From Mesodorylaimus sp. YZB2_4 (lineage: Eukaryota > Nematoda > Enoplea > Dorylaimida > Dorylaimidae): DNA of 64,000 nt. The position numbers were made by a program, and so were the translations under genes. The stretch is from contig JASANH010000183.1 of the NCBI GenBank assembly GCA_030248295.1, positions 186,001-250,000 of the forward strand. Direction: 5' to 3'. Positions 1 through 64,000 of the stretch are shown here, in pieces. A model generated the notes under the pieces. The model searched no databases, was not told the origin of the DNA, and was given only the letters and a program-made list of their open reading frames with translations. Position 1 is the stretch's first letter. The number at the start of each line of letters is the position of its first letter.

Positions 1-329
1 AGAGACAATCTTACACCTATTGTACTAATTTGTGTGCCCTCCTTGCTCCAGACGTTCTTGATATCCGGCTCCTCTTTTTCATAAACATGTATCTATTTCT
101 CCGGAGAGAAGCTCATTCGTCAATACGCAATGACGAGTATAGGGTCATCGTTTCCATCCCGACTCACAAATTAGACTCTCCGAGAAGGTCGGGAAAATCG
201 AAAACTGTGAGCTCTTGGCCTAAAGCGTTTGATTAAAACTTTATTCGAACAAAAATGTCATGATAAAAAGTGCGACGTTTCTCTGTGCACCACGCATTGA
301 GAAATAAGACCGATTTAGTGTCATACCAG

Positions 330-440
330 GTCCCAAAACCCCATTTTTTGGGTTTTTGGGTTGAGTTCGGCTGGGTTTTTAGACAGGGTGGTTTTGGATT
401 GTGGAGGTTGACCTTTTTTTGAACCCAACCCAAAACACCA
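330..440. repeat. GGGTT/AACCC-rich degenerate repeat
   Basis: The patch alternates CCCATTTTTTGGG, GGGTTTTTGGGTT and AACCCAACCCAAAA words, so it is nearly an inverted repeat of itself. Similar patches lie at 1580-1715 (GGGTTTTTATGG, GGGTTGGGCTTGGG) and 4435-4515 (GAAACCCGAG, AAACCGGGTTTGG). The three probably belong to one degenerate family with no coding content. Confidence 0.5.
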
Positions 441-1579
441 CTTTTTTACTTGGGGTCAGCCTTGTTAGTCAGCTTGAGCATGAGGGCATGCGCATGAGAT
501 CGTTGCCGTGATCGAAGGCACTGGCAGCTCGAGTACTCATTGCCCGTACCATAGTCTGATTCAGCATGTCAGTCTGAGTGTGACCGAACTGAAACATCGT
601 TTGTCAACGGATAATATCGAGCTCTGGCCTGATCTCATGCCGACTCGCGGTCACAAGTGAGCACTAAAAAGACTGATTATTATCTTCCATTTGAATATGT
701 CCTTGTGGTCTCCTTCGCGAATGACTTTAGAAAACATTCTGAATAAGTACTAAGCTCACAACAGCTGCGAATTACATCTGGGCGAGGTTTCACCAGGTTA
801 CAAGTCCACAAGCGACACGTGCTTCACCAAGCTAAGCCATCCATATTTCTCAATTATACAGAACCATTTTAACAAGAAGTACGAGCTATCTAGGTTCATG
901 AACTCACAAGTTAAAAAAAAACGTGGACTTGTAACTGTGAGTGATTTTCTACTAGTGAGAAGAAGGTTCGTGAGCCTTGCAGGGCTCTTTTCATCGCTTT
1001 TGCCTTTTTTTGAATGGGACTTCTGCCTTTTCGTCCTTTCTGCTTTTGAATATGGTGATGACGGGAGACCTGTGATCTACAGTACATTCTAGGTCATACA
1101 ATACAATACCTGCAGAACAGGGCTTGTAAGACTGCAGTGATTGGTGAAAATGGACCCTCAGCTGGGGTCATGTTATTTGAAACTTGCAGCTCGAAAAAGG
1201 AATGGTCATTAAGACATGATATACATGACATGATTGACCATCTGTTTTTGAAGGAATCCAAAAACCGAATTCGGAGGTGCAGTCAGATTAGCTCATGCCA
1301 ACTCATCACCCGCTAGATTAGTTACTTCTGGTGCCTCTGGAGATCTTTCTGAAGGTATATAGAAGACGCGAGTGCCCAAATTTGCTGCTCAGAGCCCTTA
1401 GGGAGGCCAGGGCAGACCATCCCACAAACCTCCCAACTTCTCTCTTGGAGGAGACTTTCGAGTAAAGCCACTATGCTAATCGTAAGATTGCTCTCCTTCA
1501 GGTCGTTTAGTGAAGAATGATGACATTTTCACAAAAATGTGCGTCAAACTAAAAATATACTTCACCGAACAAAAGTGGT

Positions 1580-1715
1580 TTTTTTGGTTTTAGTCAATTT
1601 TTTTTAAAAATATGGGTTTTTATGGATTAGGATTGGCTTCACTAGCGAATGGGTTGGATTCGACTGTTCAAAAATATTTGGGTTGGGCTTGGGTCGAACT
1701 GCGAACCCATGGTTT
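1580..1715. repeat. GGGTT-rich degenerate repeat, second patch
   Basis: This has the same vocabulary as the patch at 330-440: GGGTTTTTATGG, GAATGGGTTGG and TTGGGTTGGGCTTGG. It contains no open frame of note. The composition is unlike the flanks, which suggests a dispersed element rather than random drift. Confidence 0.45.
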
Positions 1716-2433
1716 ATGCAAGGAAGGGTGACGTGGACAGGTGGTTCCATTACAAGGGCAAAATACAGGTACAGTAGCTAACGTTATGTCAATGATTAAG
1801 ACACTGGAAAAAGTGCGCTGGAAATCGCAAGCGTATCTTCGTGACAGTTCTCAAGGATAGTACTGTTTGTGGCTCCTAATGTTGCGGCAGTCAAATACCA
1901 TATTATGTGGCAAAAATATAAGCTGTGTGATACTCCTCCTACGGGTGGATATACCTACGCGCGCACGTGGTTCGAATCACCCCTGCGCGGTACTACCGAC
2001 ACGGACACCAATAACGATAACCCTTTATTGGGCCGACGGGCGGACACCTCCACAAGTAGAAGACTAGCCAAAGGGCGAGCACTGAAATAGGGGAAGGCGG
2101 TCAGGAGATACCCGACCGCTCGTGACGAAATACTTAGACGACTGAAGGCAGTCCAGACGGCCAGGACGGCCAGAACACCAGGCGACCAGTCCTAGAACTA
2201 GTCTAGATTAGATCGAGGCTCGCTCTCCTTGCTGCATGACAAGAGAGGACGAGCGCAGGAAGTATTCATGTGTTGCACCAGGCAACACGTGCCGGGCGGC
2301 TCAAACCGGTAGAGACGAACCCTTCATAAAGAGATGCGGGTTACAGCTGCGAGCTGTCCAAGCCCCACTGTCCACCGCCCGAGTTTTGTCATTGTGCTGG
2401 GACGCTGCTTTGACAGTATACCTACAGTACATG

Positions 2434-2610
2434 CCCATTGTAATAGGCGTGTTTGGCTGGTGGGGTAGGTTGTGTATTTGGTTACCTTGACTGGCAGCCT
2501 TATACACGGAGCAGTGTATTGGCTTGCGTTCGTTGGCCGGTCGATACCCGGCGAGGCCTTCAGGCGAGGCTGAAACCCCTCGGGTTGATGTCTCAGCCAC
2601 CTAGGACTAG
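2434..2610 (-). repeat. Dispersed repeat family A, copy 1
   Basis: Read on the - strand this matches 42308-42482 on the + strand over about 175 bp. Shared blocks include GAGACATCAACCCGA, TTTCAGCCTCGC / TTTTAGCCTCGC, GGCCAAC, GCCAGTCAAGG, CAAATACAC / CAGATACAC and CCAAACACGCCTA / CCAAACACACCTA. The block GTTGATGTCTCAGCC resembles the core GTGACGTTTCAGCC of family B, so the two may be related. No protein-coding potential is evident. A SINE-like element is likely. Confidence 0.65.
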
Positions 2611-3884
2611 GTGGCCTGCCTGTAGATATTTTTGAGTCCATCCTATTGCACTATCCATAAATAGGTTGCGAATAAGTATAGCATGCACACGTCACTGAAA
2701 GGACGACGAATCACCAGTTTGTTTTTCACCACTCTTCTGCCTCCCCCTCCCCCTCGAGCGGCACCGTTTTCGAACAACCCCGTTTGCCCATGACTAGACC
2801 TGAACATGAGTAATGTGCCGTAACAGCGGGATATTTCCACGAGTTCGGAGTTAATTACTCATCGAACAGTCCCTGGAGCAAGAGCGCAGGATCGATACTC
2901 ATTTCTAGAGTATGTAGAGAATCGAAAAACGCTTTGGGGGAGGCACACTGGTCGTCTGATGGGAGTCTACGACTAGAACAGGCGGTACGGAGCCAAGATA
3001 TCGTCCAGGCGGGACAGTACGTCTAAAACTGACAGGGCAGACGAGCAAAATAGAAAAATAGCTTGCACGTGGGCGGATGGTGAGATGGCCATGCACAGGG
3101 GTAACAGCCTCGTCATATACATTGCAGTGTGAGTTACCACTATTGCCACAAACCCGCTCTTCGAACCCATTCTCTGGACTCATTTCACATTCCTGTCGCT
3201 CCCCGTTCACATCCCCATTTCACCTGTCGCTAGTAGGAGTGAAGACTTGCAAGGGGCGCACGATATACTGTAGATTAATAACTTTCGGATCTAGATCAGA
3301 CCAAAGATCAGGTATAATTATTCGGGTATCCAGGGGCAGGTCTATGTAATTATAGGGTCAGCAAGTTTGGCATTAATAACATCATCATTGTTTATATGTA
3401 CTTTCAAAATGTGTCGCATTCTACATAATCAGGTTCTTCCACTTCGTTAATAATTATAATCATGTACATAATACGGTAAATCACTTTAATTTCGCGGGTT
3501 TCGCAGATGGCCTGGACCACGAAATTTCCATGTATAAAACATTGATAGAACACAACTAGACGTTGTATTCTTATATTTTTAGCTTCAACTTCAATTCAGA
3601 TCATTTTCCATAAACGGTAAATACCACGATCAATCTTAAATAATGCGGACATGAGTCATAATACAAATAGTGGTGCACTGACGAGCATCTTGAGTAGCGC
3701 CAAAGATAACAGTCTTTTCCCAACCTCCCCATTAAACATTCAATGGTTTGATCTCTAAAAACCTCAGATCCACTTCAAGCGCTTAGCAATGTCTTTTGAG
3801 CAACAGAAAGTGGATTCATCTTTCAATGCCAATTTGAAATATCCATTCGACACTTTCTTCCGCTGTCTGCTGTTAGGGGACAGA

Positions 3885-3960
3885 ACTCACGACCGGATCA
3901 GATCAGATCGAAAAAATTTCGGATCAGATCGGATCGGATGAGTTTCGGATCGGGTCATGT
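3885..3960. repeat. GATCGGATC-type repeat
   Basis: Short tandem-like GGATCGGATC, CAGATCAGATCG and ATCGGATGAG words crowd this patch. Related patches occur at 4870-5010 and 30055-30235. They are AT/GC-balanced, non-coding and degenerate. Their self-complementary GATC core would let transcripts fold. Confidence 0.5.
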
Positions 3961-4869
3961 GAAATAAATGTGTAATTTTTTGAAAATCGATAACGCATCA
4001 ACTTTTCTTCGGAAGATTGCTCCCCATGATAAACAGAGTATTCATTATCACGGTGCCATGGCACAAGCAGCCCCTCTCAGCCGCACTGCTCATCATGGAT
4101 CTACTTTACAAGCTGATAAAGTGAAGAAGATCCATGCTGCTCATAAACGACTGGGACCATAACTTCAAATTTTTTATAAAAGCGGACATTTCCACTTCTT
4201 TCACACCTCACAAATACTGCACATATTTCTGTCGTCTGACTCCAAACATTTGCAAGATATGACAAGGCAACCTCGCTAACTATTGCGTCGAACTCAACAA
4301 AACCAAAAATTGTAATTTGTTCCTGTGTAGGTGCAAAATAAAGCACTCTGAAAAATATCAGGGGCGTCTGACCAATCGGTCAGCAGTGGTCAGCGCCTAA
4401 AGTCCTGGGAATTACTTCAATTCTTCTAGATTTTTTTCCCGAAACCCGAGTGTTTTAAACTCAAAGCCCGAAACCTGAAAACCGGGTTTGGAAAGAACCA
4501 ACCTTTCTCAACGCTCGGGTTCCTTACCATAAAAGAATTCGAAATTCTCAGGATTTTGGGCCACTGTCACTGCTGATCAGTTGGCTAGACGCCTCTGATA
4601 TTTTGCAGAAAGCTTTCCTTTGCACCTAGAAACACATTACAATTTTTGGTTTTGTAAAGTTTGACTTGACGGCTTACGATGTTTCCTTGAGTCATTTATG
4701 TTTTCTCTGGTCTCAAATGATAATAGTGAGAAGTTGACTTGTAACCCTAGTTATTAGTAGGAGAAAGGAAGCATGCAGGATATTGATCTCGTGTCATTCA
4801 TTACACTGGAGTGGTTGGAGAAAAAGTGCGCAATCGCTAGGTTTGTCAGCGGCCATTGCAAACACCATC

Positions 4870-5010
4870 GGCTTCGAATGTCGGATCGGATGGTGAAGAT
4901 CGGATGATCCGATCCGATTTTTTGGATGGCGATTTTTCGGATTGATCCGATCCGATATGGTGATGGATATGGGATGGGATCAGATATATCCGATCGGATC
5001 CGGTCGTTTG
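4870..5010. repeat. GATCCGATCCGAT repeat patch, largest copy
   Basis: The patch contains many GATCCGATCCGAT and ATCGGATCCGG words in both orientations, interrupted by ATGGTGATGGATATGG. It is the densest of the three GATC patches in the window. No coding potential was seen. Confidence 0.55.
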
Positions 5011-5453
5011 AGAGAACTGACTTCTTGACGCTGAGGATTTCAATATTAAATTGTCGAGAAGCTCTGGATCAGGAGGTCATTTTCCGAATCTTTCTGCTTC
5101 GGCCCAAACAGAAAACGCCACATTTGAGCTTAAAGAGTGATTTCACTAATCGTAAGAGATGACTATACTGTATGAACCAGGGCAGCTACAGTAGCTAAGG
5201 TAATAGTAGATTCGAAATATCTGAGTGAGGCATATGTATATGGGATGTATGTGTTTGGCAAACTCATCAGCAAATAAAGTGTTCAGACATTCCTGAGATT
5301 ATTAGGAGACTCAAGCACATATGGGTGACTGACTGTGAGCAGAAACTGCAAACCTTTCCACCCGCAAAAAACCAATAGCCCAAAACCGTGAAATTAAATT
5401 AATTCACAGTCATTGGAAAAAACGCCCACTCCAAAGAATGGCCATCAAATTTA

Positions 5454-6722
5454 TTAAGCTACCAAGCAGCTCAGGGAAAATATCATTTCGAATCCGAGCC
5501 ATATCACCGCGACTAAATTTCCAAACCCATAACAGATAAATATAGTTGCCATTGAATTTAACATGTCACCTTTATGAAAAAACGAGCAATACTGTCTTAC
5601 TGCTGCCCAGTCTCGATTACATGAACTGGAAGTCAGATATTTTTGATTTAGTTTCTTTTTGATACCAGATTCTCGGAGGACAGACGCCATATTGTTCAAA
5701 AATAAAGTGTATGTTGAATTTTTGCGAACTGGAAACGCATCAAATTCTGAAAATCCCAAGTCCAATATATAATATGCACAGTCACGATTATTCTTGGATA
5801 TCCATGGTACGTCCAAATTTTCTGGTCCAATAGAGACTAAATATTGATTTCTTTCTCTTAAAATAGCACTAGGAATATCACTGTCAGGCATGTGGAGAAT
5901 ATATTTGGACTGAATTCCAGAAGTTGAGGCGATTTTTGAACTCATTAATTTTGACATATAACTGACCTCTTTAACGGGTGTTATAATCAGGCATTGCCTT
6001 TTTTCTAAGCACTTTACAAAAGTTTCTAAATTTGAAAACGGTAGATTTGAACGAGTCAAAACCCTTGCTGAAAATAACTTGCTCGTGTACCCGCACGTGA
6101 GCACTAGGCTGGCCATGAGCCAGACAATAGCTAGAATTCTAATCGAGTGAGATTGCAGGGAGCGCGGGAGATAATCGAGAGTTAAGAAGGTCAGGAAGAT
6201 ATGAAGCACACGGCCGGTAGGATTTCGATTATCATTTGGAGACAAAGTCGGAAAAAATTGGTCGATGAAACCAGTCACAACAGATAAAAATACTAGTGAC
6301 GAAATAACGGCGCACCAAACTGGCAGATCAAATGAAAAAAATATTTTCCAATCTTGATGACTAGTCACACCAGAGTCACACTGATGATCATTGTTCGGTG
6401 CCCTCGTTATGAGTATAATATTATTTGAGTCATAAAAATCACTGAAATCGATCACTTGTGATCGAGTGTACGTTGGAGTAAAAATGGGGACAGATGTATC
6501 GAATATACCTCTCTCAATGGCCCCAACAAGGCCAGTGCCAGTGCCATTCTCGTCGATGTCTCCATAATCGGAGTCTTCATGCCAAGAGAATGAGCAATTT
6601 AGGTATGAATATGTCTCGCATATTATACGCATGGCATCGACGAGATAGCCCGGCTGTATACAGGTTGGATCAAGGGCGCACGAAGTGACTGCGGGCGGGT
6701 CAAGGATTAAACCGATTTTCAT
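5454..6722 (-). CDS. Ionotropic glutamate receptor-like protein, single exon
   Basis: A 422-residue open frame with the layout of an ionotropic glutamate receptor (iGluR) core. It has an S1 ligand-binding lobe at residues 1-125, M1 near 131-153, a re-entrant pore segment near 171-186, M3 near 195-220, an S2 lobe near 225-385 and M4 near 391-417. M3 ends GYTSKLFSARVLT, which corresponds to the SYTANLAAFLT gate motif of the family in degenerate form. Such proteins are cation channels or chemosensory ionotropic receptors in the plasma membrane. There is no amino-terminal clamshell domain and no signal peptide. The frame stays open about 32 codons upstream of the chosen ATG (ending FIGLKIYDLQNISNEI), so a 5' exon may be missing. 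It lies 623 bp downstream of the DIM-1-like gene on the same strand. An orphan ionotropic-receptor-like channel is the best call; the ligand is unknown. Confidence 0.8.
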   Translation of the reverse strand: MKIGLILDPPAVTSCALDPTCIQPGYLVDAMRIICETYSYLNCSFSWHEDSDYGDIDENGTGTGLVGAIERGIFDTSVPIFTPTYTRSQVIDFSDFYDSNNIILITRAPNNDHQCDSGVTSHQDWKIFFSFDLPVWCAVISSLVFLSVVTGFIDQFFPTLSPNDNRNPTGRVLHIFLTFLTLDYLPRSLQSHSIRILAIVWLMASLVLTCGYTSKLFSARVLTRSNLPFSNLETFVKCLEKRQCLIITPVKEVSYMSKLMSSKIASTSGIQSKYILHMPDSDIPSAILRERNQYLVSIGPENLDVPWISKNNRDCAYYILDLGFSEFDAFPVRKNSTYTLFLNNMASVLRESGIKKKLNQKYLTSSSCNRDWAAVRQYCSFFHKGDMLNSMATIFICYGFGNLVAVIWLGFEMIFSLSCLVA

Positions 6723-7345
6723 AATTTCGTTTGAAATATTTTGAAGGTCATAAATTTTTAGTCCGATGAACTTGAAAGATCTTCTTTGATTTAGAATAGT
6801 TGTGTTTAGTAATCAGGTGAAAAAACCAGCGTGGTACATCTTTCTTGCTTTTGCAAGGAATCTTACCCTTGCGATGAGCAAGCTGGTGTAGCAGTGCTCG
6901 CAGTCATTACTGCTTCCGGCAAGCTTTCAATATCGGCCATCACGTGGGGTCATATTTCTGATAAAAGTACGGCATATACAATAATTTGATGTTCCAGGAA
7001 ATTTTATACGCCAATTTTCTCTCCATTTATTTCGAAAGTATACTTTAATGTTCAAATGTTTAAAAAAATGGCATGGGAGTTTTTGTGGCTCATTACGACA
7101 ACTAATCCGTTTTATTGAGGAGCTAAGCCATATTACACGATGTGCCAGTCGTTGACCGGCCATCATACAATCATTGCAAACAGAAAAACTACTGTCCACA
7201 AAGCTTATACAAGGTGAAACAAACTAATTGTAGTTTGAGAATAATCAGGTATAATAAGAACTGTCGCAAAAAAAATACTTGCACTGCCAACCATTTTTTA
7301 ACGACTGTCCACTGATTTTGCTGACCGACTGTTTTCAGTGATTAT
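6723..7345. other. Gap between the DIM-1-like and receptor genes
   Basis: This is the spacer between the stop of the DIM-1-like gene and the iGluR-like start, both on the - strand. A 90-codon frame at 6927-7199 shows no domain. I see no further Ig exon here, which supports the terminal exon placed at 7346-7386. Confidence 0.5.
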
Positions 7346-9869
7346 TCAAGATTCGCCTGGTTCATCACCGCCCTCATCTGGTGGACCTAAAATTTATGAA
7401 TCGACTGTTTTAAAGCACCAAAAGCTTGAAAAATTTGGTTTATAAATTATAGCTGCTGGATTAGAAAGTGACTGCGGCATACTGTGGTACTTGCATTCCA
7501 TTCACAAGACTGGCAAAAACTTGCCGGAAAAATGCGCATTACCTTCGATATTCAAGGTGAGTTCAACGTTGGCTTCTCCAGCCTCGTTCTTGATGTTGGA
7601 CAAATAAGTACCGCTGTCTTTGGCCTTGTAGTTCTGAAATACAGAGTCATATAAATTTGGGCTGGAAACGCTTGCCAAAGCTCAGGGGCTGGGGAAGCTT
7701 GCAAAGGTTCTGACAGAGAACTAGCATCCCTCAGAAAGTAATGCAAATATGCTGAGGCAAACAGCTGATAGTTGAGGATTCTACTAATAAGCACTGCTAG
7801 TACAGTAGAGAACTGGCTCTGAACTGGGAGCCTCTCAATCGAGAAACGAACCAAATACCTTCAACTCCAATTGAGCCGCATAAACATTAGGCGCTCCTTC
7901 GTTGTTCAAAATGAATTTTATGCGGCTGCTTTCCTTCATCTTCTTGCCTTTCGGGTTCAGCCAAGTGACGGTGGGCGGGAAGTCGGCTTGGAAACCGATA
8001 TCGAACACAATCGCTGGTTCTCCACCTTCGGCAGTCTTTTGTAAAATTTGCGGCTTGCGGGTGAAAGTTGGTGCGCCAGGTGGCACTGAAAAATGAAATC
8101 TTGGCATTATAAGACAAAGAACTCTCTAATCTGCGACGATGTTGGAGGGAAGTGTTTATGCGCATTTCCCGAAGGCAATAAATGAAGTTTTGAAGCTTAC
8201 CCTCGAATTTGACCGTAAATGTGGCCGTCAATTTGCCCGATTCATTCTTCACCGTGCACACAAATTGGCCGGCGTCTTTTTCCTTGGTTGGTTCCTAAAC
8301 ATGATTTTGTTATGACTAGATTAGATTTATCTGATATCTGACTTTTAAAACGTTTGTCTATTTCCTATTAGTGGCCTCTTTTATGAAGCGGCAAGTTTGA
8401 TTACAGCTTCTGTCACAGCACCTTGATTTCGAGCACGACGTGGTATTCGTTATTGCCCAATTCTTGGACGCCCAAATGGACACGATCCGATTCAGCCACG
8501 ATGTCGTCCGATTTCGTCCAAACGACGGTCGGCTTTGATTTAGATTTTGCTTTGAATTCCATCACCAATACTTGACCATCGTCGCGGGAAGAAATCTTCG
8601 GCTTTTCGACGAAAGTTGGTGCGCTGAATCCTGAAAAAAAAGATTGGTCTCCTGCAAGGCGCATAATGCGAGAGAAAACTTGATCTGTGTGGGCGGTCTG
8701 GCGAGTAAGAACGACATATTATTCTGCTTGAATGACGATGAGCACAAAGGGGAAAAAGTCTTTCCCGATCAACTCACCCGTAAGCTTTAAGTTGAAATTG
8801 GCGTTCCCGCGGCCGTGAGCGTTGGTAATGGCGCAGCGGTAAGCACCAGCGTCCGAGTCGTCCAAGTCCTGAGTGCATTAAGAAATCATATCGAAGAAAT
8901 GGGGCACCTGCGAAAGTGCGAAACGGGGGCAAAGGAGAATTTGACTATTTGGAGCGGCCTGGCGCGCAGTGGATGCCGAATATTTCAGCGTCTTGATCTA
9001 ACGCAATGATTACCAGCAGCGTTCCTGACTCGATCATGTTTCAAGCATGTTTTATGCAAGCCCTATAGGTGGACTCATCTGATATTAAAATTCGAAGCCG
9101 GATTTCTTACCAACAAGTGTATGTCGGACACAGGACAGGACACAAGTGACCTGTGTTTAGATCCCCACCAATTTGGTAGGATGCCTTATCTCTTACCTTG
9201 ATTACATTACATATCTTATCTATAGGTACGTGCAGTACGTTTTGTGAGTTTATACAGTTTGCTACCACTAACCATCGTTGCCACGAATACATACTGCGTA
9301 TGCAATAGTGTTATTCTGGGTGCAAATACATGCAAATAAGTGTTTCGTCAGATGATGCGCTATTCATTGTCCTCAATTTTCAAGCAAATCTCAGAAACCT
9401 ATCAGAAACCTCAGGAAATCCATAATTTAGGAGTTACATCAGACGCATTTCTGCGAAACCCTGGTGCACAATAATGTTTCTAGTTGTCACCTGTGCCAAG
9501 AAACTAGGCACTGCAAACTAGGCTCTTCGTCGGAAGAATAGACTAGATAGCTGTAACTGATTGTTGTACACAGTCTTATGCTTAGGAACCCACCATCGCC
9601 GCAAGCAACCTCCACCTGCAATCTGACTACTCATCTTACGATTAGCCGTATTGTACCTTAATTTGCAAAACAGCGCTGTACGCCTCGTTTCCGGTGTTAT
9701 CCAAGCGAAAATTGAAACGATCGCCTTGATGCAATTCGTTCTGTTCATAGAACCATTTGATATCTGGTGCGGGGGACGCTTCTAGGAAGCATTCCAATTC
9801 GATCGAGCCATCATCATTTTGCCTAGCCACTGGCTGTTGGGGAAAATGAGGTGGTTTACCATCCGGCAT
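7346..9869 (-). CDS. dim-1: Three-Ig muscle protein, DIM-1-like
   Basis: Seven exons join in phase: 9869-9657, 8868-8778, 8630-8422, 8294-8201, 8085-7859, 7633-7543 and 7386-7346. They give 321 aa. There are three I-set immunoglobulin domains at roughly residues 5-101, 103-203 and 205-308, then a 13-residue acidic tail ending GGDEPGES. Linkers carry the titin-superfamily motif [10 protein letters not shown] / [10 protein letters not shown]. Domain 1 has both canonical Cys (ELECF and AYRCA), domain 2 has only the second (FVCTV), and domain 3 has neither (GTYLSN). No signal peptide is present, so the protein is cytoplasmic. C. elegans DIM-1 is a small muscle protein with three Ig repeats found around dense bodies, and size and domain count fit it. 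A twitchin fragment was considered, but the in-phase terminal exon argues against it. Each Ig domain is split into two exons at the same point, before the D-x-G-x-Y turn. Confidence 0.75.
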
Positions 9870-12800
9870 CTTTGCACTTTTCGCTGGCGATTTATTTCAA
9901 TTACGAACCGAACTGGCCGAAAGCGAATCTAGAAAAGATGTTTAAAAAAACAGGATTGACTGGGGATTTAAAAACTTGAGTCATAAAATATAGCCGTGGT
10001 CAAAATGAAAAGGTATCCTGCATAATTAGCTATGATGTATCAAGATTGGGCAACTCCATCGTTGAGCGGCAGGTAGGAGTGCTAACGCATCTTGTTTATG
10101 CAAAGCTAAGAAATGTTCACTCCTCGAATTCCATTGACTTCAGTATAACACATTTCGGCAATAATGTGCACTCGGCGGCTCAGCTCATCCTGGAAGCCAT
10201 GTAACTAATAGGCCTGAGCGAATTCAAAGGTAAAAGAGGGAAGAGCCCAAAACAATTTTGAACACTAGGAACGATTTACCAGCCAGTTCGAGTCTCCTAG
10301 AATCCGAGTCAGTGGCTAAATATAAACTCACAGGCAAGAACAGAGGAATGACGTTGAGGCATGTAAGTTGCGGGGTGGCGGCTTGGTGGACTGGGAATTC
10401 CAGTGGAAGTTAGCTAAGCTAGATTTCACAAACGCTGCTCGTTTGACGTGAGAGAACAGAAAACTGCCCCCGGGCGTAATACTAGTACCAGCCTGAGGAG
10501 CCGTGGACGTGGGGTATGAGGTAAGACGAGTCGTAACTTTCGGCAAGGCGGCGGCATTGGCTCCAAGACTTCAGCTAGTCGGGGTATTTAGCTGAGATAT
10601 ACTTGCGTCACCAGTGGTGTAAGTATTAGCAAAGGCTAAGCAGAGTTTAGGAAAGAAAACGAAATGAAAGGCGAGAATCGGCTGCCATAATCTTTGTGAG
10701 CAAGAGGAATTACTGGTCTGGTTGTGAAAAAGCAAGGGTGCAAGAACAAAGGAGTGAACAACGCCGTTGAGAAAGCTGCACCTTATGAATAAGCAAATTA
10801 TTTTACAGCGATTACAATTGTATTCTTATACAAAGTGCACAAAAATATTTAAAAAGATTTTTTGAGATTTGCGCCTACTGTTGCGATTTTCACCTGCAGA
10901 AATTTTCGAAAAATGATTACGCCAAATTGGAGTCAAGACTGGCTCAGGCAATAAGTTTGCAACGGGTTAGAATTTTTTGTGAGAATTCTTCCCTGACGCA
11001 AGAGCAAATGTTTTTTTGCTGGGGTTTATTTTCGAGCCTTTCGAAAGTTTTTGCGAAGTGGGTGGATGGATGGGTGGGTGAGGCAGTAACAGGCTAAGCA
11101 ACGAGGAAAGTGACAAATGTGTTTTGTCACTGTAGCTTTATTGGGCGGTAGATAAGAGGAAGAAGCAATTTAGAAGTCTGTTAGTCTCTTATAGATGATA
11201 GCAGCACTTATGTGCTGTGATTACTGTAAAACCTTGAAGATACAAAAATTTAAAATTTTAGAGTCGATTAAGAAAACGCGTGAATCCAAATCACCTTAAA
11301 CTGATTATATCTTATACAGTATATTATTGATTAGGTGTGCAAATATTTTGAATTCTCCGCTTTGGTCCCTGAACAAAACTATTGCAATCAGATCTTTGGG
11401 GGAAAATGCGTAAAGGGGTGATAATAGAAAGCAATCAGCACGGGCTATCAGCATGAGCCCATGTATTCAGGAATGGTTTGGTCGTGGGGACCTTTCGCTC
11501 TGTGTTCAAACTCAGGATGTCCTGATAATATGAAAGTGACCTCTTGCATTTTTTGACGCATGTTTCTTGGATCAGTTTGGCCAATTCTTCCTGACCACAT
11601 AGCCGCCGAATAAGCTCTGTCGACCTGCCGCACAGTAGTAAAAAAGGTTTGCTGTTTTAAAAATAATCTGGGAAACGGATTCTATGGTTATTTTATGGAG
11701 CCACCACTTTTCTGCGATCTGCGATACGCTAAAGGCAGTTTTGTGCTTCTTTGCGCGTCGTCCTACAGTTCTGATGGATTCAAAGTTAGTTGCAGGCACA
11801 ATACTGATATCTGAAAATGTTGTTTTGCTTCGTGCTGTTTTCCTCTTACAACAAGAGGCTATGACAACGAGCCCCTACTCTCAAGTTTTACATTGATAAA
11901 ATTGTATATTTTACCTTATATACATAGACATATAGCACACAGGGCTGCTTCTTGTCTCTATCTACCGCCCAACAAATCTACCGTGACCGAAATACGTTTT
12001 TTACTTTCCTCGGGTCGCTTCGCTTGGTATATACATTCAGTATACGCTGCTATTATGCACACATGCCTAATCTACGAGTATAACATGCATATTCATATTG
12101 ATGAAATGTGAAAAAAAATTTGCAGTACATATTTATGTATGCAGGTACGCACATATAAAAATATATCTCCTGGATATAGCCATAAACTCTCATGAATGCT
12201 TCTCATCTCAAATGGTCATTTACGTCAGCCCATCTTACACACACAATGGTTGTGAGAAATTTTATCAAAATATATTTCTGGCACTATACATACATAGTGA
12301 ACAATGATACTGTACATACATAGTGAACATGTATATGCGGCGCCGCGTTCATTGTGCTCTTTGGGATAATGACCAGCAGGACTTGTCAGTCGGGCAATTT
12401 AGCAGCGCACAAATTAGAACAATTAGTTATACTCTTAATTGAGTATTCGCTTAGCCTTTGCTTAAAATACATCTGCCGCCTCAGCCTGCCTGGCTCTCTC
12501 TGCCAGCCCGGGTCGTGGCCTATCGGTTTAGGTGTCTGCATCTTACGCTGGGTGCGCACTAAAGGGGGGGGGGGTTCGACTCCCGCCTCGGTAAAAAATG
12601 ATTGTCAAATATGTGTTCCTTAGCCCTCAAATGCGCTGTATGGTGTTTGGCTTTGGATAAAGCATGACATGACATGACATTACCCTTTTCCGTTTCTTCT
12701 TACAATCACATAGAGATGTATGCAGCGTACCGAACCAAGAAAATCTGAACACGTTGAATGCACCTCATTCGTAAGTTTCGTATTCTTTGTATTTCCCGCC

Positions 12801-13252
12801 ATTCCCCAGCCACCTTTGGCTGCCTGAACATCACACAGTTGTACTTGCGAACAGTATTCCTCGGCCGGGCGCCATGCACACTCTGCTGTGCGGAGGCGCT
12901 CGAACACGTCAGACAGTAGCCCTAAAACATGACAAACTATCGGCCAAGTTCTCGCTTCTAATGCCTTTAATGGCCATTACCCGTTCCTAGTGTATCTTAT
13001 TTTTCCATGTCAAGATCTCCATGGTAACAGAATCTTCTCTAAGCAAATAGAAAGAGCTGTGGATAGACGTGTCTTGCTCACAGCTTCTCATAGCAGCGTC
13101 GCTGTTTTACTTAGTATCTACTCGTATTTTTGACAGTGTTTCTTAACAGCAGACAAAAGAAGAAATAAACTTTCGCGGTTCTTTAAATAGAGCTAATATT
13201 TTGGGACTTATTCGTTTGCGCGATTCACCTTCTGTGCATGTTCTTAGATATC
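9870..13252. other. Intergenic stretch with one SINE
   Basis: No gene is recognised. A Ser/Thr/Pro-rich frame at 10328-10546 on - ends at a possible GTGAGT donor, but no partner exon was found. The 12.5 kb SINE is listed separately. Near 11.9-12.3 kb the sequence is rich in TATA, ACATA and CATACATAG words. The end of the stretch is the presumed promoter of the gene at 13253. Confidence 0.45.
12512..12681 (+). mobile_element. tRNA-derived SINE, family S1, + copy
   Basis: The element starts GTCGTGGCCTATCGGTTTAG, a box A-like sequence, and continues through GCTGGGTGCGCACT to box B-like GGTTCGACTCCCGC. It then has an unrelated body (AAATATGTGTTCCTTAGCCC, TTTGGATAAAG) and ends in a pentanucleotide tail, GACATGACATGACAT. 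The - strand copy at 56817-56985 matches it end to end. The 11-G tract lies just before box B. A working tRNA is ruled out because the anticodon arm and 3' acceptor stem do not pair. Confidence 0.8.
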
Positions 13253-15450
13253 ATGGAACTGAAATCGTTGCCGTCGACTCAACCGTCCAACACTCACTCT
13301 CTGAGTCCCAAAAGAATAACTCCAGCCTTGCATTGCGAACGGCGATCGTTCGATTATGCCCGCAGTCGATTCCCAGTCATAGCCTCTGAAGAAGGCTACG
13401 TGATCCTGTTCACCAACGATACCAACACCATTTTGGCTTTGGATGTGGCCACTGACGATTGGTGCGCTCTCGAAAGCGCAGGGTTCGAGCGACTGGCTGA
13501 CGATGCCCCGTTGGACGCGGTGTGCATTTATGCCAAACTGTACGTGATTGGGCAATCATCGCCGGATGAGAAGGGGAAAACCAAGTGCAAGAGAGGCATT
13601 GGCAGTGCAGGCAGAGGAGGTGGCAGCGGGGGTGGATGCGAAATTAAGGTGCAGTGCTTCGATTTCGCAAGCAGGAAATGGAGTCGAGTTGGTGTCTTCA
13701 ATGCGCCGACAAATGCCGAGATGATAACTAGTGGGGTGGTGAAGAAGTACGGTAAGTGGGAGTCATATTGCATCGATCGTAGAGGTCCATTGGCCTGTTA
13801 GCTGGTCAAAACGACAAAGATCTCCCAAGTGCGGTTCATATTTCAGTAGAATTTAATATTGTTATGCACTTTTTTTGGGCTTTGTAGGCGCCATTTGATA
13901 CCCGCAGGATTTCGATTAATTTTGGTGCTAGCATATCCTACCTATCAGCCAATGACCGTATAAAACGAGTTTGCATAATATCCAGATTAAGTGATTGCTC
14001 CGTATTACAAGATACGTACCGTACAGTGCAAGAATTTGACTAAGGGGTCCCGATTGTGAGCCACCTGTTCATGCGCCATTGTCTCCGTACCTGGGTCACT
14101 TGTGCTGCAGAGCAGAGCAACGTTTTGTAGAGCAAAATACTGTGTGTCACTCAACTGGATTATCGATATGTTTGCAGTCTGTCTATGATGATGTTACAGT
14201 ACAGCGTATAATCAGCCTGGACAATGCTAAGGCAATACGGGTGGTATTCTGCTTCCAGAAGCGTTATTTAAGTTTTCTGGTGATAATCTTGAGCGACGTC
14301 GTGCCAGAGTGTTTCGTTGATCCGAGCGAGACATCTCGAATGCTTTCTCACTTTGATTGTCTCAGGAGGGATCACTTTGTCATGAGAAATGGCTGGGCAC
14401 CTGTTTCAGGGTCGTAATCAGGCCTTTGATCCTTTTTACGATAAGTTGTTACGATAAGTACACAAGATTCTTTCCGTTTTAGAAACCTCAAAACTCGTCA
14501 TCTACGTTCTTTGCGCCAACGGGCAACTTATCGAGGCCACGATCAATGCGCTGCTGGCTCTACTCACATCCGTTCGTCGCTCCAACACCCTCAATGCCCC
14601 ACCACTCCTCAATGCCCAGGGTGCCTCAATCGAGGAATGCTCTACCCTGAAGCCTAACGAATGGAAGTGGTTGGAGAGACGCGCGTTCGTGGACACCCAG
14701 TCCAAACGCCTTCTATGGTTTGGCATATCCAATTGCCCGTACGATACCGTCCATTGTTTGGACCTTGCGGCTCCTCGCAGTGGCGTGGCACGTCAGTGGA
14801 CATCAACTCGAGTGCCACGAAACGATCGTGGGGACTTGTCCGAATTGGGTCATTGCCACACCAGTCGTGTGACCTACTCTTCTCAATCGCAGCGGTTTCT
14901 CCTTTTCCTCAGCGATGTACCACAGGAGTCATTGGTTGCCAGTGCCTTGGCGCCCGTGCCCGAAGAGGATGGACCAAATTTAGATACTTGGTCGCTAATG
15001 TCCAAAACGTACGTTTGGTCAGTGGAGTTTTCAGGCTTGGAGAAAGGTTGGTCCAGAATTGGTGAACTACCCAACATGGACATAACATGCGCGAGCAGCG
15101 GAGAGTTGAACGAGGTCTACTGTCTGAACAAGACGGCCTTGGATAAACATAATCAGCAGAATTTGGTTAGGCTATTCTTAGGTGGGCCTTCTCTGAAAGT
15201 CTTGACTTTGTTGGCTCTGCATAATGCAATGGATCCGAAAACCAAGAGAATTCAAAGAAAGCAGGTGGTTGAGCAGTTAGGTGAGAAACTCGCCAGTCCT
15301 TTGGTGGATGCCTTGTGGTACAGGACCAAATTGGATCGAGGGGTGTTAAGATATTTGTCGAAGGGGATGGGATTTTACGGCGAATATGCCAAGGATGATG
15401 ATATAGTGCCCTTTTGGAGACAGATTGGCGCCCGACTGTTGAAGCGATAG
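13253..15450 (+). CDS. Unrecognised two-exon protein
   Basis: Exon 1 runs to 13751 (TACG, then GTAAGT) and exon 2 is 14483-15450. The join is in phase and gives about 488 aa. I chose the ATG at 13253 because an acceptor-like TTCTTAG ends 5 bp before it; an ATG at 13238 is also in frame. Visible features are paired aromatic segments such as DVATDDWCALESAGF, CFDFASRKWSRVG and GLEKGWSRIGELPN. These look like beta-propeller blades of a kelch-type repeat. There is also a Gly-rich loop (GRGGGSGGG) and a basic C-terminal helical tail ending LLKR. No signal peptide or membrane segment is present. A kelch-like or propeller scaffold is possible, but I cannot assign a family. Both exons use ordinary codons with no frame breaks. 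A duplicated segment starts 54 bp past the stop. Confidence 0.6.
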
Positions 15451-15503
15451 CTCTTTGGCATTATAATCAGTCCTGAATAGGATAGTTGTTTGTATCGCCA
15501 TGA

Positions 15504-15725
15504 GGATGGTGATCTCAAGACATTTTAGACGTACTTTTAGTATGTTTTGCTAACTTCCATTATACTCCTGATCAGACTGGACTGTAATCTCCTACTGGCG
15601 TGGCCTGACCTTCTTCTTTGCCACGCTAATCTTTCACTCATAAGTTAATCATAACTGACGTGGCATAAATCCACTGTTGAGACTTTGGATGATAGAGAAC
15701 CATAAAAATTTTGTGTCAGCCTGGT
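15504..15725 (+). repeat. Diverged duplication downstream of the two-exon gene, copy 1
   Basis: This segment aligns with 16361-16615. Shared blocks include GGATGGTGA, AAGACATTTTAGA, ACTTTTAG, the motif TGG(C/A)ATAAATCCACT / TGGCGCAAATCCACT, and CTTTGGATGATAGA. It starts 54 bp after the stop codon at 15450, so it probably covers the 3' UTR. It is non-coding. Confidence 0.55.
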
Positions 15726-16360
15726 TCAAAATTGGATTCTGCATGCTTGCGGTACCAATGTGCTTACTGGCACTGTATGTGTTTTGCCATGGTTATAGTT
15801 CAAGACCATGGTGACTCTGCTTACTTTCACTTCATACTCTGCATCTACAGTATGTACTTTTTGGGGTTGGCGACTAATTACTGATGTCTTAGGATTAGAA
15901 ATATCAGCAGCAGGTACGCTTGTTTTGTGCTGCTATTGTATTTTTATCTGTTTGGAAATCTCACTAATTTTTCATATTTTCATGCTCTTTTTAATTTACT
16001 GATGCTTGTGCATTTTATATTCTTTAGTATAATTGTGACATGTGCCTTGTGGTATTGTTCTTCTGTGCTGATATTTCCTTTTCCGTGTGTCTTGAAGTTT
16101 CTACTGCAGTATGTGTCCTCGATTTTCTACTTCGGTGGTCCTCATAAAGTGATAATACAGCAACGTATCTGCTTGGCCATTACTATTCCGCTGTGAAGCC
16201 TAACGTTAGCATGAACAAACAAGTGTGGACAAGGGTCTGGCTGCTGGAGGGATACAGAAAAATGAAAGTTCTCCAGGTTCCAGCAATTTTTTCCAATTCT
16301 AATTTTTCGCTTTGTTTCAAGCGCCAAGCGTCGTTTGAGGAATAACGAAGTGCTCAAACT

Positions 16361-16615
16361 GGATGGTGAACTGAAGACATTTTAGATGCACTTTTAGCAT
16401 GCTAAAGCATGTATGCTTCATGCTTTTAGCGCGTATAGAGTAAAACATGCTTTGCATTTTGATCCTGACCAGAATGGCAGGTAATCTTCTTGCGTGGTCT
16501 GACATTCCGTCGTGCTACCCCAATCTTGCAATGTTCAGCAATCATAAGACATGGCGCAAATCCACTTTTATGGCTTTGGATGATAGAACCCTGAAAATTG
16601 TGTTAGCTCTCATTT
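16361..16615 (+). repeat. Diverged duplication, copy 2
   Basis: Second copy of the 15504-15725 segment, same orientation. It carries an extra insertion, GCATGCTAAAGCATG, near 16395. No accompanying copy of the coding exons was seen between the two, so either only the 3' flank was duplicated or the coding part has decayed past recognition. Confidence 0.5.
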
Positions 16616-17122
16616 GTTCGAGGAGCTGAGATATTTTCTTAAAGAAACACTAGCGGTTCGGTTTTCTAGCCGGAAGGACTTTTTTCGGTGTGCAGCCCGT
16701 TAAAATGAGGATTCTGCGTTCTGCATTAAGGGACGACGTCTCTGTCTCTGTTATTGCTCTGACAAGGTCTTAGGGAATTCCGCAATTTTTTGTAAGATCC
16801 AGGGGTAGGTTAAAAAATACACAACGAGGCCTAAAATCTAATAGACGATCAAAGCTCAGCGATTCGCCCCCCTTATGCACTGAACGTAAACAAAACAATA
16901 CTGTGAAAACTTAGTCAGCACTGTTTACTAAAACCATGCGAATGGCAACAAAGCGTCTGGACAAACTGTTTCTGATGGAGTACTATGAACACAGTAAAAG
17001 ATTTATGGTTGACCCTTGGGGATATATATGTATGTACAGTATGTATACCAACTCTTGATCCATATCCTGCAGTGAAGATCCATAAATCGATGTAGGTCGG
17101 GTCAAAGTATAAGTGTGATGCC

Positions 17123-17153
17123 GTTCGATTCTACATATACTGTAGAATCGAAC
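17123..17153. other. Perfect 13-bp inverted repeat, 5-nt loop
   Basis: Arm 17123-17135 (GTTCGATTCTACA) is perfectly complementary to 17141-17153 (TGTAGAATCGAAC) around a TATAC loop. It lies in an AT-rich intergenic stretch with several TACAGTA words. No T-run follows, so it does not look like a terminator. It may be a small foldback. Confidence 0.6.
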
Positions 17154-18330
17154 GATTTGGGATGCCATATTATAGCCTGGACATCCCAGTGCAGCATTTG
17201 CTATTGAAAGTTCTGTGCTGTTTCAAGATGCGAGACAAGAAGAGTTACTGTACTGATAAGCCCGGCTTGCCTGCTGCCCAAGCAAGAAACACCTCCTTGT
17301 TAGATCTTTATGAACTGCAGGGAGGAGTATAGGAAATTGGCAGAAGGCGCAAGCCTTTATTTGTATCCCCCTTCCTGCATATTGGCCAGGGGATACAAGT
17401 GAGGGCGAGGATATATGGTTTTAGAGTAAAATCTCAGTGCCTAAATTATAAGATCGCACCCATTTTTTAAAAAAATTTTCCCCGTACTTGTACTTGTGTC
17501 GTTAGTGACAAAAGTGCCTGTTACTGGGCTGCATATCAGTATGGAGACTGAATAGTGCTGCAGGTAATTTTGTACAGAAGCATATTCCTTGGGCCTCTTC
17601 GAAATCCTCTAATCGTAAGCCCCTCACTAACACCCCCTGGCTGGGCCTCTGTAATGAGTAAGATTTTACGGTACCTTCCTTTTCCTTTCTTATCCCCCGC
17701 ACCAAATGCGTCAATCACAAAATTTTAGCTCGCTTGTTCGCCCTCCTCTTTCCTTCATATTTAAAAAAATGCGTGTTTACGCAAGTGTTGCTGATGATGT
17801 CGTTAGCAAATAATGCATAATAGCCGATGGCCTAGCCATTGGTTGGCCCATGTCTCGTGTCCGTATTCATAAGAACAAATACAGGAGCTGACGTATTGGC
17901 TGTGTATGCACGAGCGAGGTCCCTTGACACACCTCAATTACATCATTGCTGTCACGTTCGAGACGGTGGCCATCGTACAGTTGAGGGCCATACAGCAAAT
18001 CTGGTATACTCCAGTAGTGTCTTCAGCGTGATCACGACATTGAACCCCGACCTTGTGTTGGTGCAGATGGCGTATTTATGATATCGAGTCTCTTTGGTGA
18101 CGTTGGAGAGGCTAGTGTCTGTTTTCGTACCACGCTCGCATCCGACATCAGGCCTGTATTAAGCTTGATTTTGTGAGCTGGAAAGAATCTCATCCATTTG
18201 GCAATCGAGTGTGCAGTCGTCGGAGGGTACATAGCTGCGAATAATTACCCTGAGCCGTCAGTATCGAGTTAGCAGTGCTGTGCTGCTCTCCTCTCCGTTG
18301 GTGGCTCCTTATATTCCAAGCGATCGAAGA

Positions 18331-21300
18331 ATGTTTGGGTCTACTGTATGGCTATTAGCCTTTAGCTTCCTCTGTGAAGCAGTGGCCACGGATTATGTGC
18401 AAGGTAACGGTAATGACTACTGTGGTTGTGGATTGACCTCTCATAGGGTGGCTTGTAGGAGCTATTAACTGATAGCTCATCTGAGATCTCAACCTTGCCA
18501 TGAGACATCATGGCAAGGTAGGCAGCCTGGACTGTATGCCACGTTGAATGGAGTCGATAACTGTATTTTAGTGGTCATCCTGGTAACTCGACTAGTGCTA
18601 ATGATGCCTCGTGAGAGCATCCAGGTCTTTCAACGTCGCACGTTAGAGAGTACAAATAACTTAATTTTAGAAATGTCGAAACTCAGTGACCAGCCAGTGG
18701 TAAAAAGGCAATTTGGAGGAGCTGGAATGGGAGGCGGAGCATTTGGTGGCATGAATGGGTTCGGTGGTAGCGGTGGATTCGGTGGCATGAATGGCATGGG
18801 GGGCATGGGAGGAGCCAACATGGGCGGCATGAGTGGCGGAATGGGTGGAATGGGTGCCGGTGGCATGGGCGGCATGGCCGGCGGTGCTATGGGCAATATG
18901 GGCGGCGGTGGAATGGGCAACATGGCGGGCATGGGCGGAATGGGCAACGGAATGGCAAACGGCATGGGAGGAGGAATAGGTACTGGAGGCAATGGCGGTT
19001 TCGGCAACGGCATGATGGGAATGGGCGGCCAGGGCCAAAGTATTGGTGGATTCGGAGGCATGAACGGTGGTGGTGGCAATGGAATGATGGGAATGGGCGG
19101 TGGCATGGTTGGGGGAATGGGAGCCAATGCAGGCGCCGGAGCTGGAGACATGATGATGAACGGTGGCCAAGGTGGATTCGGTGGGGCTGGCAACGGCATG
19201 ATTGGTGCACAAGGTCAAGGATTTGGCGGCGGCAACATGATGATGGGCGGTCAAGGAGGCATGGCGGGCGGCATGGGCGGAGCAGGACTGGGTGCGGGTA
19301 TGGGCGGCGGTCAAGGGTTCAATGGCGGTGGAGCTGGTTTTGATAATTCAATGGGTATGCAACACTTTCTTGGGAGTAGTCCCCTACGGTACAATTCAGG
19401 ATTTGGTATTGTCGGCGGACTCGGTTTAGGAATGGGCCAAGCAGCAATGGGCGGTGCAGCAATGGGTGGAGCGGGAATGGGCAGTGCGGGAATGGGTGGT
19501 AGCATGGGCGCTGGTATGGGCGGTGCAATGGGAGGTGGTATGGGCGGTGGAATAATGGGTGGTGCGGGCATGGGTGGCGCCAACATGGGTGGAGCAGCCA
19601 TGGGCGGAATGATGGGCAACGGGGCTGGCAACGGCATGATGCAAGGCGGTCTTGGACAAGGTGGATTCGGACTAGGCAATACTGGTGTGGGCATGATGGG
19701 CATGAACGGAGGTGCCGCAGGAATGGGCATGAATGGCATGGGTGGTATGAATGGAATGGGCGGCATGAACGGCATGAACGGCATGAACGGCATGAACGGC
19801 ATGAATGGCATGAATGGTATGAACGGTATGGGCGGCGTGAATGGCATGGGAGCAGGCGGACTAGGAGCCATGGGAAATGGTGGCATGGGCATGAACGGAT
19901 TCGGAGGTGGAATGAATTCTGGAATGGGCGGTGGAATGGGTCGCGGCCAGGTGAGCCCCGTTCACTAGTTTTCTGTAATGATTGTCCACCTCATCAATCC
20001 ACACAGATCACCTGTTATCCAAATATGTGCGCTAGCAAGTTAAAGGCAAGAAAGCGAAAACTACATGAACTTCTGGATGAGCTTGAGATTCATAATTTGT
20101 TTCTGGTAGCATCAGAACATTTGGCCAAAAATTTCGCTTTAGCCCATATAGCTCGAAAATATCAATTGATCTTCCTCCTAGTTTTTTCCTTTCTTGTAGT
20201 TCCTAGCTCGTCACAGGCGTTGGTCCAAGGCTGATGACAAAAACGGGGATGACCAAGACACGCCACGAATAAACGGCAAGCTTGCTTTCGCTTCCATGAT
20301 CCAAGCGTTGAAGCAAGGCGTTCACGAGAGTGACGATATCGACAGCCAAGAGGCCACGTCGTGCGGTGGATGCATGCCACTTGATCTAAGAAAAGTTACC
20401 GGATCCTGGACTCAGGTATGACAGTAAGTTTCAGTCGGCCATGCCACTCAAATTGTGGCCTGTCGGAAGCGATCATTGAAGCTGCATCTAATCGGATAAC
20501 AGTGACAGAAACTAGTACAATTTCAGATTTATGGCAACGCCAGATCACTTCGTCTTTTTTATACCGCCTTGAGCACGTCAGCCAGCTCTTTGGAACCATC
20601 GCGAAAATCGATTATACAAGCCGTTTATAACGACAGCAGCGTTCAGCCAGCATGTGTGGGCTTTTTCTGTAAGTTTATTTAAAATACAAAAGTGTTTTTA
20701 TTGAGACGGTAAATTAGACGCCAATGCGCACATATTCTTTCCTCTCTTGACGAATGACATATTTGTGCGAGTTAAACCTTTTAGTCGGACGCCCATTTCC
20801 AAGACGTTTCTCAGACACAGTCGTTGGTGAAGCTCCATTAGCGTTACACTTTCGTGATGATCGTCAGAACCGACCTGATTATCAAGTAGGCGTACTGTAA
20901 CATCGATATAATCAATTTTTAAATATGTTATTGTCAAAGCTTTTTTAAAAGCTATAAAAATTCATTCTTCAAAATTAATTTTACTTTGTTTTTGCAGTTA
21001 AGCGGCATTGTTCAGCAATCGCTAGTACCTAACCAACCGGAAGTCAATTTTAAAGTTACTGGATTTGATATGCCAAGTGAGTCATCTGTTTTACGCGCCT
21101 CTCATGATTGCAGCGAAAGGGTTAGTTACAAACACTTCCAGGTTTTCAGCGGCTTTGACAGATCACTGCGCTTTTGTGCTGCATAATCTACTTGCTGTGG
21201 TTGGGTCTTCCCAATCAGGAACAGTGTTTAGCTAATATACTAAATGGATATGGAGGCACTAAAAGACTCGGAATGCAGTATGGATGCCACAGCACTTACT

Positions 21301-21795
21301 CCAATGTGAACCCTCCCAATCCACAGAAATCCATAGGATCACTGTTAATCCAGAATGGATCATGTGGATTTTCATGCATCCTGGCTAATCCACGACTATA
21401 CACTCGGATCTTTTTTAGATAGCTTGGAGCGGGGAAGGTGGCTGCTGCTTGTGTGTGCACGTTTATTACACGAGTCAGTTATAATTCTATCCCTTTTTGC
21501 AGTGTGTTTGATCAAAGGTGGTCCAGTGCCCAGCGGCGATTACGATTACATGATCTTGATGGAGACCCGTGGCCAATTCAGATGCCGAGCATTGCATGTG
21601 TTAGCGCGGAACACCGATTACTTCTTCCAAAATTACAGCTCCGACGTCCTTCAGTTCCTACAGGATAAAGTTCGCGCTGATGAAGTGGACTCAGTCAAGG
21701 TCATGCCTCATCCTGAGCAATGCGAACTGCAAAGCACACAGTCTTCGAGCTCTTCTTTTCAACAACAACGTCAAGATAATGATGGGAATCGGTAA
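18331..21795 (+). CDS. Secreted Gly/Met-rich lipocalin-related protein
   Basis: Seven exons close in phase: 18331-18403, 18671-19950, 20200-20415, 20527-20668, 20785-20885, 20998-21076 and 21503-21795. They give 727 aa. Residues 1-20 form a signal peptide (MFGSTVWLLAFSFLCEAVAT). A dibasic KR at 36-37 precedes a huge Gly/Met/Asn-rich region (about 38-451) of GMGG, GGMNG and GFGG units, including seven consecutive MNG triplets near 19765-19830. Residues 452-727 are lipocalin-like: paired Cys (CGGC at 506-509), the G-x-W signature at 519-521 (VTGSWTQIYGN), a later Cys (PACVGFF) and a C-terminal block with CRALHVLARNTDYFF. Nematode lipocalin-related proteins act in the apical extracellular matrix and carry lipids. 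By analogy this is a secreted matrix or cuticle protein; that is inference. Repeat expansion and an unusual fusion are the odd points. The start exon is chosen for its signal peptide and its phase. Confidence 0.78.
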
Positions 21796-22930
21796 ACATG
21801 GGGCGGGCTAAGTCATTTCATAGTTTTATATGCCTAAGTCAGTCTTTTTTAACTGAATTAGTTGGTTATTATTTTATGTTGCTTTTTGTTTCTCCGAAAG
21901 ACTAGCGACTGCGGCCATGTACAGTAAAGCTACGAGTCGTTGTCTCGGCTATAACTGTTATTATTCGTCGCAATTTTTTAAGCTAGTCTAATAAAACTCT
22001 TGATGTCTTATAAAACCTTGCTCATACAAGGAGGCTCTTTCACAATGCGCTGATCTATTGAACCATAAGAACATTCTAGGTCGAGGTGACAGTGTTCTCC
22101 GTCTCGGACCCATTTCCATATGATGCCAACTCGTAATCGGGTAGGTCAGTGAAGACAAGCGGCATGCCTAATAAAGCTTCAAAACTTCTGGATCTTCAAT
22201 AAACTACTTTTGCGTTGTTTATATGTGAAATTATTACATCCGGCGTGTATGATCCGGGGACAGCCTGTGCTTTTTCAGTTCACGAGATCCTACAAGGGCT
22301 TGCCTCGATGTGATCCAAGCACGACAAAAGCAGTTGTAAGCCAAAAACGTACTGAATCCTCCTACTTTATGCACTAAAATGGCCTTGGTGAGCACCCCTT
22401 TTTCAGCCTCACAAATATAAATCAGCACATGCAGGTAAGGTTCCATTATCTGCATGGTAAAATAGTCAAAGCTCTCCTCCAAGAGAATCCAGTTTCTTAG
22501 ACGTGCAGGTTCTTGCAGGAGCCCCAGTAACTGGCTATACAGTAAAGATGCGCGTGTGCACCGAAGATTTGCGAGTGACATAGTTTTTTTAGAAATTTTA
22601 TCGGTACCTGCATTTGTATACCGATCATCATCATGAGATAAAGGGGGGGTGAAGGATGGGGGCTAGAGGTGGTCTGAAAGCGAATAAAATTTTTCTATGT
22701 AGTTGTATTCCGCATATACTGTATATTTTGTTAGTGGCCTAGCGGTAGGCGTCTCCATCTCACTCTGGGTAAGCAGTTAGTCAAAATCATTTGTGCCCAT
22801 GTGTCCCTTCTCCCGCAAGCGCCCACACCTTCGCTGGGTGATGCGGTAAATCAGGAGTACGCGTGTATGTGACCTACAGTCTTTTACTGACCTACAGTTA
22901 CAGCAGGCTATCCGAGTCAAATGGCTAATT
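21796..22930. other. Intergenic stretch
   Basis: No confident gene. A 115-codon frame at 22234-22581 on - (starts MSLANLRCTRAS) has no recognisable domain or splice partner. A degenerate SINE copy is listed at 22733-22855. Two AATAAA words shortly after 21795, near 21990 and 22197, could serve the upstream gene. Confidence 0.4.
22733..22855 (+). mobile_element. Degenerate tRNA-derived SINE, family S2
   Basis: It begins with box A-like GTGGCCTAGCGGTAGGCG followed by CACTCTGGGTAAG. The internal B box is eroded and the element ends TGATGCGGTAAA. The same ending closes the copy at 58535-58645, which starts CCGTGGCCGAGTGGGTG. Heads resemble S1 but the tails differ, so this is a second family or subfamily. 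Confidence 0.5.
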
Positions 22931-23210
22931 GTCTGTTCGGCTTCTAATTTCAGGAAACATGATCCAGGAATCAACTTTTTCTTGATCCTGTCCTTCGTCC
23001 TTCGAAGCGATGACGGGTATTATATTGGTGGCCCTGTTAGTAAAACAGCCCGAAACCGACAGCCAATCCAGCAGCATCACCTCCGTTGCAGCAAACATTA
23101 TTATGTTCTTGCACCTGCACTCCATCTCAACAGCTACCACCTATTTAAATTCCTCCTGCTCAAGCGCCTCAATAGTCTGCTGTAGCACTAGTACTGTAGT
23201 TTACGAATGA
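22930..23210 (+). pseudogene. Fragment of the IGGPLAK peptidase-family N-terminus
   Basis: After a TTCTAATTTCAG acceptor the frame reads a hydrophobic stretch ending LILSFVLRSDDG, then YYIGGPVSKTARNR. This corresponds to exon 2 of the + strand peptidases (YSGIGGPLAKSARKP and YSNVGGPLAKSARKP). Downstream, AACATTATTATGTTCTTGCACC matches on the opposite strand the Pro-rich part of the locus at 26977-27433. No first exon and no Cys-module or peptidase exons follow before the frame stops near 23210. A broken duplicate is the likeliest reading. Confidence 0.5.
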
Positions 23211-23694
23211 GTGTCAAATAATTCGAAGCAAAATGTTTGAGAGTGCACTGTGCGGTAGGTGATTGAGTTTAGTTCGCGGAGAAAGGAAGGACAACCAATC
23301 TACTGGAAGATTTACTTGAACAATGTGTGATTTAGGCGGGAAAGAGCGGGAAGCTACATTGTTTAGAATGATGGGTGTGTAAACACTTTGCTACATAAAT
23401 GAATAATCGCAAGAAATATGCGACATACTCTGACACAGGTCAGATAAGAGAAACATCAATGTGGTAAATCAATATTGCAATATGTGATTGACTAGACCTG
23501 GTGTTGCACTTAAGAGAAGTTTATATCAACAATAACCAGCTGTTCAAAATGGACGCAATGTGTTTACCCAACATGTGGCGGCACGGCAAAAATGGTCAAT
23601 GCTGATACTATGCGAGATAAAATAGTATTTTACGATCTATATCCTGACATTATGCCTGAGTTAGAAGACGGATTTGGACTTGACTGTGGAGAAG

Positions 23695-24200
23695 CTAGTG
23701 GGGCTGAAACTGGCTGTGGTGGTGGTGCAGGCGATGGAGGGGAATGCAGGCACAGGGGACATTGCAGGAAGCTGCGGTATGGTATCGACGAAGCAACACA
23801 ACTGGACTTGGCTGAAGATGCTGAGGTGGTGCAGGTACATGATCATGTGTGATACATGTGTGGTGTAGAGCAGTTTGCACCAGTGGTGGTGGAGCCTGTT
23901 GGAAAAACACCATGCTGGACGATATCTGACACTTCAAGGGCCACCTGCGATGAGAGGGGACACTAGCGCGATGAGCTCTCATTTTCAACAAGATATCGTC
24001 GGTATTCTCGAAATCATCACTTTCATTCGCGTTGTTTGAAGATACGCACGATGTAGAGCAGATAGACTGCTGAACCATTCAGGCCTCGCCGTTGCAGGGT
24101 TGCAATAAACCAGGATCCATTATCAAGTCATTATGAGGATCAGGATTCTCATACAGTATGTACTGCATTTCTGAAAGAGATGCTGTCAGCGGCACGCCAT
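23695..24200 (-). pseudogene. Decayed copy of the acidic/IGGPLA secreted gene
   Basis: The frame contains NESDDFENTDDILLKMRAHR, aligning with FEDTDETMSKMRVERD of the intact gene at 26977-27433. The DYSIGGPLA segment that should follow is scrambled. At 24075-24160 the expected signal-peptide exon is recognisable at base level (TGATCCTCATAATGACTTGA) but carries an in-frame stop. The Pro-rich tail (QAPPPLVQT, HDHVPAPPQHLQPSP) remains open. It is most likely a pseudogene of the 27 kb locus, from which it is separated by the 7TM gene. Confidence 0.55.
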
Positions 24201-24533
24201 CACTTATTGTTGAGCATACTGTACATACGAATTGGCACGATTCAGATAGCGCAATTGAGATATGCCAAAACTGAAACTAGAAGTCCGCTCATGAGTCTAG
24301 AGCTTGTGCAGTCTCATGAAAAAATACTCAGCCCAATCTGCTAGGATCAAGGATGCGCTTGAACAAGTGCACTTTTTCACAGGAGGAACAGAAAAAGCAA
24401 CTGCAAAAATTCACACATGATCCATGAAAACCCACAAATTCAGAAACAAATCATACATGAAAATACATTATGTAGCAGGTTTGACAGTCACAGCTTTACC
24501 ACACACGCAGTTCATATTTCTGATTAGCCACAA

Positions 24534-25490
24534 TCAGCTATTGGATCCTCTGTCACTTTCTGTGACACAAATACAGAATAACATTTTCTTAATTTCCTGA
24601 CGAAATATGGCATCTTTCCAAAAAAATATGTATAGTGGCCATATTGTGTACGTCATGGCCACGGGTATACAAATGTCATTAGCTTGTACAAAGAACTTCA
24701 AACCAATGAAGGAAGCTATGTTACCCAACGCCATAAAGCTATGAGAAAAAAGTGTTAAAAAAGAAATGACATTGACTCGTTTTAAAATGCGATGCTGCAT
24801 CGATTCCACACCGTGGCAATAAACTGAAATATTTCTCTGCGAATCAGTGACGCGCTTAACGAAATTGGAAGACAAACAAGGAAGAATAGCGTAACTAAGC
24901 AATAATAAAATTGGTAAGAAAACCATGCAAACAAACTCAATAAGGATACCAAACAAACTAATAACAGAAGGGTGCAGTTGCGAGAAAACGGCCACCGAGA
25001 GAAGGGGAGCTGTTACCAAGAGTAAAGTAAAAAATATAGCTATTCCAATCATGATAAGTCGATATGGTGCCTTTAACTGAATCCATTTATGCGGACGGAG
25101 TAACAGAACTACTCGATCTATGACCACAATCAATGCACTATTAATTGCGTACGTCATTAGTGTCTCTATAATCGTATCTTGGAAAAAGTCCACACGAACA
25201 TTTGCGATAATCATATAGATCGTTACTGCTGATTTGATAATCCAAAAAAGGCAAGTAATGAAATCGACAATGCCCTGGTTACAGATTAAGAAAAATTGGC
25301 AATAATTAAACCACTTGATGCGGTGAGCCACGATAAGAAATATGCTGGTGTGAACAAGGCCGAGAGCAGATACTACATACACACCAATGGCTCCGTTCAT
25401 TGACAACAAATGTGTCGGATTGAATTGGAGGTAAGCTGAGCTATCCGACTCGTCAATCGACGCATTGGTGTCCATTACGAATTCAACCAA
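24534..25490 (-). CDS. Serpentine (7TM) receptor, single exon
   Basis: A 318-residue protein with seven hydrophobic segments near 32-55, 64-95, 106-131, 145-170, 178-206, 238-264 and 271-291. TM3 ends IDRVV (residues 124-128), a DRY-type G-protein contact. TM7 and helix 8 read TIWPLYIFFWKDAIFR, in the place of NPxxY. An acidic, Ser/Thr-rich extracellular N-terminus of about 30 residues has one N-glycosylation site (NAS). This fits a rhodopsin-like or nematode serpentine chemoreceptor at the plasma membrane, probably on sensory neurons. The exact subfamily cannot be named. It lies between two fragments of the peptidase-family N-terminus on the same strand. The single-exon structure is unusual for nematode receptors and could reflect retrocopying. 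The start ATG has an upstream Met six codons earlier at the same end (MVEFVM). Confidence 0.72.
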   Translation of the reverse strand: MVEFVMDTNASIDESDSSAYLQFNPTHLLSMNGAIGVYVVSALGLVHTSIFLIVAHRIKWFNYCQFFLICNQGIVDFITCLFWIIKSAVTIYMIIANVRVDFFQDTIIETLMTYAINSALIVVIDRVVLLLRPHKWIQLKAPYRLIMIGIAIFFTLLLVTAPLLSVAVFSQLHPSVISLFGILIEFVCMVFLPILLLLSYAILPCLSSNFVKRVTDSQRNISVYCHGVESMQHRILKRVNVISFLTLFSHSFMALGNIASFIGLKFFVQANDICIPVAMTYTIWPLYIFFWKDAIFRQEIKKMLFCICVTESDRGSNS

Positions 25491-26976
25491 ATATCTGACA
25501 GTATTTTTCCGCTTAACGCTTCCGACCGTCCCTCAGTACAAATTTTTACACTCTTACACTGACTACTTTTTCACTTTTATATGCTGACAGACGCTTTGAA
25601 AAATGTCAAAGCAAACAAATTGACGCCCATGTTTTGTATGCTAGCACAGCCAGCATACTTTCAGCCTGATATCTTATCTTGCTTTTCAGTCGTTTACAAC
25701 CAGATTTTTTGTGATACTAACGTCATCGGTATGTATGCGAAATGCTTCCAAAGTGTAGGGAATGTTAGAAGGACATACTCGTATCTTTCGCGATATGGGT
25801 CCAGTAGCGAATTTTGTTTTGCCTACGCGCGATTTGACTGAATTCGCGATAACATTTGCAATTTCTCAATAAAACAGCCAGTTGAAGAAGGCAGGGACAG
25901 ATTCTTGTGTAGTGTACAGAGAGCTGACTAATAATGACGTAGCACAGCAAGTGCACATACAGATGGGAATCCGTGATAGAAATACAAGCCCTTTCTTACC
26001 AAACCTGCACAAGCGGGCAGCGGCAGGTTTGTGGCTCCAGAAAGACAAGCGTTAGTTTTATAACTTGTATCGTTGCATATTTTGGGCTAGCAACGTACTC
26101 GGAGCTGATTGCAGGCGGCGCAAGAAGAGATGGCGCTGAAATTATTTGCCCCGTTGAAACTTGAGACAGGGACTGGTGCAGGACGCTGCGATGATATCAC
26201 GGATGGAGCATACACCACTGCATTCGGCAGAGGTTGCCGAGGTTAGGTGCGGGTGGAGCATAATAATGTTTGCTCAGGCGGTGGTGGAGCTACTGGTGGT
26301 GGCGAACCTTTGGTGTCTTTGAAGTTTGTAGCCTTTTTAAAAACTAGAACAAATAAATGGAAATATTTATCTGCAATGCACTGCACTGAAGATACTGCAG
26401 TCGAAATTGCTTGGTCATGGTGAAGTGGCATAGCATAGCATTGATTATTATCTGTATTTGTTGCGGAGAACTGTAGCCAGCGACCGCTTTTCACAGAACA
26501 CAATCCAGCCATATCCTACGCGTCGTACAATATGTGAAAGCCGATCATGGCTCTGTAGCACGAGCATTCTAAACGTGTATCAACCAGATACAGGTATCTC
26601 CAGGTTGATGTCACACCAGGTAGCCGCTGTAGCACATGTTGCATGCTGCAGGTCAAACCGCTGTAGCACATGTTGCATGCTGCAGCACACACACATTCAC
26701 AACCGATTTAGCCGCGTTGGATGCGATCAAATATCCGTTTACTGCACTTGCTATATTTTATTCTATGAGAACAACTCTGTAGAAATGAAAAGCTAATAGA
26801 AAATACGGAAAAGCGGGCAGATTTTCTCGAAGGTGAGCTACACAGTGACGCAGCATTGCAAGTCGCAGAGGATGGGGGGGGGGGGGTGATATGTGGGCCA
26901 TTACACCTGGAGAGAAATACATTTCTTATAAATTATGCCCTATATTTCTTGCGATAGTAGTCGAACTTGGCGTTTA
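25491..26976. other. Intergenic stretch with peptidase-family debris and a short tandem repeat
   Basis: Near 26170-26330 on the - strand, GSPPPVAPPPPEQTLLCS resembles PPPLQQTLLCSCTC of the 27 kb gene, so another decayed copy is likely. A perfect 28-bp direct repeat, CCGCTGTAGCACATGTTGCA and 8 more bases, occurs at 26624-26651 and 26658-26685. A 13-G tract lies at 26874-26886. No intact gene was seen. Confidence 0.45.
26624..26685 (+). repeat. Perfect 28-bp direct repeat
   Basis: Two identical 28-bp units (26624-26651, 26658-26685) are separated by GTCAAA. The unit contains the palindromes GTTGCATGCTGCA and GCATGC. It is non-coding and unlinked to any larger repeat in the window. Confidence 0.75.
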
Positions 26977-27433
26977 TTATGGGCGGCCTGACGGCGGGGA
27001 GGGTGATGGAGTTACTTGTGCCGATAAAAATGGGTCAGGTGCCGGCGCATGAAACTGCGATGGTGACGATGGTGCAGGCACCTCTGGATTCGGCGGTGGC
27101 TGCTGAGATGGGATGCAGGTACAAGAACATAATAATGTTTGCTGCAGCGGTGGTGGAGTCGAGGGTCTTCCAGTAAAGCACCATGCTGGACGCTCTCTGA
27201 GAGAGCACGGCCCACCCGCCAAGGGACCACCAATGCTGTAATCGCGTTCAACTCTCATCTTCGACATAGTTTCGTCGGTGTCCTCAAAGTCATCATTCGG
27301 TGCACCTGAAGCAAATTGACATGATCCAGAGGTATTGGCTGACTACACTTACTGTAATAACACTTTTCTTACTCGTACCTTCACAAGGATGCCATAAAAC
27401 AAGCACAGAGCAAAAAATGATTATAAGGATCAT
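26977..27433 (-). CDS. Small secreted Pro-rich protein of the IGGPLA family
   Basis: Two exons, 27433-27379 and 27305-26977, join at phase 1 and give 127 aa. Exon 1 encodes a signal peptide (MILIIIFCSVLVLWHPCEG). It is 55 nt long, the same as exon 1 of the peptidase at 29124-32914. Exon 2 begins APNDDFEDTDETMSKMRVER then DYSIGGPLAG, closely matching GLPFESDDIEDTDETIVRLR and DYGIGGPLAK of that gene. It continues as a Cys/Pro-rich tail (TPPPLQQTLLCSCTC, NPEVPAPSSPS) and stops at 26977. No Cys module or peptidase exon was found downstream, so it is either a truncated paralog still producing a small secreted protein or a pseudogene in early decay. A donor-like CAAGTAACT inside exon 2 leaves room for unseen 3' exons. 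Confidence 0.55.
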
Positions 27434-28270
27434 ATTTTCCTGAAGCTGAAGCGGAAAAGTTTAGTCCCTTCTGTCATTGGTTAAAATACAGGCGCACGAC
27501 ACATGTTTAATTATCTGACCTTCACGATCAGTACAAAAAACTGCCTGGGTCCACCCCCCACGCATCAGCAAATCATCGAACCATAATTGCAGCATGATAG
27601 AACACTCTCGACACATGTACAATGAATATCTTACAGCCAGCCACTATGCGGACCGCCTCGCTATGCTCCCTCAGGAAGGGCTAGGGTTTTTTTAATGAGT
27701 ATGCCTGTGCCCGTGCACTTGCCTTTTCCGCATATTCTGTAAATCTAGATTTGCACATTTTCTAATCTATATAGTCCAGGCATTGTGTGAGGATTACATA
27801 GTCCACAATCTAGCTTTCACATTCAGGCGGTCGTTTGAAAGCGCCTGCACCATCATTTTATAATGCTGTATTGTATTGTGAGCATGATTCGCGAGTTCAG
27901 AAAGGAGACAATGCTTGAAGATAAAATCGCCCCACTCACTCAAAACCTAATTTCAGTGCAAGATTCCTGCGCAAAAGTACCTATTTTGAATGAAATTTAT
28001 TGACTTCTGGCGGCATGCCAAAATTGTTATGCAGATCATTGTGGGGGCTGCATGGGGGGGGGGGGGGGGGGGTCGATAGCAAAGAAAAGTGTGGCAAGTC
28101 CTCACGTAAGCTTCGGAGCTACAGGATGTTAAAAGGAACTGACTGGAGAGTGAGCAAGTCGGTGCAAAAGAGGAGGTTTATACGATTTCAGACAGGTCGA
28201 GCATATAATATTCCTGTGCGCATGTTACCAGGCCGTTTCTTTCCACTGAATCAGGCAGCGTAGATTACAT

Positions 28271-28347
28271 GACACAAAGTGCACTCCCCTACTTGGTCAT
28301 AAAGACACAAAGTGCACAAAGTGCACTCCCCTCCTTGGTCTCCTTGG
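28271..28347 (+). repeat. Imperfect tandem duplication
   Basis: GACACAAAGTGCACTCCCC-TACTTGGTC is followed by GACACAAAGTGCACAAAGTG then CACTCCCCTCCTTGGTC. The second unit has an extra ACAAAGTGC slip and a further TCCTTGG step. Replication slippage explains it. Confidence 0.65.
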
Positions 28348-28446
28348 TAACATCAAGTAGCTACTGTAGGACACTTGTGCTAGAAGATAGTTCTCGCGGC
28401 TCTTCAAAACTATAGTACTTTACGTTACAAACGAGGTCTGTATTTT

Positions 28447-28526
28447 TTGGCGGCAAAGGCCGAAATCAGGAAATGTCGGCCGAAATGTTCGGTCTTTGCC
28501 TGGCCGCGCCCGGCCTTTGCCGCCAA
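28447..28526. repeat. Foldback with 16-bp perfect arms
   Basis: Arms TTGGCGGCAAAGGCCG (28447-28462) and CGGCCTTTGCCGCCAA (28511-28526) are exact complements around a 48-nt loop. The loop repeats GGCCGAAAT and TTCGGTCTTTGCC. This GC-rich element in AT-rich DNA looks like a small foldback or MITE core. I could not identify target-site duplications. Confidence 0.6.
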
Positions 28527-29123
28527 CATATACGTATACTTCTGTGATGGTTTTTTCGGCGCCATTCGAGCACGGCTTGATGGATTTTGATGATTTTTCA
28601 CCCTAGCATGCAGGACACGGCGCCCGCGAACCTACGATGGGATTCGCGAAATTTTGATCGGTTCGGGAGATGTCGATCAAAAACACCTTCCAGAGTGTGG
28701 ACCCCGTACTGTAGAATACAGGTCCGCAACTTTTCCAAGCGAATGGCTAACACGTGTATCCCTATAAGGACTGGATAAGATTATTACTGGACATGAAAAT
28801 CGTGGCTGTTTTTAATTTTCTGTGACGTTTTCATCAGCTAAAAAAGTTTTATCGACTGCGAATTCTACTTCATAGTCACCCAAAATAATTTCTGAGTTTT
28901 CTCCGTTATGGTCACAATCGACGGATCAGAAAAACAGCCGTTTCGTGCATAGGCGACCTACGGTTTAATACGTTCGTCTACGAAATCTAAGGTCAGTGGG
29001 GCAAAAAATCATAAATCAAAACACTCCAATGTGAGTGTGAGTCTTATATACAGCCCTCGGACATACATAACCTACAGCTATCTATCAGACAGCTTCACCA
29101 TAGAAACAACTGCTCTACTCGCT

Positions 29124-32100
29124 TTATCCACTCCTAAACACGTTGCCGTCGAATTTCCTCCACTTATTGCCGTATATTGGTGTGGCAGTGTAACCCACAA
29201 CCGCAGCAGTCGAGTGAGCAGGGCTGGCTTGTTGATGAGATGAGGGTGTGCTCGAGACTTGTCCAAGAGACGGTTGGGCGATGCCTCTGGCCTGCAGTCG
29301 CTTGCGTGCTCTTTCCAACAAATTCTTTGAGCTTCTCCCATCTCCGCAGTCCTCTGTGCATGCGAAACTAAGAAATTGGGCTATTCCACATGCATTGGCA
29401 CCAGCCTCCATCCGAAAATATCCTTTTTCACCCCAGTCCGTGTCCCATGTGTTTCGTATAATGTAATAAGGGGCTGCGGGATCAGTAAAATCATAGCCAA
29501 CAATCACAACAGCGTGGTTTGGTTGCGCATCTGCACCCTCGCATTGACTAGCTCGCATTATGCCGTCTGTGTAGTATTGCCAGTGATCTGTTACTGCCAC
29601 CAGTGCTACTACTGGTCCACCCTGTAGGAGTGCAGAAAGACGAGCCTTTTCCAAATTACCACCGCTGCTTACATCGAGGTAATATGCTTGGCGCACCTAA
29701 AATGGTGGGATGCAGTGACAAGAGGCATTTGTAATCGCTTCTGATTGGCGAACTAATGACCCTCTGAGTCTTCAAGCTTTGATCAGTGTGCTATCAGTGA
29801 CCAACATTTCGTTCTGAACTATTGTATACAGTGATCATCAATCTTCCACGGAGTGCCATTACTATATGATTTTAACCAGCGCACCCAGGCGACGGGAGAT
29901 ATGAGAGACCAAAGCCTCGAGGGCAAAACAAAAATTCCGAATAAAGCAAGGCAAGTCTTGCGACTATACCTGCGTCTGAAACATCAACTTGACTGGTTGA
30001 CGTCTCCCAGTCAGGGGAGAGTCGTTATTATTATCAGCTCTGCCAAATCCCTTGAAGTGATCAGTGCGATGATTAGATCCGACTAGATCGCACCACTGCC
30101 GATAATCAGATCAGATCAGATCACCAGTGATTTTCGATCGATCCGACCTGATTTTCTGCGGTGATTGGATTCTATTAGTGCTTGCTCTGATAGAATCTAA
30201 CCACCGCTGTTAATCAGGTCGGATCGATCTTCTCTCCTCTGTTTGGCTCATGATGTATCAGTCTAGCACAACGTGTCGAGCAGGCACGAGTTTCTGACCA
30301 GCCACTCGTCCACGGGTTCTTACCTGTATAACAGGCTTATCCGACTGCACACAACTCAATTCGGCTCCCTTGCATGCCTTATTCGCTTCATTCTGGTAAG
30401 GATAGCACGTCTCCCTCGGCCATGCGCAGTCGTTAGTGCCAGTGCAATTGGCATTCGTCTGCAATACCAAAAATGGACGGCCACCGTCGCACCCTGCGGC
30501 AGCGTCGCCGTGAATACAATCCAGGACAAACTGGGGCGCCAGAACATGCGGCTCCTTCTCGTTGTGGTCAATAGCCCATTGCATGCCTGTCAAATCCGAG
30601 GTGCTAAACGCGTAGCACGAGCCACATTCCTTCTGGTACCTAATCTCAGGTACGACGCCTTCGTCTCGCCAATCGTATTTGTCAGGTACACCAGACACCA
30701 TCGAGCTAATATCAAAGTCGAATTTTTCAGCTGGATTCAACGGTTTCAGGGCGCCAGTAAATTTTTGCAGGAACTCCGAAAATGGTCTATCCATAAATTT
30801 TGTTTGCCCAAATATGGCATCGCCTGGATTTCTTTTCATCGCGTTTAATGCTTCGATTCGCTTGATAGCGTTTTGAAAAAAATCGAAATGGGATTCTTCT
30901 TCATATTGATTGGCGAATGATTTATTTTGCTTTTGTAAGAACCTTTTGTAAGCTTCTTTGAGCACGCATTCCGGGCAGTTGCTACCAGCACCATTTTTGA
31001 CATTTTCGAGACCTAAACCTTCCAGACCAGTCTTGGCTGGACCATTTTCACCACCCAAGCTGGTTGCAATCTTTTGCTTGAGGTCTGGACTGGCTAATGG
31101 CGCATTGGCTGGCCCGACATTCGCTATTGCAGTGTGCATGCTGGATTCGGGAGCCTGATTGTGAGAGTTGCTGTCGGATGAGGGACTAGACGATTTTGAA
31201 GGGGACCCGTGAGTTGCAGTAGACTCTTTGACTGATTTGGCCGGGGGTGCAGATTTTACAAGTGGCTGGTCAGTTTCATGATTTGATTGCGGTGCAGCCG
31301 GTGGGTTTCCTAGAAAAATCTTATTAGAACTTACCCAAGATCTACAAGATTTTGAAAGTTTTGACAGCGGCGCCAGGTTCTCACAAAAAACGCCAAATTA
31401 AGTGTGGATTAAGTTTCTGACTCACTACCAGTCGAAGAATCGTGCCCTAGCTTGCGGCAAGGCAGCTGCAAAGCGATCAGGAAAAGCAATAGTTAGAAGC
31501 CCTTTTATGAAGTCATGCAATTGCAATGTTAATTGAAAACTTTTATTATTAAAAGACAGGAATGTTTCAATACCAGTAAACTTTCATTGGCTCTTACAAA
31601 AAACTGCGAATCGCAAAAGCTGTTACGCAAATAATAGAATAGTTCACTCAGACAAAAACCCAAAGGAAAAAACCAAACTTTGTGCCTCCTTAAAGTTTGT
31701 CCACGAAAAAAAAAAATTTTTCTTGTGATATGACTGAGTGGAGCATTGTTACACTTACATAATGTATACTGTGCGTGCCGCCCAATGCGCAGAAAAAGGT
31801 GGCCAAGCAAAGCTCGCATATATTTCTTGCAAAGTTGAGAGAATTAGTGAAAGCAGGTTGATAAACTGTTTGATAAGCAAAGCAGCAGCGAGATACGATC
31901 GGCTCAGCGTTTCGAAGCAGCAAACTGACCGTTATCCGAGGCTCCCGTGTCGCACTGCGGAATGAAGGAGTCGTACGATAGAGAATCAGATAAATTGGGC
32001 GAGCTCAGTTTATCGGACTTGACGAAATAAAAGTAGGATAGACCGTTTTTATTTGATCGCATAAAATAATTGCACTGAAAACAATGAAAGTGGGTGACTC

Positions 32101-32914
32101 ATTGGAAAAATGGACAATGGTTTCGGAGGTAGTGCTAAACACCACCATCAAAGTTTTGAGCTTGACCTCTGCACTGATGCCGTACAGTACGAAGACTTAC
32201 TGAAGATTTCTGGCATATTTTGGCGCATTCGCTGATTGATGTGCAAGTATCCGTGAATTTATGGTTGTAATCGGGAAATTGGGCAGAGCCGTCGAAAATC
32301 TCCGACAGGACACTGGATGGATACACTGACATTGGGCAGGCACCTCCTAAAAATTGGGAGATAATGGAAGTGACCTACGATACCTAAATAAAATCTGTAC
32401 AATATAGCTTACCTTTTCCGCCTCCAGAGGCACTTGCTGCCTGGCCACCTCCACCACCGCCTGCTTTTACAGGTGTTTGCCCCTCGGATGGTGATTTCTG
32501 TTTATTATCGCCATTCTCTTTTACTGCAGCAGATGGGGCTGGAGCTGGAGCTGGCGCTGGTGCTGCCGCTGGCGCTGGTGCTGGCGCTGGCGCTGGCGCT
32601 GGTGCTGGCGCTGGCGCTGGAGCTGGCGCTGGAGCAGGAGCCGGAGCAGGGGCTGGGGCTGAATTCGAACTTGAACTTGAAGTTTTCGATCCGGGCTTCT
32701 CATTTTTGGCCAACGGACCACCGATTCCGTAGTCCCTTTCCACGCGTAGTCGGACTATGGTTTCATCAGTATCCTCAATATCATCGCTTTCAAATGGGAG
32801 TCCTACAAAAAAAACCGATAGTTATTCATTCCACTCGATTCAGGGACCAGTTCACCCACCGCTGCATAGCGTTAATGAAACCAAAACCACAATACACGCC
32901 GTTTTTCCCACCAT
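29124..32914 (-). CDS. Secreted C1A cysteine peptidase with internal PAN-like module
   Basis: Six exons join in phase: 32914-32860, 32802-32413, 32346-32201, 32074-31930, 31309-30324 and 29696-29124. They give 764 aa. Order: signal peptide (MVGKTACIVVLVSLTLCSG); acidic segment and DYGIGGPLAK (about 40-52); Ala-Pro linker; a PAN/apple-like Cys module (about 149-245) with ECAKICQKSSCNYF; a Ser/Pro linker; I29 propeptide (about 362-430); papain-like domain. The triad is C477 (CGSCYAFS), H635 (PNHAVV) and N656 (RNTWDTDWG). The oxyanion Gln lies six residues before C477, and GCDGG is present. Tyr after the catalytic Cys, rather than Trp, recalls cathepsin C. The C-tail of about 60 residues has no second module. 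It should be a secreted or lysosomal endopeptidase made as a zymogen. Propeptide and first half of the catalytic domain share one exon, unlike its + strand paralogs. It points away from them. Confidence 0.87.
29875..30019 (+). repeat. Dispersed repeat family D, copy 1
   Basis: It starts ACCAGCGCACCCAGGCG and ends GAAACATCAACT then a short spacer and CAGTCAGGGGAG. The copy at 52161-52313 has the same ends and GGCAAGTCTYGC blocks. This copy lies in the last intron of the - strand peptidase. A SINE-like element is likely. Confidence 0.6.
30055..30235. repeat. GATC-rich repeat patch in peptidase intron
   Basis: Words such as GATCAGATCAGATCACC, GATCGATCCGACC and CAGGTCGGATCGATC crowd the intron between 29697 and 30323. 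Halves 30090-30150 and 30170-30225 are partly inverted relative to each other (TCTGATAATC... against ...GTTAATCAGG). Same family as the 3.9 and 4.9 kb patches. Confidence 0.5.
32530..32650 (-). repeat. Ala-Pro coding minisatellite in peptidase exon 2
   Basis: The + strand shows GCTGGCGCTGGTGCTGGCGC-type units that encode about 38 alternating Ala-Pro residues in exon 2 of the - strand peptidase. The 6-bp unit is expected to vary in length between individuals. The same Ala-Pro theme recurs in the separate protein at 43223-44658. Confidence 0.75.
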
Positions 32915-33502
32915 TTCGATTGCTTGATAATCGGGTCAAGAATATGAAGCTACTCCCTAAACAATGATTCCACACAATTCTGACCTTCTTATTTGTACAC
33001 AATCCGCTGCCAAAAACTACTTTCGATCTCCTATTTTAGGCACCTCATCCCACCTGTTCAAGTCCCGCCATCCGTCTTGCATTGAGACTCGCACTTACGC
33101 CACCAGTAAAACATCCATTTCAATTTCATACGCAGCGTGTATCCTTCACTTTGGAATCAATCATAGCATCACTTTCGGTGATTGATGTACATCAGCTTGT
33201 CCAAAAGTTAATTATATTGACGGCAGGGTGCAAACAAAATAAAACCAAGCAAAAGTTTGGGCACTTTAGTTTAAATTAGAGCCAAAACTGTGTCCTGCGT
33301 GCGATCGCTGCGATATTTATTGCTGTGATTTCTTTGATTAAAATTTACCGCCGAAGTATGAAAATGATTGCTCATAAATTCATTCTCACACATTTAAATT
33401 TTATTGCACATTTCAGGAAACCACACTTTATAAAATTCCTTTGTACTCCATGGTACACCTTTATTCCTCAATGTGTCAGGGGAATAAGGGGAGGACTCAA
33501 AG

Positions 33503-35730
33503 TTATTTCACTCCTGCATTTCCTAAAAATGTAATTATCCACAAATATTAATTATTCTTAATTAATCCCTCAGAAAGCATTTCCATCAAATAAAGCCACG
33601 AATCTTTTTTCACTTACCACTCTTCTCAATCAGAATTGCATCCGTAACAGCCACCCACTCTTCACTCAAATCTTTTAGAAAGTTCGCTAGAATTTCAGAC
33701 CTAAGCGAATCGTCTTTGTAATTTCTGAGGTAAAACGGATGGCCTATTGTGGAAAGAGGAATTGACGAGAATGCGTGAGGAGGCGAAGTGTGGAATGGAG
33801 GCGGATTGACGTGTTTAGTCTCGTCTAGTTTAGGTGGCAGACCTTTTGTACAACCAGAACAATACTACGTTTGGAGAAGTACAGAGGTTTGACAAAATGG
33901 AATGGCAAGGACAAGATTCTTGTTGCTGAACTTCAAATAAAAGACTACAAATGACACCGTTTTGCTTTCTTGACAATGATGCCAAGTCGAAGGCAAGAGT
34001 TTGTTCCTAATCCGAAAAAGATACGCGCTGAATGACCGTCGTCCTGCAGGAAAGAATATGCATTTTAAAAGCCAACATATTCTCGGTTTAAAATACGGAG
34101 TATCCACATTTAGAAAACTGGTTCAACTGAGGGGGGATTAGCAATTTGTTTGTCACATGCATTTATTTGACCAACAGTTTTTTTAGGTCCTGGTTCCCTT
34201 TTAGCAGAAACTGGTAAATTTATTTCCGCCGCCTACTTGCACTTAGAATGGGTGGATAAAATAAATGATACGAGTGTGGACTGTCACTGAGAGTGATTTT
34301 AAGGGACAGGTCAGGAGTGAATGCGAGCATGGTGACTGACTGGTCTTGAGTAATGTGACAGCAAACGAAAGGGGGCACTTTGCGAGTTTAGCCAATGTCT
34401 TACAGTTAGTTGGGTTCAAAATTTTAAATGTAGCAGCAAAAGCTCTGACCTTGCCAGTTTAGGAAATCAAAAGCATCAAAGGAAATCAAGCATGCAGTGC
34501 GATTAAAACCACGGCTACTTCACGCCCAGCTACTACGAGAAGGCGTTGGATGCGACACCTGTTTACCGGCGATACGTGACAGCTCTTTAGTCTGTTTTCT
34601 ACTACTTCTGCTGTTTCTCTTTAGGCTCTGTTTTCGGCAAGAAAGCGCATCCGCCCATAAATGCAATTTGGACAGTACGACGGTTGGCACGAGTTGCAAG
34701 GAGCATGTGAGAACGGTCCAGACCTTCTCGTGCCAGAGACGATCTAGATTATGTAGCTGTGTTATATCCCACGAGGAAAGCGGCCCCGATCGTAGAATGT
34801 TACACTGGAGAGTCCCCTCCTCAGTTTTTACAAAGGATATGCCTCGTTGACCCGTACCATTTCAGGTAAAAAAAGAGTTTTGAGTTTTCCAACGATTATC
34901 GCCAGTCTCTACTTGGGCCTTCGCCTCACCTTTGCCTTTGCCTCTGTCTATTGGCTGAGGGAAAGCAACCAGGGTTGAATTTCGATAAAGACAGAGTCCA
35001 ATTGGGATGGTGTCCTAGACACATCCAAAGGTGTAAATAAGCGCATTGCCTCAGCACAATCCTCGTGTTGAGACAGTACAGTACTGTAGGTACCTTGAGT
35101 GAGATCTTGATGCTCTTGTAGAGGCTCGACTGGCAATCGATACTCTGCACGGAGCCGGCAGATGGGATCGTCACCCGTCAGGGTGACGTTTCAGCCATGT
35201 ACTAGGTCGGAAGACTTATCGTTGGTAGGCTGCCCTGAGTTTTTGGCGTGGTGCAAAACCTCCACCGGTCACTCCCTCCAGTAATACAGACCCAGCCGTA
35301 TTACACTCTGGTATTCCAAAGAAGCTGCCGGATGAGAGCCTACTTGAAGGGTCCCGAGATAGTGATGTGACTTCTGTCCCAACATGGACAGGGGTGCCTA
35401 CGCTGGTCTCTGCAGGCTCGAATCACTAACTGCGCAGTCCCAATAGCTGGACAACAGCAACGTGTTGAGTTTACTATGCCTACTAGCGGACACCTCCACG
35501 ACGGGTCGATCGTACACGAATACACGGGCAGGTAAATTACAGTAACAGTAACATTTTCTCTGTGGTCAACTAAGTGCCAAAAAGACTTTGCGCCTCAGAC
35601 ACTCACGCGTTAAGGAGACATCAGATCGATAAAGTGACATCACACTGCCAGATATTTTGAACACATCTGATTTGAAGAATGACTTGACTTTTAAAAACCA
35701 GAGTAACAAGTCTGTGGAATCAAATTTGGG
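33503..35730 (-). CDS. Unrecognised multi-exon gene, 5' end unresolved
   Basis: Four exons chain in phase: 35730-35607, 34043-33958, 33864-33618 and 33522-33503 (stop). They give about 159 residues. The joins use CTTTTCACAG, TTTCCTGCAG, AACGTAG and ATTTTTAG acceptors with GTGAGT, GTGTCA and GTAAGT donors. The product starts KFDSTDLLLWFLKVKSFFKS and contains a His/Cys cluster, HHCQESKTYCSGC. It also has HPFYLRNYKDDSLRSEILAN and ends EKSGNAGVK. The first coding exon, expected upstream of 35730 with a phase-0 donor, was not found, so the record is partial at 5'. The Cys/His cluster could bind a metal, but I cannot name a family. It occupies the gap between the two divergent peptidase genes. Codon usage in exon 3 looks genuinely protein-coding over 82 codons; the last 6-codon exon is the weakest call. 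Confidence 0.45.
35118..35307 (+). repeat. Dispersed repeat family B, + copy
   Basis: Matches 48313-48482 on the - strand over about 190 bp. Shared blocks are TAGAGGCTCGACTGGCAATC, TCAGGGTGACGTTTCAGCC, AGGTCGGAAGACTT, TCCACCGGTCACTCCCTCCA and GTATTACA. A shorter relative with GTGATGTTTCAGC and GAGTCGGAAGACTTGC lies near 48920-48985. This copy is inside the intron between the first two exons of the unrecognised gene. Confidence 0.7.
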
Positions 35731-36757
35731 CTGTGAAAAGAAGTGAAAAGGAAGACGTCTAGCATACATAATGGTGGTCTATCGAATGGCGAGTTGGGCA
35801 AGTGGAAAATTGCCTCATCAAATATTTTACGTGAGTACACACGGCTATAACATATCACTGAATCTGTTGTGGATTTTCTGGCACATTTGGCCACCACTAA
35901 TTATAAGTCAATCAAGACGATCCTAAGAGAGATATACATAAAATAACAGAATCCCCTATGAAGAAACCAGTCCTTGGCACGCCTTTCTAACAAGTGCTGT
36001 AGACACCCTTAAACAAGGATTTGCTTTAATTAACGTTAAAAATTTTAAAATACATGGAAAAACCCATGCCACACTTTTTCCATGACAAAAACGTTAAAAA
36101 TTTCATAGCCGGAGACATGCCATGATTGCGAGTGGCCAATACCAACTTTTCGAACACATTCTCTCGCACCCCACTCTCATCGCTCACGAAGGTTGCACCC
36201 AAGTGGAAATGGCTGTGTCACCTTTCACGGAATAGAAGACTGATGACATTCCATTGTCACGGTTTGCTCTGAAGTTCTGAGAAAGACCCTGCCCAAAATA
36301 AGAAGGCGATAGTGTTCGAGTACGGCCTCTCCGCTGTAGTCATTTCGCGATGTCCAGTTCTTCGTGCCTACCTACTTTCAACGATCGCATGACCACATCG
36401 CTTTAGGCAGTGGCAAAATAAAGACGTTACGTAATACCAGTTCAGTAATCATCGATGGCCAGAGTTTAAGATGGCCAACAAGGGCATACGCAGTGAAAAC
36501 AGTATTTTGCCATGCTCTAATTGGCCCATGAGAGAGATGGTCATGGTAGAAGGGTGTAGTTCTTTTGTGTGGATACTCTAAGATCCAATACATCACCATT
36601 AAGGGCGTCAAAGAGCACTTGAAAGTGAATACTGTTGGTTCATTTTTGAGGTCTCCATTTGGGGTGTATTAATTCATTGGCTTGTCACAAAAGCTGGTCT
36701 GAAAGTTTATGAAGATTGCAAAATTTGTTTGAGTGGATCTACAGTAATTGTTACTTG

Positions 36758-39700
36758 ATGATAACTCCGTATAAGAGGATGTTACCGCTTATGGCAGCTG
36801 GTAAGCGATGTGGCTCGTAGGAGCGCTGATGGGAGAATGCGATACATATGGCAAAGCCTTTTGCTGAGAAAAGCGGAAATTCAGAAAACTTTCCGGATGG
36901 GGTATCAATTCGCTTAATTGCACTATCTCCAGAAATTACAAAACAGGCTGTTTCAGTCTGACTGCTACGAGTTTTTTCTCTTTTAGCATTAATATTCGTT
37001 CACTCATGCAACGCCGATTACAGCGGTATTGGAGGCCCATTAGCGAAGTCAGCCCGTAAACCAGTGCCTTCAAAAACCAGGACCACACAGTTTCCAGACA
37101 TCGATGCTGGTGAACCAAGTTTGCAAGAACCCAGTGCAATAATCAATGCAGCTATTATTCGTGAAAATGCCACCGTACCTCCGTCAGCTGTGGAGACGCC
37201 ACAAATTTTCTTACCGACACCTGGCGAGTACAGTAAGTACTGTATCTATCTTTCATGGGGGCACATTGAGGCTACCAACAGAGCCACAGGAGTTGGCAGC
37301 ATAGCATCACTGTACAGCTTAGGATACGCCTGATTTTAGTTTCATCACCCCCCTTTGACCTGTACTTTAGCACTGCACATTGACCCTATGCACCATCTGT
37401 CTTGCTTTTTCTAACGATAAGTTGACCTTGCATCCTTGTGCATAGTCAATAGTCGACGCAATGGCTATAAGGAAATACAGAAAACGTATTTCTGTTTCTG
37501 AATTGTTTAGGTGACATGTGCTGCTGGGAGCCATACAAAGGTCAGGTGCTCACAGATATTGCCGAAGGACATATTTCGAAACCGTTTTATGGCTATGTCA
37601 CCACCGAATCGTGCAAGGATACAAATAGTTGCTTACAGAAATGTACTAAAGAAAAGGTAAGCACGAAAGGCGTGGAATTTTTAACGACAGAGTCTCACCC
37701 AGAGTATCTTTTCACTTTCCGATTGTCTCATGGGTTCTTTGAGCCAGAGAGACTGATAAATGAGAAGAGGTCGAGAGGACTCAATCTTGGCTTCATGTTG
37801 CAAATGGTCTCAAATTTTTCCTTGCTGCTAATAAAACACATTTTTGAAAATCGTGGTTGCTGAGTGTCAAATAGTCAGTCGTGGCCAGCGTCAAAGTCAC
37901 CAAACTTTTGATACAAGGGGTCGATTTTCGCCAAACAAACAGACGCCGCCTATCTCTCATCAAAGGGGTCGAATCCCCCACGCAAGATATTTGACCCTTC
38001 TGTTACTAGATCACAACGGTTGGCCACCTCGTCATCAGCCTCCAATATTCTAAAAGATATGTTGTACACACAGAGAAGGCTTCGTTAGCACATTTTACAA
38101 GCCGTATCTGTCTAGGTATATAACACTTACAAGAGCTCTTTAAAGCACTTGACTGGGCCATCACATCATGCACATCGTGCGAACCAAAAGTATTGCAAAC
38201 GAAACATAAACATGAGCCTTAGAATGATGAAGGGATACGTTATGCCCTTCCCATGAACATCATCAAAAAATGTATTGCTCACAAATTTTTTTTTCTCTAA
38301 AAGTTCAGAGACACTGGTGACCTGCGAATTGCACTTTACAAAGCTGCTAAAGTACAAATATTGTGAACTGCCTCTTTGAACAATTGCCTGTCATCGTTTA
38401 ACACGCGTCCCACAGTTTCTTGAAGTTCCATCACCACACTTAAAACTTTTTACAAACATCAAAGAGAGCGATTTTCTTTTTCAGTGCAACTACGTGGTTC
38501 AGCACAGCTCGAACAGCTCTGCTACACTGTACACAGTACACAGAGAAAAGACAGGCAACCTATCCGATACTAGCTTCACAAAAAGCGATGACGATTCCTA
38601 TGTACGACGTTGTTTGAGAGGTAAGTTTTGAGCATTATAAACTTATTATTCTAACCTAATCCTAGTTTATTGGTCCGCTATTAAACATGCAGTATATTTA
38701 TATAAAATTACACCGCATACATATATAAACACTACATGTATAGTCTTATATATATACACTGTATATCTATGATTCTGGGGCATATACGCAAGACAGCACA
38801 CACAGTACACATATGCCGGGGACCTAAAGAAACTTGCAGTCTTCTAGCGCACAGATAGCAAACTACACGATTTTATCGGCTGCTTATTCTGCCTGATAAC
38901 GGCATACTTTTCCTCGCAGAATACGACGTGACACCAGGCTGCACTGAATTAGTGGCAACTTCTTGTCCATTGTGCGACGAATTCTTCGAATTCGTCATCA
39001 AATATAACAAAACTTACAAAGGATGCGAATTTTTTCGACGCTTTGAAATTTATAAACTAAATAAATTAAAAATTTTAAAAATGAATAATCAGCGTGTACT
39101 GGAGGAAGATGCATCATTCGCAATAAATCGTTTCGCTGATTTTACGCACGATGAATTTGTCAAGTCGTTCACTGGAGCTATTCCAGAAGACGCCATTCCG
39201 AAAAGGAGAAGACGTCAAGCCACTTTGCCACCCGGATTAAAACCGATGACCGATCCTGTCATTAACGCAAGCGGTGCTCAAACCTTGCAGTTAAGGTAGT
39301 TATCTCAGTTTTGAATTTCCCGCCATTTTAGATTTCGCTTTTGAAAGTAAGAGAGGTCTACCAGCAGTAACGAGGTGCAGCCTTTGCAGGGTAAATTGGA
39401 CCCTTGAGTGCGAATCCACTTTTTTGACACGCATCGCACAGCAAATATGATTGAGACAAGACTGTTGGGGGATGCAGTGAGGAATTCAAACAGAGACCGA
39501 AATAAACGCTTTTTATCAGCACCCATCTATCAAAGTACAATAATGTAGGTTTCTGTAAAATTTTCTGTCATTTCAGGCACAACTGGGCCGCATTCGGGGT
39601 GATTCCTGCAGTCCGTGATCAAGGTGAATGCGGATCATGCTATGCATTTACAAGCACAGATTTGGTGGCAGCGCAGCACGCCATTGACCACGACATCAAT

Positions 39701-41772
39701 CATGCCTTCACCTTAGCCCCGCAGTACATATTGAACTGTTTTTCTTCGCCAGCCGCCTTCGGCTGCGATGGTGGTCGGCCGATGCTGGTCATGAAAGAAC
39801 TATCGAAATGCATAAACAATACTGAAGAAAATGCCTGCATGTTCCCCCTGGAAACATGTTTGCCTTATCAGAATGAGGCAGCGAAAACGTGTAACAAGCC
39901 GAAGCAATGTCCTGGTGCGCCAAATATTCAGGTAAGGAAAGCCCTGGGCTACCAAATCCAGCACATTACCCCGACGGCACCCCCTACCCCATCAGGCCTC
40001 TTCTCGTTTACCAGCCCTGCTGCAGGATAAAGGAGGGAGCAAGGCGCAGATAAGGCTTTCTGTCAACCGGGGATCGAACCCTGTTGCTACTGTACGGCTG
40101 AAAATCTCGCACATTTCACGTCCGCCGAGCAAGTAGTGACAGACGCTTTTCGCAGCCGCCACTGAGGCGGCTTTCTCGCAAATTCCCGTCTACTATGCAG
40201 GGGAATCAATGACTCACGATGCGTGAATGACAGAGGCCCACTGCGTTTTAGGTCAAGCAATACAACATGGTCTCAACTAATGACTACCTGGAGAAACAAA
40301 AGATGGCTGCTCTTCTAATGAGAGGCCCGTTGGTAGTTCAAATCGACGCTACTGAGGAGTGGCAGTTCTATTCAGAAGGCGTGCTTCGAGTGTATCAATG
40401 CACGAATAAGACAAACCATGCGGTCTTAATGACTGGATACGATTTTGGGGTGTCCATTCCTGCTTATATTATCCGGAATACCTGGGGTGAAGATTGGGGA
40501 CAGAAAGGCTATATTTACATCGAAGCTGGGGTTAATTGCTGTGGAGTTGGCCAAACTGTCACCTATGTGTGCACTGATAAGTGTGACGTAAATGAGAAGT
40601 TTGCTAAAATTCCAAGCCCGACCACAGCCTCCATTCCTTTGCCACCGACCATGCCACCAACTCCATTATACCCACCAGGCTCACCATCTCCGCTTATCCC
40701 AGAACCGTCATTTCCTCCATGTGCCGGTGGTAATTGCGGAGCTCCTGGGTCGACGGCATCGCCCGGATCGCCCAGGCCTCCTATTCCAACTGAACCATCT
40801 TACGTTCCTGGCCCTTCTTACATACCAGCCCCAGCTCCACCGCCTTACGTTCCTCAACAACCGCCACCGAGGCCATACGTGCCAGAACCAAGGCCTGCAC
40901 CATACTCGCAACCTGCCGTTCGACCACCGCCACCTGACTATGCCCAGCCGAATCCTCAATCTGCGATTCGTTTGCTATCAAATGACATGAGCGATCACAA
41001 TCGGGCTCTTTCCACGAGTAAGTATCCAAGCATAGGACCTTCATATAAGTTTGGGCTTTGTGACTGTGAGACTTTAACAGATTCCTCAGGCTCGGAATGC
41101 CAACTATTTTCACCCATTTCAGGCAGCGGATGTCCAATTTCAGTATTCCCCGCAAGCATTCTGTCAGATCTGGTTGCTGGTGCTAACCCCACAACGCCTG
41201 ATATTATCCTGAAATTTACAGATTCCTGTCGAATTAGCGAGTGTGGCAAGATTTGCGAAAAGGCGCAAGTAAGTCGTCAGTGTGCGGCCATGCATTTTAC
41301 AATTAAGCCCTACTCCACATGTAGAATTCTGCAATTCTTTTTGATATCGCTATCAAAAAACGTTGGATTCTTAAAGCCTGGCGCTCAAAGAAATTTGCAG
41401 TCTTATACTGCAGCACGCGCATACAGTACACTTAGACCTTTCACGCAGAGATTGTAGCTCCATGACTGGTGCGGCTCCATGAAGGCTCGATCCTACGTGC
41501 GGACAGGGACCTACGGAACATACACAAAGCTGTGTAGGCCAACCACCAACCCAACTGCGTGTTGGTGCTATGCAGTACTATATCATACCACTGCATTTCA
41601 GTGCAACTATTTCGTCCGGTCGAGTGGCAGCGGTCTAACAAACTTTTATACAGTGAATCCAGAACGACTCCGATCACCGACACTGGTCGACTCGTCCAGC
41701 TTAGATTCCTTTGTACCGCAATGTGCCATCGATAAACGTCGACGATTGACAAGGCTGATAGGCCACAAATAA
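36758..41772 (+). CDS. Secreted C1A cysteine peptidase with PAN-like modules at both ends
   Basis: Nine exons join in phase: 36758-36800, 36987-37232, 37511-37656, 38485-38620, 38920-39295, 39577-39931, 40252-41017, 41123-41268 and 41602-41772. They give 794 aa. Signal peptide (MITPYKRMLPLMAA + ALIFVHSCNA) is followed by DYSGIGGPLAKSARKP. Next come PAN-like module 1 (about 98-190; SCLQKCTKEKCNYV), an I29 propeptide (about 200-275; YKGCEFFRRFEIYKLNK then INRFADFTHDEF) and a basic KRRRRQ site. The papain-like domain has C337 (CGSCYAFT), H490 (TNHAVL), N510 (RNTWGEDWG), the oxyanion Gln and GCDGG. A Pro-rich hinge (about 545-680) leads to PAN-like module 2 (about 691-785; ECGKICEKAQCNYF). It is likely secreted as a zymogen; KRRRRQ suggests convertase processing between propeptide and enzyme. 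The paired terminal modules are unlike standard cathepsins. Confidence 0.87.
39955..40110 (-). repeat. Possible SINE remnant in peptidase intron
   Basis: On the - strand GGTTCGATCCCCGG forms a good B-box consensus inside the sixth intron of the + strand peptidase. No clear A box lies 30-60 bp upstream of it. I regard it as a degenerate tRNA-derived repeat and not a tRNA gene. Confidence 0.3.
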
Positions 41773-43222
41773 TTGACTGTGGTTTGCCTGGGTTCTTATT
41801 CATGCTCTTAATTAAAAGTGATTTTGTGCGAGCCATATTTGCTACTTACATGAAGCGATATACGTACTGTGCTATTCACTATGCTGTAGCAATACACTGT
41901 CAGTGTTTGTCGAACGCCGACGGGCCATTTGAGGGCAGCCTGGCCCAAAGAGCTTGGAAATCCAGTCCCTGGAGGCTGACTACGACGCTGTCATGACTGT
42001 CATAGTATTACAGTATGTGTGCCTTCAAAAACCATTATGTTAGAGGGCACATTAAAAAATCGTCACCGAAACTGTCCTGGACACCTCACTGGATAGCATC
42101 AACTGCACATAATTCTCTGAAACTAACAAATTAAGACGAACATAATTATTTTGAAATAGAAGAGGTTTTTGACAAGCATGGACGGCTTATCTGCAACCCG
42201 CCTGAGCCGTACTGCACACTGATCGTGAGTAACTACAGTTGTAGTAGGCGGAATAGCCCTACATTAAACCGCGGGAAGTAGATGTACTCCAAAATCCTCC
42301 ACGCAGGTCACGTCGTAGGTGCCTGAGACATCAACCCGACGGGTTTTAGCCTCGCTCGGGGGATGGGGGGCGTATCGTGGCCAACCAAGGCAACTGATGC
42401 GCTGTATGTGGCGGCCAGTCAAGGCAGCCAGATACACTACCTTCTCCACAGGCCAAACACACCTACTACACAGTGCGCATGCGCTCGTGCGTGGAGCGGC
42501 TAAAATCAAGATCTTGTGGTTCAGTGTTAAGAGGTCTGCTGTCCAGGTGTCTGGTCGCATTGAATCAGAATTGAGTTACGTCTGTGTTTTACAACATCAC
42601 CAAAATCCATCAAAAACCGTCAGCAATGATCATATTTATGACTGAAAAATATGTCGAATGGATCGCCAAGGTTAGAGAATAACGTCCTCTGTAAAAAGTA
42701 AAATTTTGTAAAAAAATTTCTTTTTAAAATTTTGTAAAAATTTCTTGCAAAAAGTCAGGTTTTTCTTGCAAGTAAACTTAACAAACTTACTTGACGTCCA
42801 GCATCTACGCCCCCCTCCAATCGATGTTAGAACGGATGATGAGCAGCCTTGGACATTGATGTCGATATGTAAAGGGTTGGACCCAGATGAGTATCCGTGC
42901 GTCATTCGACGACAGTTCATTAAAGAGCTCCTGTAACATTCTAAACTGCGCGGAGAAAAATTAAAGCCATCCTTATTGACGCACATGCTCCGTAGAATTA
43001 TTTTAAATTCAATTCATTCAGGAATGTAGGAGACTGTAGCGTCTGTTGGTGTTTCATCATGCCGCGCCCTGATTGCACAAGCGATCAAGCGATTTGCTCA
43101 ACTGGGCAATCCTTGATGATGAAATCTGATCTCCTTGCCTTTAAATACTGCGCGCAGTTTGTCGACGTCACTTGATGTAAGATCATCAAAGAAAGGATTG
43201 ACCCAGCCCTTAGATTGCAAGA
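41773..43222. other. Intergenic stretch with repeat family A
   Basis: No gene was seen apart from the repeat at 42308-42482. AT-rich patches near 42700-42770 (TTTTGTAAAAA repeats) have no coding potential. The segment just before 43223 carries AGATCATC and the presumed promoter of the PAPR protein. Confidence 0.45.
42308..42482 (+). repeat. Dispersed repeat family A, copy 2
   Basis: Inverted partner of 2434-2610 (see that entry for shared blocks). It starts GTGCCTGAGACATCAACCC and ends near CACAGTGCGCATGCG. Divergence of the two copies is substantial, so the insertions are old. Confidence 0.65.
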
Positions 43223-44658
43223 ATGATTCGACTCCTAGTCGCGATCGTCGCGCTTAGCGTATTTGCTGGTGCTGGTAAGTGTAATGGGATAGTCACAAGG
43301 AGACTGGACCGGAGAAGAAGACTGAAGACTTAATTTTACCCTTAGCTCCGCTTATCAAACAAGCTCCAGCCCCAGCCCCACGACCTGAACCAGCGCCAGC
43401 TCCACGACCAAAGCCAGCACCAGCTCCAGCCCCACGACCTGAACCAGCGCCAGCTCCACGACCAAAGCCAGCACCAGCTCCAGCTCCACGACCCGAACCA
43501 GCGCCAGCTCCACGACCAAAGCCAGCACCAGCTCCAGCTCCACGACCCGAACCAGCGCCAGCTCCACGACCAAAGCCAGCACCAGCTCCAGCCCCACGAC
43601 CCGAACCAGCGCCAGCTCCACGACCAAAGCCAGCACCAGCTCCTCGACCCGAACCAGCGCCAGCTCCACGACCCGAACCAGCGCCAGCTCCTCGACCCGA
43701 ACCAGCGCCAGCTCCACGACCCGAACCAGCGCCAGCTCCACGACCCGAACCAGCGCCAGCTCCAGCCCCACGACCCGAACCAGCGCCAGCTCCAGCCCTA
43801 CGACCCGAACCAGCGCCAGCTCCACGACCCGAACCAGCGCCAGCTCCGCGACCCGAACCAGCGCCAGCTCCGCGACCCGAACCAGCGCCAGCTCCACGAC
43901 CCGAACCAGCGCCAGCTCCACGACCCGAACCAGCGCCAGCTCCACGACCCGAACCAGCGCCAGCTCCACGACCAAAGCCAGCACCAGCTCCAGCCCCACG
44001 ACCCGAACCAGCGCCAGCTCCACGACCCGAACCAGCGCCAGCTCCACGACCCGAACCAGCGCCAGCTCCACGACCAAAGCCAGCACCAGCTCCAGCCCCA
44101 CGACCCGAACCAGCGCCAGCTCCACGACCCGAACCAGCGCCAGCTCCACGACCCGAACCAGCGCCAGCTCCACGACCCGAACCAGCGCCAGCTCCACGAC
44201 CAAAGCCAGCACCAGCTCCAGCCCCACGACCCGAACCAGCGCCAGCTCCACGACCCGAACCAGCGCCAGCTCCACGACCCGAACCAGCGCCAGCTCCGCG
44301 ACCAGAAGGACCGTTGTCGTGCGCTCTGAATCAAGCTGGTCAAGATAAGCCAGAACGTGAGGGTCCCTCTAATAACAAGGATAAATCAAAGAATAAATCA
44401 AACAATAAATCGAAGAATAAGTCAAAAAACAAATCGCGCGGCAGTGGCGAAGGAAAGGTCAGGCCAGTCCCTCCTCAGTCGCAACGACCAGGCCAGGGCA
44501 GCCCCGGAAATGGCAGTCCACCTCGTGGAAGCAGCATCCCCAAGCCGAGGCCTGCTCCTCGACCCGTTGTTAACAACCCTGTTAATGATCCCAATGCGGG
44601 CAAAGGTGACGCAATCGCATTTGCTCTCGACTCTCAGAGTCGAGAGCAAAAGCGATAG
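43223..44658 (+). CDS. Secreted Ala-Pro-Arg repeat protein
   Basis: Two exons, 43223-43274 and 43346-44658, join at phase 1 and give 454 aa. Exon 1 encodes a signal peptide (MIRLLVAIVALSVFAGA). Residues about 18-340 are near-perfect repeats of the 8-mer APAPRPEP with RPKPAPAP variants, alternating Glu and Lys between Arg-Pro steps. A single Cys (PLSCALNQAG) follows, then a Lys/Asn/Ser-rich stretch (KSKNKSNNKSKNKS) and a Pro/Gly/Arg tail ending SREQKR. The protein should be extended and polyampholytic, and secreted. A coating, lubricating or matrix role is possible; that is inference. It sits between the two + strand peptidases and shares Ala-Pro linkers with the - strand one. AATAAA at 44767 is the likely polyadenylation signal. 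Because of the 24-bp unit, antisense frames stay open for 306 codons, but they lack start context and splice support. Confidence 0.8.
43355..44310 (+). repeat. 24-bp coding minisatellite (APAPRPEP)
   Basis: About 950 bp of tandem units of the form CCAGCGCCAGCTCCACGACC plus CGAA, with CCAAAG variants that give RPKP. Unit purity is high, which suggests recent expansion or gene conversion. Every third unit or so is a longer CCAGCTCCAGCCCCACGA version, giving a higher-order pattern. Confidence 0.9.
44621..44649. other. 14-bp perfect inverted repeat at the PAPR gene stop
   Basis: Left arm TTGCTCTCGACTCT (44621-44634) and right arm AGAGTCGAGAGCAA (44636-44649) are exact complements around one C. 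It sits in the last codons of the PAPR gene, ending 9 bases before the end of the stop codon. Related GACTCTCAGA and GAGAGCG words follow. It would form a tight mRNA hairpin. Confidence 0.75.
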
Positions 44659-46775
44659 AGCAAGTGCGAGCAAATGCAAATGCGACTCTCAGAACCGAAA
44701 GCGAATGCGATTGAGAGCGCGTTGAAAATGAAGGATGGCCTATATAATTTCTTGGCCTCGTTGAGAAATAAAAGATTGTCTTTTGTCTTTTACACAGCAC
44801 TCTTATTCACCAATTTCAACCAGTATCGTACACTTCTGTCAATTTTTTAAAGATTTTCTCACGTGAAGTTCAACCAAAGCCACCACACTTTTAGGTCGAG
44901 CCGTTCAGTTTAGAGACAATCATGTTCCACTAAACTATATTACTGTTATAATGCAATTATAAGCTAATTTTTAATTTCGCCACACTGTATCTTTACAAAA
45001 AGTAAAATTATCAATGGATCTGTAATATACTACGACTATTTACTATAATCCCTCTGTCCCTCGGCGGCGAGGCAATAAGTCACATTTAGAAAACATGGAA
45101 AAGCATTACAAATCGCAGACCTGCATAATGCAGCCATCGATTCTTTACCGTAGAATAGCTATTGCAAATCAAAAATCAAAAGTGTAGTAAGAACTTTCTT
45201 TGGTGCTCAAGTTCAGTTGGACGAACGTTTTGATTCAATTGGCATCCTGATCCTGGTATCCTGCCTGTCGATAGGACGGCCCCTCGGCGAGGATCACCTC
45301 CGAGTTCACGATGCCACGTGAGCATTCTTCGATTCCGATTCGCCCACAAATCTGCAGGGCATGGCTTAGATCTTTAAAACCCCACAATCCTTTTTGGTGC
45401 AGTCGGACTGTGAGTCAGGTTCGCGCTTCGCCATAACACGTTCACTTCTCTTACACCCGGATTGGTGTTTCTGTACCTGCCAGTATGCTGCTAATGGCTG
45501 CTTGATTCCCCCCGATAGCCCTTGTATATCTTTACAACGTATTTTACGCAGTATTTTACACGCAGTATTTTGCACCGTGTGTTCCTTCGCCCAATAAATA
45601 AGGGAAAACTTGGAAAATCAAGTTTCACTTCGAAGTAATACTTTGTCCTAAATGTATTCGATGCTGGCTGCGGTAGATTAATCAAAATAGCGTAGAAAAT
45701 TAGAACGCTCATGAACGCTGCACACTGGCCACTGCATAGGTCTGCTCTTTCTTGCAAGTGGGATGCACGCGGCGCTCTCGCTGCTTTGATTAGTCCTTCA
45801 TCGTTACACACGATTAAACAGTGTTTTTTACCCCCCCCCCCCCCCCCTACTCTTTATGATCGATCTTGGCTCCGGGTACTGTTTTAATAACCCACTCTTT
45901 CACCCGATAATTCCGTTTCTTTGTTCCATATCATGCAGAACACGAATGCATTGTCAGAGTATGCGAACTACACAAAACGATTCCAAGAGCTTCAAGAAAT
46001 TTATCATCAATAATGACGACAGATTTACAGGAAATCCATCAGGGCCGTAAGGATTGATTGATTGCCTACCAGACTTTGATCCGAAGAATTTGTACTTTTT
46101 CTTGTTTAACATGCGATACTTTTCTTTCATATAGTGCCAGATGCATGGGGTCAAAGGGGGTGACGTGGCCAGAGCGGGGAATTGTAACAGATGAGTGGCA
46201 TAAAACATGTCACGCCGAAAAGGTGGGCAAGATCCTGTTAAATTTTTGGGTTATCGAGAACTGGTTAGGTAAAAAGGGTTTTTTCCATTCCTGTCTCAGT
46301 AATGGGATCTTGAAAAGGGGAAAGTGCACGAAAATTCACACGCCTTGTATGGCAACATATAACGATAGTGAAACAGTTAACCAGAAACGGTGGACAAAAC
46401 ACGGACTGCTCCAATTCTTGTCCAGCGCCGTCACGGAACGACGACCAAGAATTGACTTTCTCAATGTATTGCCAGAAATTCGGGGGAGGGGGGCATCGTT
46501 CATTCGTTTCTCAATAGTTTATTCTCGATGAAAAATGAGTTTCACGCTCGACTTAATTCTAGAACGTAACCGCCGGCTCTGCGTCGTAGTAGATTGCTAT
46601 AAACGGCTCGTTCTAGTCGATTACTAATCTCAGTCTTTTGTTCGCCCATGTTCAGTCAAGCTGTGTTTTAGAAAAGGTGAAGGGCATTTCTGCTGCTCAA
46701 CCGGTTTGCATACAAGCAGTGTATGCAGAACCAGTATAGCGTGTGGCAATAGTCAGTGCACCCTCTGGATTAGAA
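44659..46775. other. Intergenic stretch
   Basis: The stretch holds the PAPR gene polyadenylation signal (AATAAA, 44767) and a 17-C tract (45831-45847). A 157-codon frame at 46058-46531 has no recognisable domain, biased composition or splice partner, and I do not call it a gene. The 46.6-46.77 kb part is the presumed promoter of the next peptidase. Confidence 0.45.
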
Positions 46776-49700
46776 ATGGATCAACTTAGGAGGCAGTTAT
46801 TATTATGCGTATTTGGTAAGTGCATGTGATAGAGGAAGTGCCTGTAGCGATGGATGCTTAATTGTGGCGATAAGTTTGATCCTTTGTTCCTTTCTTCATA
46901 GAGACAAGGCTTGAGGCGTCCAACAAAAGGGCTATTTGCTGAGATTGCTTGACCTGTGTTGTGCTGATCCCCGAAGAGTCACCAGAGTTGTATCAGGATG
47001 TAAAACCCCATGCATATGCAAGGAAACATGTGATCAAGGATCCCGCCGAAAAAGCTCCACATGGATCTTCTCTCCGCAAATCATCTCCTCAGTTATCCTC
47101 CTCTTTCAGCCACCCTCTGGCTCTGCCTAGCCGCCGAGTACAGCAATGTGGGCGGACCATTGGCCAAGTCGGCTCGTAAGCCACCCATATCTAAAACACG
47201 AACTACTGCATTCCCTGATGTGGACGAAGGTGTGCCAGAGCCTAGTTTTCAAGATGTAAATGCCAAAATCAATACCGAAATTGTTAAACAAACTAATTGG
47301 TCAACACCCGCTGTCGGCGAGAAACCACAGTTCTTCGAAGCTGGACCTGGAGAATATGGTGAGCACTTGCAAGTTGTCAATCAGTATTTCTTGGCTTCTT
47401 ATGAGCAAATATTGTATTTGTGCACTGTTACCCTCTCAGTATTCCTCGGGTCAGGGCCCACTAAACTACCCACCCCACATCACTTATGAAGCCGACTTCC
47501 AGCCATAACTCCCACAAACAAAAATAAGAGCTAGATGTTTTCTTTTACTTCTGAACAATATGTCTTCTTAACTCTTCTTTTGTATTCTGATCATATGTAT
47601 AAGCTTTTGGGAGGGTGGGGACCAATTTAGCTGTCTTAAATTTAGATAAATCGCCTTGTGCCGGTCTCAAAAATGGACATCGAAATTGTATTAGCCCCTT
47701 CGGCTGTAGTCTCCTTTGAAATTTTATAATCCCTTGGCCAAAAACCTCAGATATAGTTTACATTGCCTGAGAACCACTATGTGAAACTACAAGATAGTGT
47801 CTTGCCCCAAATTGATCTATGAAAAGTGCAGGCCGACCTCCTGTCGGTTCTCGTGCGAACAACGACGATCAATCAAGATCTGTCAAACAGACCTGTTTGT
47901 TTCAGAAAAAATAAAAGAGTTGTGGGTTTGGTGTTCAAGTACTACGCAACAGATCATACTTTTTCTTCTGAAAGTACAATACTTCCGCGTTTCGGGTCGA
48001 CTTTGACAGAGTTGAGTGGCTCTTTAAATTTTCGGAAATGGATTTAGTGCATCGCGGGCCGCGGGCGCTGAAATTGCAAGAGATGAGGAGAAATTTTGGT
48101 GGCGTACTACATTTTGGTCACGTACTCCTTCCCATTAGGGTGGTCCCGTATGATGGAGAGGGGACAGAGATGAATGAGTGCCCTGTATGCGACTGCACTG
48201 AAAGATTGATACAGTGATAAGTGCCTTGCTGGGAAAGAAAATGCACCTTGAGGCACAAGCTTGCTCTACTTGGAATACAGTGCACAACGCACAGGTTCTT
48301 TGTGCATCATACTGTAATACGACTGGGGTCCGTATCACTGGAGGGAGTGACCGGTGGAGCTTTTGAACCACGCCAGAAACCCAGGGTAGCCTAGCAAGTC
48401 TTCCGACCTATTACATGGCTGAAACGTCACCCTGACCGTTGACGCTCCCAGCAGAGTGTCGATTGCCAGTCGAGCCTCTAAAATACATGCAGCCCGCAGG
48501 TCTAAACTTCTTAGGTTCACTTTCCCTTTCAGGGGATATGTGCTGCTGGGAACCATTTCAAGACCAACTACTCAATGATATCGCTCAAGGCAAGGCTGCC
48601 AAGCCCTATTATGGCTACGTTGGTACAGAGGACTGCCCTGATCCGAAGAAATGCTTGGAAAAGTGCTCACAACAGCGGGTCAGTACATATTGACCTTTTA
48701 TGCGAGATCTGCATGTGTGAGGGGGATGGGTATCAAAGGCTATTTGAATATGGTTTCTGGTCTATTTTTGCTTCGTATTCACCCAAGCAGTACGTCAATA
48801 CGAGAGGCAATGTAGAAGTTTGACGCCTGCTGCTTTTTTCGGACCCAGGAACAAAGAGAATGGCTCATGTGACCCTCGTTACTCGTGCGGGTAGTGGTCA
48901 GTGGGAGAGGATCAATGATCTTCCCTGGCTGGGAGACTTCAACCCCCGGGTGATGTTTCAGCGAGTCGGAAGACTTGCTGCACCAGTCGGAGTTGTTGCC
49001 CCACTTCGGTCGGTCGCATCTTCTCCCAAGCCCGCCTATACGAGGGTTGCATTCAACTGGGCAAAGTCAAAAACTTAAAAATTCGTATCAGTTGACAGTT
49101 TGTGCACAGCATCCACCACGTTGCTTAATCAGCGATACACGACTCAAATATGCTCCCTGAGACAGCTGACAAGAAATTTGCCTTTAAAAGGTGTCCTTTC
49201 ATTTCAGTGCAATGTCGTAGTGTGGCACAACCAGAACAAATCGGCAAGCTTCTTTGTAGCACACAAGGACAAGGTATTCACCTTGCTGCCCAATAACTTC
49301 ACGAAGCAAGAGGGCACCGACACATTGGTCCGTCGTTGCTTAAGACGTAAGCTTGTTTTTTATTTTCTTTAATATTAGGGTACAGAAGTATTTATGAAAG
49401 AACACCTTGTACGGAGAAGCTGTAGCGATGTTTTTCTACAGAAGAGAACACAGCTCAATTTCGCCAGTCCTTTACTGCACACTAAAATATCAGCCTAGAG
49501 CTACTAGACGCAGAATAGCTGAAGAGAGTGGAACGCGGATAGGAAAAGAGATCTGTTTGGGTCAGAAGCACTAGAATGTGCATGTGGGAAACTGGACTGC
49601 TTCAGGAAGAGTATAAGAAGTTACTGAGTTGAAAGGTGATGTGATGATTCGATGAGAAGAAGGAAAGGTAATTATCGCAAAAGTCGCGACAGAAGCTACC

Positions 49701-52700
49701 GCGTTGGATAAGACTTATATGCTTCAGGTATATCGTGACGAGAACGCAAGACAAGACCCCCTGTCCTTTCCGAGGACCTCCTGGGTATCTTTGTTTCTCA
49801 AAAATAGGAATTCAAACCTAGATTTCACTTCTAATTACTGAATGCGGGGCAAAGCTACACCTAACTAGTTACTGAGGCTGTAGCTTTGCCCCACATTCAG
49901 ATGGTAATTACAGATAAAGCGGATGAAGTTCGGAAAGAGTCAGAGTAGCTACCTAATAAGTATCCTCGAAACATAAGAGTTTGCAGTACTGTATATTTGA
50001 TTATCTTACTGTTTCGTAGTCTTGTATTGTAACGCTGCCTGAATAGATATAGCATATCTACATTATGCATTGGACTTGCGGATGCATGTAAATATATTCA
50101 GTATTTATGTACTCCTTGCCCCTAATCGTGAATTATATAAAAACAGGTCGGGGCCCGATGAAACTTCAAACCACCCCTCCTTTATGACGTAGACGTAGCT
50201 GCAATGTCGCTTGTTCATAAGAACCCCACAATCCACAGCAAACCTGAGGGGCCCTCTTTCTTCTGCGCTTATTTTCTAAACTAATTAGTTTGAGGGCGAT
50301 GGGAATCTTGTAAATTTTGCTACTCTTTGGTAGTTTTCTCAAAAATATTTTAAAATATCTTTAGGTTTCAAAACTAGACATTAAAGTTGTATGCCCTTTC
50401 ACTCATAGGCGCATGTTTGCTCCCTCTAAACCTTACAGTACTGTATAAGCTCTAGGCGTACAGTGCAAATGATACGCTCGAACCTGCTGTTTGTTTTCTT
50501 GGCTAGTCGTACCTGCCTTGGCCTGGTGGCATATGCATTTGCAACCACACATGTAATATAACAGAAATTTTTCCGAGCTAGCACTTCTATAAAGCACTTA
50601 AAAATTAATCTATCATTTTTTTCCTAGCCTCGCCATCTCAATCATATTCATGATCCATTTTTTAGAATACGATGTCACTCCTGGTTGTAACGAGCTTGTC
50701 GCTTCCAGCTGCTTATTATGCGACGAATTTTTAGACTTTGTAAAAAAGTATAAAAAATCTTACAAAGGATGTGAATTTATTCGCCGATTTGAGATTTTTA
50801 AAATAAATAAACTAAAAATTGCTGGTCTCAATGAAAAACGAGTTTTGGAGGACGACGCCACGTTCACTGTGACCCGATTCACGGATCGATTGCACGACGA
50901 ATTTGTGAAGCTGTTTACTGGTGCAGTCACCGACAAGGGTGTCAATGTGGCTGGTGATAGTATCGTCAAGGATGCACTAATAAACGCGACTGGAACTCTA
51001 GAATTGAAACTGAGGTAAGTCGAAACTTTTAGACAAATTTGCAAAGTGCTGACTAAAAAAGTTACATTTACCTTTGCCAGCCTGCAGTCAGGTTGGGTTT
51101 CAAGGCTCCAAACCTTTCACAAATAATGGGTTTCAGATTCGACTGGCACGAAAAAGGAGTCATTCCAATTGTTCGCGATCAAGATGAATGCGGCTCGTGC
51201 TATGCCTTTACCAGCACTGACCTCGTGGCCGCTCAGCATCAGGTAGACAACGAAAAATTAGGCGAATCGATCACTTTGGCCCCTCAGTATGTCTTGGATT
51301 GTTTCAAAGAACCAGCTGCCTACGGTTGTGATGGTGGCCGACCTGTGCTCGTATTAAAGGCCTTGTCTAAATGTGCAAGTAACACTACTGGGTGTGAGTT
51401 CCCGCTGGAAACGTGCTTACCTTACCAAAACCAGGCCTCGACTATTTGCGATAAGCCGCCGAGTTGCCCTGGAGCTCCGAAAATTACAGTAAGTGCCCTT
51501 CACATCACAGTGCAGCAGATTGGTGTGGCTTGGCAGGTGTGGCAGGAATCGGTGTTGGTCAGGGTCGTATTATGATACTGTAGGTTTAACACAGGCTAGT
51601 GTCGGTGTCACATTTCAAAGTCCTCCCCCCCCCCCATGTCGAAGTGTCCCTGTCTAGGGAGGGCTTTGGCACGGACAAAGTGACATGTCAAAGTGCCCCC
51701 AGTACGTATCACAAACTCTTTAACTCAAATCTAGTCAGGTACGGTCGCGATGACGATATATCTAAATTTAGGCCCTTTACACCACTCTCCCACTGTGCAC
51801 TCTACGTACACTTAACCCCTCAACAACACTGTACCAGGTTTTGATCACGCAGCTAATTAAGTCCTATGAGAAATCAAGTCGTGCATAAACGTGCATTCAG
51901 CCAATTCCCTCCCGATCTTGAAATGTGACACCGGAAGTGTCCTGTGCTCTCGGGGACAGCCTAGAGGCACGTCACAGTCAGCTGGTTTTCACCATTTTTT
52001 GACCACTGCACTAGAAGGCAGAGACTGGGGGGGGAGGGTCTTTCCTTGCAACAGTCGATCTCGAACTCAGGGAGACACCATCCTCGACGCGATGGCGGTG
52101 TGTGACATAGGGCTTGATCACAAAACAATCCGAGAAGTCAATCTACAGTTGACCATTGTAACCAGCGCACCCAGGCGGCAAGAGATAGTAACGACCGAAG
52201 TCTCTGGGACTAAAAACTTTGACTGAAGAGGGGCAGGCAAGTCTCGCTACTGTACCTGTCGCAGAAACATCAACTGGAAAGGTTCCCCCCCCCCCCCCCC
52301 CAGTCACGGGAGGTGTCGGTGCCGACCGCCAGGAATGCTAGTTAAACTATTTTTAGAGGCTGACCATAGGCAAGCGCTATACCTGAACGATGTGCCTTGC
52401 ATGTAACAGCAATTTCAGTTTTATACATTACATTGGATTTTAATTAGGATTTTATGCGCGCTTAAAAGTGCAGATTAGACCGAAAGTAACCTTGATGTGT
52501 AGCTTGCACGCAGCAAGCTTGTGTGCGAAGCTTGTAATCAGAGCCTAACAAATGATACTGTATAGCAGTAACACGAATTCTGCTTTGTGACACACTCTAA
52601 GTAGTAGTCAATATATTTAGGGATTTATGGCATTGCTTGTGTAAGATCTGCTGCAGTGCATAAACAAGCATAGAAACAGAAAGAGCTGTCAAATTTCTGC

Positions 52701-53681
52701 ACCAGAAGCGCAAGAAGCTGTGTGACTTCCGTTAGGTGGGTGTAATAACATAAAATTACAGGAAACAAAATTAATACTTCACTGTACTGTACATAATCTA
52801 CCCGTGCCAGACTGGTCATTAGCATGGTACGAAACGCATACACAGTGCTCTTCATATTTCAGGTGGACATATATGGCATGGTCGATCTATCCAGCGATTA
52901 CCTTGAAAAGCAGAAAATCGCTGGTCTTCTTCACGGAGGTCCACTTGTGGTCCAAGTGGACGCCAACGACGCCTGGCAATTTTACGAAAGTGGAATTATT
53001 CGGGCCCACCAGTGCACAACGAAAACCAACCACGCAGTTCTGATGACTGGTTACGACTTCGGTGTGGCAGTCCCCGCATATATCATCCGAAACACATGGA
53101 GCGACGAGTGGGGCAAGACAGGCTACGTCTATTTGGAGGCTGGTGTCAATGCATGTGGTGTTGGACAGGCAGTTACTTACGTTCGTACTAAAAGGGAAGA
53201 CCGCACCACTAAACCAGCACCAGCCACACCCGCGCCCCCATACCCCACTACACCCCCATCGCCACCTCCGCCCGTTTATCCAACTCCAGCCCCTCCCCCA
53301 CCGCCGCCGCGTCCATATGGGCAACCAATTGTGGAACCACCGGCCGCGTCACCAGAGACACCACCCTACGGGTCTGTACCACCAGCCACCGAACCCCCAC
53401 TACCCCCCACAGCACCCAAGTACACCGTGCAACCTGGCATCACATTCCCCTCGCGCTACGCCGACAGTGTCGACAGAGAAGAACCCACAACACCACCAGT
53501 AACGCCAAAACGATGGGGTACCACATTCGGAACGTGGGCTCAGGAGCAGGAGCAACAAGAAGTCCAACGGGACGACGCCTTGCAGTCGAAACGAGCTGGA
53601 GGCAAAAGAAAACATAAAGCTCAACCAGCAGGGCGCATCCGCGGCATTCTAACACTTTTCAAGAATCCTCTTGCTCAGTGA
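46776..53681 (+). CDS. Secreted C1A cysteine peptidase with N-terminal PAN-like module
   Basis: Seven exons join in phase: 46776-46815, 47110-47358, 48533-48678, 49208-49346, 50666-51014, 51137-51488 and 52863-53681. They give 697 aa. Signal peptide (MDQLRRQLLLCVF + ATLWLCLAA) is followed by EYSNVGGPLAKSARKP. Next come a PAN-like module (about 97-191; KCLEKCSQQRCNVV), an I29 propeptide (about 200-270; YKGCEFIRRFEIFKINK, VTRFTDRLHDEF) and a papain-like domain. The triad is C329 (CGSCYAFT), H482 (TNHAVL) and N502 (RNTWSDEWG), with oxyanion Gln and GCDGG. A Pro-rich tail of about 150 residues ends with basic KRKHK and NPLAQ, without the second Cys module seen in the 36.8 kb gene. Exon sizes and phases track that gene closely, so the pair arose by tandem duplication. 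An alternative in-frame Met at 47061 could replace exon 1. AATAAA near 53751 is the likely polyadenylation signal. Confidence 0.87.
48313..48482 (-). repeat. Dispersed repeat family B, - copy
   Basis: Inverted partner of 35118-35307. It sits in the second intron of the + strand peptidase, ending about 50 bp before the acceptor of exon 3. A third, shorter relative lies near 48920-48985 in the next intron. Confidence 0.7.
49839..49899. repeat. Foldback with 21-bp arms in peptidase intron 4
   Basis: Arms 49839-49859 (TGAATGCGGGGCAAAGCTAC plus A) and 49879-49899 pair with one mismatch around a 19-nt loop. CTAATTA and TGGTAATTA flank the arms. This may be a small inverted-repeat transposon remnant. 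Confidence 0.6.
52161..52313 (+). repeat. Dispersed repeat family D, copy 2
   Basis: Same orientation and ends as 29875-30019. It carries a 17-C tract (52285-52301) that is absent from copy 1. It lies in the last intron of the peptidase, the same intron position that holds copy 1 in the - strand paralog. Confidence 0.6.
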
Positions 53682-54123
53682 CTTGACTTGTGCATATTAT
53701 GTATTTGCATGTGACATTGGGCCAAGGCTCTTTGAGGATGTTGTAACATTGAAATAAAGTTTCTCTGTCAGATTGATTTGACGAACTTATTTTCTCAAAA
53801 ATTACTGGTGGCGCCTCTATCATGGAGATAGCAGTCAATACAAAGGACCCCAAAATCTCACTATTTTCACACAATATAAAATTTCATTAAACTATGTAAA
53901 TTTAAAATAAAAATATATCACATATAGCTTACTAGAAAAAGACATTAACAAAATTTTTTTCAAGTAACCGTTCGAATATGCATAAGCTCACTTATACTCG
54001 TATTTATGCCCTTATAAACACAATATATTTTATACTCGCATAGGCTAATAGTTATAAACTACAGTAATCAATATAATCGATCATTTTGATCATTTCTCAG
54101 CCCTGGATTATATTAATCCTTCA
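53682..54123. other. Convergent 3' spacer
   Basis: This 442-bp gap separates the stop of the + strand peptidase from the stop of the - strand K+ channel. It is AT-rich, with the peptidase AATAAA near 53751. TTTATT words in the second half could serve the channel gene on the other strand. Confidence 0.6.
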
Positions 54124-57100
54124 TCACATAATATCGTGTTCTCTTAAAATCGAGCTAGGTCTCGGCTTTACACTACACCCAATGGTAGGGCACTTTTCAC
54201 CTGGGACTGCAACAGAACCAGTCGATGAAGCGTGTCGGAGTATACGCGCTGGTGTAATGGACTGGGGCGTTTGGAGTTGATGCGAGGGCGTGCTGACGGC
54301 CGCCGAAGTATGCTCAGAAGCAACGACTTTAGAAATATTGATGGATGGCTTCCTCAGTCGACTATTGTTACACGCTACCAGAGATACTTTTCTGGCCGAT
54401 TCTGATAAACTCTTATTTTTCCTAAATGCCAAGGCTGCTGCAGCGATCGATGCCTTGCGTTCAGCCGGACTCATAGTGATCAAGGCGGAGGCGGATGGCG
54501 GTGCTGGTAAGAGAAGACCAGTCTCTTCCTCTTCTTCTTCCGTTGGTGAATTCAAGCTGTGCTCGTTGTTGTTGTCACCAACTTCCACAATTTCGATGAC
54601 CGAATTGCTCACTTCTTCTTTCACTGGAAGGATACTCGGCCTGTTTGGTTCGATACGTGATTCGACTGTGGAGTAGGGCGTCAGGCCTTGATTCTCGGCT
54701 TGTTCTTCTCCCTCGATGTGATAGACTTCTTCCAAGTTTAGTCCAGCCTCCTGAAATTGCAGTTAACATCAATATTGCGCCTGAAAACAGGACTGGACTT
54801 GGCGGGAATTCAAAAGCAGGTTTTTAGCGACAGCGGCAGCATGATAGTATAAGGTACCCAAGCACACTTCCGCCACCTAAGCGCTGGTCCTTGACCTGGG
54901 AACAGTTTCTGCCTTACTCCACATACGTCATCGTCCCAACAGACACGTCCAGGTCTGCGCTTGAGCCATACATCATCCTCATATCTTAACACATGGTCAT
55001 CAATGTACTGGTCTTCCTCAGCTATCAGTTCATGCAGGGGCTGCTGCTGCATCGAAGACGGGGCGCTAATAGCTCGGCGAAGGATGGGGTGCACAGCAGC
55101 CTGCGGCCTTACTCGTAACAGGTCCAAATCACGCGCTGAACATGTTGGTGTTTCTTGCGTGTAAGTCTTATGGAATTTACTGAAGTCGATTCGATATTCG
55201 CCATTTTCCCGTTGATAAGTAACCAGTTTTTCGAACCTACAAATTGCAGAGATAATATGTCGCCTGTCTGTCCATCAGTCACAGTGAAAGTAAAAAGAGA
55301 AAAAGCTTTCACCTGCCTATGACTGGTAAAAGCTAGTTTTAGAGGAATGCTGTCTGAAACCATATTTTACTAGTCATTCACTACAAAGCTGGTTTCGGAG
55401 CGCCAGGCTACGTTACAGTACTTGTGCACGTCCCTCCTTCTTACCGCCTACCTGCTTCCCCAAATAATCTCCTGTGGCAAATAACTGGTTCTGGCTTGTG
55501 TCGTCGTTCCAGTGCTCGGTACCACACCTTCCAAAATGGCAATGATCTCAAATCTGGCCGTGGCCAAATCATCAGCACTGTACTCGTATAATGGACTACT
55601 CTCATCGATCACGTGACATATGGTGATTGGCCACACCACGAAAATACGGTCCAAGCCCGCATCGTATCCCACATTCATATCGAATTGATGAAATGGCAAA
55701 AGTTCACCTTCGTTCGTGATTCGTTTACTGATCATTTGCAATCGCACGTGGGCTTCCGCTAACTGAGATTTTCTCATATCGCCCACTCGAAATAAGAAGC
55801 ATAATTTACCGTCGCGCATGCACACCACGGCATGCTTGCTAAATATGAGCGTTTCGGCACGCTTTTTTGCCCGGGCCAACTTTGCGAAAACAATACCAGC
55901 CATGAATGTCTGGATCATTACACCGACCATGGACTGCAGGCACACTGTGGCCACGATGGTTGGGCATTCCTCCGATGGGTACCTGCATTATGTCAAGTGT
56001 CATGGGATGTCATATATGGCTAGTCTGCGGCTTGTGCACGCGCACTGTGCTCTGTAGTTTTCACTGAATAAGAGATGCATCCTTCCTACCCTTGAAAATG
56101 AGTCGAGATTTGTGGAAATAGATCTGTACAGTATATGTTGCAAATATAAATTATCAAGGAACGTGTTGTTTTTTCATGAGTGCTTGTTCGAAACATCTTC
56201 TAGCCACCTTATTTCATGCAGTGCCGACACTCGATACATATCATTCCTAGGTTTCAGGGTCCTGGGTAGCTAGGCCATATTGGCATCTGTGCCAAGTGCA
56301 CCCACAAATGTTAGTATTCTCACTCACCTGCTCCCGTATCCAATCGTATGTTGACTCTCCAAAGAGAACATGAATACTGAGACGAAATTATTGATATTAT
56401 GCACACAAAATTTCCAGTTGGTATCGTTTTGAGCGTGCTCGAAATCGCCATGCGTATACATTATCAAGTAATAGACAATGGCGAATAAGAGCCAGCTGAG
56501 CAAGAATCCCATTGCGAATATTAGCAGACACCAACGCCATTTGACCTCGACCAGTGTGGTGAAAATATCGCTGCAAATGTAAATAGCTGACAGTGACCTC
56601 TTACAATTATCTATTATCCTGCTATGTTTGCTCTGCCACGGCTGTTGTGTGCTGTATTATTTGCCCGCACACAAGTTCGTCTTGGTATTGTACGAGTCTG
56701 CCTACCGTACGATACCTGAATAAAATACTACTTGATTTTAAGTAGTCGTGCTGAAGTAGAAAGCGAGATTATTCTGTTTTGCCAAAAATAGGTATAGTTT
56801 CACGTTCGTATGCATCTGTGTCATGTCACACTTAATCCATATCCAAGCAACATACATGGGCTGGGGGGGGGGGGGGCAGGGAGCACGTATTTGGCATTCA
56901 TTTTGTACCCAAGCGGGAGTCGAACCCTCCCCTGTGAGTGCACACCCAGCGTGAGAGGCAGACGCCTTAATCGCTAGGCCACGACTTGTCGTACATTGTG
57001 TCAAAAATGATTCAAAAATTAAATTTATCATCTTACAATTGTTTTTGCTATCATAATTGCCATAAATCATAATGTTGATGATATAAATATACAAACACAT

Positions 57101-60100
57101 GTGTACTCGTGCGTGTAGGTGTTTATGCGCAGCTCATAAAGAAGTATTAAACTAACCTATACACGTATTTTAATTATTAATATATTATGCATTTTATGTA
57201 TATTACACAATTTTATTAATTAGTAATCATTTGGTTTGATAATTCCCCTGGGTAGCGTGGGGGTGTGTCCACAGGACCATGATACACACCATGAATGATG
57301 CTTCAGATGGACAAGATATTACGCGTCAACCTCCGAGTTTCACTTACATGTTCCATGTTCCGCTCGAGTGAGTTCCATGTTACAGTGGCGTATGCTTTTG
57401 GTAGTCAGCATCAGTCATGCCACGATGCGATGCAAATTTTAATTCTCCGCGACAATACGTTACCACCCTTTAAACATTTGTCTAAATTTGAATTGCCCTC
57501 CCTCCTTGCCCCCCCCCCCCGCATATTTTCCCGCCTCGTACTAATTTGAAGTAATAATGACCCTGGGATATTATGTGAGTACCTAGTAAGGCATATACTT
57601 GCAACACGCTACGAGCCATGAATCATCAGTCGTTTCCTCTTGACTATAGTGTAATAGGCATGGACTGCACGTAATATGCTATCCGGCCTATTGTTTCACT
57701 GGTTCAGGGAGCCGGTCCTTTCTCCTAACAATAAGTCAGGGCCGGCACGAGACCGAGAGCGGTACCGACTGCTTTCGAGTTCCTTTTCTAAACCTGGTCT
57801 GTGAGCACTTCGGGCTCAGGTCCGTCGAAACGCCTTTGACGGCGGGCGCGGGCACGTGCACGTGCTCCTGCTCCCGAATTGTGAGTCTACACAGCCCCTG
57901 CGGTGTGGTGGCTAGTAAACTATAACACGAGGTGCCCGTGAACTGCGTGGAACTGGTCCTGTGGAACCCGGAACTGGTCCTGTGAGACAAGGATTTTAAC
58001 AGCATCTAAATGTGGGTAAATATTTTGTGCTTCCACTCTGCTCTGTCCAATCCCTGTAACGTTAAACTACCAGATCTGCCTGGACATCACACTTACGCGA
58101 AGTATTTCGATTTTTGTTTGGGCACATTGTGCAGAGATATGTTGCATTCTCCTTCCTTTTGCATTAATCGATTTCGTATGCGTCGTGTCGAAAATCGATT
58201 TCGAAGAAATCCACCTCCTCCACCACCTTGACCATTTCCAGTTTCGCCATCTTGCCATGTGTCTTTATAGAATAGGATGCCTGACAAAACAATGGGCATT
58301 AGAAAAGTGTGGAGTTATCACCTTTGTGTTTCCAGTTTGGTTGGGCCAGGTAACAATAGCGTTATGTTTTGTTTTCTGAAGCCAGCATCTGTTTCTGACG
58401 CGAAATTTTAGTACCTCAGGAGAATACCCGGTTTAGCAAGAATAATTCAGAACTTTTTTAAAATTCTCAAGCTGATAAAATACTAGTTTTATATCTTGCC
58501 GTGTTGATTTTGAAGTCTTATGAGAGGGGCCAGCCCGTGGCCGAGTGGGTGTGCGTCCGTGCATTTACTGGGCGAGTTCTATTCATAGTCAGGTGTCTTC
58601 CTTCACCCTTTAGTGTGCTAGAGCATTTAGTGATGCGGTAAAAGACGAACAGGAATAGGATTCAGCATTTGTAGTAGAAAGCGAAATCGCTCTTGCAATC
58701 TCTGGTTTATCTCAGACAAAATTATTGTCTTCCAGCTAGGGCTCTGGTATTCAAGCTTCTCTGACGCCGATGTCAGCCCTCTACTGTAGAAAACAACCGA
58801 ACACAAAAATCGTTTCTTAACTTCGCGCCTATCTCTGACTTTTATGCCTTCGCAGTTGCTCACAAAGTGCGGTCATATCTTGCCCCACATCGTGGGAAAA
58901 TACTGTATCAACCAAAAAGGCCTTTGCGTTTCTTGCTTCGCTTTGTCTGCGACCAGCTCACGATCAGCCCAGCCCTTCAGCCTACATATTTGCTCAGTAT
59001 TTGATCCTCGTCGCAAACTACTCAATTTCTTGTCCTAAGCGTACAGGGAAAGATAGAAAGGAATCATATCCCCTCATCTAATTTCACCACATTCTCAACT
59101 AACCTGATCAAGCCACCTTCGCTTGGGAGATACTCACGTCTAACGTATCAAACACGCAAGGAAATAAAAAGTGCGCCGCAAGACCAGAGTTTTTTAGCAC
59201 CCAGAATGGCAAGGCTAGTCTTTCAGTAATACATCCACTCCCGCAGAAAAATCGAACTCTCAATTTTCTTTCCAAAACGTAGTTGGAGGCTACAAAGGGG
59301 CTGCGTAGACCGACAGCGATTATAAGAATGTCAGAATTGGCAGACTACCCTCTGACTGAACAGAGGTTAGCCTGATCCGTGTCGCAATGGAAATGTCCAA
59401 AAATGGGGCATATCTACATTGAGGCAATATGACGCATGCAAGTAAAAAAAGGACCTTATTAAAAAGGAAGCTATGTACACAGTTCTGTATGCGCCTGGCC
59501 TGATAGTAGCCATGGTGCTGCCTGGTCCGTGGTCCGCTGTATTATAGGTTGGCCTCACGCTGTGCGCAAGTGTTCGACGTAGGTACGCTCTTCCACCCAA
59601 ATGGACAGCACCCAGAATGGCAAGGCTAGTCTGTCAGTAATACATCCGCTCTCGCAGAAAAATCGAACTCTCAATTTTCTTTCCAAAACGTAGTTGGAGG
59701 CTACAAAGGGGCTGCGCAGACCGACAGCGATTATAAGAATGTCAGAATTGGCAGACTACCCTCTGACTGAACAGGGGTTAGCCTGATCCGTGTCGCAATG
59801 GAAATGCCCAAGAATGGGGATGTGGTGAAACATGAACATGAAAACGAGACAATTTGATGACTTTTTCTAGAGGGCTTCCTCAACCTCATTTTCGACATTT
59901 TCCATGAAAGTGGCCTAGTTAATCTTATTCTTCAGTGTGGAAACATCGAAGGCAGGCATGGCGTCTGTCTTGCTAGGTGTCTGAGAGTTTGAGTATTTGG
60001 TAAACGGCGGGTAAAGACATGTTTTTCTGTTCTGGAACAGACAGAGCCTTGAAAACCAGAATTTTCTTTCCTTCATGATTTGACTCACCTGGTGATTTTT

Positions 60101-61688
60101 CCATATCAGTAGGACTATCCAAATTCCTTTCTGGGGTTTTATATTCGACACCACCCCCTCCGTTCGTATCTTTCGCCATCGCGCTTCGACCCAACAATGC
60201 ACAATCTTCGTTTGCATTATTCATGGCGTGTAAGCTTCCGTAGACGTTGGTTTCCGAGATTTGTCTATTTGCATTACCGTTCAATGAAATTCGAGTGCTC
60301 GCGATTCGAGCAGGGCCGTTCTGGTACCTGAAAAGTCAAGTGCCTAGCTTGTTGAAATGAAACTGATGCACGAACAACTTGACACAAACAGGTAGCTTAG
60401 GTGGTCGGCCAAACCCCCTTGTTGATCTCTTACATTCTCGACACACACTGAAGAAGCACACCATACTGTACAGGAACTGTAGAGGGCATGAACATTACAT
60501 AGTTTTGATCAGAATATGTATCCACAATATAAGAGCATATCCTACAGGCCGGAGCTACCAGCAGATAGTCCAATCCGCTTTACACTAGCGATGATACAGT
60601 GTAACCCGGTGATTCGGACACAGCCAGTGTAAAGTCAGATCAGGAAATGCACTGGTTAGCAGAGGGAAATGCACTGGTTGTGGCACTCACCGTACTAAAT
60701 CAGCACCGAATGGATTCTGATCATCGACAGCGTGCCTTTTGCTGTGCACTCCACCGAAAGCGGTCGTCGCACTAGCGCTAGGCGATGTAGGCGCGGCTTG
60801 ACGTGTCTTGTTGATTGCTGTTGGACTAGAAAGAGGTGCTGACGAGGAAACGGCAGCTCTTCTGATCGACGATTGATAGTTCAAGGTTGGCAATTTACTA
60901 GTCGAACCGGGCGTTGATGGAGTTTTTCTTAATATTTGCTTGGTCAATTGCGATTTCTCGACATTGCAATTGCTGATATTACTGGCCGATGTGGGTATAG
61001 TGATGGAGGGAAGTGGTGTGTGCGGTGGTGTGCAACTGGCCAATACACTGGGGCTCTCGTTCTTATAACGTCGCCTCCTCTCCGACCCGCTACTTCTCGT
61101 CCGATTGACGACATTGGCTTTGCACTCATCTGATATCGAAGGCTGACATTTATCACAGCCCGACTGCTTATGTTTTTCTGGTGATTTTTTTTGATCACCA
61201 TTAGGAAGCCTAATATTGACATTAGTTTGGCCATTCTCGATCACGAGTGCGGATGAAGATTTTGTCGGATCAACATGCCGGTGGTGACTTGTTGATTTTG
61301 GACTTTTATCTTGATCTTTTTGTTGATGTTCTATCTCAGTCCTCGTAGTGTTCCTATTATCAATACTCGTGTCAATATGATTATTATTGAAAATCCTGTT
61401 TGCATTCGAATAACAAATATTGCCAGTCGTCGTCGTATGTACTAAACTGAGCGAACGTGGTCGGATTAGAGGTCTGGTAGGTGTCGATGGATTTGTGTAG
61501 TTTGCACTGGCCATTGTTGAAACTGGTGTCGACGATCGAATGGGACTCGACGAAGTTGTGGATGGAGCCATCGACCATGAAGGACTGGTGTTCCTAAAGG
61601 GCGAGGGGCTAGGTGTGAGGACGGGAGTCGAGGTGCGCGAAGTTTGTTCGAATGACTTGGAATAGTCGTATGATAAATTCACATCCAT
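54124..61688 (-). CDS. Inward-rectifier K+ channel (Kir family), long form
   Basis: Seven exons join in phase: 61688-60691, 60327-60089, 58280-58097, 56570-56328, 55982-55452, 55236-about 54927 and 54750-54124. They give about 1043 aa. The Kir core begins RNRLMQKEGECNISLHNVP (about residue 447) and KYFADIFTTLVEVKWRW (about 471-487). M1 lies at about 486-512. The pore helix and filter TIGYG are at 549-553, and M2 (CLQSMVGVMIQTFMAGIVFA) at about 568-590. Cytoplasmic motifs follow: KKRAETLIFSKHAVV, ITICHVIDESSPLY, EIIWGSRFEKLV and FSKFHKTY. Kir channels are tetrameric plasma-membrane K+ channels that set resting potential. Typical family members are about 400 aa. Here about 445 N-terminal residues are Ser/Thr/Pro/Asn-rich, and a 300-residue acidic C-tail follows. 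The donor of the sixth exon is ambiguous among GTATGT at 54926, GTAAGG at 54917 and others. Introns carry a SINE and a 213-bp direct repeat. Confidence 0.9.
56817..56985 (-). mobile_element. tRNA-derived SINE, family S1, - copy
   Basis: On the - strand: box A GTGGCCTAGCGATTAAGGCG, then CACGCTGGGTGTGCACTCAC, box B GGTTCGACTCCCGC, body AAATACGTGCTCCCTGCCCC with a 14-C tract, GGATATGGATTAAG and tail TGACATGACA. It aligns end to end with the + copy at 12512-12681. It lies in the third intron of the Kir gene, on the same strand as that gene. Confidence 0.8.
58535..58645 (+). mobile_element. tRNA-derived SINE, family S2
   Basis: It begins CCCGTGGCCGAGTGGGTG (box A-like, as in tRNA-Leu or tRNA-Ser) and passes GGGCGAGTTCTATTC in the box B place. 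It ends TTTAGTGATGCGGTAAAA, the ending shared with 22733-22855. It is antisense within the second Kir intron. Confidence 0.5.
59196..59408 (+). repeat. 213-bp direct repeat, unit 1
   Basis: This unit and 59607-59819 are both exactly 213 bp and differ at seven positions by my alignment, all substitutions. The unit starts AGCACCCAGAATGG and ends AATGGGG. It is in the second Kir intron. A 198-bp spacer without similarity separates the units. It has no open frame of note and no terminal inverted repeats. Confidence 0.92.
59607..59819 (+). repeat. 213-bp direct repeat, unit 2
   Basis: Second unit of the pair at 59196-59408, offset 411 bp. Both boundaries are sharp, so a segmental duplication with spacer or two insertions of one solo element are equally possible. 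At about 97% identity the event is recent compared with families A, B and D. Confidence 0.92.
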
Positions 61689-62170
61689 AGAGCCAGTCCG
61701 AACTGACCGATTCGACTGGATCGTAGTTTAGTGAATAAGGATTATGCTTATCGATTGGTCACAATAATCGATTTTGCAATGATCACACGAAAACGTTTCT
61801 TGAGGATATGCAAGAAATTAGTTCGGCATAATCAAATATCACATATGCATTTGTAAGAATACAATATCAATATCCGAAAAATCGATAATCTGAAAAACAA
61901 AGTAACCTACAGTATATCTTAGGTATTCCCCGGGTCGAATCACTAGGCACGGGTCATCTGGTCTTTCCCTCTACTGTTCTACACAAAGCCACCTTCAGAA
62001 CGAAAACAAGAAACCCTAAGGTTTTGATGTAGTCTTTTAGAGTGACTCTCATCAGCCTTCGGAACCGCCTTTTATCTCATTTCCGCAACATATTTTCTTC
62101 TATTCAATTTTAACCGGATACTGAATAAATGCTAATCGTAAGTTGAGACCACTATTTCCGACTTGATGCG
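61689..62170. other. Promoter-side spacer of the K+ channel gene
   Basis: This 482-bp gap lies between the Kir start and the stop of the upstream - strand gene. It contains ATCGATT-rich AT DNA and TATGCATTTGTAAG near 61845. No further exon was seen. Confidence 0.5.
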
Positions 62171-63848
62171 TCATGAAATGCATAAAAATGGAGAGCAGAG
62201 TCGAAGGGTTGCTATCCTATGCGGAATCACCCATGAAACCTCACGATCACGATTTTCCTTCAAAGGTCCCAGTTCTAGTGCAGCAGCCGAAAACTGAATT
62301 ATCGGTAGTTGCATCATGATGAACGGCAAATGCTCGGGCCAGTATCGATTTCGTGAAAAGACTTCATCATTCTGCACCAGCCCTTCGTAGAATCGACATC
62401 CTGACCTTTTTTGAGGTCAAAAAATAACTGGCCAAATTTAGAGACTAGGCCTGCTACGAAATCGAGCACAGGACTTTGAAATTATGACAAAGGAAAAAAA
62501 TGCAAATGCGTGAAAGTTTTTTAAAATTGCATTCTGTAATTTTTTAAAATAGCACTGGAATTTCTAATTCTGCTGTAATTAAAATTGCGAAAACGCACGT
62601 TTGGTGACAGACGAAATTCAAAGAATGTAGAAAATTTTAAACGGCTTCGAGGCGAAAAAATTATTTGAGTAGAGAAGAATAAACATTTCTACTACATCTT
62701 GGACCAATTTTTAAGCACTCAGAATGACTCACGATCAGGATCTTGCTGCACACTCATCTCTACGATATCATGACAGGATGTCCAAGGTGGGTCATCATGG
62801 ACTTTGCAGACCACGGGTAACCCATTTTCCCGGGGACTAATGAATCCGCAAATGAGTCCAGCCAGAACAGGACCTCCTGAAACCAAAATTTCCAATTTGC
62901 GGAATACTTCAAGAAGACGGATGGAAGCCAAATTTTTCTTCCTATCGTCACGGAGACTAACTGTAAGTAAATGGCAGGCAAACTGGACTGAGAGTACAAA
63001 CCCAAACAATAATTAGTCAGAAAAGTTCAGCAAAAACTGGGTAAAAATATGAGCGTCAACAAACCACAAGATGGGATGATCTTGTGCGTTTGTCTCAAAT
63101 TAAAGAAGCTTTTATAAGCAGCTGCTATCGTACAAACCGATCCGAATATTTTCCTTTTCCCTGCTGTCTAGTCCAATCTTGGTCAAACCAAATTTCGATA
63201 CCTGTTTCGTTCTGACCATAAAAAGAAAGCCAAGCACAGTCCTAAAAATCCCCCCAGACGGGTATAAGGTATAGAAACCTAGCAACCAAGAACAATCCTA
63301 TCCATACATGGTCAACTGCGCATTCTGCAAAAACCAATGAAAGAACTATTAACTCGTACATTAACGACTGTAGACGTCGATTGAAACACGGTCTGCGCAC
63401 CAGACTATCAAGTAAGCTGCCCTTGGTTTTTTTCAGTGTAACGAAATCAATTTTTCCTTGACATGACACGCAATACTAGCGTGCCCATGGCTAATAAATC
63501 TACTTTTAACGGCGTGGGAAAGCTTAGATTTTTTGAACGGACCTAGCTTCTATAAAGAAAGCATAAATTTCAAGAAAATCCTCCCCTTTTCCTTCCTCGC
63601 TCTCTCACCTCGCTTTCTCCGTCCATCGATCCGATCTGTGCGTGAGAAAAGATCTAGCACAAATGTTGAGATCGTCCTCACAAGGGAATGATGGAGAGAG
63701 AGGAAGACGTAGGAAAGAGGAACTGAAACCCTCACTGGATCAAACAAAAACAAGAAGAGGACAGAACTGAGAAAGGTTTCAACAATTTACCTAATACCAA
63801 ATGGCTATCATCGTTAGCTAGATCTAGCGCGCAACGCGAACCAGCCAT
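62171..63848 (-). CDS. Small unrecognised three-exon protein
   Basis: Exons 63848-63791, 62876-62733 and 62400-62171 (stop) join at phase 1 each time and give 143 aa. The joins use GTAAAT and GTGAGT donors and TTGGTTTCAG and AAAGGTCAG acceptors. The protein starts MAGSRCALDLANDDSHLVL. It continues LAGLICGFISPRENGLPVVC, then CHDIVEMSVQQDPDRCRFYE and WPEHLPFIMMQLPIIQFSAA. Five Cys are present and there is no signal peptide. The uninterrupted frame and matching phases argue for a real gene. I do not recognise the family. The last exon could also splice on at a GTGAGG donor near 62250 instead of reading to the stop. Confidence 0.55.
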
Positions 63849-64000
63849 GCCATGCCACGAAACGAGAGTTCATTTAGAATAGTAGTCAAGAAACGGAAAT
63901 GGCATAGTTTGATGCTAGTGGAAAAGGGACTGTGGGTAACAGGAGTGCAAACAAGATCTATGCCAGCAAGCAAAGATGGTTGGACGGTTAGGTTTGTGTT

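Follow-up and report, generated by a model that had tools for sequence, protein, structure and literature searches.

Three genes in the 64,000-nt window, which is the whole stretch of DNA analyzed here, probably belong to an expanded gene family encoding secreted C1A zymogens, judging from their sequences. Each of the three (genes A, B, and C) runs from a signal-like start through a GGPLAK motif and a Cys module of ~90 residues to an I29 propeptide and a C1A domain, and this combination of protease and Cys module looks real in the predicted proteins.

Structure of genes A, B, and C

The gene models were built by hand from the DNA, with A on the minus strand and B and C on the plus strand. All 19 introns in the models are of the GT...AG type, and the spliced frames contain no internal stop; the signal exons were picked for their hydrophobicity, a start codon, and a fitting splice phase. 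Pfam searches, in which gene A was queried without its first 19 residues, matched Peptidase_C1 in A, B, and C with E values of 1.7e-47, 4.7e-44, and 8.1e-42, respectively (162.7, 151.5, and 144.2 bits against a curated cut-off of 20.7). I29, a propeptide of the cathepsin L/F type, was matched with E values of 9.2e-6, 1e-8, and 3.3e-9, respectively (26.3, 35.8, and 37.4 bits against a cut-off of 24.4). The triad motifs ECGSCYAF, NHAV, and RNTW were found by eye in all three genes, which also have in common the motifs of the catalytic Cys, His, and Asn and of the oxyanion Gln; gene A, the sole gene so aligned, was in addition aligned residue by residue to the solved enzyme 1jqp. These Pfam matches and motifs bear out the initial annotation, which had described three C1A genes with a signal-like start, GGPLAK, I29, and an intact triad.

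Gene A (minus strand) starts with an exon for the signal-like peptide MVGKTACIVVLVSLTLCS (32860..32914), the donor of which, GTGGGT, is weak and is followed by an intron of 57 bp. Exon 2 (32413..32802) encodes an acidic propiece up to RVER, the segment DYGIGGPLAK, and an Ala-Pro linker. The module profile placed the first half of the module at 32201..32346 and the second half (CNYF...QC) at 31930..32074. According to Pfam and the 1jqp alignment, a linker, CPEC, I29, and the first half of C1A with the catalytic Cys follow at 30324..31309, and the second half with the His and Asn, a C-terminal tail, and the stop lie at 29124..29696. The closest PDB matches of gene A were dipeptidyl peptidase I and then midgut cathepsin L.

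Gene B (plus strand) has a signal-like start, MITPYKRMLPLMAA, in exon 1 (36758..36800), and the remainder of the signal and the segment DYSGIGGPLAK in exon 2 (36987..37232). Its N-terminal module, B1, was located with the module profile at 37511..37656 (first half) and 38485..38620 (second half), and Pfam delimited CPLC plus the I29 propeptide (38920..39295), the first half of C1A with the catalytic Cys (39577..39931), and the second half with the His and Asn and a Pro-rich tail (40252..41017). A C-terminal module, B2, was matched by the module profile at 41123..41268 for its first half, which shares an open frame with the C1A exon, and at 41602..41772 for its second half, which includes the stop. 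The closest PDB match of gene B was FBSB, followed by cysteine proteinase B, midgut cathepsin L, and procathepsin H. NCBIfam had no match for a 541-residue piece of B.

Gene C (plus strand) likewise has its signal-like start, MDQLRRQLLLCVF, in exon 1 (46776..46815), and the remainder of the signal and the segment EYSNVGGPLAK in exon 2 (47110..47358). The two module halves were found with the module profile at 48533..48678 and 49208..49346, and Pfam assigned the I29 propeptide to 50666..51014, the first half of C1A with the catalytic Cys to 51137..51488, and the second half with the His and Asn, a Pro-rich tail, and the stop to 52863..53681. The module profile found no second module in gene C.

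The module thus lies N-terminal of I29 in A, B, and C, and the second copy, after the catalytic domain, occurs only in B. The initial annotation had correctly placed the module after the Ala-Pro linker in A, N-terminally in another gene, and at both ends of one; however, the module of A also precedes I29, and the phrase "shifting positions" is wrong for A and C. The C-x3-C-x4-C-N core that had been reported is present in the window modules but exists only across a splice join, since a phase-0 intron cuts it directly before CN in 4 of 4 modules. Phase-1 introns flank the module in A, B1, and C, and B2 likewise at its 5' side; B2 has no 3' intron because it ends in the stop. In the window genes, the module is an exon unit of phase 1-1.

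It is very improbable that B2 is part of a distinct gene downstream of B and that the two-ended protein arose as an artefact of joining. Joined B does rest on predicted exons, and the module is N-terminal in the other genes seen; however, a single open frame of 401 codons (40252-41454) spans the second half of C1A, the Pro-rich tail, and the first half of B2, which ties B2 to the peptidase of B without recourse to splicing. Furthermore, the next C1A match on the same strand is gene C (51141), which has a module and a start of its own.

Paralogues and the history of the module

Four paralogues on other contigs (C64, C50, C20a, and C112) carry the module upstream of C1A, and a fifth copy, C20x, is broken. 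Two module-exon profiles built from the four window modules recovered their own members, in-sample, with E values of 2.4e-23 to 2.7e-29, and the same two profiles matched C64, which had no part in building them, at 9.1e-13 and 5.7e-18. With a profile of the window modules only (n = 4), the matches were clear for C64 (E values of 4.4e-15 and 1.2e-10) and C50 (2e-13) and weak for C20a (0.0022 and 0.099) and C112 (0.017). We took C20a and C112 as members despite these weak values because of the place of the module, the motif, and the internal intron, which both share with the window modules. C64, inspected by eye, has phase-1 flanks and an internal phase-0 intron before CN, as in the window modules. 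C20x (C20, 518 kb) was matched by the enlarged profile at 2.2e-4, and was omitted from the tree and all joins because of its in-frame stop and frame break. The ~90-residue Cys module of the initial annotation is accordingly present in the three C1A genes, with profile matches far above chance among the paralogues. In C50, the first and last Cys are absent together, as expected if the two pair.

On contig C61, a further gene combines the module with a signal-like start, RLER, and DYSTGIGGPVA; neither I29 nor C1A was found in the 7 kb examined, and a C1 match was absent on that contig.

The family may instead be an ordinary expanded set of digestive or lysosomal cathepsins in which the additional N-terminal segment is a linker that evolves fast and can be dispensed with, but we consider this unlikely. 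Consistent with such a linker, in two relatives on C33, CPxC and I29 seem by eye to follow a signal-like start directly, the Ala-Pro and Pro-rich linkers, both of low complexity, vary freely, and module presence is scattered across the C1A tree, where it requires five changes; 184 of 500 label shuffles reached that number. Against it, four cysteines are invariant in all eight modules at about 19-52% identity, and the module recurs on the tail of B. In addition, the segment (D/E)Y-x(2-4)-GGP(L/V)A, which follows the signal or a basic cleavage-like site, is kept in eight of the nine module-bearing genes.

In the module tree, in which one of five inner branches was well supported, B2 grouped with the modules of A and C64 (support 96/99). 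The C1A tree, in contrast, grouped B with C (100/99); its split between the family and conventional cathepsins was weak (75/85). Since B2 clusters with the modules of A and C64 but the catalytic domain of B clusters with that of C, the term "mobile" used in the initial annotation is supported in one instance.

Relationship of the module to PAN/apple domains

The PAN/apple fold consists of one helix on a five-stranded sheet, and its canonical cysteines are a C-x3-C pair in the helix, one in a strand, one in a second strand, and a last Cys. Sequence comparison weakly suggests that the module is a PAN/apple domain, as had been proposed. In a PDB search with the 4-row and 8-row module profiles, which returned five and two sequences, respectively, at E<=10, saratin ranked first in both (E values of 0.047 and 0.066), and its alignment to the module extended to the last Cys. 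The saratin fragment itself scores PAN_3 at 20.3 bits (cut-off, 21.1) and, used as a query, gave a single match with an E value of 0.12; on this result, a leech origin of the DNA, which the saratin hit had raised, was discarded.

We also compared the module profile with PAN_1 domains of the same genome, for which 26 domains were drawn from 149 matches and 14 of the 26 were translated. With hhalign, the module profile matched the 26 domains with a probability of 9.2% over 31 columns, the 14-sequence PAN set with 5.7% over 14 columns, and the saratin fragment with 10.4%. The score against the PAN_1 domains was 19.4. The highest score was 15.8 among 150 column shuffles and 19.0 among another 150 in which the Cys columns were fixed, so that none of 300 shuffles reached the real score. 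When the PAN_1 profile was run on single modules, the module of gene C (C1) beat 1000 shuffles and that of C20a tied with the best shuffle, while 3 shuffles reached B1 and 10 reached the module of A; the remaining four of the eight modules were not among the 18 matches listed.

There is an appreciable chance, short of even, that the module is a disulfide domain specific to this lineage and unrelated to PAN, which is PAN-like only in its C-x3-C helix and serves as an extended pro-domain aiding folding or inhibition. Pfam, which had been proposed as a check, returned I29 and Peptidase_C1 above their cut-offs in A, B, and C but no PAN: none of the eight modules matched a Pfam PAN family at E<=10, and the single exons and joined proteins were likewise without one. 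All eight modules lack the second strand Cys, which is nearly invariant in the 14 aligned PAN_1 domains, and have an extra Cys before the helix pair. The low hhalign probabilities, the position before I29, and the internal intron also fit an unrelated domain; the best PAN_1 matches in the genome instead have one open frame through most of the profile. The PAN_1 control profile found 30 PDB sequences at E<=10, including plasminogen, HGF, MIC4, and kallikrein, and weakly matched LAPP (0.19) and factor XI (0.62); saratin was absent from these 30. An AlphaFold model, the input of which was A, B2, and B1 with introns read through, had a pLDDT of 42 and, given that input, is uninformative about the fold. 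On the other hand, the saratin match and the shuffles favor a PAN-like fold, and the position of B2 after the catalytic domain and the C61 copy found without a peptidase do not match a role confined to aiding folding.

Proposed role of the module and comparison with known systems

The in silico analysis shows the structure of the genes, the order of their domains, the triad motifs, the phases of the exons, and the grouping of B2 with A-type modules. In the model to which we give even weight, A, B, and C are secreted C1A zymogens whose pro-region combines a binding anchor, the PAN-like module, with the I29 inhibitor; secretion, the PAN-like fold, the disulfides, binding, and the order of processing are what we infer. 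The long pro-region would consist, in order, of (D/E)Y-x(2-4)-GGPLA as the processed N-terminus, a spacer, the ~90-residue disulfide module, the fold of which is probably PAN-like, and I29. The module would most likely bind a protein or glycan and keep the zymogen outside the cell. Normal cathepsin activation removes the I29 propeptide, and a module that precedes I29 would depart with it; in A and C, a cut at I29 would thus free the catalytic domain. With regard to the retargeting of secreted proteolysis proposed in the initial annotation, the N-terminal module could therefore place the zymogen, and a mature enzyme would keep a module only in B, where B2, presumably derived by copying of a phase-1 exon unit of an A-type gene, would stay attached via the Pro-rich tail and could keep the enzyme bound.

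A broader reading, possible but rather doubtful, is that this lineage has a secreted, portable address unit made up of the signal peptide, the basic cleavage site, the N-terminus (D/E)Y-x(2-4)-GGPLA, and the PAN-like module, with the exposed GGPLA as a conserved ligand. Such a unit, carried on phase-1 exons, would place cathepsin zymogens, would have been copied in part to the tail of one enzyme, and would also occur free of a peptidase, as in C61.

If the anchoring model is true, the family is a natural case of an animal placing papain-type proteases by a binding module in the pro-region, and B and its paralogues permit zymogen anchoring to be compared with enzyme anchoring inside one gene family. 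Two further additions would be a PAN-like variant whose disulfide set differs and a processed N-terminus that has been conserved.

We found no animal PAN-C1A fusion in the portions of the open-licence PMC literature consulted, although we do not claim absence, and the excerpts seen of PMC1192801, PMC7191736, PMC10084794, PMC10380794, PMC6757440, PMC3026763, and PMC7285336 do not describe a PAN-C1A fusion. GGPLAK as a search string returned unrelated papers only.

Cathepsin L/F type C1A enzymes have I29, Peptidase_C1, and the Gln, Cys, His, and Asn motifs in common with A, B, and C, which differ in their long pro-region with the GGPLA segment and Cys module, in SCYAF, where the usual C1A motif is SCWAF, and in the C-terminal module of B. 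The module resembles PAN/apple domains, including those of leech saratin and LAPP, in the helix C-x3-C, the strand Cys that follows, and the last Cys, but lacks one canonical Cys and gains another in all eight copies and has an internal phase-0 intron in the window modules. LAPP is reported to be a PAN protein that binds collagen (PMC7191736). Aphanomyces has modular C1A peptidases with CBM1, ML, or CAP domains, also secreted papain-like enzymes plus an added binding domain; there, however, the extra domain lies at the C-terminus and belongs to other families, and PAN is reported on subtilases, not on C1A (PMC10084794). Another report describes 26/29 kDa C1A peptidases that carry a LolA/EPDR domain at the N-terminus, and a prokaryotic fusion of a lectin with C1A, in which an accessory domain is likewise fused to C1A but has a different fold (PMC10380794).

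Cysteine peptidase genes of the window

The window covers 64 kb of contig C23 in an assembly of 145 Mb. Open frames matching a ligand-gated (glutamate-type) ion channel and an inward-rectifier potassium channel, which mark the DNA as that of an animal, neighbour the C1A genes A (32914-29124, minus strand, 6 exons), B (36758-41772, plus strand, 9 exons) and C (46776-53681, plus strand, 7 exons). The models were assembled manually, guided by open frames, GT-AG sites and intron phases; each of the 19 introns starts with GT and ends with AG, and no stop interrupts the joined frames. The signal-like first exons were chosen for their start codon, hydrophobic residues and fitting phase; the first intron of gene A has a weak donor.

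Pfam detected Peptidase_C1 (E = 1.7e-47, 4.7e-44 and 8.1e-42) and I29 (E = 9.2e-6, 1e-8 and 3.3e-9) in A, B and C, respectively, and the motifs of the catalytic triad (Cys, His, Asn), together with the oxyanion Gln, were recognised by eye in all three. Gene A, the sole one of the three so aligned, was aligned to dipeptidyl peptidase I. The I29 segment starts with CPEC, CPLC, CPEC, CPTC and CPAC in A, B, C64 (a locus on another contig) and two units of contig C33, respectively, whereas gene C carries CLLC there, directly before I29. The initial annotation had placed a Cys-rich module at shifting positions in the three genes; we found it always before I29, the only extra being a second, C-terminal copy in gene B (B2; the N-terminal copy is B1).

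Two further features were observed in the window. Between genes B and C (43223-44658), a long tandem repeat of PAPRPEP comes after the signal-like MIRLLVAIVALSVFAGA; this is perhaps a secreted proline-rich structural protein. The 499-residue open frame at 18469-19968, mostly Gly, Met and Asn with GGMGG/NGM repeats, is possibly a structural protein.

Relatives in the genome and probable copying of the module

A Peptidase_C1 search of the genome scored 88 candidates and listed 81 exon-level matches; 20 regions covering part of the match places were examined besides the window, and 16 loci in all were assigned to the A/B/C group by similarity of their C1A halves. A profile built from the window's four modules clearly matched C64 (E = 4.4e-15 and 1.2e-10) and C50 (2e-13) and weakly matched C20a (0.0022 and 0.099) and C112 (0.017); the latter two were retained on the strength of their place 5' of C1A and after a GGP(L/V)A segment, and of the intron they contain. 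The profile enlarged with these four found C20x (2.2e-4) and, in a search limited to its locus, C61 (2.6e-9 and 8.8e-9). C20x (region L021, 2055-4261; contig C20, 518 kb) is interrupted by an in-frame stop codon and a break in the frame, and is probably a broken gene; its C1A part is very similar to the copy at 401 kb. The C61 unit (region L072, 1311-2664) comprises a signal-like start, RLER, DYSTGIGGPVA and two module exons, with neither I29 nor C1A found in the 7 kb examined; we take the frames that follow, recognised by eye, to be alpha-L-fucosidase-like. No module was found in C33 (three units), C468, C266, C45, C112x or C20c, where split, diverged exons are easily missed.

The module consists of about 90 residues over two exons, with a phase-0 intron exactly 5' of Cys-Asn in A, B1, B2 and C. 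Phase-1 introns lie on both sides of the A, B1 and C modules; B2 has one on its 5' side and ends in a stop without a 3' intron. By eye, C64, C20a and C112 have the same internal intron and the C64 module has phase 1 on both flanks; the 5' boundary of C20a is ambiguous, and C50 holds the whole module within one exon. All 8 of 8 modules share four invariant cysteines. The first and last cysteines are jointly missing from C50, which is consistent with their being paired.

A phase 1-1 unit can be inserted into another gene with the frame kept. B2 grouped with the A and C64 modules (96/99) although the catalytic domain of gene B grouped with that of C (100/99), so the module seems to have been copied between genes as such a unit, giving the tail copy of gene B; the mobility proposed initially is thus borne out once. 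On the C1A tree (15 of the 16 loci, broken C20x being excluded), module presence required 5 changes, and 184 of 500 label shuffles needed as few, which leaves the tree silent on single versus repeated gain.

The segment (D/E)Y-x(2-4)-GGP(L/V)A was found, in part through a motif scan, in ten genes (A, B, C, C64, C50, C20a, C112, C266, C45 and C61), including 8/9 module-bearing genes, the exception being C20x; none was noticed in C33 (three units), C468, C112x or C20c. It immediately follows the signal-like peptide in B and C. In the other eight it is preceded, by eye, by a mostly acidic stretch whose basic end (RVER in A, C64, C50 and C112; RRER in C20a; RLER in C61; SRR in C266; DKR in C45) lies 0 to 2 residues before DY. 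This pattern suggests that cleavage would give a common exposed N-terminus in all ten genes.

In two C33 relatives (region L018, 3544-5084, and region L019, 3878-5206), neither with a module found, Ser takes the place of the catalytic Cys (KCASSYAF vs CGSCYAF or the like in others). They are possible pseudopeptidases and, we assume, somewhat resemble silicateins. Elsewhere, region L050 of contig C73 contains adjoining COX1-like and nad4-like frames (nad4 called by eye) in two opposite copies (2601-4832 and 5784-8514) within a nuclear-size contig, explained either by mitochondrial DNA inserted into the nuclear genome or by a join made in assembly.

Relation of the module to the PAN/apple fold

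The module had been annotated as PAN/apple-like, a plausible identity. Against it, the proposed Pfam check gave no PAN match at E<=10 in eight modules, and one canonical PAN cysteine is missing and another gained in 8/8. PAN_1 is abundant in the genome (149 matches listed, 150 scored of 606 candidates), and none of the module loci is among those listed. Pairwise profile probabilities were 9.2% against PAN (5.7% with a smaller PAN set) and 10.4% against a fragment of saratin, a leech PAN-like protein. Structure prediction of the module, with introns read through, gave a pLDDT of 42 and counts on neither side.

In favour, saratin came first in the PDB searches with both module profiles (E = 0.047 and 0.066), and its fragment hit PAN_3 at E = 5e-4, with a score slightly below the curated cut-off. 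Against 26 PAN_1 domains of the same genome, the module profile scored 19.4 (reversed profile, 15.1), above all 150 column shuffles (maximum 15.8) and all 150 shuffles with cysteine columns fixed (maximum 19.0). When the genome's own PAN_1 profile was applied to single modules, gene C scored above 1000 shuffles, C20a equalled the best shuffle, 3 shuffles exceeded B1 and 10 exceeded A; the other four modules were not among the best 18 rows. Counting against the fold, in a control this profile found plasminogen, HGF and others in the PDB, and saratin was not among its listed matches, for which reason we rated both the fold and the explanation of its role lower. On balance we lean slightly towards a PAN-like fold, and do not claim PAN family membership.

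A search of the genome with the saratin fragment gave a single match, at E = 0.12, to a 148-residue Cys-rich frame with LDECREECARREECYFAM in region L071 (37-483; contig C146), perhaps another PAN-like protein.

Putative role and known C1A fusions

The I29 propeptide of such cathepsins is removed on activation, so a module before I29 would be carried by the zymogen and depart with the propeptide. In the simplest reading, the pro-region would act as both anchor and inhibitor, positioning the secreted zymogen; activation would release the enzyme in A and C, and the tail module of B would retain it afterwards. We infer the binding, location and processing order in this model, and our confidence that it is the best overall explanation is evenly balanced.

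No animal PAN-C1A fusion was found in the consulted parts of the open-licence literature, which does not prove its absence. Publications describe C1A with CBM1, ML or CAP and PAN on subtilases in Aphanomyces (PMC10084794), and 26/29 kDa C1A peptidases with LolA/EPDR and a prokaryotic lectin fusion to C1A (PMC10380794). C1A enzymes with accessory domains are already known, and the module-bearing A, B and C are a variant of that theme.
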